IMG/VR virus record: IMGVR_UViG_3300013103_000003
Location: 1-44,895 of that record
Length of the DNA: 44,895 nt
Reading direction: 5' to 3' (one strand)
DNA from: a virus
Positions within the stretch are counted from its first letter, which is position 1, and every line of letters begins with the position of its first letter. The notes beneath the pieces are model-generated. The model was not told the DNA's origin. It ran no database searches and saw only the letters and a program-made list of their open reading frames with translations. A program made the position numbers and the translations under genes. Positions 1 through 44,895 of this stretch are shown here, one piece after another.

Positions 1-123
1 CGAGGAACACTCTTTTGTTCCATTACGCCTAATTGGGTTATATCTATCGTCAAATTCGGGGTGGGTTTCTGTGTATTCAATTAAGAAAGCAATATTACAT
101 AAAGCGTGCTTTAGATGATTAAG
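1..123. repeat. Terminal direct repeat, left copy (circular overlap)
   Basis: This segment is repeated identically at the right end of the window (44773-44895). Joining the ends through it completes a leftward gene, so it is best read as the overlap of a circular assembly. A short true terminal repeat is the alternative. A circular assembly is usual for circularly permuted, headful-packaged genomes, which the P22-type portal would also fit. Confidence 0.93.
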
Positions 124-342
124 CCCCGACTCTTCATCATATGTAGACCCACCCCACCAACTATTGAGGTGTCTTTGGACTGCCGCATACACTCGGCTCC
201 ACTTCAACCCACCTCGCCAATTATTATCACCATATTTATCAGCACCCATAGTCAAAACTTCTCCCAAAGCCTGAATAGCTAAGACTGGAACTAAGTCGAG
301 ACGTAGTTTACCCCCATCATTCTTCTTACCTTCTTCTCTCAT
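1..342 (-). CDS. dATP/dGTP diphosphohydrolase-like protein (DUF5664/MazZ N-terminal type), broken by the window edge
   Basis: The reading frame starts at the ATG at 342 and runs off base 1. Across the circular junction it continues for six codons to a TGA at 44754-44752, giving 120 residues. It shows the phage dATP/dGTP diphosphohydrolase N-terminal pattern: a GGKLRLDLVP-type start (residues 10-19), GADKYGDNNWRGG (33-45), an AVQRHLNSW helix (54-62) and SGLNHLKHA (72-80). From memory, the family was named after the MazZ protein of the 2-aminoadenine phage phiVC8, but relatives occur in many phages with ordinary DNA. It is the last gene of the leftward operon. A run of eight G (358-365 on the complement) lies between the previous stop and this start and is the only Shine-Dalgarno-like sequence. 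The substrate is inferred from the family only. Confidence 0.75.
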   Translation of the reverse strand, partial: MREEGKKNDGGKLRLDLVPVLAIQALGEVLTMGADKYGDNNWRGGLKWSRVYAAVQRHLNSWWGGSTYDEESGLNHLKHALCNIAFLIEYTETHPEFDDRYNPIRRNGTKECSS

Positions 343-369
343 AATAGTTCTGTAATACCCCCCCCAAGA

Positions 370-930
370 TCATTGAGTTGATAGACGCTCTGATACTCTA
401 TCGTATGCTTCAATGGTAGCACTTACAATCATATTTGCTGCTTCCGAGTAAGTTATGGTGGTATCCTGTTCTAAACATTTAACCTGAAGTTCAGTAAAGT
501 ACTTCATAATCATCCAAATGGGGTTGTCCTTTCCATTCCTTGGTTTAACAGGTGGTGTAGTGTTTTGACTTTCAGTAACGGGTTTAGTATATTGTGCGGT
601 AGCCTGAGTTCCAACTTGTTTAGGTGTAGGAAATTTTCCCGGGAAAGCGTAAGTTATTTTTTTAGCGGTATAATTAGTAAAATCCCCATTAATCGCCATG
701 TCAAAAGTCATTTCATCAACTTCAGCACCAGCTATAGGCCAATCCTTTGGTTTGTCTGGGTCTACAAATTTGGTAAATTCTATGGGTTCTCCGTTTTCCT
801 TTACAGCCTTGACATGATCTGTCGTGAATTTAACAATTTGCCATTTCCTCTTTCCTTTTGTACCAGAAGCCCCCTCTTGTACATTAATGATTTTAAATTT
901 TGTTAATTTATATTCGGGTTCGTTTGCCAT
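370..930 (-). CDS. Putative single-stranded DNA-binding protein
   Basis: 186 residues, with an AGGAGG ribosome site just upstream. The first ~95 residues alternate short hydrophobic and basic stretches that read as beta strands, compatible with an OB fold. Residues ~105-135 are a Pro/Thr/Gln/Lys-rich linker, followed by a helical C-terminal segment. No family signature is certain. The ssDNA-binding suggestion rests on this architecture and on position: it follows a Cas4/RecB-like exonuclease by 9 bases, as recombination exonuclease and SSB genes often do. An annealing or general structural replication protein is an alternative. Confidence 0.5.
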   Translation of the reverse strand: MANEPEYKLTKFKIINVQEGASGTKGKRKWQIVKFTTDHVKAVKENGEPIEFTKFVDPDKPKDWPIAGAEVDEMTFDMAINGDFTNYTAKKITYAFPGKFPTPKQVGTQATAQYTKPVTESQNTTPPVKPRNGKDNPIWMIMKYFTELQVKCLEQDTTITYSEAANMIVSATIEAYDRVSERLSTQ

Positions 931-939
931 AATATCCTC

Positions 940-1878
940 CTATGTTACTTTATAACTCCTCGGTAATACACCGTTATTTCTATCCATTGCCTGACAAGCT
1001 GAATACACTTCACAGTACATCGGTTGACAACGTCTACCCCCCCAAGACTCATGTGTATTACATACACGAGCAGAACGAGTAGCAATAGCGTCATTTACCT
1101 CTTTGGATAATTTCCTATAGGTTTCAAAAACCATGTTATCGGGTAGGATAGGAATATCTATTAGGTAAATATTAAAAGGAACTCCATTCATATGGGCTGC
1201 TTGGGTTCCACCATCTCTGACTATAGCCTGTACTTGTATACGAGAAATCGGAAAGCCAGCTTTTTCAAAGAAAATTCTATATCTATTCAACTGAAAGGAC
1301 ACATCCTTAAGGTCGGCTTTATTTAGGTCTCTCTTTATAACCTGTCTTGTTTTTATCTGACCCTTGCGTGCACCCGATTTAAAACGAATAGGTTTACCCT
1401 CTTCATCTACGATGGTTTCACCTTCTTTGTAAATTCCTAAACCTAACCGTACCTTATAACTCCCCCATGTCTTATAATCTGTAAGTACATATTCCCCGGG
1501 AACATCCTCATCTTCTTCTAACACATCAGCAATCCCTTTCATCTCTTCATCGTTTAATTCTTGTTCGCTGAGAACGTTTTCGGTATATCTATAAATACTT
1601 AATTTACCATGAACACCAACACCTAAAGCAGCAAATGCTCTACCATATGGATTTACCACATAATCGGTGAGTACTTTAAGCATGAGATAACGAGGCCCGT
1701 TACCATAAGAACTTGGGCTAACCCCTCTCCATTCTCTGTCGTATGCTATAGAACGCAAATAAGGCAATGTTGCGCAGCGTTTACCATATGGACACTTTTT
1801 AAGACATTGAGATATTAATATCTTATTATTTTTTATCTCTTCGTTGTTCTGATGACATATGAACCATTTTGCAGGCAT
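940..1878 (-). CDS. Cas4/RecB-like PD-(D/E)XK exonuclease with probable Fe-S cluster
   Basis: 312 residues with a strong GGGAGGA ribosome site. The nuclease core has a RecB-type GVGVHGKL motif near residue 85, a VLTDYKT motif (the D-x-K catalytic strand) near 131 and QLNRYRIFFE (the Q-xxx-Y motif) near 196. Cysteines cluster at both ends: C8, C24, C28 and C34 near the N-terminus, and four in the last ~45 residues (VCN, RRC, MYC, SAC). Cas4/AddB-type nucleases use such split cysteines to bind a 4Fe-4S cluster. It probably resects DNA ends for phage recombination or replication, with the downstream gene as its ssDNA-binding partner. Homology at fold level is fairly sure; the Fe-S cluster is inferred. 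Confidence 0.78.
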   Translation of the reverse strand: MPAKWFICHQNNEEIKNNKILISQCLKKCPYGKRCATLPYLRSIAYDREWRGVSPSSYGNGPRYLMLKVLTDYVVNPYGRAFAALGVGVHGKLSIYRYTENVLSEQELNDEEMKGIADVLEEDEDVPGEYVLTDYKTWGSYKVRLGLGIYKEGETIVDEEGKPIRFKSGARKGQIKTRQVIKRDLNKADLKDVSFQLNRYRIFFEKAGFPISRIQVQAIVRDGGTQAAHMNGVPFNIYLIDIPILPDNMVFETYRKLSKEVNDAIATRSARVCNTHESWGGRRCQPMYCEVYSACQAMDRNNGVLPRSYKVT

Positions 1879-1891
1879 TTTGTCCTCCCTT

Positions 1892-2698
1892 TTAAATTAA
1901 TGGAGCGGGACTCTGGAACTGACCCAGACCATTAGCTTGGTTGCTAATTGCACTCCCTTGGCGTCCCGCATATTTTAAAAATCTCGGTTTTTGAGTGGTT
2001 TTAGTATACACACCCTTAGCTGTCTGTATTTTCCAAGTTAAATCTTCTTCTTTGGGAAAGTCTGAACGTCTCCAAGGTACCGTTGATTGAGTTAAAAGTT
2101 TTTCAGAACGATGACTTAATGGATAGATATATCTAAATTGTTTCCCTTTGTATCTTTTTATACCTTGTAATTTACAATAATCAAAAGTAAGCCAAAACAG
2201 TTTATCTTTCCCTATAAATCTTGCATTATCCTTTAAAAGCGCTCTGGTCGAACGAGGGTGTAGTTTTTCTCCGGTTGGTAATATGTAAACATCTGTCCAA
2301 ATATAACCACCATAATAAAAATTCGCTGATTGATATACATAACCAGGTTTTCCGACAATACCATCAGCCCATGTGAACAGAAATCGTATAGTGAGATTGT
2401 GTTTTATCCATTTTATAATTTGAGAAAGCATTTGAGACTCACTATTTCTCGGCATTTCGTCAAGCATAGCCATCTTTCCAATTTCATAATAATCCGTTGT
2501 ATCTAACATGGGAAAAAGTCTTTGAATAGTTCGTTTGGGTTGAGTTCCCCAACCCAAAGTGAGACCACCAACCAACCGTCCATCTGAAAAACACCCAAGA
2601 TAATGCTTAGTATGACGTGGCATTGAAATAGAGTAATGATATTTAAATACTAATTCTAAACAACGTTTTTTGGGAATTTCTTTAATATATAAATCCAC
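1892..2698 (-). CDS. Mom-like DNA-modification protein (GNAT fold), copy 1
   Basis: 268 residues from a GTG start that follows AGAGGAA at normal spacing. It carries the Mom-type pattern: YIKEIPKKRC at the N-terminus, HYS and HYLG segments, a GGLTLGWG strand, MPRNSESQMLSQIIKW, then FLFTWADGIVGKPGYVYQSANFYYGG. Mu Mom is a GNAT-fold enzyme that converts adenine in DNA to N6-carbamoylmethyladenine and blocks host restriction. The region after residue ~150 extends beyond a typical Mom and matches nothing I recognise. The gene sits between four tiny early genes and the exonuclease, so it would act early on phage DNA. The modification chemistry is inferred from family resemblance only. Confidence 0.7.
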   Translation of the reverse strand: MDLYIKEIPKKRCLELVFKYHYSISMPRHTKHYLGCFSDGRLVGGLTLGWGTQPKRTIQRLFPMLDTTDYYEIGKMAMLDEMPRNSESQMLSQIIKWIKHNLTIRFLFTWADGIVGKPGYVYQSANFYYGGYIWTDVYILPTGEKLHPRSTRALLKDNARFIGKDKLFWLTFDYCKLQGIKRYKGKQFRYIYPLSHRSEKLLTQSTVPWRRSDFPKEEDLTWKIQTAKGVYTKTTQKPRFLKYAGRQGSAISNQANGLGQFQSPAPLI

Positions 2699-2700
2699 TG

Positions 2701-2955
2701 TTATTCCTCTTTTGGTTCTCTGTAGATTTTGTCACGAGTAGTGATATGCGTTGTTCCGTTAGGTAAAACAATTTCCGTTATGTTATCTTTGAACGACCCC
2801 GGAAACATATATCTTCTTCCAGATGAGGAAATCACTCTAATTTTTGTTTTATCTCTACCACGTTTAATTGGTCTAATAGTAAAATCTTCTTTATATCCTG
2901 TAAAATACTGAACACATGAATTTATCCAAGCCAATCCCATATTCTTTGCTTTCAT
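2701..2955 (-). CDS. Small basic hypothetical protein
   Basis: 84 residues, rich in Lys and Arg, predicted mainly beta strand after residue 25. No family is recognised. Its ATG overlaps the stop of the upstream gene as ATGA, and its own stop lies two bases before the GTG of the Mom-like gene, so translation is probably coupled through the leftward operon. Confidence 0.7.
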   Translation of the reverse strand: MKAKNMGLAWINSCVQYFTGYKEDFTIRPIKRGRDKTKIRVISSSGRRYMFPGSFKDNITEIVLPNGTTHITTRDKIYREPKEE

Positions 2956-3116
2956 TTTTTTACCCTATTAGATATTGCCTTCATAGATATTTCTTTCCAT
3001 TCTGGGTGTCGTTTTTCAATTTCTCTAACATCTTCGTCAAAAACATTCTGCATGTATCTGCGAAGAATTGTGCGAAACTTTTTGTGTATTTTACTTATCC
3101 CTCTATTATATTTCAT
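2952..3116 (-). CDS. Small basic hypothetical protein, 54 residues
   Basis: It starts at the ATG at 3116, 4 bases after the TGA of the gene above, and overlaps the next gene as ATGA. The product is Lys/Arg-rich (MKYNRGISKIHKKFRTILRR at its N-terminus) and predicted helical, so nucleic-acid binding is possible. Tight packing on both sides supports it as real. A GGGTGACA sequence spans its start region and resembles the phage promoter element (see findings). Confidence 0.6.
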   Translation of the reverse strand: MKYNRGISKIHKKFRTILRRYMQNVFDEDVREIEKRHPEWKEISMKAISNRVKK

Positions 3117-3120
3117 TTTG

Positions 3121-3294
3121 TCACCCTATAAAGGTTGTAGTTCTAAACCTACCGTCCCGTTTATAATCTGTGGCGCATTCTATGTAATCCTGTTCCCATT
3201 TATCGAAATTCTCATCAAATTCAGAAAACGGATTATCTTCCATATTAAACCCCTCATAGAAAGCGTCATAAGCGTCTGTCGGTGTGTTTTTCAT
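3121..3294 (-). CDS. Small acidic hypothetical protein, 57 residues
   Basis: It starts with MKNTPTDAYDAFYEGFN and continues with a highly acidic, aromatic-rich stretch (NPFSEFDENFDKWEQDY). The ATG overlaps the upstream stop as ATGA, and the TGA lies 4 bases before the next gene. The compact YDAFYEGF pattern recurs in small phage proteins, but no function is known to me. Being acidic beside a basic 54-residue neighbour, it could interact with it; that is speculation. Confidence 0.6.
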   Translation of the reverse strand: MKNTPTDAYDAFYEGFNMEDNPFSEFDENFDKWEQDYIECATDYKRDGRFRTTTFIG

Positions 3295-3410
3295 TGTTTC
3301 CCTTTCTTCTCTTGCTGATATTTAATAAGAAGATAAATGTTATAAATAAATATACCTAATACGCTAATCAGAGAACCGATTACATATATAATGAATAAAA
3401 CAGTACTCAT
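3291..3410 (-). CDS. Single-pass small membrane protein, 39 residues
   Basis: The first gene of the leftward operon, with an AGGAG site a few bases before the ATG. Residues ~4-28 form one hydrophobic helix (LFIIYVIGSLISVLGIFI) and the last ten residues are basic, predicting an N-out/C-in inner-membrane peptide. Phages often encode such peptides for superinfection exclusion or host takeover, but there is no specific evidence here. It overlaps the next gene as ATGA. Confidence 0.6.
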   Translation of the reverse strand: MSTVLFIIYVIGSLISVLGIFIYNIYLLIKYQQEKKGKQ

Positions 3411-3428
3411 TTTCTCTCCTCTTATTAA

Positions 3429-3583
3429 TTGAGATTAGTTTTCCTGAGTCTCTGTAAGGATAGGTTGACTTTGTAGGAGATAATAGCTCCTCAGAGGTTA
3501 TTGGGCTTGATGACTTATACTCACTGGCTCTGTCCATTGCCTATTTGTAAAAAAGAAAAACTCATATGAAAAACCAATCTCAA
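3429..3583 (-). ncRNA. Candidate structured leader RNA of the leftward operon
   Basis: The leftward transcript can pair its first 16 bases (3583-3568) with 3444-3429, using 14 Watson-Crick pairs and 2 G-U pairs. The same positions would be A-C mismatches in a rightward transcript, which argues for an RNA made leftward. Immediately inside, TGAGTTTTT (3564-3556) can pair with AGAGACTCA (3453-3445), extending the rod, and ATAGG can pair with CCTAT further in. A GGAG-loop-CTCC hairpin sits near the tip. The start predicted from the upstream promoter falls at about 3581, within the first bases of the stem. It lies just upstream of the ribosome site of the first gene, so it could be a cis regulator or a processed small RNA. 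No known RNA family is recognised. Confidence 0.5.
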
Positions 3584-3587
3584 TTTA

Positions 3588-3615
3588 AACATAACACGTT
3601 TTTTGACTTTGTCAA
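3588..3615 (-). promoter_or_regulatory. Sigma70-type promoter of the leftward early operon
   Basis: On the complement, TTGACA (3615-3610), a 16-base spacer, and TATGTT (3593-3588). The sequence CTTGACAAAGT around the -35 box is shared with the promoter at 6087. It lies about 180 bases before the first leftward gene, so it predicts a long leader. Confidence 0.65.
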
Positions 3616-3646
3616 GTCCTCTTCCTTATTTTTTTTGAAAATAATT

Positions 3647-3676
3647 ATCCATCTACCTTAGTAAAATGTCACCCTA
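3647..3676 (-). promoter_or_regulatory. Phage-specific promoter element, leftward copy
   Basis: On the complement it reads TAGGGTGACA, then 11 bases, then TAGATGG. This is the same element as the four rightward copies at 3696, 8626, 17442 and 20039, one base shorter in the spacer. It forms an inverted pair with the copy at 3696: TGTCACCCT and AGGGTGACA are perfect 9-base arms. It would drive or control the leftward operon alongside the sigma70-type promoter. Confidence 0.55.
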
Positions 3677-3695
3677 TTGGTGGTTCGTAACAAAC

Positions 3696-3727
3696 CAGGG
3701 TGACAAATTTCTAAAGATAGAAGGGGG
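3696..3727 (+). promoter_or_regulatory. Phage-specific promoter element, rightward copy 1
   Basis: CAGGGTGACA, 12 bases, TAGAAGG, ending six bases before the ATG of the HD phosphohydrolase. The shared CAGGGTGACA and TAGARGG blocks identify it with the copies at 8626, 17442 and 20039. The purine-rich end may also act as the ribosome site. Confidence 0.6.
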
Positions 3728-3733
3728 TAAAAT

Positions 3734-4312
3734 ATGAAAAGTAAACTCAACGAAGGGTGGGTAGAAACGGTGTCGCATCGGAAAATTTACTTTAAAAACC
3801 CTAAAGAAGAAATGTTTAACATTAATGATATTGCTTGGGGTCTCAGTAATATTTGTCGATATGCCGGTCAAGTACCCACTTTTTATAGCGTTGCAACTCA
3901 CAGCGTTTATGTGGCTGAAGAAGTGAGGATATTTTGGCCATCTCAGAGTATAGTTTTACGAGCCTTACTCCATGATGCAGTGGAAGCGTATACTTCAGAT
4001 ATTCCTTCTCCTTTTAAAGAACTTTTCCCTGAAGTTGTTCAAATGGAAAAAACCATCCTTAATGTAATTTATCATAAGTTTAAGTTACAGGATGATGCAG
4101 TAGATGATTACATAGTATCTCAGGCTGATAAAAAGGTCTTATTGGCAGAAAAGCGGTCTCTATTACCAGGTTCTTTTACATGGAATTACCCTTTAAAACC
4201 ATCGGAACAAAAAATCGTGCCAGTATCACCCGAACTATCAAACCATAAATTTCTTTCAGCTTATCATAAAATTAGACAGATGGAATTATCTAAACCCTTA
4301 ATTGAAGGGTGA
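3734..4312 (+). CDS. HD-domain nucleotide phosphohydrolase (DatZ/YfbR-like)
   Basis: 192 residues. The family pattern is clear: INDIAWGLSNICRYAGQ (30-46) with R42, FYSVATHSVYVAEE (50-63) with H56, LLHDAVEAYTSDIPSPFK (78-95) with the H80-D81 metal pair and D89, and a later QADKKVLLAEKR helix. Relatives are the 5'-deoxynucleotidase YfbR and the phage dATP triphosphohydrolase DatZ, which removes dATP in 2-aminoadenine phages. It probably removes phosphates from deoxynucleotides to reshape the pool early in infection. It is the first gene of the rightward early operon, directly after a phage promoter element. Which nucleotide it uses cannot be told by eye. Confidence 0.78.
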   Translation: MKSKLNEGWVETVSHRKIYFKNPKEEMFNINDIAWGLSNICRYAGQVPTFYSVATHSVYVAEEVRIFWPSQSIVLRALLHDAVEAYTSDIPSPFKELFPEVVQMEKTILNVIYHKFKLQDDAVDDYIVSQADKKVLLAEKRSLLPGSFTWNYPLKPSEQKIVPVSPELSNHKFLSAYHKIRQMELSKPLIEG

Positions 4313-4317
4313 TATAA

Positions 4318-4878
4318 ATGATCGTACTTAAAAAATGGAATTATCAATATTCGCTTTTTCCTAAAATGGGTCTTGTTTTGGAAAGAACCACAAAGGGAGA
4401 TAAGATTTTCTCTACCCTTTATCGTACTCATTATCCCAAAAGTAAGGGTATTATAGGGCGACAGATAAATTATTTCATTAAAAAGGATGGTGAATTATTG
4501 GGAATTATCGGGGGGAGTTCTCCTCCACTTCGTTATAGAAAGTTTAGTGCATATTTTGATAGTCAATATACTATGTTAAATTGGCTTAACAATAATGTTT
4601 TTCGTTTAATAGTTCACGAAAAAAACTTAGGTACACAAATCTTAAAATTATTCAGACAACAAATTAAAATAGATTATGAGGAAAAATATGGAGATGAATT
4701 AGTTGGTTTAGTTACTTTTGTAGAACCTCCACGAAATGGTGCTATATATAGGGCAGATAATTGGACATTTTTAGGAATGACACAGGGTAGGACATGTCGC
4801 CGTCCAGGTAAAGAAAAACAGTGGAGTGCGGGTACTCAGAAGTTAATATTCGCAATAAAGTTAAAAAAAGGACGTTGA
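4318..4878 (+). CDS. DruA (DUF4338)/Mom-like protein
   Basis: 186 residues. The C-terminal half resembles DUF4338, the family of the Druantia component DruA: NNVFRLIVHEKNLGTQIL, then KYGDELVGLVTFVEPP, NGAIYRADNWTFLG and TQGRTCRRPG. The YRADNWTFLG strand is close to the YqAtN-(F/W)-xYxG strand of Mom proteins, and a GIIGGSSPP strand fits the GNAT core. DruA-containing defence proteins are usually longer, so this is a minimal, phage-borne form. Its position 5 bases after the HD phosphohydrolase suggests a joint nucleotide/DNA modification role. Function is inferred; neither nuclease nor transferase activity has been shown. Confidence 0.6.
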   Translation: MIVLKKWNYQYSLFPKMGLVLERTTKGDKIFSTLYRTHYPKSKGIIGRQINYFIKKDGELLGIIGGSSPPLRYRKFSAYFDSQYTMLNWLNNNVFRLIVHEKNLGTQILKLFRQQIKIDYEEKYGDELVGLVTFVEPPRNGAIYRADNWTFLGMTQGRTCRRPGKEKQWSAGTQKLIFAIKLKKGR

Positions 4879-4902
4879 CAAATTTTTAAAGGGGTGTATA
4901 TT
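4875..4902 (+). promoter_or_regulatory. Sigma70-type promoter before the primase/replication genes
   Basis: TTGACA (4875-4880), 16 bases, TATATT (4897-4902). It overlaps the stop codon of the preceding gene and lies 35 bases before the next ATG. The same 16-base spacing occurs at the promoters at 3588, 6087 and 19940. Confidence 0.65.
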
Positions 4903-4936
4903 AAAACCAATAAATATTAATGTGAAAGGAAATAAT

Positions 4937-5125
4937 ATGAAATCATGTCTTGATTGCGAACACCATATACAATATTATGATAATTTCAAAATAGTTCATT
5001 GGTGTTCAAAAATTCATGGTATTATCCAAGACCCTGAAGCTCTTTGGGATATTTGTGAATATAAAACACCACTTAAAGAGGCAAAACAGGAATTGCTTCC
5101 ATTTAGAGGGAAAAATGGAAGATAG
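4937..5125 (+). CDS. Small Cys-rich protein
   Basis: 62 residues from the ATG at 4937, which has a GAAAGGA site. A longer reading from a GTG at 4922 would swallow that site and is less likely. CLDC near the N-terminus (C4, C7), H9/H10 and later single cysteines (WC, IC) suggest a small zinc-binding fold. It overlaps the primase-like gene by 11 bases. Function unknown. Confidence 0.65.
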   Translation: MKSCLDCEHHIQYYDNFKIVHWCSKIHGIIQDPEALWDICEYKTPLKEAKQELLPFRGKNGR

Positions 5126-5567
5126 AAATTTGTTACGCAAAACTCTGCTTTCTATAAAGAAAGACCTTCATAAACAGCTTGCCGCTGACCATGTATCAGC
5201 ACCAAAAACTGAATTAGAAAAAAGGTTGCGGGAAATTCATATTAAAGATGGAAAAAAAATGTTAGCTCAAGTTAATAGGAGATTATTAAGTATTAGCCCT
5301 CTTAGTGACCTCTGCACAGTATCTTTTGATGATAAGTTAAAAAGAGCTAAAGAAGTTCCAATAGAACCCTTACTTCCCCATCCCGTAAGACATGAAATGA
5401 CCCGATGTCCTTTCCATGATGATAAACATCCATCAATGAAAGTAAATTCAAATTATGTATATTGTTTCACTTGTAACGAAGGTTGGGATACAATAGCATT
5501 TATACAGAAACTTAAAGGAATGACATTTATAGAAGCAGTTGATTATCTTAATAGGGGGATGTTATGA
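5115..5567 (+). CDS. Primase-type CHC2 zinc-finger protein
   Basis: 150 residues from the ATG at 5115, preceded by AGAGGG. The last ~55 residues are a DnaG-type zinc-binding domain: CPFHDDKHPSMKV, then YCFTCNEGWDTIAFIQ and a FIEAVDYL helix, with the C-H-C-C ligands in place. No Toprim catalytic domain follows, so it cannot be a full primase. It may guide template recognition by the host primase or work with the ATPase encoded at 6378. The first ~95 residues are helical and unassigned. Confidence 0.75.
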   Translation: MEDRNLLRKTLLSIKKDLHKQLAADHVSAPKTELEKRLREIHIKDGKKMLAQVNRRLLSISPLSDLCTVSFDDKLKRAKEVPIEPLLPHPVRHEMTRCPFHDDKHPSMKVNSNYVYCFTCNEGWDTIAFIQKLKGMTFIEAVDYLNRGML

Positions 5568-5776
5568 ATAAGACTAAACCGATAATCAGAATTATGTTTA
5601 GTAAGAAGGCTCTTCAATATAGGACTTTTACGGCATTATGGACATTACTGATGTGTTATGTTTGGACAGGGATATGGCTTGAGAGTATTGAAGTCATGTT
5701 ATCAGTTGTATTAGGAAAGTTTATATTTTATGGTATCCATGAATATACATACAATAATAAGACCCCAAAGGAGTGA
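5564..5776 (+). CDS. Small membrane protein, DUF2061-like
   Basis: 70 residues that overlap the primase-like stop as ATGA. A KKALQYRTFTALWTLLM start, a second hydrophobic segment (IEVMLSVVLGKFIFYGI) and an HEYTY end match the small two-helix DUF2061 membrane family. The role of that family is unknown. Confidence 0.6.
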   Translation: MNKTKPIIRIMFSKKALQYRTFTALWTLLMCYVWTGIWLESIEVMLSVVLGKFIFYGIHEYTYNNKTPKE

Positions 5777-5777
5777 T

Positions 5778-6059
5778 ATGAATAAATATCCTTCTTCCCT
5801 TTTAGCTCTGGTTTTTCTGGTTCTGGTTTTTTCTGGTTCTGGTCTTTCCAGGATCTCTGGTCTTACTGGTCTGGGAAATACGTTCCCATTATGGGGTATT
5901 TTCTTGAATGAGAAAAGAAGAAAATTCAGGAAAATTCGGGACTTACATGGACATTCCCTGAAGAGATGTTTTTCTCAATGTCGTCAAAGTGTCCACAAAG
6001 TGTCCACAAAGTGTCGTCAAAGTGTCTACAAGTGTCTACAAGTGTCCTCTTTTTATTAA
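5778..6059 (+). CDS. Doubtful 93-residue reading frame over repeat region
   Basis: It has a very good ribosome site (AAAGGAGTGAT before the ATG) and a hydrophobic N-terminal segment (LLALVFLVLVF), which could be a membrane anchor. However, 5808-5875 is a low-complexity run of CTGG units, and the last third is encoded by the iteron array at 5979-6049, giving Lys/Cys/Ser-rich protein. It may be a short real peptide running into the origin, or a decayed gene. Confidence 0.35.
   Translation: MNKYPSSLLALVFLVLVFSGSGLSRISGLTGLGNTFPLWGIFLNEKRRKFRKIRDLHGHSLKRCFSQCRQSVHKVSTKCRQSVYKCLQVSSFY
5979..6049 (+). repeat. Iteron array 1 (TGTCNNCAAAG repeats), candidate origin
   Basis: Four 11-base units TGTC(GT/CA)CAAAG at 5979, 5990, 6001 and 6012, then two 10-base units TGTCTACAAG at 6023 and 6033, and a partial unit at 6043. 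The spacing is one helical turn. A very AT-rich stretch (6049-6078) and a sigma70-type promoter follow. Units containing TGTCCACA resemble DnaA boxes. A matching array lies inside the ATPase gene at 6611. It is probably a binding site for the replication initiator. Confidence 0.75.
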
Positions 6060-6086
6060 AAATTAACTTTTTTAAGGAAAAGGGGC

Positions 6087-6114
6087 TTGACAAAGTTAAA
6101 CAAGTGTGTATAAT
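6087..6114 (+). promoter_or_regulatory. Strong sigma70-type promoter for replication genes
   Basis: TTGACA (6087-6092), 16 bases, TATAAT (6109-6114): both boxes match the consensus. It lies between iteron array 1 and the 75-residue gene that leads the ATPase. Transcription through this region could also help open the AT-rich stretch next to the iterons. Confidence 0.8.
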
Positions 6115-6142
6115 AAAGATAAACATTTAACAGGAGAAAATT

Positions 6143-6370
6143 ATGGAACAAACAATTACGATGCGAGTAAATATGACAGATGAACCAAATGAGTATTGTA
6201 TGATGGTAACACCACACCAAGACCCCATAGTTAACAAATCGGTTTTGGCTATCCATGGACTTAACTGTCCCGTCACACTTGACTTAAACATTAAACAAGC
6301 TTTTAACCTAATGGTTGAGTTGAAAAGTGCTTTACGGGAATTTCCATTGGAAGATTATGAAAAAGTATAA
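6143..6370 (+). CDS. Hypothetical protein, 75 residues
   Basis: Preceded by AGGAG and the consensus promoter at 6087. It is acidic, with predicted strands (TMRVNMTDEPNEYCMMV) followed by a helix near the C-terminus (KQAFNLMVELKSALREF). No family is recognised. As leader of the ATPase gene it may be a replication accessory or regulator. Confidence 0.7.
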   Translation: MEQTITMRVNMTDEPNEYCMMVTPHQDPIVNKSVLAIHGLNCPVTLDLNIKQAFNLMVELKSALREFPLEDYEKV

Positions 6371-6377
6371 GGAGAAC

Positions 6378-7421
6378 ATGGAGAAAGGTAAAAACATATT
6401 AAGTCTTATTAAGAGATTAGTAGCCGGGGGTGCGAAAGACTCTCTAATTATAGAGACTGTCAAGAGTTTACGAAGTGAATGGGAGCCGACATTTCCCGCA
6501 GAGGAAATTCCATATCTAATTAAAGAGGTTAAAAAGAAACTCCGTGAGGGGGGTAATGGGAGTCTTGCAGAACAAGTAAGGGATTGGGTTATCAATGAAG
6601 TGCCCATAAATGTCCACTTTCTGTCCACAGATTGTCCACAGATGTCCACAAGTGTCCACAACCGAGTAGACAAGAAAAACCTTTCTATGATTTTCAGTAG
6701 GTTGGTTAAAGAAGGTATTCTGGAACGAGGTAAAAGATATGGCGAATTTAGAAAAATAGATAATAGTCTTAAAAAAATTAAGAAAGGTAATCCACATTCA
6801 TCAGGGGAAGATATTATCCTTCCTTTGGGTTTAGATAAAATGGTAAAACTCTACCCCGGGAATATTGTCGTAGTTGCTGGTGCTCCTAATGCAGGAAAAA
6901 CCGCATTTCTTTTTAATATTGCAGCCGATAATATGGGTGTATGGAAAGTTCATTATTTTAATTCTGAGATGGGTGAAGATGAACTAACAGCCAGATTAGA
7001 GAAATTTGAGGATGTACCGATTGATAATTTTTATGATGAAATTAATATTTATGAAAGGTCGGAAAATTTTGCTGATGTCATTGTCCCGGGGAGAGGTAAT
7101 TTAAATATTGTGGACTTCTTAGAAATACATGAAGAGCATTACTTGGTTGGTAGACAAATCAAAGATATTCACGACAAACTTGACGGGGCGTTATGTTTTA
7201 TTGCAATCCAAAAGAAAAGTGGTCGAGATGAGGGTGTGGGTGGTTTAACGACTTTGGAAAAACCCCGTCTTTACCTTGCAATGAACTCAGGGGTTATTAA
7301 AATCGTAAAGGCAAAAAATTGGCGAGACCCATTAAAAAACCCAAACAGGAAGGAATTACACTTTAAATTGGTAGATGGCTACCGTTTTATTCCAACCGAC
7401 TCGTGGAGCGTATTAGAATAA
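6378..7421 (+). CDS. Replicative RecA/DnaB-fold ATPase with winged-helix domain
   Basis: 347 residues from the ATG at 6378, which follows AAGGAG closely. An ATG at 6357 in the same frame is the alternative. Residues ~1-60 are helical. Residues ~65-125 read as a winged helix (AEQVRDWV to LVKEGILERGKRYGEF). The ATPase core follows: GNIVVVAGAPNAGKTAFLF is Walker A, YFNSEMGEDEL follows it, and ALCFIAIQKKSGRDEG is the region after Walker B. DnaB-like phage helicases have this core. No polymerase is encoded, so it probably loads the host replisome. Five TGTCCAC iterons lie within the winged-helix coding region, as in the lambda O gene, so this is also the likely initiator. Confidence 0.75.
   Translation: MEKGKNILSLIKRLVAGGAKDSLIIETVKSLRSEWEPTFPAEEIPYLIKEVKKKLREGGNGSLAEQVRDWVINEVPINVHFLSTDCPQMSTSVHNRVDKKNLSMIFSRLVKEGILERGKRYGEFRKIDNSLKKIKKGNPHSSGEDIILPLGLDKMVKLYPGNIVVVAGAPNAGKTAFLFNIAADNMGVWKVHYFNSEMGEDELTARLEKFEDVPIDNFYDEINIYERSENFADVIVPGRGNLNIVDFLEIHEEHYLVGRQIKDIHDKLDGALCFIAIQKKSGRDEGVGGLTTLEKPRLYLAMNSGVIKIVKAKNWRDPLKNPNRKELHFKLVDGYRFIPTDSWSVLE
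6611..6660 (+). repeat. Iteron array 2 (TGTCCAC repeats) inside the ATPase gene
   Basis: TGTCCAC occurs at 6611, 6622, 6633, 6643 and 6653, at spacings of 11, 11, 10 and 10 bases; a degenerate TGCCCAT is at 6601. These spacings keep helical phase but not codon phase, so selection is on DNA rather than protein. They repeat the 11-then-10 pattern of array 1, 600 bases upstream. Confidence 0.78.
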
Positions 7422-7430
7422 AGGAGAGAG

Positions 7431-7622
7431 ATGGCTAAAACACCTATATTTCAGAGACATCACATTATTTATAAGGAAGGTAAAAACAAACATGAGGTAA
7501 CTCGGAACATACGGAAAGGTGTACACCAAATCGTTACCTTATTGAGACGGTTCAATCATTTAACAAATGAGGAAATATCTACATTAATTTTGGAAGCTGA
7601 ATTGAAGAGGAAATTTGAATGA
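7431..7622 (+). CDS. Small HNH-like hypothetical protein
   Basis: 63 residues with an AGGAGAG ribosome site. It begins PIFQRHHIIYKEG, which resembles the RHHI motif of small phage HNH-type proteins, followed by basic helices (NIRKGVHQIVTLLRRFNHL). It lacks a full HNH motif, so it is either a DNA-binding relative or degenerate. It overlaps the start of the second Mom-like gene. Confidence 0.6.
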   Translation: MAKTPIFQRHHIIYKEGKNKHEVTRNIRKGVHQIVTLLRRFNHLTNEEISTLILEAELKRKFE

Positions 7623-8212
7623 GCAAGAGCGGGGATATTGTAATGGAAGCATACCCTTTATTCCAAAAGGGGGGTAGCGGTTCGATCCCGACTTCCCCGC
7701 TCCAATTTTATATAAAACAAATTCCAAAATCATTAGCGAAACACGTTTATGCTAAATGGCATTATCTCGGAAAACAAGATTTTGTTGCAACTCACAATTT
7801 TGGAGCATTTTACGGGGGAGAGTGTTTAGGGGCAATTAGTTTCGGGCCTCCTCCGACATGGCAAGTTGTTTTCTCACTTTTTGGACATAAAGATCAAGAG
7901 GGTATTTTTGATATTAAAAGATTAGCAATGAAAGATGAATGTCCTAAAAATTCGGAAAGCAGACTTATAGGGGTAGCTATAAAACTTTTAAGAAAAGAAA
8001 CTTATGTGAAAGCCATAATTACTTTTGCTGATACTGCTCAGGGTCATGTGGGGACTATTTATAAGGCTACGAATTTTAAGTATATGGGTTTAGGCCCACA
8101 GAAATCAGATTTTTTTATAAACGGAAAACAAATGCAAAGAGGGAAATCTAAGGGTAAAGAAGGGGTGTGGGTACCAAGGTCAAGGAAACACAGATTTATT
8201 ATGGAGTTTTAA
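7619..8212 (+). CDS. Mom-like DNA-modification protein, copy 2, with tRNA at its 5' end
   Basis: 197 residues. The Mom pattern is clear: FYIKQIPKSLAKHVYAKWHY, CLGAISFGPPP, IKRLAMKDECPKNSESRLIG, then IITFADTAQGHVGTIYKATN and KYMGLGP. It should transfer a group to DNA bases, as Mu Mom does to adenine. The homologous part begins at about residue 30; copy 1 begins with the equivalent YIKEIPKK almost at its start. The first ~28 codons run through a tRNA-Gly gene (7629-7704). No ATG, GTG or TTG lies between the tRNA and the conserved region, so translation must begin at 7619 or 7643, before or inside the tRNA. Confidence 0.75.
   Translation: MSKSGDIVMEAYPLFQKGGSGSIPTSPLQFYIKQIPKSLAKHVYAKWHYLGKQDFVATHNFGAFYGGECLGAISFGPPPTWQVVFSLFGHKDQEGIFDIKRLAMKDECPKNSESRLIGVAIKLLRKETYVKAIITFADTAQGHVGTIYKATNFKYMGLGPQKSDFFINGKQMQRGKSKGKEGVWVPRSRKHRFIMEF
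7629..7704 (+). tRNA. tRNA-Gly (anticodon UCC), slightly degenerate
   Basis: The acceptor stem GCGGGGA/TCCCCGC is perfect, with T discriminator and encoded CCA. The anticodon stem CCTTT/AAGGG closes loop ATTCCAA, with anticodon TCC at 7662-7664. The T arm has the TTCGATC loop, but its stem pairs only if A7691 is bulged. The D stem is weak, about three pairs. It lies in sense inside the 5' end of the Mom-like reading frame. It could be functional, or a decaying tRNA captured by the coding sequence. Confidence 0.7.
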
Positions 8213-8223
8213 GGGAGGGTATT

Positions 8224-8622
8224 ATGAACAATCTAAAAGACTTATGTAGTAAATGCCCAAAACGAGTCACTTGTACGAAATTGTGTCCGAAAGCTGAGGC
8301 TTATGTAAATCAGGATGTTGTTAAGAAAAACCCTAAAGAAATTTTATTGGGGGATGCTATTAAGGAACAACCTATATCCAGCGGATTGGGTGAGTCACAC
8401 ACGATTTATGGAAAAATGCCAAAGGTTTTACCTGTTGGGGTTTTGACTCTTGTGGACACATACAGCTTAACAGAACGTCAGCGAGAAATTTTTAATTTGT
8501 ATCATAAACAAGGTTTAACGTTACGTCAAATTGGTCTGAAATTAAATATATCTTTTCAAACGGTACATAGACAACTAAGGGCAGCGAAAAAAAAATTAAA
8601 AAAAAGAGCTGAAACGACCTGA
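8224..8622 (+). CDS. Sigma region 4-like transcription regulator with Cys-rich N-terminus
   Basis: 132 residues from the ATG at 8224, after AGGGAGGG. An N-terminal cluster C8, C11, C17, C21 (CSKCPKRVTCTKLC) suggests metal binding. The last ~50 residues are a sigma70 region 4/LuxR-type helix-turn-helix: LTERQREIFNLYHKQGLTLR, then IGLKLNISFQTVHRQLRAAK. There is no region 2, so it cannot be a complete sigma factor. It may recruit host polymerase to the phage promoter element, a copy of which starts three bases after its stop. That link is inferred from position. Confidence 0.7.
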   Translation: MNNLKDLCSKCPKRVTCTKLCPKAEAYVNQDVVKKNPKEILLGDAIKEQPISSGLGESHTIYGKMPKVLPVGVLTLVDTYSLTERQREIFNLYHKQGLTLRQIGLKLNISFQTVHRQLRAAKKKLKKRAETT

Positions 8623-8625
8623 AAA

Positions 8626-8657
8626 CAGGGTGACATTTCTATATAAGTAGAAGGGTG
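8626..8657 (+). promoter_or_regulatory. Phage-specific promoter element, rightward copy 2
   Basis: CAGGGTGACA, TTTCTATATAAG, TAGAAGG. It is followed by an A-rich leader and the endolysin gene, so it should drive the lysis cassette. It is nearly identical to the copy at 20039 over 25 bases. Confidence 0.7.
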
Positions 8658-8691
8658 TAAAAAAAATAATAAGACGGGGGTTTAAAATTAC

Positions 8692-9096
8692 ATGGAAATT
8701 ATGAAAGAAATGATAATGAGACACGAGGGGTTGAGATTGACACCATATCGTTGTTCCGCTGGTAAACTCACGATTGGATATGGGAGAAACTTAGAAGAGG
8801 TGGGTATTTCACAGGAAGAGGCGGAGTATTTACTCACAGATGATATTAAACGTGCTTGGAAAGAAGTTCTTCGTATTTTTCCACATTATTATAGTTTTTC
8901 ACAAAACCGACAAACCGCTCTGATTGATATGATGTATAACCTTGGTGCAACTAAATTTAGAACATTTAAGAAGATGATTGCTGCTATAAAAGTCGATGAT
9001 TGGGAAGAAGCATCACGTCAAGCTGAAGATAGTAAATGGTATCATCAGGTTGGTCAAAGAGGGGTCGAGATTAAAAATATGTTACGAAAGGGGTAA
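8692..9096 (+). CDS. Endolysin: T4-type lysozyme (glycoside hydrolase 24)
   Basis: 134 residues. HEGLRLTPYR with catalytic E12, then CSAGKLTIGYGRN, match the GH24 muramidase active site. NRQTALIDMMYNLG, the F-T-F segment and a C-terminal GQRGVEIKNML finish the fold. There is no signal peptide, so it needs a holin to reach peptidoglycan; a holin-like gene lies at 11542. It is the first gene after a phage promoter element. An ATG at 8701 is an alternative start. Confidence 0.9.
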   Translation: MEIMKEMIMRHEGLRLTPYRCSAGKLTIGYGRNLEEVGISQEEAEYLLTDDIKRAWKEVLRIFPHYYSFSQNRQTALIDMMYNLGATKFRTFKKMIAAIKVDDWEEASRQAEDSKWYHQVGQRGVEIKNMLRKG

Positions 9097-9100
9097 AGAT

Positions 9101-9703
9101 ATGAAAAAGACATTTATCGTTTTAATCGCTATAGTAACTTTTGCTCTTGGCGGCTTAGCACATCAAGTAAGTACTAAACAGACAAAATACACTAATCTGT
9201 CATTCTCTACCAGAATGATTTATGGGGATACTGCGTACTTCACTATTAATGGAGAAATAGGATACGGTAGTTCAGAGAGTTTTGCGAATGATTTAGCGGT
9301 ATATAAACAAAAAGGTATTAAAAAATTAATCATTAGGTTAAATAGTGGGGGGGGGATAATATTTGACGGTTTAGCTTATGCGGATTTGATTATGCAAGCA
9401 AGGAAAACAATGTTTGTGGAAATTAGAGCTACAGGGTTGGTTGCAAGTGCAGCCGTACCCATATTAGTTGCGGCGAATTGGAGAACAGCCACAAAACATA
9501 CGATGTTTATGGTACACAGACCGCAGGCTTATACGGAAGAACAAAGAAAATTGATAGATTTTTTTAATGAAAAATATATTGATGTAGTGGTTTCTGGTTC
9601 TAATTTATCAAAAGAAGAAGTTAACAAAATGATGACAGTCAAAGGTACTTGGTTTGGAGCGAAGAAAGCACTTGAATGGGGACTGATAGATAAAATCTCA
9701 TAA
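9101..9703 (+). CDS. Exported ClpP/SppA-like serine protease
   Basis: 200 residues from the ATG at 9101. Residues 1-20 are a signal peptide or membrane anchor (KK, then FIVLIAIVTFALGGLA). The ClpP-fold core follows: IRLNSGGG (oxyanion strand), TGLVASAAVPILVAAN with probable nucleophile S116, and MFMVHRP with H139. The WFGAKKALEWGLIDKI end is typical of ClpP/SppA proteins. Phage ClpP-like enzymes are usually cytoplasmic prohead proteases next to the capsid genes; this one is exported and sits beside the endolysin, 11 kb from the capsid. A run of nine G at 9347-9355 encodes the oxyanion strand. It may take part in lysis or envelope-protein turnover. Confidence 0.75.
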   Translation: MKKTFIVLIAIVTFALGGLAHQVSTKQTKYTNLSFSTRMIYGDTAYFTINGEIGYGSSESFANDLAVYKQKGIKKLIIRLNSGGGIIFDGLAYADLIMQARKTMFVEIRATGLVASAAVPILVAANWRTATKHTMFMVHRPQAYTEEQRKLIDFFNEKYIDVVVSGSNLSKEEVNKMMTVKGTWFGAKKALEWGLIDKIS

Positions 9704-9714
9704 GAGGGGGAGTT

Positions 9715-10053
9715 ATGAATATATGTTGTCAAAAATATACAGATAAGAGTTTTTGGACTGGTAGCGGACACCACCTAAAACGAATTAGATATAAGTATTG
9801 TCCAGAATGTGGCAGTCGCTTACCCGTGGGGATATTAAAGTGGAGGCGTTATACACCTTTGGGTACGTCTTTAGCTCCATTTGAGGAGAAATGTATTTCG
9901 ACAGAAAGGAATAGAAAAATACTTGATTATTGTAAAAAACGGGGGTGGAGTTTGATAAAGTCGGTTTATGTGGGTGAAGATTGGGATCTCCATTTCTCTA
10001 AAGAAGCTCTCCAAAAAATAATAGAAGCTCAAGTTCTTGGTACTGATTGTTAA
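9715..10053 (+). CDS. Zinc-ribbon hypothetical protein
   Basis: 112 residues with a GAGGGGG ribosome site. CC at residues 4-5 and YCPECGSRLP near residue 30 look like a split zinc ribbon. The rest (residues 45-112) is a basic, probably alpha/beta segment with KILDYCKKRGWSLIKSVYVG. No family is recognised. Confidence 0.65.
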   Translation: MNICCQKYTDKSFWTGSGHHLKRIRYKYCPECGSRLPVGILKWRRYTPLGTSLAPFEEKCISTERNRKILDYCKKRGWSLIKSVYVGEDWDLHFSKEALQKIIEAQVLGTDC

Positions 10054-10072
10054 ATGAATAGAAAGGGGAATT

Positions 10073-11020
10073 ATGAAAGAATTACACTGTCCATATTGTG
10101 ACAGCAAACATATCGCTCCATGGGGATTTAAAAATCCAATAACTGGGGAGTCAATGCGGTTCCGTTGTCGGGAATGTAATCGGACTTTTGTCAAATATCC
10201 GATAAATCGTAAATCCTATGCGAGAGATGAAGAGATAAAACAGGAAATCTTAAAAAGAACTGTGAAGAAATCAGTATCTTCTGGGTTTCAGGCAGTAGCA
10301 TTGTTTGACTCTCATTTACTACCAAACGTAACACCTCACGTGTCACACGAATTAGCAATGCAATATGTAATAGACACTAAACCTGAGTTAATCGTATATG
10401 GGGGGGATTTGTTAGATTTTAGCTGTATTTCTTCATGGAATAAAAATAGGCCATTGCTTATCGAAAACCAACGATATGATGAAGCTATAGAGATGGGTCG
10501 TAAGGAGATGGGGAGATTACGTAAAGCCTGTCCGAACTCCAAGATAGTCTTTATCGAAGGAAACCATGAAGATCGAGTAGCTCGGTGGGTTGAAGCTATC
10601 CCAGCCCTTGAGGGGAAAGTGAATTTTATAGAAGATATGAAATTTGCAGATGAGGGTATTGAGGCTATTCCTTTCGGTGGAGTGTATAAACATGGTCACT
10701 TAGCATATCTACATGGGGTTTATTATAATAAATATTATGCCAGAAGTACACTTGAACAGATGGGTGATAATTGTATTTTCGGCCACGCTCATAAAATGCA
10801 AATATGGACTCAAAGACTTCATTTTGATACTGAACCTCATATCGCCATAGGGTGTCCATGTCTTACTGATGTAGACCCCGCTTGGAAGAGAGGGAAACCG
10901 ACAAACTTCTTAAATGGGTTTGCTATAATCGAATACAAAAATGACTCAGACTTCAGTGCTTACATTGCTGTAATTATTAATGGGAGTTTTACTTATGGGG
11001 GACATACATGGTCAATCTAA
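10073..11020 (+). CDS. Zinc ribbon fused to a calcineurin-like metallophosphoesterase
   Basis: 315 residues. The N-terminus is an IS1-InsA-like zinc ribbon: C6, C9, C32, C35 in HCPYCDSKHI and FRCRECNRTF. From residue ~73 a metallophosphoesterase carries its five metal motifs: FDSH (D79, H81), YGGDLLD (~109-115), GNHEDR (~163-168), YLHG and FGHAHK. Relatives include phage DNA/RNA phosphatases and nucleases such as SbcD. The ribbon probably binds nucleic acid and presents it to the phosphatase or nuclease. It overlaps the HNH gene by 13 bases. The substrate is unknown. Confidence 0.8.
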   Translation: MKELHCPYCDSKHIAPWGFKNPITGESMRFRCRECNRTFVKYPINRKSYARDEEIKQEILKRTVKKSVSSGFQAVALFDSHLLPNVTPHVSHELAMQYVIDTKPELIVYGGDLLDFSCISSWNKNRPLLIENQRYDEAIEMGRKEMGRLRKACPNSKIVFIEGNHEDRVARWVEAIPALEGKVNFIEDMKFADEGIEAIPFGGVYKHGHLAYLHGVYYNKYYARSTLEQMGDNCIFGHAHKMQIWTQRLHFDTEPHIAIGCPCLTDVDPAWKRGKPTNFLNGFAIIEYKNDSDFSAYIAVIINGSFTYGGHTWSI

Positions 11021-11304
11021 TAAAGCCCCACACTTGGCGGTCTAAAAAGTATTTGGCTTTTGTACGTTTACATCCTTGTTGTAATTGTCATACTTGTTAT
11101 AACGTACAAGCTCATCATGCATTGGGTTTTGGTGAAAATATGATGGGGGGGAAACCACCCGATGGTTATGCTATCCCTTTATGTGAGAACTGTCATAGAC
11201 TAATTCACGATAAAGGAACGAAAAATATGCACATTAACATACCGAAGGTTATTATTGAATTATTAATGGAATACATACAGGAAATGGGGTCTGGGAAAAA
11301 ATAG
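11008..11304 (+). CDS. HNH-type nuclease (phage Ref/DUF968-like)
   Basis: 98 residues. LHPCCNCHTC provides zinc cysteines, followed by VQAHHALG, GGKPPDGYAIPLCENCHRL and IH, with the HH and the C-x2-CH-x3-H pattern intact. This matches the small HNH nucleases of phage recombination regions. It is translationally coupled to the phosphoesterase gene, so the two may act on the same nucleic-acid substrate. Confidence 0.78.
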   Translation: MVNLIKPHTWRSKKYLAFVRLHPCCNCHTCYNVQAHHALGFGENMMGGKPPDGYAIPLCENCHRLIHDKGTKNMHINIPKVIIELLMEYIQEMGSGKK

Positions 11305-11340
11305 TATTTCCCCCGCTATTTTTCCGCACAGTTATCTGTG
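11294..11340 (+). terminator. Hairpin pair after the HNH gene, possible weak terminator
   Basis: GGAAAAAATAG (11294-11304) can pair with CTATTTTTCC (11316-11325) with one bulge. It is followed at once by CACAG-TTAT-CTGTG (11327-11340). No clean T run follows. Three CCCTTT-type repeats (11346-11372) lie between the hairpins and the next gene. The structure may slow transcription or protect the mRNA end. Confidence 0.4.
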
Positions 11341-11383
11341 TTCAGACCCCTTTGACCCCTTTAAGACCCTTTTAGGTTAAAAG

Positions 11384-11545
11384 ATGCTTAAAAATTTTAT
11401 CCCATGGTATGCTGATATTATTTTTTGGTTAGTAATTGTCTATATCGTATATGTATTGATTTATCCAGCCCTTAGTGAACAAAGGGCTGAGGATTATGCA
11501 AAGAAACGTTGGTATAAACATTTAAAAAAAAGAGAGAAAAAATGA
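11384..11545 (+). CDS. Small membrane protein in the lysis region, 53 residues
   Basis: One hydrophobic helix (residues ~11-28, DIIFWLVIVYIVYVLIYP) is followed by a highly basic tail ending KHLKKREKK. It overlaps the holin-like gene as ATGA. Its size, topology and position suggest an antiholin, pinholin or spanin-like partner, but no family signature is seen. Its ribosome site (TTAGG) is weak. Confidence 0.6.
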   Translation: MLKNFIPWYADIIFWLVIVYIVYVLIYPALSEQRAEDYAKKRWYKHLKKREKK

Positions 11546-11931
11546 TAGGAATAATGGGTTTAGTTAATACTGTAGTATCTGGTGTACGAGAACACTTTGA
11601 GGGCAAGAGAAAGATAAAACAAGCAATCGTAGAAAATAAAATCCGATTGGCTCAGAGTACACAAGAGTATAATCAAGATTGGGAAATGAAACAACTTGAT
11701 AATGTTGGGCTGAAAGATGATATTCTATTTTATAGTATTATAGCGATGTTTGTTTGGTCAGGGTTCGATCCCGAAGGAGCTAAGACGTTCTTTATAAATC
11801 TGAATGTTCTACCAGAATGGTTTATTAAAATTTTCTTTTGGGTGGTAGCTTCCGTGGTAGGGGTTAAAAAAGTTGGAGATTATTTACCCGGCGCAGTGAA
11901 CAGTTTGAGAGAAGCTATGAAAAGAAGATAA
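11542..11931 (+). CDS. Holin-like membrane protein
   Basis: 129 residues. A helical, charged N-terminal half (residues 1-55) is followed by two hydrophobic segments: DILFYSIIAMFVWSGF and WFIKIFFWVVASVVGV, with PEWF between. The tail is basic. The arrangement matches phage GTA/3TM-type holins, in which W-rich helices flank a short loop. It would make the holes that release the endolysin encoded at 8692. Assignment rests on topology and position. Confidence 0.6.
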   Translation: MIGIMGLVNTVVSGVREHFEGKRKIKQAIVENKIRLAQSTQEYNQDWEMKQLDNVGLKDDILFYSIIAMFVWSGFDPEGAKTFFINLNVLPEWFIKIFFWVVASVVGVKKVGDYLPGAVNSLREAMKRR

Positions 11932-11949
11932 GAAAAAGGGGGGGACGTG

Positions 11950-12156
11950 ATGGGATTAGAAATACAATTAAAATGTAATGAGTGTCATCAGACATTGGAT
12001 GGGGTCGTACAAGGGGGGATATTATATGTAAATCCATGTCCTATATGTGCAAAAATAAGGAATGAAGTATATGAGGATGGTTATGAAGATGGTTATAAGG
12101 ATGGCTTATGGAATATGACTCAAAGAAAGACCAAGACAAGGAAAACAATGACATAA
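11950..12156 (+). CDS. Small zinc-finger protein, paralogue of the 12823 gene
   Basis: 68 residues from the ATG at 11950, after seven G. CNEC and NPCPIC give a four-Cys zinc site. A tail of repeated EDGY units (YEDGYEDGYKDG) follows. The pattern C-x2-C, a VxPCPxC knuckle and spaced Y/G repeats is shared with the protein at 12823, suggesting duplication. Function unknown. Confidence 0.65.
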   Translation: MGLEIQLKCNECHQTLDGVVQGGILYVNPCPICAKIRNEVYEDGYEDGYKDGLWNMTQRKTKTRKTMT

Positions 12157-12242
12157 AAAGTTTTTTACTTGAATATTGGATTTGGATTGTTTATGTCATA
12201 ACAATAGTAGTGCTTCTTTGGATATATAACACGAGAGGTTAA
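12108..12242 (+). CDS. Small membrane protein, 44 residues (tandem copy 1)
   Basis: It lies in another frame, overlapping the end of the zinc-finger gene by 49 bases. A charged N-terminus (MEYDSKKDQDKENN) is followed by DIKSFLLEYWIWIVYVITIV, a single membrane helix. The next peptide (DMKDFLEEYWLWMIIGISIM) is a clear relative, so these are tandem duplicates. They may modulate lysis. Confidence 0.5.
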   Translation: MEYDSKKDQDKENNDIKSFLLEYWIWIVYVITIVVLLWIYNTRG

Positions 12243-12246
12243 TAAT

Positions 12247-12333
12247 ATGGATATGAAAGATTTCTTAGAAGAGTATTGGCTTTGGATGATTATAGGAATA
12301 TCAATAATGTTTTTCTGGATGAATACCGTTTAA
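12247..12333 (+). CDS. Small membrane peptide, 28 residues (tandem copy 2)
   Basis: DFLEEYWLWMIIGISIMFFW is almost entirely a membrane helix and resembles the preceding 44-residue protein. It lies 4 bases after that gene, and its TAA overlaps the ATG of the terminase small subunit (TAATG). The close packing and similarity support both peptides. Confidence 0.5.
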   Translation: MDMKDFLEEYWLWMIIGISIMFFWMNTV

Positions 12334-12842
12334 TGACAACCAAAAAGACAAATACAAAAAAATCTACATCAAAGAAGGGGAAGCCTGTTAACACAAGACG
12401 TCCACCCGTTAAATTAACTCCGAAACTACAAGCGGAGTTTTTACAGAGTTTGGCACAAACAGGTAATGTGACCTTATCTGCTCATAAAATAAATATGAGT
12501 AGGAAACATATGTATGAGTATTATAAGGCCGTTGATAAGGATGGTAATTTTTTACACCCCGCATTCAGAGATGCATGGGATGATGCCATAGAAGTAAGCA
12601 TTGATATATTAGAAGCAGAAGCACGGCGGAGAGCAGAAGAGGGGATAGATAAACCAGTGGGGTTTTTTCAGGGTGTGTCTCAAACTACAGTCAAAGAGTA
12701 TTCGGATAGTTTACTCATGTTTCTCTTGCGTGCTCTTCGGTCTAAAAAGTATATGGATAGACGTGAGGTTCACGGAGAGGAAACCGTTAAATTAACAGTG
12801 GTTATAGATGAGGGGAAACCAAATGAAAAAGGAAATAAATAG
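12333..12842 (+). CDS. terS: Terminase small subunit
   Basis: 169 residues from the ATG at 12333. An upstream in-frame start would overlap the small membrane peptide. A basic N-terminal tail is followed by the TerS helix-turn-helix (GNVTLSAHKINMSRKHMYEY), HPAFRDAWDDA and an oligomerisation helix (IDILEAEARRRAEEG). The end of the family signature is SLLMFLLRALRSKKYMDRRE. It recognises the packaging site and loads the large subunit. Three further small genes and one 46-residue gene separate it from terL. Confidence 0.85.
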   Translation: MTTKKTNTKKSTSKKGKPVNTRRPPVKLTPKLQAEFLQSLAQTGNVTLSAHKINMSRKHMYEYYKAVDKDGNFLHPAFRDAWDDAIEVSIDILEAEARRRAEEGIDKPVGFFQGVSQTTVKEYSDSLLMFLLRALRSKKYMDRREVHGEETVKLTVVIDEGKPNEKGNK

Positions 12843-13158
12843 AAAAATCACAACTAATGTCAGTGATATTACCGTAAACCCCATTGGGAATAGTAAGGAT
12901 TTTCAGGTGCTTCCTCCGCCTTCCTATGATGGGATACACGAGGAGGGTGAAGCAAAAATACCGACAAAATTTATTCATATTAAAGTGTACTGCGCTCGTT
13001 GCGGTGAATTATTATTACACGAAAAACGGACAATTATAGAGGGACAGACATATATGGGTTTTTCGGTAGACCCGTGTCCGACATGTTCAAGCGGTATGTA
13101 TACACTCGGTATGCAGGCTGGTGAGGGTAAACCCTTAAGGGAGGGGATAATGAGATGA
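12823..13158 (+). CDS. Small zinc-finger protein, paralogue of the 11950 gene
   Basis: 111 residues from the ATG at 12823, preceded by AGGGG; it overlaps the end of terS by 20 bases. VYCARCGELLL and VDPCPTC form a four-Cys site, followed by a Y/G-spaced tail (MYTLGMQAGEG), as in the 11950 protein. The Pro-rich N-terminal region is extra. Function unknown. Confidence 0.65.
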   Translation: MKKEINRKITTNVSDITVNPIGNSKDFQVLPPPSYDGIHEEGEAKIPTKFIHIKVYCARCGELLLHEKRTIIEGQTYMGFSVDPCPTCSSGMYTLGMQAGEGKPLREGIMR

Positions 13159-13409
13159 GAGAAGATTTAATGGAGGACGCAAAAGAAATACATATAACGT
13201 CTATAAGCGAGGCTGAGAGAATTGCACAAGACATTGTGAAAACTACAATGTATGAACGTTATTGGGATGATTTTGAGACGGGTGTTCAGGATTTTACTGA
13301 AGATATAGCAGAGGAGATTGATAAAATCTTAGGTACCATAGTTGATGCCAGAGAAATCACCATTGGGGGCGAGAGAATGATATTACGAAGAATACCACCA
13401 CTGATATAA
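13155..13409 (+). CDS. Acidic hypothetical protein
   Basis: 84 residues overlapping the previous stop as ATGA. It is helical and acidic (ISEAERIAQDIVKTTMYERY, DFTEDIAEEIDKIL) and ends with a basic strand. No family is recognised. It lies between the terminase genes, so a packaging accessory is possible. Confidence 0.65.
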   Translation: MREDLMEDAKEIHITSISEAERIAQDIVKTTMYERYWDDFETGVQDFTEDIAEEIDKILGTIVDAREITIGGERMILRRIPPLI

Positions 13410-13427
13410 GTAAGGGGTTAATGAGTA

Positions 13428-13664
13428 ATGCAGGTACGGTATCGTATTTTACAAAAGGGTAACGATTTTAAAATTCAGGAATTTAACAAAGGACTTCTTA
13501 TGTGGAGATGGCGAGATATTTATAGGAAGTATTATGGTAGTGAAGGTGATGTCTACCATCAAATAGTCATCTTTCATAGTTTGGAAGAAGCACAAAGAGG
13601 AATTGAAGAAATCAAAAAGCAGAGAAATGCTAAAAATACGTATTGGCGTATAGTGGGGCTTTAG
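13428..13664 (+). CDS. Basic hypothetical protein, 78 residues
   Basis: It has an AAGGGG site before the ATG. It begins QVRYRILQKGNDFKIQEF and ends with a helix (SLEEAQRGIEEIKKQR), a beta-beta-alpha layout seen in small phage proteins. No function is recognised. Confidence 0.65.
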   Translation: MQVRYRILQKGNDFKIQEFNKGLLMWRWRDIYRKYYGSEGDVYHQIVIFHSLEEAQRGIEEIKKQRNAKNTYWRIVGL

Positions 13665-13667
13665 GTT

Positions 13668-13823
13668 ATGTTTTATAAATGGGTATTTTGGCAAATAGAC
13701 GAGGTTGGTTGGTTGAATAGGTGGAGTAGAGCTACCGTTGATCTCTATATCCTTGGATATGAAAGACTTGACGATAAGTATTTATATGAATTGTGGACAG
13801 AGGGGTCATGGGAAGGTATTTAA
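13668..13823 (+). CDS. Trp/Tyr-rich hypothetical protein, 51 residues
   Basis: It starts three bases after the previous stop. Six tryptophans in 51 residues (FYKWVFWQIDEVGWLNRW and later LWTEGSWEG) are unusual. No family is recognised. The tight spacing supports it. Confidence 0.5.
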   Translation: MFYKWVFWQIDEVGWLNRWSRATVDLYILGYERLDDKYLYELWTEGSWEGI

Positions 13824-13825
13824 AA

Positions 13826-13966
13826 ATGGAAACATGTCCTATATTTAAATATATGAAATGGACGCAAGAGAAATGTGAGATAGCACAAAAAGACCCCAGT
13901 GTTAAATGTCCTGAGAACTGTCCTAAAAGGGATAAAAATATTCACCAATACTTAACGGGTGATTAA
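13826..13966 (+). CDS. Cys-rich hypothetical protein, 46 residues
   Basis: METCPIFKYMKW begins the protein; C4, C16, C29 and C33 (KCPENCPKR) could bind a metal. An in-frame ATG at 13808 would give 52 residues with a close GAGGGG site and is a real alternative. It ends ten bases before the terL ATG. Confidence 0.5.
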   Translation: METCPIFKYMKWTQEKCEIAQKDPSVKCPENCPKRDKNIHQYLTGD

Positions 13967-13976
13967 GAGAGGTTTG

Positions 13977-15311
13977 ATGCCAGAAAAAGAAATTCATTTA
14001 CCATATAATTTTACCAGACGTAGTTATCAGGAAAGTTTTTGGCAAGGAATGCAGACAAGGAAAAGGGGTTGCTTAGTTTGGCACCGACGTTCGGGAAAAG
14101 ATAAGACTGCATTAAACTTTACCATTAAGGAGGCATTTAAGAGGGTTGGCACATATTTATACTTTCTTCCAAAACAGAGACAGGCACGTAAAGTTATATG
14201 GAGAGGGATAGACGCAGATGGTTTTCGTTTTATGAGTCACATTCCTGAAGAACTCGTTAAACGGCGAAGGGAAGATGAGATGATGATTGAGCTTATTAAT
14301 GGCTCAATTCTTCAGCTTGGTGGTGCGGACAGTTATGATGCTGAAATGGGTAATAATGCAGTGGGGTTGGTTTTTTCAGAGTATTCATTACAAGACCCGG
14401 CTGCTTGGGATTTTTTCCGTCCCATTGTAAGAGAAAACAAGGGTTGGGCTTTATTTCTTTTCACTCCCAGAGGGGAAAATCATGGATTTGAACTATACGA
14501 AATGGCAAAGAGTTTGCCTGATACATGGTACACAACCCTATTGACAGTTGCTGATACTAAACGATTGAATGGCACTCCTGTAATTACTGAAGCTGATATA
14601 GAGGAAGAACGCAGGGAGGGTATGGATGAGGCCATGATACAACAGGAATATTACTGTTCCTTCCTTGGTAATGTTCAGGGTGCATATTACGCTAAATTAT
14701 TGACAAAAGCTACACATGAAGGTCGAATATGTGGGGTACCATATGACCCAACTACGGGTGTTATAACATCTTGGGATATTGGAATTGGAGACAGTTGTGC
14801 AATTTGGTTTTTACAAATAGTGGGTCAAGAGTTACATTGGATTAATTATTATGAAAACCACGGTGAAGGTATAGAATTTTATATTAACTTACTTAACGAG
14901 TATAAACAGAAGTATGGGTATATCTATCTTGACCATTTAGCCCCCCATGATATAGAAGCTAATGAATTTAGTAGTGGAACCAGTCCATGGGAAATTGCGA
15001 AGAATTTAGGTTATGAATTTACCACCGTTAAAAGAACCCCTAATGTAAATATTGGTATTCAGAATGTGAGGGCATTATTGCCCAGAAGTTGGTTTGATAA
15101 AGAAAAATGTGCTCGTGGGGTTCAATGTTTACGGAATTATCATCAAGTTTATGATGAAAAAAGACATGCATTCCATGATAAACCAGAACACGACTGGTCA
15201 TCGCATGGTGCTGATGCTATGCGTACTTATGGAGAAGGCAAAGACTTGATTGTGGGCGGTGGTATGACGGCCGCTGATGCAGAAAGGTTGGAAAGAGAGT
15301 ATGGGAGATAA
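13977..15311 (+). CDS. terL: Terminase large subunit
   Basis: 444 residues from the ATG at 13977, which has AGAGAGG in front. A longer reading from a GTG at 13959 would overlap the preceding gene. HRRSGKDKT (36-44) is Walker A, VGLVFSEYS (129-137) is Walker B with its catalytic Glu, and TSWDIGIGDSCAIWF near 262 starts the RNase H-like nuclease domain. DHLAPHD and HGADAMR carry later acidic residues. The length is normal for the family. It powers DNA translocation and cuts the concatemer. Confidence 0.93.
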   Translation: MPEKEIHLPYNFTRRSYQESFWQGMQTRKRGCLVWHRRSGKDKTALNFTIKEAFKRVGTYLYFLPKQRQARKVIWRGIDADGFRFMSHIPEELVKRRREDEMMIELINGSILQLGGADSYDAEMGNNAVGLVFSEYSLQDPAAWDFFRPIVRENKGWALFLFTPRGENHGFELYEMAKSLPDTWYTTLLTVADTKRLNGTPVITEADIEEERREGMDEAMIQQEYYCSFLGNVQGAYYAKLLTKATHEGRICGVPYDPTTGVITSWDIGIGDSCAIWFLQIVGQELHWINYYENHGEGIEFYINLLNEYKQKYGYIYLDHLAPHDIEANEFSSGTSPWEIAKNLGYEFTTVKRTPNVNIGIQNVRALLPRSWFDKEKCARGVQCLRNYHQVYDEKRHAFHDKPEHDWSSHGADAMRTYGEGKDLIVGGGMTAADAERLEREYGR

Positions 15312-15495
15312 AGTAAAAACAATTTATAGTTTAGATGAGTTTGAAATTAAGCATAATGAAATTATTCAGAATACCGTGGAAGTTACCGTGGAAGTCAGCG
15401 GGGAAGTCACTATAAAGAAATCATCCGCTTCGATTAAGAAATGGATTGGGTTTGAGAAGGTTGGTAAAGGTACATTTAAAAAGATAAGAGATTAA
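15301..15495 (+). CDS. Hypothetical protein between terminase and portal, 64 residues
   Basis: It starts at the ATG at 15301, overlapping terL by 11 bases, with GAAAGAGAG upstream. The middle has a Val/Glu strand repeat (VEVTVEVSGEVTI) encoded by three nearly identical 12-base units (15376-15411). It ends with a basic helix. No family is recognised. Confidence 0.6.
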   Translation: MGDKVKTIYSLDEFEIKHNEIIQNTVEVTVEVSGEVTIKKSSASIKKWIGFEKVGKGTFKKIRD

Positions 15496-15498
15496 GAC

Positions 15499-17433
15499 AT
15501 GAATTATAAAAACAAAAAAGATGATTGGGATAAAGCATATACTGAGGCAGCAGCTTATTGGTCACATTTTTTAGAAGAAGCCAAATTGGACTTGCGGGCA
15601 CACATGGGAGATCCATGGAAAGCAAAAGATGTAGTGTATTTAAAAAGACAAGGACGTGACCCGAACGTATTTAATAAAATCCAAAGAGTGAATAGACTAA
15701 TTTCTGGTTTCCAAAGAAAAAACAGATTAGCAATGAAAGTGAACCCGGCGGAGGGTAGCGATGAGAAAACAGCAAGTCAAATGTCTGGGGTAATATTACA
15801 CATTATGGGTGGTTTTCCAAATGGATACCATGTGATGAGTGAAGCATTTGAGGGTGGCACACTAAAGACGGGAATAAATCTTGTTAATATATATATAGAT
15901 ACATCCACCGATATGATTGATGGGGATATAAGGTTAAAACGTATACCATATAATAAATTTTTACTATCTCCTTATTTTACCGAACGTGACCTCTCTGATT
16001 GTGGTTATCTATTGCGAAGAGAATATTTAACTCAAAATGAAGTGAAAATGCTTTTACCTATGAAGATGGGGGAGATAGAGAAATTAGCGGGTTGTACTGA
16101 TAATAAATTCCCTTATTTTGCACCACCAAAAACTGGTAGTCGAGGTAATATGCTATCTTATGATGAGTTTTGGGAATTAGATTATAAGAAAACTCAGCAG
16201 ATAGTAGACCCAGATAGTGGAGCGGTGTCCGAGTGGAAGGGTACATCAACACAGCTTGAAGAAGTACGTAAAGAATTTCCGAAGGCAAAAATTGTCCCTA
16301 TGATGAAACGTACAGTACGTTTGACTATATTGGTGAATGGTGAAGTCTTTTGGTCAGGGGAAGATCCGAATGGCATAGGGGAATATCCATATGTGCCGAT
16401 TATGGGTTTTTGGAACCCAGAGTATAATGAAGCCAAATTCAAATTACAATCCCTTACGAGGTGTATGCGTGACCCCCAAGACGACTTCAATAAAAGGCGT
16501 TCACAGGTAAAGGATATAATTGAGTCACAAATCTCAAGTGGATGGAAAGCTGAGGAGGGTTCGGTAGTTAATCCAAAAGCTCTTTTTCAGTCTGGACAAA
16601 ATAAAGTAGTTTGGGCTAAGAAGGGACAATTAGATAAGATACAGGAACTTGAGATAAGTGATATACCGCCTGGTCTTTTTCAGATAATGGAGATTTTGGA
16701 TAAAGATATTGTAGAAATTCCAGGAGCCACTGATGAATTGTTGGGTACACCAGAAAATGTAAAAACTCCAATAGCGGGAGTATTGGGTAAATTACGACAA
16801 GCTGCTGGGTTAACAGGACTTCAGGATATATTTGATAATTATCGCTTGGCTAAGACAATTGTAGGTAATAAGATAATTAAGATGATCCAAGCTAATTATA
16901 GTCCAGAAAAGATAAAACGTATTCTTAATGAAGAACCCACCCCTGAGTTTTATAGTAAGGACTTTGGAAAATATGACTGCACAGTACAAGAGGGTGTTTT
17001 AACAGACTCACAGAGACAGATGTATTATGCCGAACTTGTCAATCTGAAAGACATGGGTGCACCTATACCATGGGCTGCTATTTTAGAAGCAGCACCATTA
17101 CAACATAAGGATAAACTATTGGATTACATGAAACAAGCTGAACAGGGTGCAGCAGAGGAAGCTAAATTCGATAAATTGATGGAGCGTTTAACAGCAGCAT
17201 TGATGCAATCTGAAACCATGGCAAATATTGAAGGTGCACGAGCTAAAACGGCACAAGCTATGGAAGATAAAGCAAGTGCAGTATTAGATAGAATTAAAGC
17301 TATGCGAGAGATAGGACAGATGGATGATAAGAATTTCATGGAGATACTAAAGCTAATTTTAGAAATAGAGAAAATGGGAAGTCAACCGACACCCACACCT
17401 GCGGCTACGCAACCAAAGGTGACGGGGCGATAA
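15499..17433 (+). CDS. Portal protein, P22 type
   Basis: 644 residues. The family's N-terminal pattern is clear: NKIQRVNRLISGFQRKNRLA, KTGINLVNIYIDT, DGDIRLKRIPYNKFLLSPYF, ERDLSDCGYLLRREYL, then the long wing and stem regions (DPQDDFNKRRSQVKDIIESQ). The C-terminal ~100 residues are Ala/Glu/Met-rich helix, as in the P22 barrel. Twelve copies form the ring through which DNA enters and leaves the head. It supports a podovirus-type virion and headful packaging. Confidence 0.9.
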   Translation: MNYKNKKDDWDKAYTEAAAYWSHFLEEAKLDLRAHMGDPWKAKDVVYLKRQGRDPNVFNKIQRVNRLISGFQRKNRLAMKVNPAEGSDEKTASQMSGVILHIMGGFPNGYHVMSEAFEGGTLKTGINLVNIYIDTSTDMIDGDIRLKRIPYNKFLLSPYFTERDLSDCGYLLRREYLTQNEVKMLLPMKMGEIEKLAGCTDNKFPYFAPPKTGSRGNMLSYDEFWELDYKKTQQIVDPDSGAVSEWKGTSTQLEEVRKEFPKAKIVPMMKRTVRLTILVNGEVFWSGEDPNGIGEYPYVPIMGFWNPEYNEAKFKLQSLTRCMRDPQDDFNKRRSQVKDIIESQISSGWKAEEGSVVNPKALFQSGQNKVVWAKKGQLDKIQELEISDIPPGLFQIMEILDKDIVEIPGATDELLGTPENVKTPIAGVLGKLRQAAGLTGLQDIFDNYRLAKTIVGNKIIKMIQANYSPEKIKRILNEEPTPEFYSKDFGKYDCTVQEGVLTDSQRQMYYAELVNLKDMGAPIPWAAILEAAPLQHKDKLLDYMKQAEQGAAEEAKFDKLMERLTAALMQSETMANIEGARAKTAQAMEDKASAVLDRIKAMREIGQMDDKNFMEILKLILEIEKMGSQPTPTPAATQPKVTGR

Positions 17434-17441
17434 GGGTATTA

Positions 17442-17472
17442 CAGGGTGACATTTCACTATAGGTAGAGGGAG
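17442..17472 (+). promoter_or_regulatory. Phage-specific promoter element, rightward copy 3
   Basis: CAGGGTGACA, TTTCACTATAGG, TAGAGGG, ending six bases before the ATG of the 143-residue gene. It restarts transcription for the tRNA and RNA ligase region. Its CACTATAGG core also resembles a single-subunit polymerase promoter (see findings). Confidence 0.65.
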
Positions 17473-17478
17473 TATTTA

Positions 17479-17910
17479 ATGGAACAATCTAAAACAGAAC
17501 AGGATAGACAAATTGCGGAAGAGATAAAAACGTTTGAGGCGTTCAGACAAGATACGGAAAGAATATCAGAATTGAATATAGGCGATGCCCGAAGATTGTT
17601 AGCTATAGACCTCCGACATAACATTGAAAAGATAATCAATAAGAGACAAAAGAAGGCTAATTACCATATCTTGGTATTTGCTGAACACACCCCGCAGGGG
17701 GTAACCACTAAGTTACTTATCCTCCCGGGGACAACACCTATACCAAAGATGCTTGGTACTATCCTATATTATGTTGATAATAGAGGGGGTAGACTAATAA
17801 AGAAATGGGTATTACCGTTAGATTTACCCAGGACAGACCAATACGTTTCTTTTGAAGAAGGTGTAAAGGAAATAGCTGATGCTGCAAAGGGTCAACTTAT
17901 TGTTTATTAA
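17479..17910 (+). CDS. Hypothetical protein preceding the tRNA cluster
   Basis: 143 residues. Residues 1-60 are a charged helix (QDRQIAEEIKTFEAFRQDTE); residues 60-143 alternate strands and loops (NYHILVFAEHTPQGVTTKLL, GTILYYVDNRG, KKWVLPLDLP). No family is recognised. It has its own phage promoter element and is followed by four tRNA genes, so it may be needed at high level. Confidence 0.7.
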   Translation: MEQSKTEQDRQIAEEIKTFEAFRQDTERISELNIGDARRLLAIDLRHNIEKIINKRQKKANYHILVFAEHTPQGVTTKLLILPGTTPIPKMLGTILYYVDNRGGRLIKKWVLPLDLPRTDQYVSFEEGVKEIADAAKGQLIVY

Positions 17911-17943
17911 GGGGAGATTATCAATAAGAACTGTTATATAATA

Positions 17944-18018
17944 CTGAAGGTAGTTCAGTCTGGTTAGAGTGCCTGGCTTGGAATCAGGATGTCGGTGGTT
18001 CAAATCCATCCCTTCAGA
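17944..18018 (+). tRNA. tRNA-Pro (anticodon UGG)
   Basis: Acceptor CTGAAGG/CCTTCAG; anticodon stem CCTGG/TCAGG around loop CTTGGAA, giving anticodon TGG; T loop TTCAAAT. The CCA end is not encoded and must be added by a host enzyme. It overlaps no gene. First of four tandem tRNAs. Confidence 0.92.
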
Positions 18019-18033
18019 CTTATTTAGATTTAC

Positions 18034-18105
18034 GCTTCCATAGCTTAACAGGTAAAGCAGTGGTCTTGTAAACCACCGTTCGGGGTTCGAGTCCTCGTGG
18101 AAGCT
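18034..18105 (+). tRNA. tRNA-Thr (anticodon UGU)
   Basis: Acceptor GCTTCCA/TGGAAGC, discriminator T; anticodon stem GTGGT/ACCAC around CTTGTAA, giving anticodon TGT; T loop TTCGAGT. CCA is not encoded. Confidence 0.93.
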
Positions 18106-18111
18106 CCAAAT

Positions 18112-18186
18112 GGCAGAGTAGCTAATAGGGAAAGCGCTCGGCTGTTAACCGAATGAATGGGGGTTCGACTCCCCCCTCTGTCGCCA
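18112..18186 (+). tRNA. tRNA-Asn (anticodon GUU)
   Basis: Acceptor GGCAGAG/CTCTGTC with one G-U pair, discriminator G and encoded CCA; anticodon stem TCGG/CCGA around CTGTTAA, giving anticodon GTT; strong T stem GGGGG/CCCCC around TTCGACT. Confidence 0.92.
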
Positions 18187-18190
18187 AATA

Positions 18191-18266
18191 GGGCGGATAG
18201 CATAATTGGGAATGCACCTGTTTTGCAAGCAGGAAATTGGGGGTTCAAATCCCCCTCTGTCCACCA
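18191..18266 (+). tRNA. tRNA-Ala (anticodon UGC)
   Basis: Acceptor GGGCGGA/TCTGTCC with two G-U pairs, discriminator A and encoded CCA; anticodon stem CCTGT/GCAGG around TTTGCAA, giving anticodon TGC; T stem GGGGG/CCCCC around TTCAAAT. Only four bases separate it from tRNA-Asn. Confidence 0.9.
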
Positions 18267-18282
18267 ATGTAAGGAGTGATGA

Positions 18283-18486
18283 ATGTTAAAGGAAGGTACA
18301 CAAATAACATGTTCTAATTGTGGACATGTCATAGGGATATGTAATAAGGATATGCCAAGTACAACATATGTCAAGGACACTGTGAAATTTTTTGATGAAA
18401 ACTTTCCGATGATGCCATATATGATTTGCCCACGTTGTGGTGCATATATAGACCTCATTGAAAAGATAAAAGATAAAATGGTTTAA
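18283..18486 (+). CDS. Small zinc-ribbon protein
   Basis: 67 residues. ITCSNCGHVIG and MICPRCGAYI form a two-knuckle zinc ribbon with ~35 residues between. It lies 16 bases after the tRNA cluster and 12 bases before the RNA ligase, so an RNA-related role is possible. No specific family. Confidence 0.7.
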   Translation: MLKEGTQITCSNCGHVIGICNKDMPSTTYVKDTVKFFDENFPMMPYMICPRCGAYIDLIEKIKDKMV

Positions 18487-18498
18487 GGAGAGAGAGAT

Positions 18499-19128
18499 AT
18501 GGAATATCCAAAAATTCAAAGTCTTTTTAAGAGAGATCCTAAAGGGAAATTTATTATAGATGACTGGTCTTTACCAGAGTTTGAGTATCTGAAATTCAAT
18601 AGATGGGAATGGACAGAAAAAATAGATGGTATGAATATACGGGTAATCTGGGATGGTAAAAATGTTGTATTTCGAGGGAGAACAGACAGAGCACAACTAC
18701 CTGACGACCTTGTAGACCACCTTACAAAGACATTTACTATAAATAAAATGATACATGCTTTTGGTTTTAATTATGCAACCCCAGATGTGAAGATTTATCT
18801 TTTTGGTGAAGGTTTTGGGGCTGGAATACAGAAGGGTGGAAAATACGGGGCAGACAAACGATTTATCTTGTTCGATGTTTTGGTTGGACGTTGGTGGCTT
18901 AAAAGGGATGCTTTAGAAGATTGTGCTCATGTTTTTGGAATACCCATTGTCCCGGTTGTGGGTTATGGTACTATTGGCATGGCTATAGGTACGATAGAAA
19001 ATGGTCTAAAATCAATCTTTGGGGATTTTCAAGCAGAGGGGTTAGTTTTAAAGCCTGCAATAGAACTCCACGCAAGAAACGGTAATCGGATAATAACTAA
19101 AGTAAAACATAAAGATTTTATATTTTAG
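18499..19128 (+). CDS. RNA ligase (nucleotidyltransferase, Rnl2-like)
   Basis: 209 residues with all adenylylation motifs: I, TEKIDGMNIRV with nucleophile K41; a following FRGRTDRA; III, YLFGEGFGAG (~100-109); IIIa, FILFDVLVGRW; IV, AEGLVLKP; V, ITKVKHKDF at the end. The length equals a bare nucleotidyltransferase domain without a C-terminal extension. It would seal nicked RNA. Because four tRNAs lie just upstream, repair of tRNAs cut by host anticodon nucleases is the obvious role, as for T4 RNA ligase 1. No kinase/phosphatase partner is adjacent. Confidence 0.88.
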   Translation: MEYPKIQSLFKRDPKGKFIIDDWSLPEFEYLKFNRWEWTEKIDGMNIRVIWDGKNVVFRGRTDRAQLPDDLVDHLTKTFTINKMIHAFGFNYATPDVKIYLFGEGFGAGIQKGGKYGADKRFILFDVLVGRWWLKRDALEDCAHVFGIPIVPVVGYGTIGMAIGTIENGLKSIFGDFQAEGLVLKPAIELHARNGNRIITKVKHKDFIF

Positions 19129-19143
19129 GGAAGGGAGATAATT

Positions 19144-19365
19144 ATGACTTGTAATAGAGACCAAGAAGAGATTGAGAGGTGGACTACATTACAGGGAGGA
19201 CTCCATGTTAGGTCATGCTTATCTAATCTGAAACCTCAAAAGGTGTTTGATTATCAAACCCTTCAAACCGAGTTACTTCGGGAGTGTTTGAAAAACAGTT
19301 CCCAACCAGCCACTTTTATGAGTGACAAAAGGGTAAGAAAATTTAATAGATGGTCAAGTATTTAA
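19144..19365 (+). CDS. Hypothetical protein, 73 residues
   Basis: It has a good GGGAGAT ribosome site. It is charged and probably helical (NRDQEEIERWTTLQGGL, LQTELLRECL). No family is recognised; it is tightly packed after the RNA ligase. Confidence 0.6.
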   Translation: MTCNRDQEEIERWTTLQGGLHVRSCLSNLKPQKVFDYQTLQTELLRECLKNSSQPATFMSDKRVRKFNRWSSI

Positions 19366-19379
19366 AGGAGGTGATTGAA

Positions 19380-19574
19380 ATGCCTAAAGGGTTTGAAGTA
19401 TGTCAACGTAATGGGGGGCGAATTAGAACAGTCTCTGGCCCAGACAAACAGTTTGGTTTGGGTGAGGGTGAATATATGCCGGTCTGTTATCTAAATGGTG
19501 AAGCCCACCTTGGTGAAATACACAAGAAAAAGGAAGAAAAGCACCCAAAGGAAACAATAAAGAGGGTGAGATAA
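19380..19574 (+). CDS. Hypothetical protein, 64 residues
   Basis: It starts at the ATG at 19380, which follows AAGGAGGTGA, an almost perfect Shine-Dalgarno sequence and the best in the window. PKGFEVCQRNGGRIRTVSG begins a small beta-rich protein of a type common in phages; EYMPVCYLNG follows, and the tail is Lys-rich. Such a strong site predicts high expression. A terminator follows. Confidence 0.7.
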   Translation: MPKGFEVCQRNGGRIRTVSGPDKQFGLGEGEYMPVCYLNGEAHLGEIHKKKEEKHPKETIKRVR

Positions 19575-19619
19575 TTATTTGAATGTTCTCTACCAGTGGT
19601 AGAAAACCTAAAAAGGCTT

Positions 19620-19654
19620 CCGCTGAGCCAGTTTGGTAAATCAGCGGTTTTTTT
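19620..19654 (+). terminator. Rho-independent terminator
   Basis: CCGCTGA (19620-19626) and TCAGCGG (19641-19647) form a 7-base stem, followed by seven T. It ends the rightward tRNA/ligase transcript, just before a leftward gene. Confidence 0.85.
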
Positions 19655-19693
19655 GTATCTATCCTTCCCCATGGGTGCTTTTTATTTATCGGT

Positions 19694-19909
19694 TTAGTCA
19701 TAGATGTTTAACATATAAACATCTCTTACTCTACCATCGGGTTGTCCAAAAGCTACATACTTACGTAGTTGGTTCTTTAAGATGGATGATTTTACAATAT
19801 ATCCATCTTCTCGTAACATCTTAGCTCTCTCGTTTTTTCGTTTTTTAGCCTCTTCTTTCCCTCCTTTATATTCCAAAGGGTCAAAAGACTCTTGACCTAC
19901 AAATCCCAT
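19694..19909 (-). CDS. Isolated leftward gene, basic hypothetical protein
   Basis: 71 residues with AAAGGAGG in front. The middle is a Lys/Glu-rich helix (KGGKEEAKKRKNERAKMLRE), followed by DGYIVKSSILKNQLRKYVAF. It has a complete sigma70-type promoter (19940-19967) and lies between a rightward terminator and a phage promoter element, so it is an independent unit. It reads like a moron gene or an early host-interaction gene. No family is recognised. Confidence 0.75.
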   Translation of the reverse strand: MGFVGQESFDPLEYKGGKEEAKKRKNERAKMLREDGYIVKSSILKNQLRKYVAFGQPDGRVRDVYMLNIYD

Positions 19910-19939
19910 AATTGCCTCCTTTCTTTAATTGTTATTCTA

Positions 19940-19967
19940 AATATAACACACATTTTATACTTGTCAA
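19940..19967 (-). promoter_or_regulatory. Sigma70-type promoter of the isolated leftward gene
   Basis: On the complement TTGACA (19967-19962), 16 bases, TATATT (19945-19940), with the start ~25 bases before the ATG. It shares the 16-base spacing of the other three sigma70-type sites. Confidence 0.75.
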
Positions 19968-20038
19968 CCCCCTCTGAAATAAAAAAATGCATTTTTTTTC
20001 ACTTTTTTTCACTTTTTTTTGAGAAATCAGCTTAAAAC

Positions 20039-20070
20039 CAGGGTGACATTTCTATATAAGTAGAGAGATA
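20039..20070 (+). promoter_or_regulatory. Phage-specific promoter element, rightward copy 4 (capsid operon)
   Basis: CAGGGTGACA, TTTCTATATAAG, TAGAGAG. It lies 145 bases before the scaffold gene and is the only promoter visible for the ~24 kb virion operon. The preceding stretch 19981-20020 is T-rich with repeated TTTTTTCAC units. Confidence 0.7.
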
Positions 20071-20214
20071 TTTTTTTTAAATTGAGGGGATGTAAACTCT
20101 TATGGGTTAACGTCCTCTTTTTTTGCTTTAGGGCAAGGGAGGCGACTCGCTTCCTTAATGGGAACCGCAATGGTTACCTCGGAGTTTAATCTAAAATCCA
20201 AAGGAGAAGAAGCT
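20071..20214 (+). promoter_or_regulatory. Leader of the capsid operon with two inverted repeats
   Basis: No gene is supported here. 20135-20156 is a near-palindrome (AAGGGAGGCGA against TCGCTTCCTT). 20160-20178 can form GGnAACC-loop-GGTTnCC. No T run follows either. They may stabilise the mRNA 5' end or control translation of the scaffold gene. Confidence 0.45.
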
Positions 20215-20892
20215 ATGCCAGGATTTGATACATCGGGCGATGGAGGCCAGGCCGCCGCTGGTGGAGAAACCACAGTACCCGTGGAAGTGGTTGAGAAGTT
20301 ACGGGAAGAATTAAAGCAGGTTAAAGATGAGGGTGAATTACTCAAGGAACAGGTCGAGTTGTATAAGGCTAATATGGATATAAAACCCAAAGAGGAAAAG
20401 CCAGACACAGACATTAAGGATGATGACGTCATAACTTATGCGGAAGCAAAGAAACTAATTGCGGATGCTTCCAAAGGTATTGCTGGGACTTTGCAACAAT
20501 TAGAATTTGCTCAGACTAATACTGATTTTAATGAAGTCATTACCAAATACTTACCCGACCTCTTAAAGAAAGAGCCTGCACTTACAGATGCGATAAAAAC
20601 AAGCTCTAACCCGGCACTATTAGCATATAAGTTAGCGAAAAGTTCTTCTGCCTATCAGAAGGATGCCGCTGCGGGACAGTTAGGCGGTGAAGAACAGAAA
20701 GCAGAGGAATTAAGAGCTAAAGCTGCTAAAGGTGACACAGACGCACAAAAGTTACTTGAAAAGATGGGCAAACCTGGGTCGGCCAGTCAAGCAGGCGGAG
20801 CCGGGGGTGGCGTATCTTCAGGTGAATTTTATAATAACATGAGTGATGAGGATTTTGAAGCACGTATCGCCGAAATTCAAGCCCGTGGTTAA
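20215..20892 (+). CDS. Scaffolding protein
   Basis: 225 residues from the ATG at 20215, after AAGGAG at ideal spacing. It is highly charged: a coiled coil at ~20-55 (EVVEKLREELKQVKDEGELL), an Asp/Lys-rich stretch, helices and a Gly-rich linker, ending in a conserved-looking NNMSDEDFEARIAEI helix. Composition and position directly before the capsid gene are typical for scaffolds, which shape the prohead and then leave or are cut. Confidence 0.75.
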   Translation: MPGFDTSGDGGQAAAGGETTVPVEVVEKLREELKQVKDEGELLKEQVELYKANMDIKPKEEKPDTDIKDDDVITYAEAKKLIADASKGIAGTLQQLEFAQTNTDFNEVITKYLPDLLKKEPALTDAIKTSSNPALLAYKLAKSSSAYQKDAAAGQLGGEEQKAEELRAKAAKGDTDAQKLLEKMGKPGSASQAGGAGGGVSSGEFYNNMSDEDFEARIAEIQARG

Positions 20893-20923
20893 GAGCGCAA
20901 AAGAGTAAAGGAGATTTTGAAAA

Positions 20924-21853
20924 ATGGCTGATAATTTAACTACAACTGCCGAAGTTGATCCTGCCGTTGCTGTATTCTATGACAGGGTTCTCTTAAAAAG
21001 GGCACAACCTAAACTAATCCATAGTTTATTTGCTCAGAAAAAGACCCTTGGCAGTAAAAGAGGCAATACGGTAAAATTTAGACGGTATGCTGCGCTTTCA
21101 ATAGCTACCACTCCATTAACAGAGGGTATTACACCTCCAGGACAGAAATTATCGAAAACCGACCTTTTAGCTACAGTCTCTCAGTACGGTGACTTCGTTC
21201 ATATTACTGATTTGGTAGACTTAACGGTTGAAGATCCAGTTCTGACAGTTGCAGCGGAGGAGTTGGGTATCCAAATGGGGAAAACTATTGATGCTATAGT
21301 TAGAGATATACTGCACTCCTGCGCAAGTTTAACACAGTGCGCTGGGTCGGGTGGTGATAATTCACTGACTAAGGCTGATATAGATGGTGTGGTCTTAACA
21401 TTACTCAAGGCTAATGCCGAATTTATGACTCCTATGATGAGGGCTGCGTCTGGACAAGGTACATCCCCTATCAGACAGGCATTTTGGGCATTGGGTGACG
21501 TAGACGTTACGACAAATCTGGAAGCCGTAAGTGGGTTTAAATCTACATCGCAATACCCGGCACAGAGTGGTGTATTGGATGCAGAGTGGGGAAGTACGGG
21601 TAACGTTAGATGGCTCCTTACTACAGAGGGCTGGACAGACGGTACATGGTACGATAACTACATTATCGGTAGAAACGCTTACGGTATCGTGGACTTGAGC
21701 GCTGGGAACGCTAAGAACATCGTGAAGCCATTTGGGTCTGGTGGAACAAGCGACCCATTGAACCAGAGGGCAACTTCGGGTTGGAAAACAATGTTCGTGG
21801 CGAGGATCCTAAACGACTCGTTCATGCATAACCTACAATGTAAGGTCGTATAA
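20924..21853 (+). CDS. Major capsid protein, N4-gp56 family
   Basis: 309 residues with strong AAGGAGA initiation. The family pattern is clear: VFYDRVLLKRAQPKLIHSLF, GNTVKFRRYAAL, ATTPLTEGITPPGQKL, ATVSQYGDFVHITD, then DPVLTVAAEELGIQMG. An HK97-type fold is expected from the family. Toward the C-terminus the codons become richer in C-ending forms than in neighbouring genes, consistent with high expression or a separate origin. A strong terminator follows. Confidence 0.9.
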   Translation: MADNLTTTAEVDPAVAVFYDRVLLKRAQPKLIHSLFAQKKTLGSKRGNTVKFRRYAALSIATTPLTEGITPPGQKLSKTDLLATVSQYGDFVHITDLVDLTVEDPVLTVAAEELGIQMGKTIDAIVRDILHSCASLTQCAGSGGDNSLTKADIDGVVLTLLKANAEFMTPMMRAASGQGTSPIRQAFWALGDVDVTTNLEAVSGFKSTSQYPAQSGVLDAEWGSTGNVRWLLTTEGWTDGTWYDNYIIGRNAYGIVDLSAGNAKNIVKPFGSGGTSDPLNQRATSGWKTMFVARILNDSFMHNLQCKVV

Positions 21854-21859
21854 TTAACC

Positions 21860-21884
21860 GCCCGACTACGGTCGGGCATTTTCT
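21860..21884 (+). terminator. Rho-independent terminator with UACG tetraloop after the capsid gene
   Basis: GCCCGAC-TACG-GTCGGGC followed by ATTTTCT. A seven-base GC-rich stem closed by C(UACG)G is exceptionally stable. It would reduce transcription after the capsid gene, raising capsid mRNA over downstream virion mRNA. Confidence 0.9.
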
Positions 21885-21968
21885 ATTAATTGGTTCGCTC
21901 ACTTACGAGGGTCACGACATTAGTACGCACCCGTGAAAGTCAAGCGACAATAAGGAGAGGAAAGAATA

Positions 21969-22622
21969 ATGGATATAAAAACTGGATTTTTTTTACAAGA
22001 TGGGAATGCTGTTAACGTAATCTTAGGCTTCGTGCCTGACCATTTGGAACTTAATATCGGTACAGATAATGCTGATGATGGTATTACAATCAAATGGTCT
22101 CGTGCTATGTATGAGGCTGGCTTAACAGACAAGTATGGTCAACAGATTGCTGCTGACGGTACGGTAACAGGACTTGAGACTGCCGCTAAGGGTGTTAAAC
22201 CTTTCGATAGTTCAGGTGATTACGTGAACGTAGTTTCCCCGATACCTGGGGTTGGGAAGAAACCTACAGTTGTTCAGACATGGGCGACAGGCATAACTCC
22301 AACTGCAAGGAGTGCAACAGCCATAGGTACAATCCTTAGACCGACAAGTAAGAATGGTCGTGTGTATGAATGTACAACTGCTTCAGGAGCAATCGCAGGT
22401 GCTGAACCCACATGGCCTACCGCTCTTGGTGCTACAGTCACAGACGCAGATAGTAACGTCTGGACATGCATTAATGAGGAAGTCGTGAGAGGTGGTGGAA
22501 AGGGTTTCACATTGGGTGCAACTCCTAACACAGACGGAGATTATTGCTCGTTTGTGGCAATAAAGAGCGATAAGGATAGGTATCTTGGTGATGCTGCTGA
22601 TGGCGACCTTAGTTTAGTCTAA
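21969..22622 (+). CDS. Putative head decoration protein with adhesin-like module
   Basis: 217 residues with an AAGGAGAGG site. The N-terminal ~90 residues are unassigned beta structure. Residues ~105-165 contain a module seen in many phage structural proteins: ATAIGTILRPTSKNGRVYEC, GAEPTWPTALGATVTD and NVWTCI, probably a small beta sandwich. Position right after the capsid gene suggests head decoration or capsid completion. Confidence 0.6.
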   Translation: MDIKTGFFLQDGNAVNVILGFVPDHLELNIGTDNADDGITIKWSRAMYEAGLTDKYGQQIAADGTVTGLETAAKGVKPFDSSGDYVNVVSPIPGVGKKPTVVQTWATGITPTARSATAIGTILRPTSKNGRVYECTTASGAIAGAEPTWPTALGATVTDADSNVWTCINEEVVRGGGKGFTLGATPNTDGDYCSFVAIKSDKDRYLGDAADGDLSLV

Positions 22623-22726
22623 GGTTTAGCGGCGTTTAGTGGCGTTATAATCTGAAAAATTTAGAGGTGATGGGGGTAGTCATGGGAGGAAACAGAGGCT
22701 ACCCCACCTATTAAATGGAGGATATA

Positions 22727-23164
22727 ATGAAAGAGGTAAAGAAAGACCCTAAAACAGGGAAATTTATAAAGGTTCCGAATTTAACAAGTACCACGGTTAA
22801 ACCCCCACGGGTATACGATGAAGCTAAGTATCATGGTAAGAAGGTTGAGATTGTCTTTTCTAATTTAGAGTTTCCAAAGAATACTTTAGACTTCGTGTAT
22901 GGTGGTTTCTTCTATCGGTTGAAAGACGGTGAGAAGTATAAACTCCCGATAGAAACTGTCGAACACCTCAATAATTTGGTGATACCAGAGAGTAAGTATG
23001 ACATTGATGAGGAAACTGGACAGATGACACACATAGTTACGACAATGCGTCACCGTTTTAATTGTGGTATAGTGAACATGGGAGCCTTACTTAAAAGGGC
23101 TGCTGAAAACGAAGCGAAGAAAAATGACTCAATAAACAAGGCAGCACAGAATAAAGAGGAATAA
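22727..23164 (+). CDS. Virion-associated hypothetical protein
   Basis: 145 residues from the ATG at 22727 with GGAGG upstream. LEFPKNTLDFVYGGFFYRLK and YKLPIETVEHLNNLVIPES suggest a folded beta/alpha structural protein; the C-terminus is a charged helix. The leader at 22673-22709 can form GGGGTAG/CTACCCC. Its role is probably head completion, inferred from position. Confidence 0.55.
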   Translation: MKEVKKDPKTGKFIKVPNLTSTTVKPPRVYDEAKYHGKKVEIVFSNLEFPKNTLDFVYGGFFYRLKDGEKYKLPIETVEHLNNLVIPESKYDIDEETGQMTHIVTTMRHRFNCGIVNMGALLKRAAENEAKKNDSINKAAQNKEE

Positions 23165-23167
23165 ATT

Positions 23168-23848
23168 ATGGCAGATAAAGAAATAATTAATTATGAGAGT
23201 GTCTCCAATCCCGACCTCTTGGTTGATGTATTAACTGCGATGAATAATGAGATAGACCTTAATAGGACACTCACTAATGAGTTAAAAGCCGATATGAATA
23301 CCAATAAAGCTATCCTTGATGAGGTTAAAACTTTGGTTAATGATATTCGAGCTAAAGTGAAGGGTAACTATGTAATTACTAAGACGGGTATAGCAATCGG
23401 AAGTACTGTCCAAAATGTGGCTAACGGTGCTTTTGATTATCTTATCGGTGGTGTTCGTTATAGTAAGGCTGCGGTAGCCGCCGGTACGGCTCTTTCGGGA
23501 GATACACTTCCAGATGGGAAATACGGTGCTTGGGCTTTAGAAATAGGTGTAGACGGTACCGTTGATATTCTACCAGCTGCTGATAACGGAACTGGATACG
23601 CAAGTGAGGCTGATGCTATAGCGGGGATACCTGCTGCCTCTGCCGACCACGCAATTATGGGATATGTTACGGTCTTGACCAGCGGGGCAACTTTCGAGCC
23701 GGGAACAACAGGACTTGATGCTGCTACCGTAACGGATAAGTATTACGATTGGGAAACCGCATTTGAACTTATTGGTGATGCTATTTCAGGTACACCAGCA
23801 GCGACAGCGGCAACAGACGTCACAGAGAAAACAGAAGCAGGTAAATAA
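23168..23848 (+). CDS. Virion structural protein, possible head fibre
   Basis: 226 residues. An N-terminal coiled-coil-like helix (LLVDVLTAMNNEIDLNRTL to DIRAKVKG) is followed by an Ala/Gly/Thr-rich beta region (YGAWALEIGVDGTVDILPA) and an Ala/Thr-rich tail. This trimeric-looking layout resembles head-fibre or decoration proteins. A terminator follows. Confidence 0.55.
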   Translation: MADKEIINYESVSNPDLLVDVLTAMNNEIDLNRTLTNELKADMNTNKAILDEVKTLVNDIRAKVKGNYVITKTGIAIGSTVQNVANGAFDYLIGGVRYSKAAVAAGTALSGDTLPDGKYGAWALEIGVDGTVDILPAADNGTGYASEADAIAGIPAASADHAIMGYVTVLTSGATFEPGTTGLDAATVTDKYYDWETAFELIGDAISGTPAATAATDVTEKTEAGK

Positions 23849-23887
23849 GCTGAGGTTCTAACCTCGGTTAGGTGATTTAGCTTTAAT

Positions 23888-23943
23888 AAGCTCCAAAAGA
23901 TGCCCGAAAGATACCTTGGCGGTGTCCAAGGAGCTTTTTTATT
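23888..23943 (+). terminator. Rho-independent terminator
   Basis: CCTTGG-CGGTGT-CCAAGG (23914-23931) is nested near AAGCTCC (23888-23894) that can pair with GGAGCTT just before seven T. The two pairings share the right arm, so this could also switch between forms. It divides the head genes from the tail genes. Confidence 0.75.
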
Positions 23944-23961
23944 GTAATAAGGGTAGATGAA

Positions 23962-24609
23962 ATGGACTGGACGGTAGACAGTATTATAACACGGATAAAA
24001 TTATTGGTTGGTGACTCAAATTTAGATGATACCGACCTCTTGAATAGGATAAATGACCACTATCAGAACCACTTACCGATAGAGTTTAGACCTAAATCGT
24101 TGGATGATATATACCATGAGACCCTCGTGGCTGACGGTGTGGGGGTAATGGTTGACCCCAATAAGTATCTTACTCTTTTAAACCCTGCGTATATTGATGA
24201 TGGCGGGACGGGAAACTTATACGAGGGGGTTATATCTTATGACCCGACCCTCTTTTGGCGGAAATATCCCGAACCTACAGCCCTCGGAACGCACACTACA
24301 AATAAACCAATAGAATTTCTATACTATGGTTATACCCTGTACCCCCGACCAGTTCCTGATGCAGATTACGAGTTCGAGTGTAAAGCAATTAAAAAGCCAG
24401 ACGCTTTCACTTTGGGTACAGAACACCCTATTGAGGAATTATGGGGTGGTATACTTTCATGTGATGTAGCTATTGAGATTAAAGGGGAACGGGGGGATGA
24501 AGAGAACTTAGAGTACCTTCTGACTACCCTACGTCCTTATTATTCCAATATGATAGCTGAGAAAGAAATTATGCAATTAGAAGGGATCCGTGGAACACCA
24601 CGGTTTTAA
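23962..24609 (+). CDS. Head-tail adaptor protein
   Basis: 215 residues. The N-terminus (VDSIITRIKLLVGDSNLDDT then LLNRINDHYQNHLP) is typical of phage adaptor or connector proteins, as are FYYGYTLYPRP-type strands and a C-terminal helix (NLEYLLTTLRPYYSNM). It should bind below the portal. Position between head and tail genes agrees. Confidence 0.7.
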   Translation: MDWTVDSIITRIKLLVGDSNLDDTDLLNRINDHYQNHLPIEFRPKSLDDIYHETLVADGVGVMVDPNKYLTLLNPAYIDDGGTGNLYEGVISYDPTLFWRKYPEPTALGTHTTNKPIEFLYYGYTLYPRPVPDADYEFECKAIKKPDAFTLGTEHPIEELWGGILSCDVAIEIKGERGDEENLEYLLTTLRPYYSNMIAEKEIMQLEGIRGTPRF

Positions 24610-24613
24610 GATT

Positions 24614-24832
24614 ATGGTTTCAAGAGATACTTTTAAAGGATACACAATCAGAAGTCAAAACCTAACGCTATACGATGGACAAATCGAATTAAAAAAGGAA
24701 ATCAAATCATTAAAAGCTTTGATAGAAGCTGGGTGTGGGAAGAATAAACTTGCTGCTGGTGTCGGTGGGTTCCTTGGGGTGTTTACGGTAGCTTTAGGGA
24801 TGGTGGTTGGTAAGATAACGTTTTGGCGATAA
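24614..24832 (+). CDS. Small membrane/coiled-coil protein
   Basis: 72 residues from the ATG at 24614; ribosome site weak. A short coiled coil (GQIELKKEIKSLKALIEAG) precedes one membrane segment (AAGVGGFLGVFTVALGMVVG). Such proteins occur among tail genes and may be ejection or holin-like factors. No family is recognised. Confidence 0.5.
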   Translation: MVSRDTFKGYTIRSQNLTLYDGQIELKKEIKSLKALIEAGCGKNKLAAGVGGFLGVFTVALGMVVGKITFWR

Positions 24833-24847
24833 AAGGGAAATGATAAG

Positions 24848-25141
24848 ATGGGAGAAACAGGGATAAATCATGCATTAATGGAATGTTCTATAACTGGTGC
24901 TGACCAACAGAGTGCATGGGTTCCAATAAGAGGAAAGTTTAATTTATCTATATCTGGGACATGGACAGCAACTATTTATATACAAAGATCATTTGATGGT
25001 GGTAGCACAGCCTTAGATGTGGAAAGTTTCACCAGTAATGTAGAGAAAATTGGAGAAGAACCAGAAACCGTACTTTACAGAGCTAATTGTAAAGCGGGCG
25101 ATTACACTTCAGGAACGGCTATTGTAAGGATTAGTCAATAA
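24848..25141 (+). CDS. Small beta-rich virion protein
   Basis: 97 residues. GKFNLSISGTWTATIYIQRS followed by alternating strands ending TAIVRISQ reads as an Ig-like or jelly-roll tail protein. In other phages similar proteins lie beside tail-fibre genes. Confidence 0.6.
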   Translation: MGETGINHALMECSITGADQQSAWVPIRGKFNLSISGTWTATIYIQRSFDGGSTALDVESFTSNVEKIGEEPETVLYRANCKAGDYTSGTAIVRISQ

Positions 25142-25159
25142 ATTTAAGGAGATTAATAA

Positions 25160-25720
25160 ATGTTTAAGAAGATAAAAGAGGCTATACTTAAAAGAATCAA
25201 TCGCAAAAACCTTGATTGGCAAATTAAGCATGGTTATGTAGCCAGAGGAAGAACCAACATGGGGGGTAGCGTTATAAACGTTTCGACAAAGACGGTCGCT
25301 CGCCATATCCGTAATGGTGAGGAGATTGGTAGAAGAGAAGTTTTAAATAAGAAGGTTACCACTGCCTTTGTGAATGACATTGTAGACAATCTTATTACTG
25401 AAACTTCAGCCTTCGGTGATTATAAGTATCACGATTCAGGGACAGGAACGGGAGCGGAAAATAAATCCGATACTGGACTTGGTACACCATGCGGGGAATC
25501 GAGGGATGCGGGAACTCAGGTTGAGGGTAGTCAAACTTATGAGTATAAATCAGTAGCGACTCATACTTATGCTGGTACGTTTGCTATTACCGAACATGGG
25601 TTATTTAATGCTGCAAGTAATGGCACTTTAATGGACAGGACGGTGTTTGACGCAATCAATGTAGTAGCTAATGATAAGATTGAGTTCACATTTACAATTC
25701 AGTTTAGCGCAGAAGCGTAA
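25160..25720 (+). CDS. Tail-fibre-associated structural protein
   Basis: 186 residues. A basic N-terminus (KRINRKNLDWQIKHGYVARG) leads to a Gly/Thr-rich beta region with YKYHDSGTGTGAEN and a conserved-looking end: AITEHGLFNAASNGTLMDRT and FDAINVVANDKIEFTFTI. The same end occurs in phage tail-fibre accessory proteins, from memory. It probably trimerises or attaches fibres. Confidence 0.65.
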   Translation: MFKKIKEAILKRINRKNLDWQIKHGYVARGRTNMGGSVINVSTKTVARHIRNGEEIGRREVLNKKVTTAFVNDIVDNLITETSAFGDYKYHDSGTGTGAENKSDTGLGTPCGESRDAGTQVEGSQTYEYKSVATHTYAGTFAITEHGLFNAASNGTLMDRTVFDAINVVANDKIEFTFTIQFSAEA

Positions 25721-25747
25721 GATATTTGTAGGAGCGACAACTGCATA

Positions 25748-27604
25748 ATGGAATTATTACTCAAAGTAGGTGGTTCTCAGGACGCAAGACATTGGCGAGA
25801 TGGCCAGATAATTGACATCCGCCCTGACGGGTTTCATAAGGGTAAATTGACCCGAACGCACCACTTTGTCTTAACACTGCCAGGTGATTATTGGGAATTA
25901 AGAGGAACTATCGATTGGAAATGGCCTGGGCAGAAGGTCTTTGGAAATATCAAAAAATACTTGGTAGCTGTAGACTCACAAGGAAAATATCCCTGGGAGC
26001 GTAAAACGGAACTTGAAGAAAAGAGACTCAGACGGAGAGATTGGTTTGTTGATTTTAAGTTATTGCTCGATCTCGGATTGATTACCCAAAGCCAGTTCGA
26101 TGCAATATATGATAAAAAAAGAGACCCAGGTGTAGTCTACATAGAACGTGCATTTGATCAGATTATTAGAAATGAGTATTTACATAAAAGGTTAGCGTCT
26201 AAGTATTCTGGAAGCAAAGGCACTATCTCATCTGGCACATATTCTATAGGCTCTGGACTTAATTATGATACTGTTACAGCATTTGAGGCAGATATTATTG
26301 ACCCAGGCAGTGGCTCACTAACAGGCGACCTTACTGGTGAGCATAATGATGAAGAAACATCAATTTCATCTATTGTGACATTTGACACTGATACAAATGG
26401 ATTCCTTTTAAAGCTGACTGCGGCAAGCGGGGCAGAGCATAATGGCGGAGCTTATGGAAATGGAGCAAGGATAAACTTCGGAGGGTATGATACTATAAAA
26501 TTCGATGAGACTAATGATGGCGATATGGATAATACGGAAATATCGGAACTTGCTATAGATGTCAGCGGAACGGGAAATGAAGGAATACAATTATTAGATG
26601 GAGCTGTGAATGGAAACTTTCTTGTCAACAGATTGTTAATAAAAAGTGATACCAATGATGAGTGGGCTTTACGCTCACATAGAGACATGGTTCATCTCAC
26701 AGTAAGAAACTGCATTATTTACGGCAGCACTCTCGGGATACGGATATCCCACTATTACGGCAATGCGACGACTTATTATTACAATAATACTGTGATTAAA
26801 TGCACCACAGGGATCAAGCAGGACGAAACTGGATTAAGCGGTTCATTGACTGTAAAAAACAATCTTGTTCAAGGCTGCACTAATGACTTTGTTGACGATG
26901 GCGGTGGTTTCGGCACTCATGCCTATAACATCTCCGAAGATGCCACCTCGCCAGATGCAGATTACAGAAGCAAAGACGTTCATACAAACTCGGTATTCAA
27001 AGATTATGCTAATGACGACTATCGCTTAGACCCGAATGGAGACGCCACTAACCTTGCAATCCTTGATGATGGCGAGGATTTATCCGCTACGTTTACGGAT
27101 GATATTCAAGGTCAAACACGGTCAACATGGTATATCGGAGCGAGTGAAATTGTGGCGGCAGGCTCAACCTTTTATGCGACCACAGGACAATATTCTGTGT
27201 CTATAGTTGGAAGTTTAGGTACAATACCAACGTTTCGGTGTCCTGTAGGCGGTTATGCTGTCGTTATTACCGGGACGTTGGGAAAAATAACCACCCATAT
27301 GCTTTCCGTTGGAAATGCTGCCGTAGATATTGTAGGCAGTTTAGCTAAACAGACCTCCAAATACGTTGGTAAGGCTTCTGTGGGTATATCGGGTACTTTG
27401 GGAAAAGCTACTACATATTTAAAAACCGTTGGGAGTGGTAATATGAATATAGCGGGAACCCTAAACGCAAGTGTCTTAATTTTACAAAACGTAGGTCAAG
27501 CAACAATGGATATTGTCGGTACCCTAACGAAAGAATTTATCGCAGGGCCAATATATAAGTTTTTTAAGGCAATATTTTCAAATATTTTTAAGGATAATAT
27601 GTAA
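25748..27604 (+). CDS. Beta-helix tail fibre/spike with C-terminal repeats
   Basis: 618 residues. Residues ~1-150 are a basic attachment domain (DWFVDFKLLLDLGLITQSQF). Residues ~150-470 read as a right-handed parallel beta-helix (LTVRNCIIYGSTLGIRIS, NNTVIKCTTGIKQDE), the fold of receptor-binding depolymerases. Residues ~480-600 contain six ~21-residue repeats of the form G-x-a-x-v-x-I-x-G-(T/S)-L-(G/x)-K. The last ~18 residues are hydrophobic and basic. The beta-helix part uses GGC and other C-ending codons more than the flanks, suggesting a swapped host-range module. Confidence 0.7.
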   Translation: MELLLKVGGSQDARHWRDGQIIDIRPDGFHKGKLTRTHHFVLTLPGDYWELRGTIDWKWPGQKVFGNIKKYLVAVDSQGKYPWERKTELEEKRLRRRDWFVDFKLLLDLGLITQSQFDAIYDKKRDPGVVYIERAFDQIIRNEYLHKRLASKYSGSKGTISSGTYSIGSGLNYDTVTAFEADIIDPGSGSLTGDLTGEHNDEETSISSIVTFDTDTNGFLLKLTAASGAEHNGGAYGNGARINFGGYDTIKFDETNDGDMDNTEISELAIDVSGTGNEGIQLLDGAVNGNFLVNRLLIKSDTNDEWALRSHRDMVHLTVRNCIIYGSTLGIRISHYYGNATTYYYNNTVIKCTTGIKQDETGLSGSLTVKNNLVQGCTNDFVDDGGGFGTHAYNISEDATSPDADYRSKDVHTNSVFKDYANDDYRLDPNGDATNLAILDDGEDLSATFTDDIQGQTRSTWYIGASEIVAAGSTFYATTGQYSVSIVGSLGTIPTFRCPVGGYAVVITGTLGKITTHMLSVGNAAVDIVGSLAKQTSKYVGKASVGISGTLGKATTYLKTVGSGNMNIAGTLNASVLILQNVGQATMDIVGTLTKEFIAGPIYKFFKAIFSNIFKDNM

Positions 27605-27613
27605 GGAGATAGA

Positions 27614-28465
27614 ATGGCAACAAACTGGGATAAAGATAAACCGCAGGGATCAACCAAAATTCGACTTTCCGATGAAATGATACGGGCTAATCAGGCTGCC
27701 CTTGAGGATGCCCTTAGTCGGTCTTTGGTTTTTCCCGGTAATGAGGGTGTGGATGCGGGAAACCTAAAAGATAGTATCGTAGAGACGGCTAATATTAAAG
27801 ATGCTAATGTTACTTTAGCGAAAATGGCTGCTGATGCTATTGATATTCCTTCAGGGGAAATTATCCTCTTTGAAAAAGACACTGCGGTTGCTGGTTACAC
27901 ACTCCAGACTGACAAGGATGATATGATTATCTATATCACTAAGGGGTCAGCGGCTGGTGGTCAAGCTGGTGCAGAGGATAAAACAGGTGGTACGTGGACG
28001 CAACCCACACATACACACGGGGTCGGTAGTTATAAAGGCCCCAGTCATACGCATGCAGGCCCAAGTCATACACACTCAGGCCCAAGTCACACACACTCAG
28101 GCCCAAGTCACACACACTCAATCTCAAGTCATACCCACGAGCTTAGTGTAACTACTGGAATGACTGTTGACACCGCTAAACCAGTTGGTATTTCAAATAG
28201 TGATGGGAAATTATATGCAGGAAGTAATGTTGGTACCGACAAACAAGTCGATAGTAAAACGGTTACAGCGGGGGGCACAGAAGAGACAGATGCGGGAGGT
28301 ACAGGACAAACAGGAGCAAGTGGTACAGGACAAACAGGAGCAAGTGGTACAGGTGATACAAGTACAAGTGGTGATGCAGCGATAACAGGAACATCTGGAA
28401 CAGGTGCTACGGTTAACACATGGCGGATGCCTGGGAGGACTTTTACAAGACAAAAACGAAACTAA
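27614..28465 (+). CDS. Tail fibre with His-x-His repeats
   Basis: 283 residues. The N-terminus contains a fibre-like AAxVTLAKMA segment and a DIPSGEIILFEKD strand near residue 80. Residues ~130-180 hold tandem GPSHTHS units, giving eight or nine HTH triplets. In T4 gp37 such HxH motifs bind iron along a trimeric needle. Residues ~220-270 are TGASG-rich repeats. DNA repeats of 18-21 bases (28018-28140, 28290-28400) underlie both. It should be a thin metal-stabilised fibre tip. Confidence 0.7.
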   Translation: MATNWDKDKPQGSTKIRLSDEMIRANQAALEDALSRSLVFPGNEGVDAGNLKDSIVETANIKDANVTLAKMAADAIDIPSGEIILFEKDTAVAGYTLQTDKDDMIIYITKGSAAGGQAGAEDKTGGTWTQPTHTHGVGSYKGPSHTHAGPSHTHSGPSHTHSGPSHTHSISSHTHELSVTTGMTVDTAKPVGISNSDGKLYAGSNVGTDKQVDSKTVTAGGTEETDAGGTGQTGASGTGQTGASGTGDTSTSGDAAITGTSGTGATVNTWRMPGRTFTRQKRN

Positions 28466-28476
28466 AGGGGGTTTAT

Positions 28477-28779
28477 ATGAAAAAAGGTTGTGCTCTATGT
28501 AAAAAGGGTTGCGAATATTGCCCATTATATCGGAGAGGGATTAGGTTGGTGGGTTTAGACCAACACGAAGAGAAGTATGAGGGTTGTGTTTTTAATATCC
28601 TTGCGGATAATGTAGAAGAACTTCACAGAAAAGTTGCAAGTATGCAGGCTGAGGTTGGGGAAACCAAAAACGCAAACATATTTCAGGCTCTTGCAATCCT
28701 TACCGACTCGGCTGGAGCTAAGGATGAATTAAGAAGAATAATCGTTAATCAATTTAAGGAGACAAAAAGAATAGCGTAA
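28477..28779 (+). CDS. Cys-rich protein with coiled coil
   Basis: 100 residues from the ATG at 28477, after AAAGGGGG. GCALCKKGCEYCPLY is a four-Cys cluster that could bind zinc, followed later by a coiled coil (VEELHRKVASMQAEVGE) and a helical end. It overlaps the tail hub gene by one base. Possibly a fibre chaperone or a virion protein; unassigned. Confidence 0.55.
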   Translation: MKKGCALCKKGCEYCPLYRRGIRLVGLDQHEEKYEGCVFNILADNVEELHRKVASMQAEVGETKNANIFQALAILTDSAGAKDELRRIIVNQFKETKRIA

Positions 28780-30899
28780 TGAAATATCAACCTTATCCTA
28801 TAGCCGACTTCAGAACAGGATTAGAATTAAGCCATGAACCATGGTTAATCCCGCAGGATGCCTTCACTAAAATTGAGAACGGTTACCTTCGAGAGGGGGT
28901 TCTAATAAAGCGTCTGGGATATACAGAGTTCGGTAAGATAAGTCATTGGACTGCACAAGATTACACGGGGTATACCGAGGTGGATGTGGCAGCCGATAGA
29001 ATTACTGTAACTGCAACCGATATTACCATCACCGACCTTGTCGAGGATGAGAAAGTATATGTCTACAAGGATTTTGGCGTAGGTCACTTTGATGAAGCCT
29101 TTGAACATAAACTTAAGTTTAAGATAGATGCAGCACCTAACAATATTTGGGTTGGAGCTTGGGGGATGGCGAATATGTTAGGGAGTTTTCAAGATATAAT
29201 AGATGCTTCCGAGAACGGCATTAGTCTTATGATGCGTGGTACGGGAACAATGCAGGTTCATTTGTATGAGGTAGATGGTGGTACCGCTTATAGCGATTAT
29301 GCTGCTTTCGGGGCATATGGCGATTACTGTTATGCTATTATAAAGTATGACCCTACCGTTGGTACATATGGGACATTAACTGCTGAACTTTATTCGGACT
29401 CAAATTTTAGTGTTTTGGTTGATACTCTTTCATTAACGTTACACGGGTGGCATGATTATCGTTACCTTTATGCAATGCAGAATTATGAGGTAACGGGTGC
29501 TGATACATTATCGGGACATATTGGGGAACTCACGGAAGTTACTTATCCCGGCAACCCTGTGATGGGGATATGGAGATTTTATAAAAACGATAGTACAAGT
29601 CAACTTTTGGCTATGGATACGGAACGACTTAACCGATACAATACCAGCGGTGAACGTTTCGAGGATGTTTCAGGGGATACGTGGACGGGTGCAGATTACA
29701 ACTTCTTTTGGTGTACTAATTGGTTGGATAAATTATTTATAACCAACGGGGTAGACCAAGTCAAAGAGTGGAATGGCACGACCCTAAGCAATACAACTAT
29801 GGATATTGGTGGTGGTGATAGTGTGTCCACCGCTCTTCTAATGTTTTCTTATAAAGAACGACTTGTCTTATTGAGGGTGACGGAAACAACCGATGGATTT
29901 AAACCGCAACGGGCAAGATGGTCTAAGGTTGGATGTACAGACTATACCAATGATGAATATATAGATGCTCCAACGGAAGAATGGATTATAGCAGCTGGGA
30001 TATTAGGTGATGACCTTATTGTGTTTTTTGAACAATCTGTTTGGAAATTGGTTTACACTGCAAATTCTACACTCCCGTTTAAATGGGTAAAAATAGCGAA
30101 TACAGTAGGTGCTTACGCTACGAACAGTATAATGTTATTTTCAGATGAACTTTTAGCATTAAGTTCTACGGGAATTGTGGGAACAGATAGTTTAGAGGCT
30201 TATAGCGTTGACGAGAAAATCCCCAATTATGTTTTAAATATTAATCCGCTCGGTATAAAATACTGTTATGATGTGGATATAGATGAAGTAAGACAGAGTT
30301 GGATAACGTACCCTTCGGTTGGTTCTGATGTTCCTGACCATGTTCTGTGCTTCAATTATTATGAGAAGTCTTGGTCAAGTTTCGTTATGAATATGCATAC
30401 CTTTGGGTTTTATGAACGAACTTCAGACCCAACATTGGATGAGACAGAAGAGGCTTGGGATGAGTTAGAAAGGTCTTGGGATGACCGTACAATGGCGGCT
30501 GGATACCCTATAACTTTGGGGGGTAGTCATAACGGTTTTATATATTATATGAATAATGGAACTACGGATGATGGAAATCCTATCCACCTCACTGTTATAG
30601 GTGGACGTTGGAACCCGTTTCTAAATGAGGGGCAGTCGGCTCGTTTAGGTTATATAGATTTTTTGGTTGATGCTGACCCCGACATTTCTTTTACCGTAGA
30701 TTTTTATAGAAATGCGGGTACATCCAGTTATAAGACGGAGACCGTGGATTGTGCGGGTGATGGTGAAAAAGTGTGGAAACGAGTGTTTGTAGGCGAAACG
30801 GGGTCTTTTCATAAGATTAAAATAACGCATACTGGTAATGAACAATTAAGGATACATGCGATTGTTCCATGGTTTAAACGTAGTGGGAGACTTTGTTAA
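28779..30899 (+). CDS. Tail hub protein, P22 gp10-like beta-propeller
   Basis: 706 residues. The start (DAFTKIENGYLREGVLIKRL) and the repeated propeller-type blades (RFYKNDSTSQLLAMDTERLN, DKLFITNGVDQVKEWNGTTL, KERLVLLRVTE, GDDLIVFFEQSVWKLVY) match the tail-hub family of P22 gp10. In P22 gp10 forms a hexameric ring below the portal adaptor and stabilises packaged DNA. The length is larger than gp10. Position after the fibres is normal. Confidence 0.72.
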   Translation: MKYQPYPIADFRTGLELSHEPWLIPQDAFTKIENGYLREGVLIKRLGYTEFGKISHWTAQDYTGYTEVDVAADRITVTATDITITDLVEDEKVYVYKDFGVGHFDEAFEHKLKFKIDAAPNNIWVGAWGMANMLGSFQDIIDASENGISLMMRGTGTMQVHLYEVDGGTAYSDYAAFGAYGDYCYAIIKYDPTVGTYGTLTAELYSDSNFSVLVDTLSLTLHGWHDYRYLYAMQNYEVTGADTLSGHIGELTEVTYPGNPVMGIWRFYKNDSTSQLLAMDTERLNRYNTSGERFEDVSGDTWTGADYNFFWCTNWLDKLFITNGVDQVKEWNGTTLSNTTMDIGGGDSVSTALLMFSYKERLVLLRVTETTDGFKPQRARWSKVGCTDYTNDEYIDAPTEEWIIAAGILGDDLIVFFEQSVWKLVYTANSTLPFKWVKIANTVGAYATNSIMLFSDELLALSSTGIVGTDSLEAYSVDEKIPNYVLNINPLGIKYCYDVDIDEVRQSWITYPSVGSDVPDHVLCFNYYEKSWSSFVMNMHTFGFYERTSDPTLDETEEAWDELERSWDDRTMAAGYPITLGGSHNGFIYYMNNGTTDDGNPIHLTVIGGRWNPFLNEGQSARLGYIDFLVDADPDISFTVDFYRNAGTSSYKTETVDCAGDGEKVWKRVFVGETGSFHKIKITHTGNEQLRIHAIVPWFKRSGRLC

Positions 30900-33076
30900 T
30901 GTTTAGCGAGAATGCTAAAAAAAATAATACAGATGAACAGATTGGATTTAGTCGGGCTGGTATTAGGGGTTTAATTGCTGCCATAGAGAACCTTTCTGGT
31001 AACCTATTGAGTGGAATAGTGGCTCTCTTTCAAAACCCACCAGAGTCGGGTGTAGAAGATAAAGCTCCATCTTCCGCATGGGCTTATGACCATGATGCTG
31101 ACCCAAATGCTCACCACCCCCAAATTCATGCAACAGAGCACGTAACTGATGGGGGAGACGTAATTCCTGATGCGGTTTCCAGAGGTGATGCGGGTCTTAT
31201 GACTGGGTTAGATAAGTTAAAACTTACTAATCAGGTTTACATTCCTGATGCCTCTGAGGCAGACCAAGGAGTGATAAACGGGACTAAATGGACAATAAAG
31301 TATCTCATTGATACCGTTATTGGAGCTACTAAAGAAGCAACGATTAAGTTAGCTCATACAGGGTCGGGAGATAAAACTACCTACCAATTATCCACCAGCG
31401 AAACTATACCTTCCAACATTACCCTTGAGATAGAAAATGGGGCTATATTGTCTATTGATAATGAAGTAATCCTCACCATCAACAGCCCTTTCTCCGCTGG
31501 ACTATATCAGGTGTTTAGTGGGGATGGGAGTGTGAGCTTTGGTGTTAAAGCAGTTGAAAAAGTGTGGGTTGATTGGTGGAAAGAAAATACTATTCCTGGT
31601 ACTACTGATATGTCGACAGCTGTTCTAAAAGCTACTGACTCCGTAGAGAATATTGGATGCGACATTTATTTTAAACCAACCACCTATATTTTAAACGATG
31701 TCTATATTGAAGGAAACGAAACAGATGGTTTAAATCCCGGCGAAGGAGGCCCTTCTTTTATTGGTTTTGGAGATAATTCTGGTTGGTCTCTGTTGAATAC
31801 ATATGGCGGGACTATATTGAAAGCGAAAGAGGGTGCGGATTATATTATTAAACTTGGTTCAAGTACACAATACTTGAGCCGTGTAAGTTTCAAAAACATT
31901 GCTTTTGATGGAAATGATAACGCTGCGGACGGTATTTGGTCTGATGGAGCAGTCTTTACCCACCTTGAAAATGTAGTCTTTTCAAAATGTAAGGGCGCTT
32001 TTATTCCTCAGCGTGCAGATCGACTGACTATGACAAAATGTGCTTTTTATTCAAATACATATGGTATTTATTATGACGCTGATGTCCATGGGACTACTCA
32101 TGCAGCATCAGGCATTTCTTTTATAGATTGCCACCATCGAAGCAACGATTATAATATGTACTTAGATGCTGACAGAACAGATTTTCAATTTGTACTACGT
32201 GGCGGATATTGGACTTCTGCTGTCTACGCTGATTTTTATATTACAGGAGGTGTTAAACAGTTAGTATTAGATGGCGTAAATTTGGAGAATCCTTCAGATA
32301 AACCAAATGAAGCAGGCGGTGGCCATAAGGTTGCCCAATTTCAGATAGGGCAAGTGACTGGCGGAACACATGAAGGGATTGATTATATAAGCATTGAAAA
32401 TTGTATGATACAAGACAATAATGCTACTGTAGGGTATCGGCCAATTTTAATGACTGTAGTAGATAGTACGGATACTTCTAAGCCTTCTCTTAGGGTTCTT
32501 AGAATATCAAATAATGTTTTTCGGAATTGCGCTTCGACTCCTCTAATAGCAAAAGCGTCTGCACCAACTACAGAAATATCTCTGGTTTCTGAAATAGCAA
32601 TAGCATTATGGAAAGATAACGATGCGCCAGGCATAACTCCTCCTGTCGCAAGTAATATATGGACAGAGTCTGCGCTGGCATCCTCTCGTGGGTTAGGGCA
32701 GAAAGTAATTTATAAGGCTCAAATAAAAGAAACACCTATTATTATGCCTTTATTAGCAAGAACTGCATCCTTTACTGCACGATTATCTGAAGTGGGTGGA
32801 GTCTATACAAATGAAGGAGCTTCTGGAACAGTAATTTTTACTCTTCCAGCCGTTGTTGAAGGTTATAGTTGGTATTTCGTTAACATGGAGGCTGGTAAGG
32901 TAATCAGGCTCGATCCGCAAGATGATGAAGGATTTGTGGATGGCTCAGGACTTGGTAAATACAAGGATATATCAAGTACTGTAGGCCATGGAGCCCTTGT
33001 AGTTGGCGTATCAACTACAAAAGCAAAAGCTTGGCAGGCAATACCGCTTAATGGAGCAACATTAACAAACGAATAA
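30899..33076 (+). CDS. Tailspike, pectate-lyase-like beta-helix
   Basis: 725 residues from the ATG at 30899, which overlaps the hub stop. The N-terminal ~130 residues include a coiled-coil-like start, HDADPNAHHPQIHATEH and a DAVSRGDAGLMTGLDKLKL fibre motif. After ~220 comes a beta-helix (FKNIAFDGNDNAADGIWSDG, LENVVFSKCKGAFIPQ), then a C-terminal beta domain. Spikes with this layout often cut surface polysaccharide. Codon choice from ~31.6 kb differs (more GGC, GCA), suggesting module exchange. Confidence 0.72.
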   Translation: MFSENAKKNNTDEQIGFSRAGIRGLIAAIENLSGNLLSGIVALFQNPPESGVEDKAPSSAWAYDHDADPNAHHPQIHATEHVTDGGDVIPDAVSRGDAGLMTGLDKLKLTNQVYIPDASEADQGVINGTKWTIKYLIDTVIGATKEATIKLAHTGSGDKTTYQLSTSETIPSNITLEIENGAILSIDNEVILTINSPFSAGLYQVFSGDGSVSFGVKAVEKVWVDWWKENTIPGTTDMSTAVLKATDSVENIGCDIYFKPTTYILNDVYIEGNETDGLNPGEGGPSFIGFGDNSGWSLLNTYGGTILKAKEGADYIIKLGSSTQYLSRVSFKNIAFDGNDNAADGIWSDGAVFTHLENVVFSKCKGAFIPQRADRLTMTKCAFYSNTYGIYYDADVHGTTHAASGISFIDCHHRSNDYNMYLDADRTDFQFVLRGGYWTSAVYADFYITGGVKQLVLDGVNLENPSDKPNEAGGGHKVAQFQIGQVTGGTHEGIDYISIENCMIQDNNATVGYRPILMTVVDSTDTSKPSLRVLRISNNVFRNCASTPLIAKASAPTTEISLVSEIAIALWKDNDAPGITPPVASNIWTESALASSRGLGQKVIYKAQIKETPIIMPLLARTASFTARLSEVGGVYTNEGASGTVIFTLPAVVEGYSWYFVNMEAGKVIRLDPQDDEGFVDGSGLGKYKDISSTVGHGALVVGVSTTKAKAWQAIPLNGATLTNE

Positions 33077-33177
33077 TTTTAAGTTACTTGGGCTAAGATT
33101 AGGGTGGAATCAGTTTAAGGAATTACCTCACTCCAAATAGAATATTAACCCATACAGCTTTTACATCAGGAGACACC

Positions 33178-33321
33178 ATGAAACTAATACCAATCATCAT
33201 ATTAGGATTATTTTTATCACTCAACCCTACTTTTACAGGTAGCCTTGATTTAGGTTTATCCAGTAAATCAGGAGTTACTGACTCTCAGTCATTATATCTT
33301 GGGGTTGATATTATAAATTAA
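33178..33321 (+). CDS. Short exported peptide, 47 residues
   Basis: It has a CAGGAG site 6 bases before the ATG. Residues 1-17 are a signal peptide (KLIPIIILGLFLSLNPTFTG with the cleavage region at its end), leaving ~28 residues (SLDLGLSSKSGVTDSQSLYL). It looks like the start of a beta-barrel or surface protein that stops early. It could be a functional envelope peptide or a remnant. It begins the accessory block before the ATP-grasp gene. Confidence 0.5.
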   Translation: MKLIPIIILGLFLSLNPTFTGSLDLGLSSKSGVTDSQSLYLGVDIIN

Positions 33322-33334
33322 ACGTGTTATTGAT

Positions 33335-34645
33335 ATGATTTTAACTATCTCAAATAGTGGTGAAATACTCCCAATAGTGAGCAGATTAAAAAAAGAAGGA
33401 GTGAATATCAAAACCTATATCCATACGCCAGCGTATAGAAAGAATTACTCAGGTATTTTACCACCACACCTGACCTTAAGTCGGATTAAAAACGCTGTTA
33501 AACAGGCTGATTTAGTGATATTTGACATAAATCACGCCAACGAGGGGAAGAAGGAAGATCGAGCGTTATTGAAAATCTTCGGGTGTAAAGTTAACTCTCC
33601 TGGTGTTTTTGGCCCGATTGCTGATAAGATACGACAAAGTACCTCGTGTATAGGTAGTAGTGAAGTCACAGAAGAATGGGAAATGAACCGTGCTTTAGGG
33701 GCTAAGGTAGCACAACAGATAGGGTTAAACGTACCACATGAAGAGAAATTCACTAAGTTAAGTGACGGAGTGAAATTCCTTAAAGATAAGAAAGACCTAT
33801 GGGTTTTTAAACCGAATGATAATAAAGACCTTGACCTAACATATGTTGAAAAATACCCGGGGGAATTAGTTCAGAAACTCACAAATGAATATATGACACG
33901 ATTGACAAAGGACAAGTTTTCATTTGTATTGCAAAATAAAGTTGAAGGGGTAGAAATTTCAACGGAGGGATGGTTTGATGGGAAAAAGTTTTCACATCTT
34001 AACCATACTATAGAAGAAAAGCGTATGATGAACTCTAATTTAGGAATATCAATTGGTTCTCAATCTAACACGGTTTGGGTAAAACAAACCCCCGGAATAC
34101 TCTCTAAAGAGTTTGATAGATTAATTCCTAAATTAAAAGATGCCGGTTATGTTGGGCCAATTGATATAAATGCTATTGTTCAAAAAGATAAGATATATTT
34201 TTTGGAATTTTCTACCCGTTTCGGATGGGATGCTCTGTATTGTTTATTGAGTTTATTGAAATCATCTTTATCTGATTTTTTTCAGAAAGGGAAAGGGGTA
34301 TTTTCCGATGGATATGCGAGTTCGGAACGAATTTCAATTCCACCGTACCCATATAATTCCTCAGAGTTATTAGCAGAATTTGCTAAAGATGTTACCATTC
34401 AGAACGCTCCATCTTCTTTTTGGATGGAAGATGTGTACTTCGATAAAGGTTTACGTTGTGCAGGTACTGATGGGATCCTTGGAGTAATGGTGGGTACTGG
34501 ACGTTCTATCGGGGAGAGTGTCCATAACGTATATAAGAATATAAATAAGGTAAAAATATCATCCTATTTACAGTATAGGACTGATTTAGGAAGAAGAGCG
34601 GAAAAAGCTCTGCAACAATTAAAGAAATGGGGTTATAAGTTATGA
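33335..34645 (+). CDS. PurD-like ATP-grasp ligase
   Basis: 436 residues; ribosome site weak. A Rossmann-like N-terminal third (MILTISNSGEILPIVSRLKK, KQADLVIFDINHAN) is followed by the ATP-grasp: KDLWVFKPNDNKD, VEGVEISTEGWFDGKKF, KDAGYVGPIDINAIVQKD and IYFLEFSTRFGWDAL with the metal-binding Glu-x-x-x-Arg. PurD joins glycine to phosphoribosylamine with this fold. In a virion operon, a housekeeping purine step is unlikely. A carboxylate-amine ligation used for DNA or protein modification is a better guess. It overlaps the GNAT gene as ATGA. Confidence 0.72.
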   Translation: MILTISNSGEILPIVSRLKKEGVNIKTYIHTPAYRKNYSGILPPHLTLSRIKNAVKQADLVIFDINHANEGKKEDRALLKIFGCKVNSPGVFGPIADKIRQSTSCIGSSEVTEEWEMNRALGAKVAQQIGLNVPHEEKFTKLSDGVKFLKDKKDLWVFKPNDNKDLDLTYVEKYPGELVQKLTNEYMTRLTKDKFSFVLQNKVEGVEISTEGWFDGKKFSHLNHTIEEKRMMNSNLGISIGSQSNTVWVKQTPGILSKEFDRLIPKLKDAGYVGPIDINAIVQKDKIYFLEFSTRFGWDALYCLLSLLKSSLSDFFQKGKGVFSDGYASSERISIPPYPYNSSELLAEFAKDVTIQNAPSSFWMEDVYFDKGLRCAGTDGILGVMVGTGRSIGESVHNVYKNINKVKISSYLQYRTDLGRRAEKALQQLKKWGYKL

Positions 34646-35136
34646 AAAAGAAAACGGCTGCCAAAGAGACAATGCCAAAGGCTAAATCAGACGTAATCCA
34701 AAAAACACAGGAAAAACAGACAGGATTTGCAAGGTTAAAACCAATTAGGATATTCGACCTTCGTTTAATTCCAATGTATCTTATGAAACAGGTGAAGCCA
34801 CGAGACATTAACTTTAATACGCTTTTAATGGCTAATAAGGTAATTACCGAAAACCCAGCAACGCTCTTGTACGTATATGTTACGACAAACCATCAAATAA
34901 AGGGGTGGTTGTGGGCTACAATGAATGTACTAAATAGAGAAATACTTGTGCATATTCTTTCGGTAGATAAAGAGTATCAGAACACAAATATACTTCCAAC
35001 GGTAAGAGAACAACTATTAGAATTAAAAGCAACATTTAAAGCCAAATCTGTTACCTTCGTGACAACCCGACCCGATGCGTTTTTAAGGGGAATACCTTGC
35101 AAAAAGTCAAAAAAGGTTTTAATGGAAGTAGAATAA
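34642..35136 (+). CDS. GNAT-like acyltransferase coupled to the ATP-grasp gene
   Basis: 164 residues. A basic, Lys-rich first 35 residues precede a GNAT-type core: RDINFNTLLMANKVI, HQIKGWLWATMN, NREILVHILSVDKEYQNTNI and REQLLELKATFKAKSVTFVT. This resembles the acyltransferase-fold proteins found near internal virion genes in T7-like phages, so a virion role is possible. Its ATGA overlap with the ATP-grasp gene suggests they form a two-enzyme pair. Confidence 0.55.
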   Translation: MKKKTAAKETMPKAKSDVIQKTQEKQTGFARLKPIRIFDLRLIPMYLMKQVKPRDINFNTLLMANKVITENPATLLYVYVTTNHQIKGWLWATMNVLNREILVHILSVDKEYQNTNILPTVREQLLELKATFKAKSVTFVTTRPDAFLRGIPCKKSKKVLMEVE

Positions 35137-35177
35137 TAGAAGTAAAATGATGGAAGTAAAATGATGGAGGTAAGTTA
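35122..35177 (+). repeat. Four 14-base tandem repeats before the ejection genes
   Basis: Units ATGGAAGTAGAATA, ATAGAAGTAAAATG, ATGGAAGTAAAATG and ATGGAGGTAAGTTA. The first encodes the end of the GNAT protein and the second contains the TAG that follows its stop. The last contains GGAGG, the ribosome site of the next gene. It looks like a duplicated translation-initiation region. Confidence 0.75.
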
Positions 35178-35182
35178 AGAAA

Positions 35183-36214
35183 ATGGGTAAAGTAATGGAG
35201 ACATTTCAGGACATTACAGGTTTGAGCCCTAAAGTTACACCAGCGCATATGATGTCAACCCCCAGTATGACACCAGAGCAACAGGAATTACTAAAACAAC
35301 TAATAGGTCAAGTTAGTCCACAAATAGGTGAAGGCGTTTCCCCCTACCCTGGTCAAATAGCACCAGGGGCGTCTAATTTACAACGGGGTGGATTTGATGT
35401 AATTCAAGACATATTAGAGGGTGGTGGAGCTTATGGTACAGGTGGAGAGGCTCTTAACCGAATATTGGGTGGTACACCCGAAACTTCACTCACTGCAAGG
35501 ATGGGGCCTACGAAGGCTGGTATAATGGGTACAGTAGGGCCAACCAGTGGTGGATTTGATAAGAAATCTGCTGTAGATTATTGGACAAAAGCCATAAAAG
35601 AACCCGCTATGCAAACATGGGAAAAGGAGATAATTCCGAAAGTGTTAGAACCATTTGTAAGCGCTGGCGGATTAAGTAGCGGTGCTGCAAGGAGAGCGGT
35701 TGCAGAGTCAGGCCGTAACCTTACTACAGATATTACTGGTAAACTCGCAGATGTACTTTACAAGGGTGAACAGGCAGGAGCAGAACGAGGGTTTAGAGGA
35801 AAAGAAAGTTTTGCTAATCGCATAGAGAACGCCCTTGGTAGAGAGTTTGGAGCAGGAGAAAGTTATCGTGAACGGGTTGGTGGTACCGAAAGGTCTTATC
35901 TTGATAGATTGCTTGGAACTATTCCACAAGCTATAAACTATGCAATGACTCCTGCACAGTTGGCGTTAAAGGGTGGTGGAGTAGAACGAGGAATACTTAG
36001 CGAACAAGGTCAAGAGGCTTTTAATAAATGGAATATGGCTCAACCGTATAATAATCCATGGTTGAACATGGGAATGAATTTACTCAACCTTAAACCCTTC
36101 ACATCCGGGATGGCACAGGCATCATCCACACCTGGTTGGGGTCAAAACCTAATGGGTATACTTGGGCGAACAAAGGAGGGTGCGTCAGGATTATTTGGGT
36201 CGGTGGGGAAATAA
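35183..36214 (+). CDS. Internal virion (DNA ejection) protein 1
   Basis: 343 residues, Gly/Ala-rich, starting PAHMMSTPSMTPEQQELLKQ and containing FVSAGGLSSGAARRAVAESG and a long helical middle with amphipathic segments. Such proteins, encoded between tail genes and the large polyvalent protein, are packaged in podovirus heads and injected before DNA. Assignment is by composition, pattern and position. Confidence 0.65.
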   Translation: MGKVMETFQDITGLSPKVTPAHMMSTPSMTPEQQELLKQLIGQVSPQIGEGVSPYPGQIAPGASNLQRGGFDVIQDILEGGGAYGTGGEALNRILGGTPETSLTARMGPTKAGIMGTVGPTSGGFDKKSAVDYWTKAIKEPAMQTWEKEIIPKVLEPFVSAGGLSSGAARRAVAESGRNLTTDITGKLADVLYKGEQAGAERGFRGKESFANRIENALGREFGAGESYRERVGGTERSYLDRLLGTIPQAINYAMTPAQLALKGGGVERGILSEQGQEAFNKWNMAQPYNNPWLNMGMNLLNLKPFTSGMAQASSTPGWGQNLMGILGRTKEGASGLFGSVGK

Positions 36215-36215
36215 A

Positions 36216-36497
36216 ATGAGCCTAATAACATTACTAACAAAAAGAGAAGTCGAAAAATCCAAGAAAAAACCGAATATTATGGGTATGGTTATGCCCGATT
36301 CAACGCTTGATCAAGTGCTAAATCAGATACCCGAAGACACACCCGCAGATACACTTGGGGATATGCCCATAGATATACCCGTAGATCGAACACAATCCAA
36401 TGTTATGAAATACTTGGATTTTATAGGCCAAATGAAGGGTATGAATCCTATTGAACGTATTCCGATGATTCTTAAACAATTTGGAATTTTAAGGTAA
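36216..36497 (+). CDS. Small virion-operon protein
   Basis: 93 residues from the ATG at 36216, just after the preceding stop. A basic start (TKREVEKSKKKP), then an acidic stretch of DTPADTLGDMPIDIPVD repeats and a helical end. It may be a linker or partner of the ejection proteins. No family is recognised. Confidence 0.6.
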   Translation: MSLITLLTKREVEKSKKKPNIMGMVMPDSTLDQVLNQIPEDTPADTLGDMPIDIPVDRTQSNVMKYLDFIGQMKGMNPIERIPMILKQFGILR

Positions 36498-36506
36498 GGG
36501 ATAAAA

Positions 36507-37412
36507 ATGGCATTACCACTATTATTGAATTATATAGGAAGAAAACGAGAGCAAGAAGCTTATGAAAAAGCTAAAATGATTGAAGCCCAAAAAAATGCTG
36601 ATTACAGATTATTGGGTAAAATCCTACAAGAGAAACCAGTTCCCCAAGAGGATACTCCTTATGCTTCTAACGCTACGGGAGCATTAAGACAGGGTCAAAC
36701 TCAGCTTGACAGGATTATGGCTATCAAAACACCTGAAGTACGTCAAACTGGATTAACCATGTATGAGACACGACAAGCTCATAAAAGGGCAGAAAAGACT
36801 TGGAGGGAACATGAAGAAATAATCAGTAAGAGGTCAAAGCCCGACAAACATCAATTTGTGGGTAATTTGATACATCCTGAGACCGGTAAAAAGGTCAAAG
36901 CACATTATGTAAATGGGGTACTTAAAGAATACCTCCCGGAACATGGGACTGGAAGGATTATTAAACTACAAAAGAGAGGAAAACCGACAATAAAAGATAA
37001 CAAACGTATCACTCCCATAATTACAACGACTGTGGAGGAAGGAAGTGCAGCACACCTTAATGCGTTAAAAAATGGTTTTAATGCGGAGATAATTACGACC
37101 GAAACTGAAACTCTACACGAAAGTTCGGATCAGGCATTAAAAACGGTTATGAGATATAGCGCTATGAAATCGGCTCTTGATAAAGAGGGTGCAGGTGCAG
37201 AATTTCTTAGGAATTTGGAAGATACTGACCCGGAATTAGCTCAAAGATTAAGGGGTTCACGTGATGTAACAGAGATTAAACGTCAACTTCAAATGCTAAT
37301 TGACCACTTCCTGAAATATGTAAACCCAACGGATAGAAGGAAGTTTGAGGGAAAAGCACAAAGTCCAGCAGCAAAATGGATGCAAGATAAATTAAGAACA
37401 CACGGAATGTAA
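36507..37412 (+). CDS. Internal virion (DNA ejection) protein 2
   Basis: 301 residues. A helical N-terminal half (REQEAYEKAKMIEAQKNADY, ETRQAHKRAEKTWREHEEII), a short beta middle and a helical end. Coiled coils with Gln/Ala richness fit a packaged ejection protein. The large protein's ATG follows after three bases. Confidence 0.6.
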   Translation: MALPLLLNYIGRKREQEAYEKAKMIEAQKNADYRLLGKILQEKPVPQEDTPYASNATGALRQGQTQLDRIMAIKTPEVRQTGLTMYETRQAHKRAEKTWREHEEIISKRSKPDKHQFVGNLIHPETGKKVKAHYVNGVLKEYLPEHGTGRIIKLQKRGKPTIKDNKRITPIITTTVEEGSAAHLNALKNGFNAEIITTETETLHESSDQALKTVMRYSAMKSALDKEGAGAEFLRNLEDTDPELAQRLRGSRDVTEIKRQLQMLIDHFLKYVNPTDRRKFEGKAQSPAAKWMQDKLRTHGM

Positions 37413-37415
37413 GCA

Positions 37416-40400
37416 ATGTTACCAAATTGGGATGAAATTGCTGACTTATTTGAAAAGGAAAATCTTCCTTACGAAAAAAGGGTCAGCATATACCACGATT
37501 ATTTAAAGGAATTAAATAAAATTCCTTATTGGACATCTCTGCCTATTAAAAAAAAGGGTATCCTCCTTAATGAGATGACCAAGTCACTCGGAGAACGTCC
37601 TATATCGAAACCTACCCTACCCGTAGAAAAAGAACGTCCAACCACAGGGTTAAAATCAACTTCTCAAGGTATATCACCTGAAGAAGCCAATCAATTATTT
37701 CAGTTATCTCCTGAAGAACGCTCTAAAGGTATCAATACTATTACAGGTGTACCCAAATCCATAGGTAAAGGGTTACTCCGTTTTGGCCCTAATTTAGCGA
37801 GATACCTTGACCAAACAATAGGTTTCGCTGGTGGTACACTTGAAAGCGTAGCCAAACCTTTGGCTCAGGTTGCCCCTGGAGTTTTTAAACCATATGAAAA
37901 GGCAGGAAGGGCTATCAAAAAGTGGGGATTGAAGGCTGCCGAGGATATACAAGGGAACGTCTTAGAGGGTCAAGATTGGTTAAATTTACCAAAAGAGAAA
38001 CGGGGACGTCTAATCGAAAACCTTAATTATTTAACCGACCCCGAATGGTTAGCTTATAATATCACTGACGCTGCCCAATCAATGGCAGCTATGGTTGCCG
38101 CTACCATCTATGCTGGTCCTGGTGTAGGAATGGCCACTGCGGGTGCTATGGAAGCGGGCGAACTTTATGAAAACCTAATAAAAGATGGTTTTAGCCATGA
38201 AAGAGCAGCAACAGCCGCTTTAGCTTTTGGTGCTGTAGTGGGTGTATTAAATAAGGTTGGTTTAACACAGATAGCTAAAAAACTACCGGTAAAAAATATT
38301 GTTAGAAATACTATACACCGTCTTATTAGTGGAGGGGTGGAAGCTGTCACTGAATATGCGGAAGAACCCGCTGAGGCAGCAATTAATGCTATAGCGAGGG
38401 GCAAAAAACCAGAAGAGATTGGTGCAGATATTCTTCAATCGTTAAAGAATATAGAAGTCATACCAGGGTCACTTGTTATGGGTGGCGTTATGGCAGGGAA
38501 ACCTGTGGGGTTACCCACAAAACCCGTTACGGAACCCACCACAGAACCCACTACCCCTAAAATAGAGGCTCCCACAGGGGAAGAAGGCGGAGATGTTGTT
38601 TATAAAACTTCTAATGGTGACCAAATATCACTTGATACCTTAGACGATTATGTTAAACAGGAAACTTGGGGTTACCATAAATTAACCAAGGAAGATCAAA
38701 AAGAATTAAAGAATATTCGGGAAGATATAGCTAACGGAAAAATTGATGAACTTAGCCCGAAATATAAAAAGGCTGTAAAAAAATATGGTGCAGCATTACA
38801 GGGTAATTCTATTAAACATTCCAAACGGTTTCCGATTGCGGAGGACATGATTTACGGCCCCGCCAATAAAACCGATATACCAGTAGAGATATATATTGAC
38901 GGTAAAAAAACTACCATCTATAAAGATAAAGACGGGAGAACAATTACTAACACTCCTATCCTACCCAAAGACCCCGTAAAAAAGCAAGAAGAAATTAAGA
39001 AATTATTTAAAGAAAATGCTGAAGCCGGGAAATGGTATAAAGAATGGAATGAATTTTTCATGGGGTTCCAAGATGAAGGGATTAGCAAAGAAGAACTACA
39101 GAAATATATCCAAATCTTAGGAGTACTCTCACCACATCAAAGTATTGAAGGAAATACAACGCTTTTTGCTAATACAATAAATTCTTTAGAAAAGAATGAG
39201 TCACCTAAAAATATTTCGGTTGCCCAAAGGGAAAAAGTGGAAGCCATATGGAACGGGGAGTTATCTGCTGTCGATATGCCTATACCTGAAGCAATTAAAA
39301 CGTTTGGTAGAAAAGTTGGGCCTTTCATAAAAGCTGGATTGGATTATACCAACCCAGATGCAGTGGTTAACGACCGATGGATGGGGAGACTTTTTGGATA
39401 TAATTATCCATGGCAATATTCAGATAAATCTCGTTATTATGTTCCCAAAGAAGCACAACAAGACGTAGAGACAAGTATAAAACAGGCTGCTAAGGATTAT
39501 GGTATTACCGTTCCAGATGCACAAGCTCGTTTATGGCATGCTGCAAATCCCGAATTTACTACCTATACAAATGCTATCCAAAAACAACCCTTTGGACGAT
39601 TACCTGAAAAACTCATCAAACAGACAACCGATAAGGGTAAAATAGCAATTCATTTTGCTAATACTGCGCTTAATATAGTACGCCCCACAGGCAAGGAAGA
39701 TTTTCATAACAGGTTTTCTAAAAACGTCCAAGACCGCATAGATGCCGAAACAAAAGCAAACCCTTACGTTCCCTTCGCATTTGCTTATGGGGAGAATACT
39801 ACCCCCGAACCCATGCTTGCAGGAAAGACTCCAAATAAAATCAAAATCCCTTCCAATAAAATTTACGATGTTGAGAAAGACCTCCTCCGTTTAAAGGAAG
39901 CTGCTGTTCAACGAATTAAGGGTGACTCTGATGCTGCTGAAACCACTGCACATTTTATGAATGCTTTTTCCAATATAATTAAAGATGCAGGATATGAAGG
40001 TTTCTCAGTACCTATGGGTGATGGAAAATGGTATGTATTCTTTAATGAAATGTATACTATCCCTGAACATAAGGAAATGATAAAAGAACGTGGGGTAGAA
40101 TATAAGGGTATTACCAAACTAACCCCGGGAACTGAACGGGGAAAGATGTGGAACTTCCTTATCAAAACTAAGGATGGTACTATTTATGAAACAGGTAAAC
40201 CAGGACATGCTTGGCTTATCAATGACTTTAAAATTCCCTTAAATGATATAATTGACGCTGGAGTAGTGGTTAAGAATGGGAAACATTCATGGCGTAGCAA
40301 GATCGAAGGCATGGGTGCTTATAATCTTGACCAATATAAAGAGATATGGCGTCAGCAACTCAATCAAATGAGACGTGGGGAAGATGAATATCTTTATGAA

Positions 40401-43400
40401 CCTATAGCAGATTACGAGATACAGGAAACTAAAGATTATGCTATGAGTTTATCTCCCGGCACTAAGGTATCCGATAAGGATACTCAAATTGGATTAGAAA
40501 AATACTTCCGAAACAGGGACTCAGACATAATTGACTATGCGCCGGGTAAAGGTCGATGGTTAGAGGAAACTGAAACAAGTCCACTCATATCAGTGCGTAC
40601 TGGAAATCTTAACCTATTAAAAACAAAATTACATAATTATTTAGTAGAACATAAACAGGATGTGGGTTATATTCACGAGAAATTACCTATTGATGGAAAT
40701 GAGACCCCTACCGCAACTACCAGAAAAAGATATGGGATTAGCGAGGAACAGCAACCTTCCAAGATATTATACTTTGATAAGGAATTATCGGAAGAGACCC
40801 TCGGTAAAGTTTATACAATTTTAAATGATAATAATTTACCCGGGTCTCACTATGCACCTTCACGAAATATGCTTACCATCCACCATATTGGGTCACAGAG
40901 TGGAGAAGAGTTTAACAAGAGTATTAATGGAGCAATTAAAGAGATAAAGAAAATAACTCCTGTGACCGTTAAAAATCAATGGAACCGTCACTATGAAGTT
41001 TTAGGACTTAAAAGAGAAACTTCCACAATAGCTCAGGGGACAGCCCCTACACTTGAAGTTTTTAAAGAACCATATACGCCGAAATTTTCCCTTGAAAGAG
41101 GTTTAAAAAATGTTAGATTATTTTCCGATAAATCAATTCGAGCACGAGATGAGTATGTTCGTGATATAGGAGATGCTGCGGCTCTTCTCTCAAAAGTACG
41201 GAAACATGCTCAAGAAGAGGCTTATACTATATTTTTGGATAAGGATAATAAAATCTTAGATATAATTCTTTGGTCTAAGGGTGGAACTACAGGTACAGTC
41301 TTTCCAGCTGTATCAGTAGCTGGAAGAGCAATCAAGACTTCTGGAATAGAAAGAGTTATTTTTTTACACCAACATCCAGGGGGAACAGCAAAATCATCTA
41401 AAGAGGATAGGGGAACACTTAGGGCACTTTCTGTATATTTAATGCCATTCGATATTAAAACACAAGGTGTGATTATAGCTGGTACTACATATACATCGTT
41501 TAATATCAACGGAACAGATGAATTTCCTTATACTATTTTACCACAGAAACGTAAAATCACTCTCCCCATTAAACAACGAATATTGACAATACCCACAGCG
41601 GAACTACAAAAAAGAAAGTCTATTACAACCACTGCGGAATTACTTGATACCTTTAAAGAACTCGTTGGTGATAAAGATGGTATATTACTTACTTCTATTG
41701 GCATGAAACCGATTGCATTTCTACCTTTCAATAAATCCATTGGTGGGTTTTCGCTAAAAGACCAACCACTTATGTATATACACGGCATGTATAAAGCACT
41801 CCTACAGGCTATTGAGGGGGCTAATGCTGTCGGTGGATTTATAAAGTATAATGGCGATAATATGGATATGCTTCAATGGATTATAGAGTTGCAAGTATCT
41901 CCTCTTTCAGGATTTACCCTTTTTGATGCTATAACCAAAGATAGAAGTGTTAATGAGTCTATATTGAATGAACCCATGGCTGGAATGGGCTATTACGGGA
42001 GAGATATTTTAAAACATGTAGCTGAAAGCCCTAAGTCTAACCACGTTAGTTTACGGGAACCCACAGAAACTGGTTATGGGGGATTTACGAAAAAAGAACA
42101 GGAACAAAGGTTTCAAATTGCTAAAGGGGCTAATATTAAATTAAAGAGTTCTATTTATAGAAGAGCTATTGAGAACCTTATTGGTTTAAAAAATAAAGCT
42201 GTAAGAGCTTATGAACACCTACCCAGAACGGGGGAATTTGCACAAGCAGCTTTTGAGTTAGACAGATTACGTAAACAGAATAGTGTGGCACAAGATAAAA
42301 CGGTACGAGCCTTACAACATATAAAGGGCGATTTGAGTTCTAAAGAACGGGATATATTTACCCGATATATCATCTTAAAAGACTTAAAGGAGAGTGCAAC
42401 CAAGGGTGAAGAATTACCATTTGGATTTTCATCTGAGGACGTAAACTCAGAACTAAAACGACTTCCACTTACACCCAAAATCATAGAAACAATCGGTAGA
42501 CGTACTAAGTTTGCCAATTTACTGAAGAACACTTATATTAAAGCAATGAAAGATATTGGCTTTAACGTTGAGAACAAACTGAAAAGGAAAGATTACTTTA
42601 GACATCAAGTAATAGACTATATACAAGCCGAAGGTATTACTAAACTCGGAACTGGAAAAAAACTAAAGACGCCAACTTACCGTGGGTTTTTGAAAAAACG
42701 TAAGGGTTATGTCGGTGACATTGTCGCAGATTATGTTTCAGCAGAGTCGGAAGTGTTTTCTCATATGCTTTATGACATAGAAGTTGCTAATGTACTTAAA
42801 ACCATTGATGTAAATTACAATAAAACAAAGGAATTTAAAGCTAAATTAGCAGACTTGCAAAAAGAAGATCCTGATATTACTTTAGCGGATGTGGTAAAAG
42901 CAGACCCTGATTATACTTTTTGGTCTCCAAAAGAAGGGCATGTTTTTTACATAGCTCATTCTATTCCAGAGGTTTTAGCTAATAAGTTGTTAACGGGCGC
43001 ATTAGAGGAAGCAGGGATAAAGGCTGACGATCTACATGCTAATTATGCTATGGGTGGTTTACATAGACAGTTTATAATTAAAAAAGAGCTTGCAGCTACA
43101 TTAGATGACCTGACAAAAAAACGATCTCCTGTATTTGCATTTCACAGCAACCTGCTTCGGAAGTGGAAAATCTGGCAATTAACATCACCGAGAAGATTTA
43201 TTAAATATAATTTCCGTAATCTTACTGGTGATGCCGATGGGATATTCGTTGGTAACCCAAGGGTGTTCAAAAAAGTTCCACAGGCAGTAGGAGAGTTATT
43301 CAATGCTTTTGTGTTAAAAAAACCAAAGACAGCATTATTACAGAAATACTTTGAACGTGGTGGAATGGGTGCCACACTCCAATATCAAGAGATGGAAGAT

Positions 43401-44732
43401 CTTCGGAAACTCGTTAAATTTGATGAGAAACTCAGTAAACCCAAAACATTTATAGATAAAATCAACCCTTGGAAACAATATTGGAATACAGTACGACTTG
43501 CTACAGATCTCCGAGAGTCTATTCTGCGTTACGCTGCATTCCTTGAGTTCCGTGAAGAAATGCTTACAAGCCCTGATGGTAAACCAAAAACTTGGGGTGC
43601 GTCAAAACCAGAAGAAATTATGAGTCTTGCTGATATTGACGACCGAGCATATTGGATGCAAAATGACTTATTGGGAGCGTATGACAGGGTTAGTGTGTTG
43701 GGTCAAACGATACGTGAACAGATGTATCCATTTTGGTCATGGAAAGAGGTTAACTTTAGACGGTATTCTCAAATAGCCAAAAACGCTATAAACGATAAAA
43801 ACCTTTGTAGTACAATGGGACGAAAATTGGTAGGTACTGCTGTTTTTAAAACTCCCTATTTAGCATATCGAGTTGGTAAAATGGCAATTGGAGCTTCATT
43901 TCTGTGGGCGATGTTACAGGTCTACAATAACTTAGTATGGCCTGATGAAGAAGAAGAACTCCCCGAAGATGTTAGGTTTAGACCACATATTATATTTGGA
44001 AGAGCTCAAGACGGAACAATAAATTATTTTAGTCGATTAGGTGCATTACCAGATTTATTAGAATGGGTAGGCTTGGACGCTTTACCACAATATGTCGATG
44101 CATGGACTAAAGGTCGGATGAGTATACGAGACATCGCAAAAGATATGGCTAAACAACCACTTAATATGATAGTTAGCGGAGCAATGCCTTTCGAGAAAAC
44201 GACATATGAATTACTATCCAGACGTTCATTTTTTCCAGAGGTTCTTGAACCTGGAACGGTTAGAAACAGAATGCGTCACATTGCTCGTAGTTTGGGTTTA
44301 GAACATGAATATGATGCTATATCTTCAAAACCATCAAAACCATATACTCAAACAATCAAAGGACTTTTTATATATTCCTCCGACCCATTAGCATCAGCTT
44401 ATTATAGGATTGCAGATCGCAAACGGACTTTCCTGAAATCAATCAATAAGGGTGCTGAAGGTTTTTGGGTTACTCCACGAGGTGATGCTCTTTATAATGC
44501 AAGGATGGCACTCCGATATAAAGATAAAGCACTCGCTGCTAAGTATATGCGACAATACCTTCTTTTAGGTGGTAAAGCGGATGGGATTATAGACTCATTA
44601 AAGCGTATGGATCCGTTATCTGGTTTAAATCATTTGGAACAGATGGCTTTCGTTGCAAAGTTGGATAGCGAGGACAGGAAGGCACTTGTGAAGGCATACA
44701 AGTTTTATTATGAAGTGCTAAGTGGAAAATAA
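37416..44732 (+). CDS. Giant polyvalent virion/ejection protein, 2438 residues
   Basis: Several regions can be seen. Residues ~215-285 hold hydrophobic Gly/Ala helices (AAMVAATIYAGPGVGMATAG), perhaps for membrane insertion. Residues ~545-690 hold a phage domain with LGVLSPHQSIEGN and NPDAVVNDRWMGRLFGY, which I know only as a phage domain of unknown function. Residues ~845-890 hold an ART-like DAGYEGFSVP strand. Residues ~1250-1360 hold a RadC/JAB domain with IFLHQHPGGTAKSSKED, metal histidines at ~1318 and 1320. Residues ~1550-1750 are helical. Residues ~1900-2438 hold a C-terminal polyvalent-associated region starting KWKIWQLTSPRRFIKYNF. Such proteins enter the cell with the DNA and disarm the host. 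It ends the virion operon. Confidence 0.8.
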   Translation: MLPNWDEIADLFEKENLPYEKRVSIYHDYLKELNKIPYWTSLPIKKKGILLNEMTKSLGERPISKPTLPVEKERPTTGLKSTSQGISPEEANQLFQLSPEERSKGINTITGVPKSIGKGLLRFGPNLARYLDQTIGFAGGTLESVAKPLAQVAPGVFKPYEKAGRAIKKWGLKAAEDIQGNVLEGQDWLNLPKEKRGRLIENLNYLTDPEWLAYNITDAAQSMAAMVAATIYAGPGVGMATAGAMEAGELYENLIKDGFSHERAATAALAFGAVVGVLNKVGLTQIAKKLPVKNIVRNTIHRLISGGVEAVTEYAEEPAEAAINAIARGKKPEEIGADILQSLKNIEVIPGSLVMGGVMAGKPVGLPTKPVTEPTTEPTTPKIEAPTGEEGGDVVYKTSNGDQISLDTLDDYVKQETWGYHKLTKEDQKELKNIREDIANGKIDELSPKYKKAVKKYGAALQGNSIKHSKRFPIAEDMIYGPANKTDIPVEIYIDGKKTTIYKDKDGRTITNTPILPKDPVKKQEEIKKLFKENAEAGKWYKEWNEFFMGFQDEGISKEELQKYIQILGVLSPHQSIEGNTTLFANTINSLEKNESPKNISVAQREKVEAIWNGELSAVDMPIPEAIKTFGRKVGPFIKAGLDYTNPDAVVNDRWMGRLFGYNYPWQYSDKSRYYVPKEAQQDVETSIKQAAKDYGITVPDAQARLWHAANPEFTTYTNAIQKQPFGRLPEKLIKQTTDKGKIAIHFANTALNIVRPTGKEDFHNRFSKNVQDRIDAETKANPYVPFAFAYGENTTPEPMLAGKTPNKIKIPSNKIYDVEKDLLRLKEAAVQRIKGDSDAAETTAHFMNAFSNIIKDAGYEGFSVPMGDGKWYVFFNEMYTIPEHKEMIKERGVEYKGITKLTPGTERGKMWNFLIKTKDGTIYETGKPGHAWLINDFKIPLNDIIDAGVVVKNGKHSWRSKIEGMGAYNLDQYKEIWRQQLNQMRRGEDEYLYEPIADYEIQETKDYAMSLSPGTKVSDKDTQIGLEKYFRNRDSDIIDYAPGKGRWLEETETSPLISVRTGNLNLLKTKLHNYLVEHKQDVGYIHEKLPIDGNETPTATTRKRYGISEEQQPSKILYFDKELSEETLGKVYTILNDNNLPGSHYAPSRNMLTIHHIGSQSGEEFNKSINGAIKEIKKITPVTVKNQWNRHYEVLGLKRETSTIAQGTAPTLEVFKEPYTPKFSLERGLKNVRLFSDKSIRARDEYVRDIGDAAALLSKVRKHAQEEAYTIFLDKDNKILDIILWSKGGTTGTVFPAVSVAGRAIKTSGIERVIFLHQHPGGTAKSSKEDRGTLRALSVYLMPFDIKTQGVIIAGTTYTSFNINGTDEFPYTILPQKRKITLPIKQRILTIPTAELQKRKSITTTAELLDTFKELVGDKDGILLTSIGMKPIAFLPFNKSIGGFSLKDQPLMYIHGMYKALLQAIEGANAVGGFIKYNGDNMDMLQWIIELQVSPLSGFTLFDAITKDRSVNESILNEPMAGMGYYGRDILKHVAESPKSNHVSLREPTETGYGGFTKKEQEQRFQIAKGANIKLKSSIYRRAIENLIGLKNKAVRAYEHLPRTGEFAQAAFELDRLRKQNSVAQDKTVRALQHIKGDLSSKERDIFTRYIILKDLKESATKGEELPFGFSSEDVNSELKRLPLTPKIIETIGRRTKFANLLKNTYIKAMKDIGFNVENKLKRKDYFRHQVIDYIQAEGITKLGTGKKLKTPTYRGFLKKRKGYVGDIVADYVSAESEVFSHMLYDIEVANVLKTIDVNYNKTKEFKAKLADLQKEDPDITLADVVKADPDYTFWSPKEGHVFYIAHSIPEVLANKLLTGALEEAGIKADDLHANYAMGGLHRQFIIKKELAATLDDLTKKRSPVFAFHSNLLRKWKIWQLTSPRRFIKYNFRNLTGDADGIFVGNPRVFKKVPQAVGELFNAFVLKKPKTALLQKYFERGGMGATLQYQEMEDLRKLVKFDEKLSKPKTFIDKINPWKQYWNTVRLATDLRESILRYAAFLEFREEMLTSPDGKPKTWGASKPEEIMSLADIDDRAYWMQNDLLGAYDRVSVLGQTIREQMYPFWSWKEVNFRRYSQIAKNAINDKNLCSTMGRKLVGTAVFKTPYLAYRVGKMAIGASFLWAMLQVYNNLVWPDEEEELPEDVRFRPHIIFGRAQDGTINYFSRLGALPDLLEWVGLDALPQYVDAWTKGRMSIRDIAKDMAKQPLNMIVSGAMPFEKTTYELLSRRSFFPEVLEPGTVRNRMRHIARSLGLEHEYDAISSKPSKPYTQTIKGLFIYSSDPLASAYYRIADRKRTFLKSINKGAEGFWVTPRGDALYNARMALRYKDKALAAKYMRQYLLLGGKADGIIDSLKRMDPLSGLNHLEQMAFVAKLDSEDRKALVKAYKFYYEVLSGK

Positions 44733-44751
44733 GTGTTCCAATGGTGTTCCA

Positions 44752-44895
44752 TCAGTGTTCCAATGGGTTCACCGAGGAACACTCTTTTGTTCCATTACGC
44801 CTAATTGGGTTATATCTATCGTCAAATTCGGGGTGGGTTTCTGTGTATTCAATTAAGAAAGCAATATTACATAAAGCGTGCTTTAGATGATTAAG
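44752..44895 (-). CDS. 3' part of the dATP/dGTP diphosphohydrolase-like gene (second copy through the overlap)
   Basis: The same reading frame as 1-342, seen through the repeated end. It runs leftward to the TGA at 44754-44752, adding VNPLEH after the residues encoded at 1-123. Joined across the overlap, the protein has 120 residues. It converges with the giant protein gene, whose stop is 20 bases away. Confidence 0.8.
   Translation of the reverse strand, partial: LNHLKHALCNIAFLIEYTETHPEFDDRYNPIRRNGTKECSSVNPLEH
44754..44788 (+). terminator. Terminator of the virion operon
   Basis: AGTGTTCC (44754-44761) and GGAACACT (44776-44783) form an 8-base stem followed by CTTTT. The left arm is the third of three 11-base GTGTTCCAnnn repeats (44733, 44744, 44755). 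It overlaps the end of the leftward diphosphohydrolase-like gene. Confidence 0.7.
44773..44895. repeat. Terminal direct repeat, right copy (circular overlap)
   Basis: Identical to 1-123. See the left copy for its interpretation as the overlap of a circular map. Confidence 0.93.

Follow-up and report, generated by a model that had tools for sequence, protein, structure and literature searches.

The viral DNA analysed here (the window, that is, the whole stretch of 44,895 nucleotides) carries six copies of a two-block element, in which a recognition block is followed by a TAGARGG-type block. This CAGGGTGACA element precedes the lysis/packaging, tRNA and capsid genes, and it also lies back to back between two early operons. 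On the plus strand, copy 2 (3696..3724) stands before an HD phosphatase gene and the rightward early operon, copy 3 (8626..8654) before the endolysin, protease, terminase and portal genes, copy 4 (17442..17470) in a 45-bp gap after the portal gene, and copy 5 (20039..20067) before the capsid operon. On the minus strand, copy 1 (3647..3676) heads the leftward early operon and copy 6 (3099..3128) is located at a gene junction within it. An earlier note on this DNA had listed five copies at operon starts; those five and their placement were confirmed, and the sixth, which lies inside the leftward operon, had been missed. Copy 4 had been assigned to a tRNA block. Four tRNAs do follow it, together with an RNA ligase gene, but the block opens with an unknown ORF (17479-17910); an Rfam scan returned nothing but the four tRNAs. 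All six copies point with the genes downstream, and five of them are wholly noncoding in a genome of which about 6% is noncoding DNA.

The four rightward copies (3696, 8626, 17442 and 20039) have a spacer of exactly 12 bases, as had been described, with 0, 0, 0 and 1 mismatches to the full pattern, respectively. In dinucleotide shuffles 0.19 such copies were expected, and four copies were obtained in 0 of 100 shuffles. The TAGARGG block, given previously for every copy, is present in copies 2-4, while the second block of the capsid copy is TAGAGAG. For the leftward copy (3676->3647) the position and the 11-base spacer were correct; its first base is T for C and its second block is TAGATGG, not TAGARGG. 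The additional copy 6, on the minus strand (3128->3099), reads TAGGGTGACA-N13-TAGAGGG and scored 28.1 in a variable-spacer scan, the best among 60 shuffles being 24.8. A scan of the genome with a motif model, as the earlier note had advised, separated the copies well from other sites: the rightward copies scored 37.6-45.1 bits with a position-specific model against 9.8 bits for the next best site, and when the model was built without one of the rightward copies, that copy still scored 24-40 bits, the best other site reaching 11-12.5 bits. Over the six copies the spacers are 11, 12, 12, 12, 12 and 13 bases, which corresponds to AGGGT-16(+/-1)-TAGA or, counted from GACA, to 12 +/- 1; the spacers of the rightward copies follow the consensus WWTYWM-TAWARR. 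Furthermore, all six AGGGTGACA words of the genome have TAGA 11-13 bases downstream and lie within element copies, as expected of a phage-specific signal. Copy 6 spans the point at which one small leftward gene stops and the next one starts, and it may serve in addition as a ribosome-binding site; the explanation that it is a mere chance ribosome-binding site was dropped, since TAGAGGG stands at 13 bases. The two-part element is a real, repeated signal, placed and oriented with the genes.

In addition to the element, a comparison of the noncoding DNA with itself brought out a TTGACA-N16-TATNWT family of four sites, against 0.1 in shuffles, and one of them has 12 of 12 consensus bases. They are TTGACA-N16-TATGTT at 3588..3615 (minus), TTGACA-N16-TATATT at 4875..4902 (plus), TTGACA-N16-TATAAT at 6087..6114 (plus) and TTGACA-N16-TATATT at 19940..19967 (minus), and they precede the leftward operon, the primase block, the helicase block and one lone minus-strand ORF. 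These predicted sites look like ordinary host-type promoters. Since four canonical sigma70-type promoters are present, the CAGGGTGACA element would constitute a second promoter class, and such a two-class arrangement would be that of a phage whose early promoters are read by the host and whose later ones depend on a factor. The element itself was also considered as a sigma70 promoter with GTGACA as the -35 box. This was rejected, as GATAAT or GATATT follows at 17-18 bases in copies 1 and 5, and copies 2-4 are without it.

With no consistent sigma70-type promoter alongside the copies, it is rather improbable that the element is something other than a promoter, namely an operator or a loading site for an antitermination factor. 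A strong terminator-like hairpin with a U7 tract (20084..20124, plus strand), which closely follows copy 5 and precedes the capsid genes, is reminiscent of promoter-loaded antitermination. However, no such hairpin was seen close behind the other copies, the element lacks symmetry, and a phage repressor was not recognised.

The earlier note had compared the element with promoters of single-subunit polymerases, for which rigid spacing between recognition block and core is a criterion; in the SP6 promoter, GGTGACA and the TATA-like core are contiguous. The words GGTGACA and, in copy 4, CACTATAGG are common to the element and the SP6/T7-type promoters, as is a purine-rich stretch. Here, in contrast, six extra bases separate GACA from the core and the spacer varies (11/12/13), which argues against promoters of this kind, and no polymerase was found. 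A six-frame PF00940 search gave no hit in the window (T7 control, 1e-109), and PHROG and Pfam scans of the window proteins gave none either, which bears out the earlier statement that no single-subunit polymerase is visible in the genome; the same note had overlooked the sigma-like gene described below and the four ordinary promoters. Bases 1-123 recur without a mismatch at 44773-44895 as a direct terminal repeat. The contig, whose record is handled as linear, is therefore probably a complete genome of 44,772 bp in circular assembly, and the missing polymerase gene is meaningful. As hidden polymerases, proteins of 618 and 727 residues were rejected, being read as repetitive spike-like proteins, and a 2438-residue protein was rejected for its RadC domain; the DxDGD motif was absent from the large unannotated proteins examined for this purpose. 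The suggestion of a T7-like polymerase in the host or a prophage found no support among 192 genomes sampled from the class in which related Desulfatibacillum prophages occur, a sample without a positive control and a class that may not be the host's. The runs TAGAAGGGGG (copy 2) and TAGAGGGAG (copy 4) end six bases before ATG and resemble ribosome-binding sites. If the two genes have no other transcripts, the start would have to lie at TAGA or upstream of it. Initiation there would retain both sites in the mRNA and to that extent suits a polymerase of the T7/SP6 type supplied by a prophage or helper. Overall, we regard reading of the element by such a polymerase as very improbable. The spacer is as flexible as in bipartite promoters of multisubunit polymerase, and this was counted for a retargeted host polymerase.

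A candidate reader of the element is encoded at 8224..8622 on the plus strand, in a gene that closes the early operon and ends three bases before copy 3. The listed ORF starts at 8167, and the ATG at 8224 is preceded by GGGAGGG. The C-terminus of the protein is a sigma-70 region 4 (PF04545, 3.4e-10; TIGR02937 above cut-off; PHROGs match), and the matches to sigma models cover only residues about 100-149 of the ORF. In the AlphaFold model region 4 alone is confident, and no further confident domain is seen. The modelled region 4 resembles isolated -35-binding domains such as sigmaE region 4 on DNA (2h27), with an rmsd of 1.5-1.6; the Foldseek E-values for these fold matches are weak, 0.02 at best. 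The N-terminus carries C-x2-C-x5-C-x3-C followed by KAEAYVNQD. Sigma region 2 was recognised neither by sequence models nor in the AlphaFold model of this protein, which may have a divergent region 2. A split sigma factor with region 2 on another gene was rejected, as the small proteins scanned gave no region-2 match. To our knowledge, a Cys4 module with region 4 alone is an unusual type of factor.

Apart from this protein, nothing sigma-like was recognised in the genome. Together with the separate sigma70-type class, the region-4 gene beside the lysis copy supports two earlier proposals, that a phage factor may redirect the host polymerase and that the element is a dedicated phage promoter class. 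Many early proteins lack a family match, so that one of them may instead be the activator with which the host polymerase reads the copies, the region-4 protein acting elsewhere. The position of the region-4 gene next to a copy, in a genome with no other recognised sigma-like protein, makes such an activator unlikely. The element might also be read by an alternative sigma factor of the host, with no need for a phage factor. In length, a bipartite element with AGGGT-16-TAGA is compatible with promoters of the ECF type. On the other hand, the element pattern had no match in 291 genomes from the class with the related prophages (which may not be the host's class), and none of the six AGGGTGACA words lies outside the element; we consider reading by a host sigma factor quite unlikely.

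Two known phage systems are close to the arrangement described here. The late promoters of phage 7-11, GTAAtg-(16)-aCTA, are read by the phage sigma factor SaPh711_gp47, which has region 4 (PMC8948821). Common to both phages are a bipartite element with 16-base spacing and several copies before late genes, a phage sigma-like protein with region 4, and separate host sigma70 early promoters. The sequences differ, however, and in the present phage, known from sequence alone, the copies with near-constant spacing also precede early operons, and the factor has a Cys4 N-terminus and no recognisable region 2. In the middle promoters of T4, the MotA box is 12 +/- 1 bases from the -10, and the host polymerase is redirected through sigma appropriation by MotA/AsiA (PMC2988021). 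The 12 +/- 1 spacing to a downstream element and the pairing of a phage factor with host polymerase are shared, whereas MotA promoters retain an excellent sigma70 -10 and the element has TAGARG without the final T. Moreover, the candidate factor is sigma-region-4-like, and the MotA and AsiA families had no match among the window proteins scanned.

We propose that the element is a phage middle/late promoter at which host RNA polymerase is retargeted by the 8224-8622 region-4 protein, a reading that the sequence features make probable. We infer the binding by this protein, the initiation at the element, its timing and the exact start. Infection would begin from the four host sigma70-type promoters, one of which would be read through the helicase genes into the 8224-8622 gene; no terminators were found between the 6087 promoter and this gene, or between copy 2 and this gene. 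The product would bind the AGGGT(GACA) block, replacing the usual -35 contact, and the docked host RNA polymerase would start near TAGARGG, 12 +/- 1 bases past GACA (16 +/- 1 from AGGGT). In this manner the element would activate the operons for lysis/packaging, tRNAs and capsid, while copies 1, 2 and 6 would boost both early operons and the gene of the factor itself, copy 2 providing feedback on the latter. The proposed mechanism has weak points. As a sigma70 -10, TAGARG is poor, and no part of the factor can be recognised that would read a -10. The runs resembling ribosome-binding sites at copies 2 and 4, which favour a start no further downstream than TAGA, also speak against it. No related genome was found to combine a relative of the factor with a variant of the element and so to link the two.

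The hairpin 3' of copy 5 also bears on the proposed retargeting of host polymerase, because transcripts from the capsid copy must pass 20084-20124. The predicted folding of the 99-nt capsid leader is far better than that of shuffled sequences (z -5.4). Either the polymerase starting at copy 5 would be resistant to termination, or the hairpin would regulate the leader. The module C-x2-C-x5-C-x3-C-KAExYVxxD with an HTH-like C-terminus was also found in small proteins of other phage contigs, directly upstream of a portal-like gene (L146:551-874 and L155:1698-1955) or of apparent packaging genes (L154:2812-3114). These proteins are a possible family of phage transcription switches. It is tentatively suggested, as a possible though doubtful extension, that a Cys4 module with an isolated region 4 and no region 2 could alone retarget host polymerase to a new bipartite class, possibly with antitermination at the capsid hairpin, and that this property could be shared by the protein family found before portal-like and packaging genes.

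That a phage sigma-like factor can retarget the host polymerase is already known; the element itself is not found in the sequences searched. In IMG/VR, a loose 14-base pattern matched at least 116 stretches, with one match each among the matches listed, as chance would give, and the fuller element pattern had no match elsewhere. In the sequence records of relatives identified by their capsid, portal or factor proteins, there were two-mismatch matches only, about as many as with a reversed control pattern. The Bacillus podophage Page (NC_022764) encodes a putative sigma factor as well; its sigma gene was unmatched by phmmer with the 8224-8622 factor, and its noncoding DNA has no such repeated element. 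None of the repeated noncoding elements of Page, API480, L124, L119 and the prophage relatives resembles the CAGGGTGACA element. The major head protein makes the phage a distant relative of Page (34%), of contigs L123/L124 (59%) and of regions in two bacterial genera; in named genomes the nearest capsid relatives are in Desulfatibacillum (57-58%) and Pseudodesulfovibrio (56%), by which the host is not fixed.

The present analysis offers a pairing of promoter and factor that can be tested from sequence in a phage for which no close relative was found. Small Cys4/region-4 proteins near packaging genes may likewise be transcription switches of uncultured phages. If the factor can do without region 2, it would redirect host RNA polymerase by a more compact means than a complete phage sigma or MotA/AsiA; if it is a full but divergent sigma, it would be a further example of the strategy of phage 7-11.

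Some further features of the genome were observed. The proteins scanned include a primase zinc-finger and DnaB-like pieces but no recognised DNA polymerase. Iteron-like tandem repeats of 11 bases around TGTCCACAAAG (5976-6047 and 6608-6657) lie in the replication-gene region; phage Page has an 11-base tandem array within its DnaD-like gene. The Mom-like DNA modification family gave two clear matches and one weak match at 1892-2698 (minus), 4318-4878 and 7619-8212, the weak one being 4318-4878, which is also above the Pfam DruA cut-off. Finally, a protein of the virion region (33335-34645) has a weak ATP-grasp/GARS match and 53% identity to the protein in the same place in L124.
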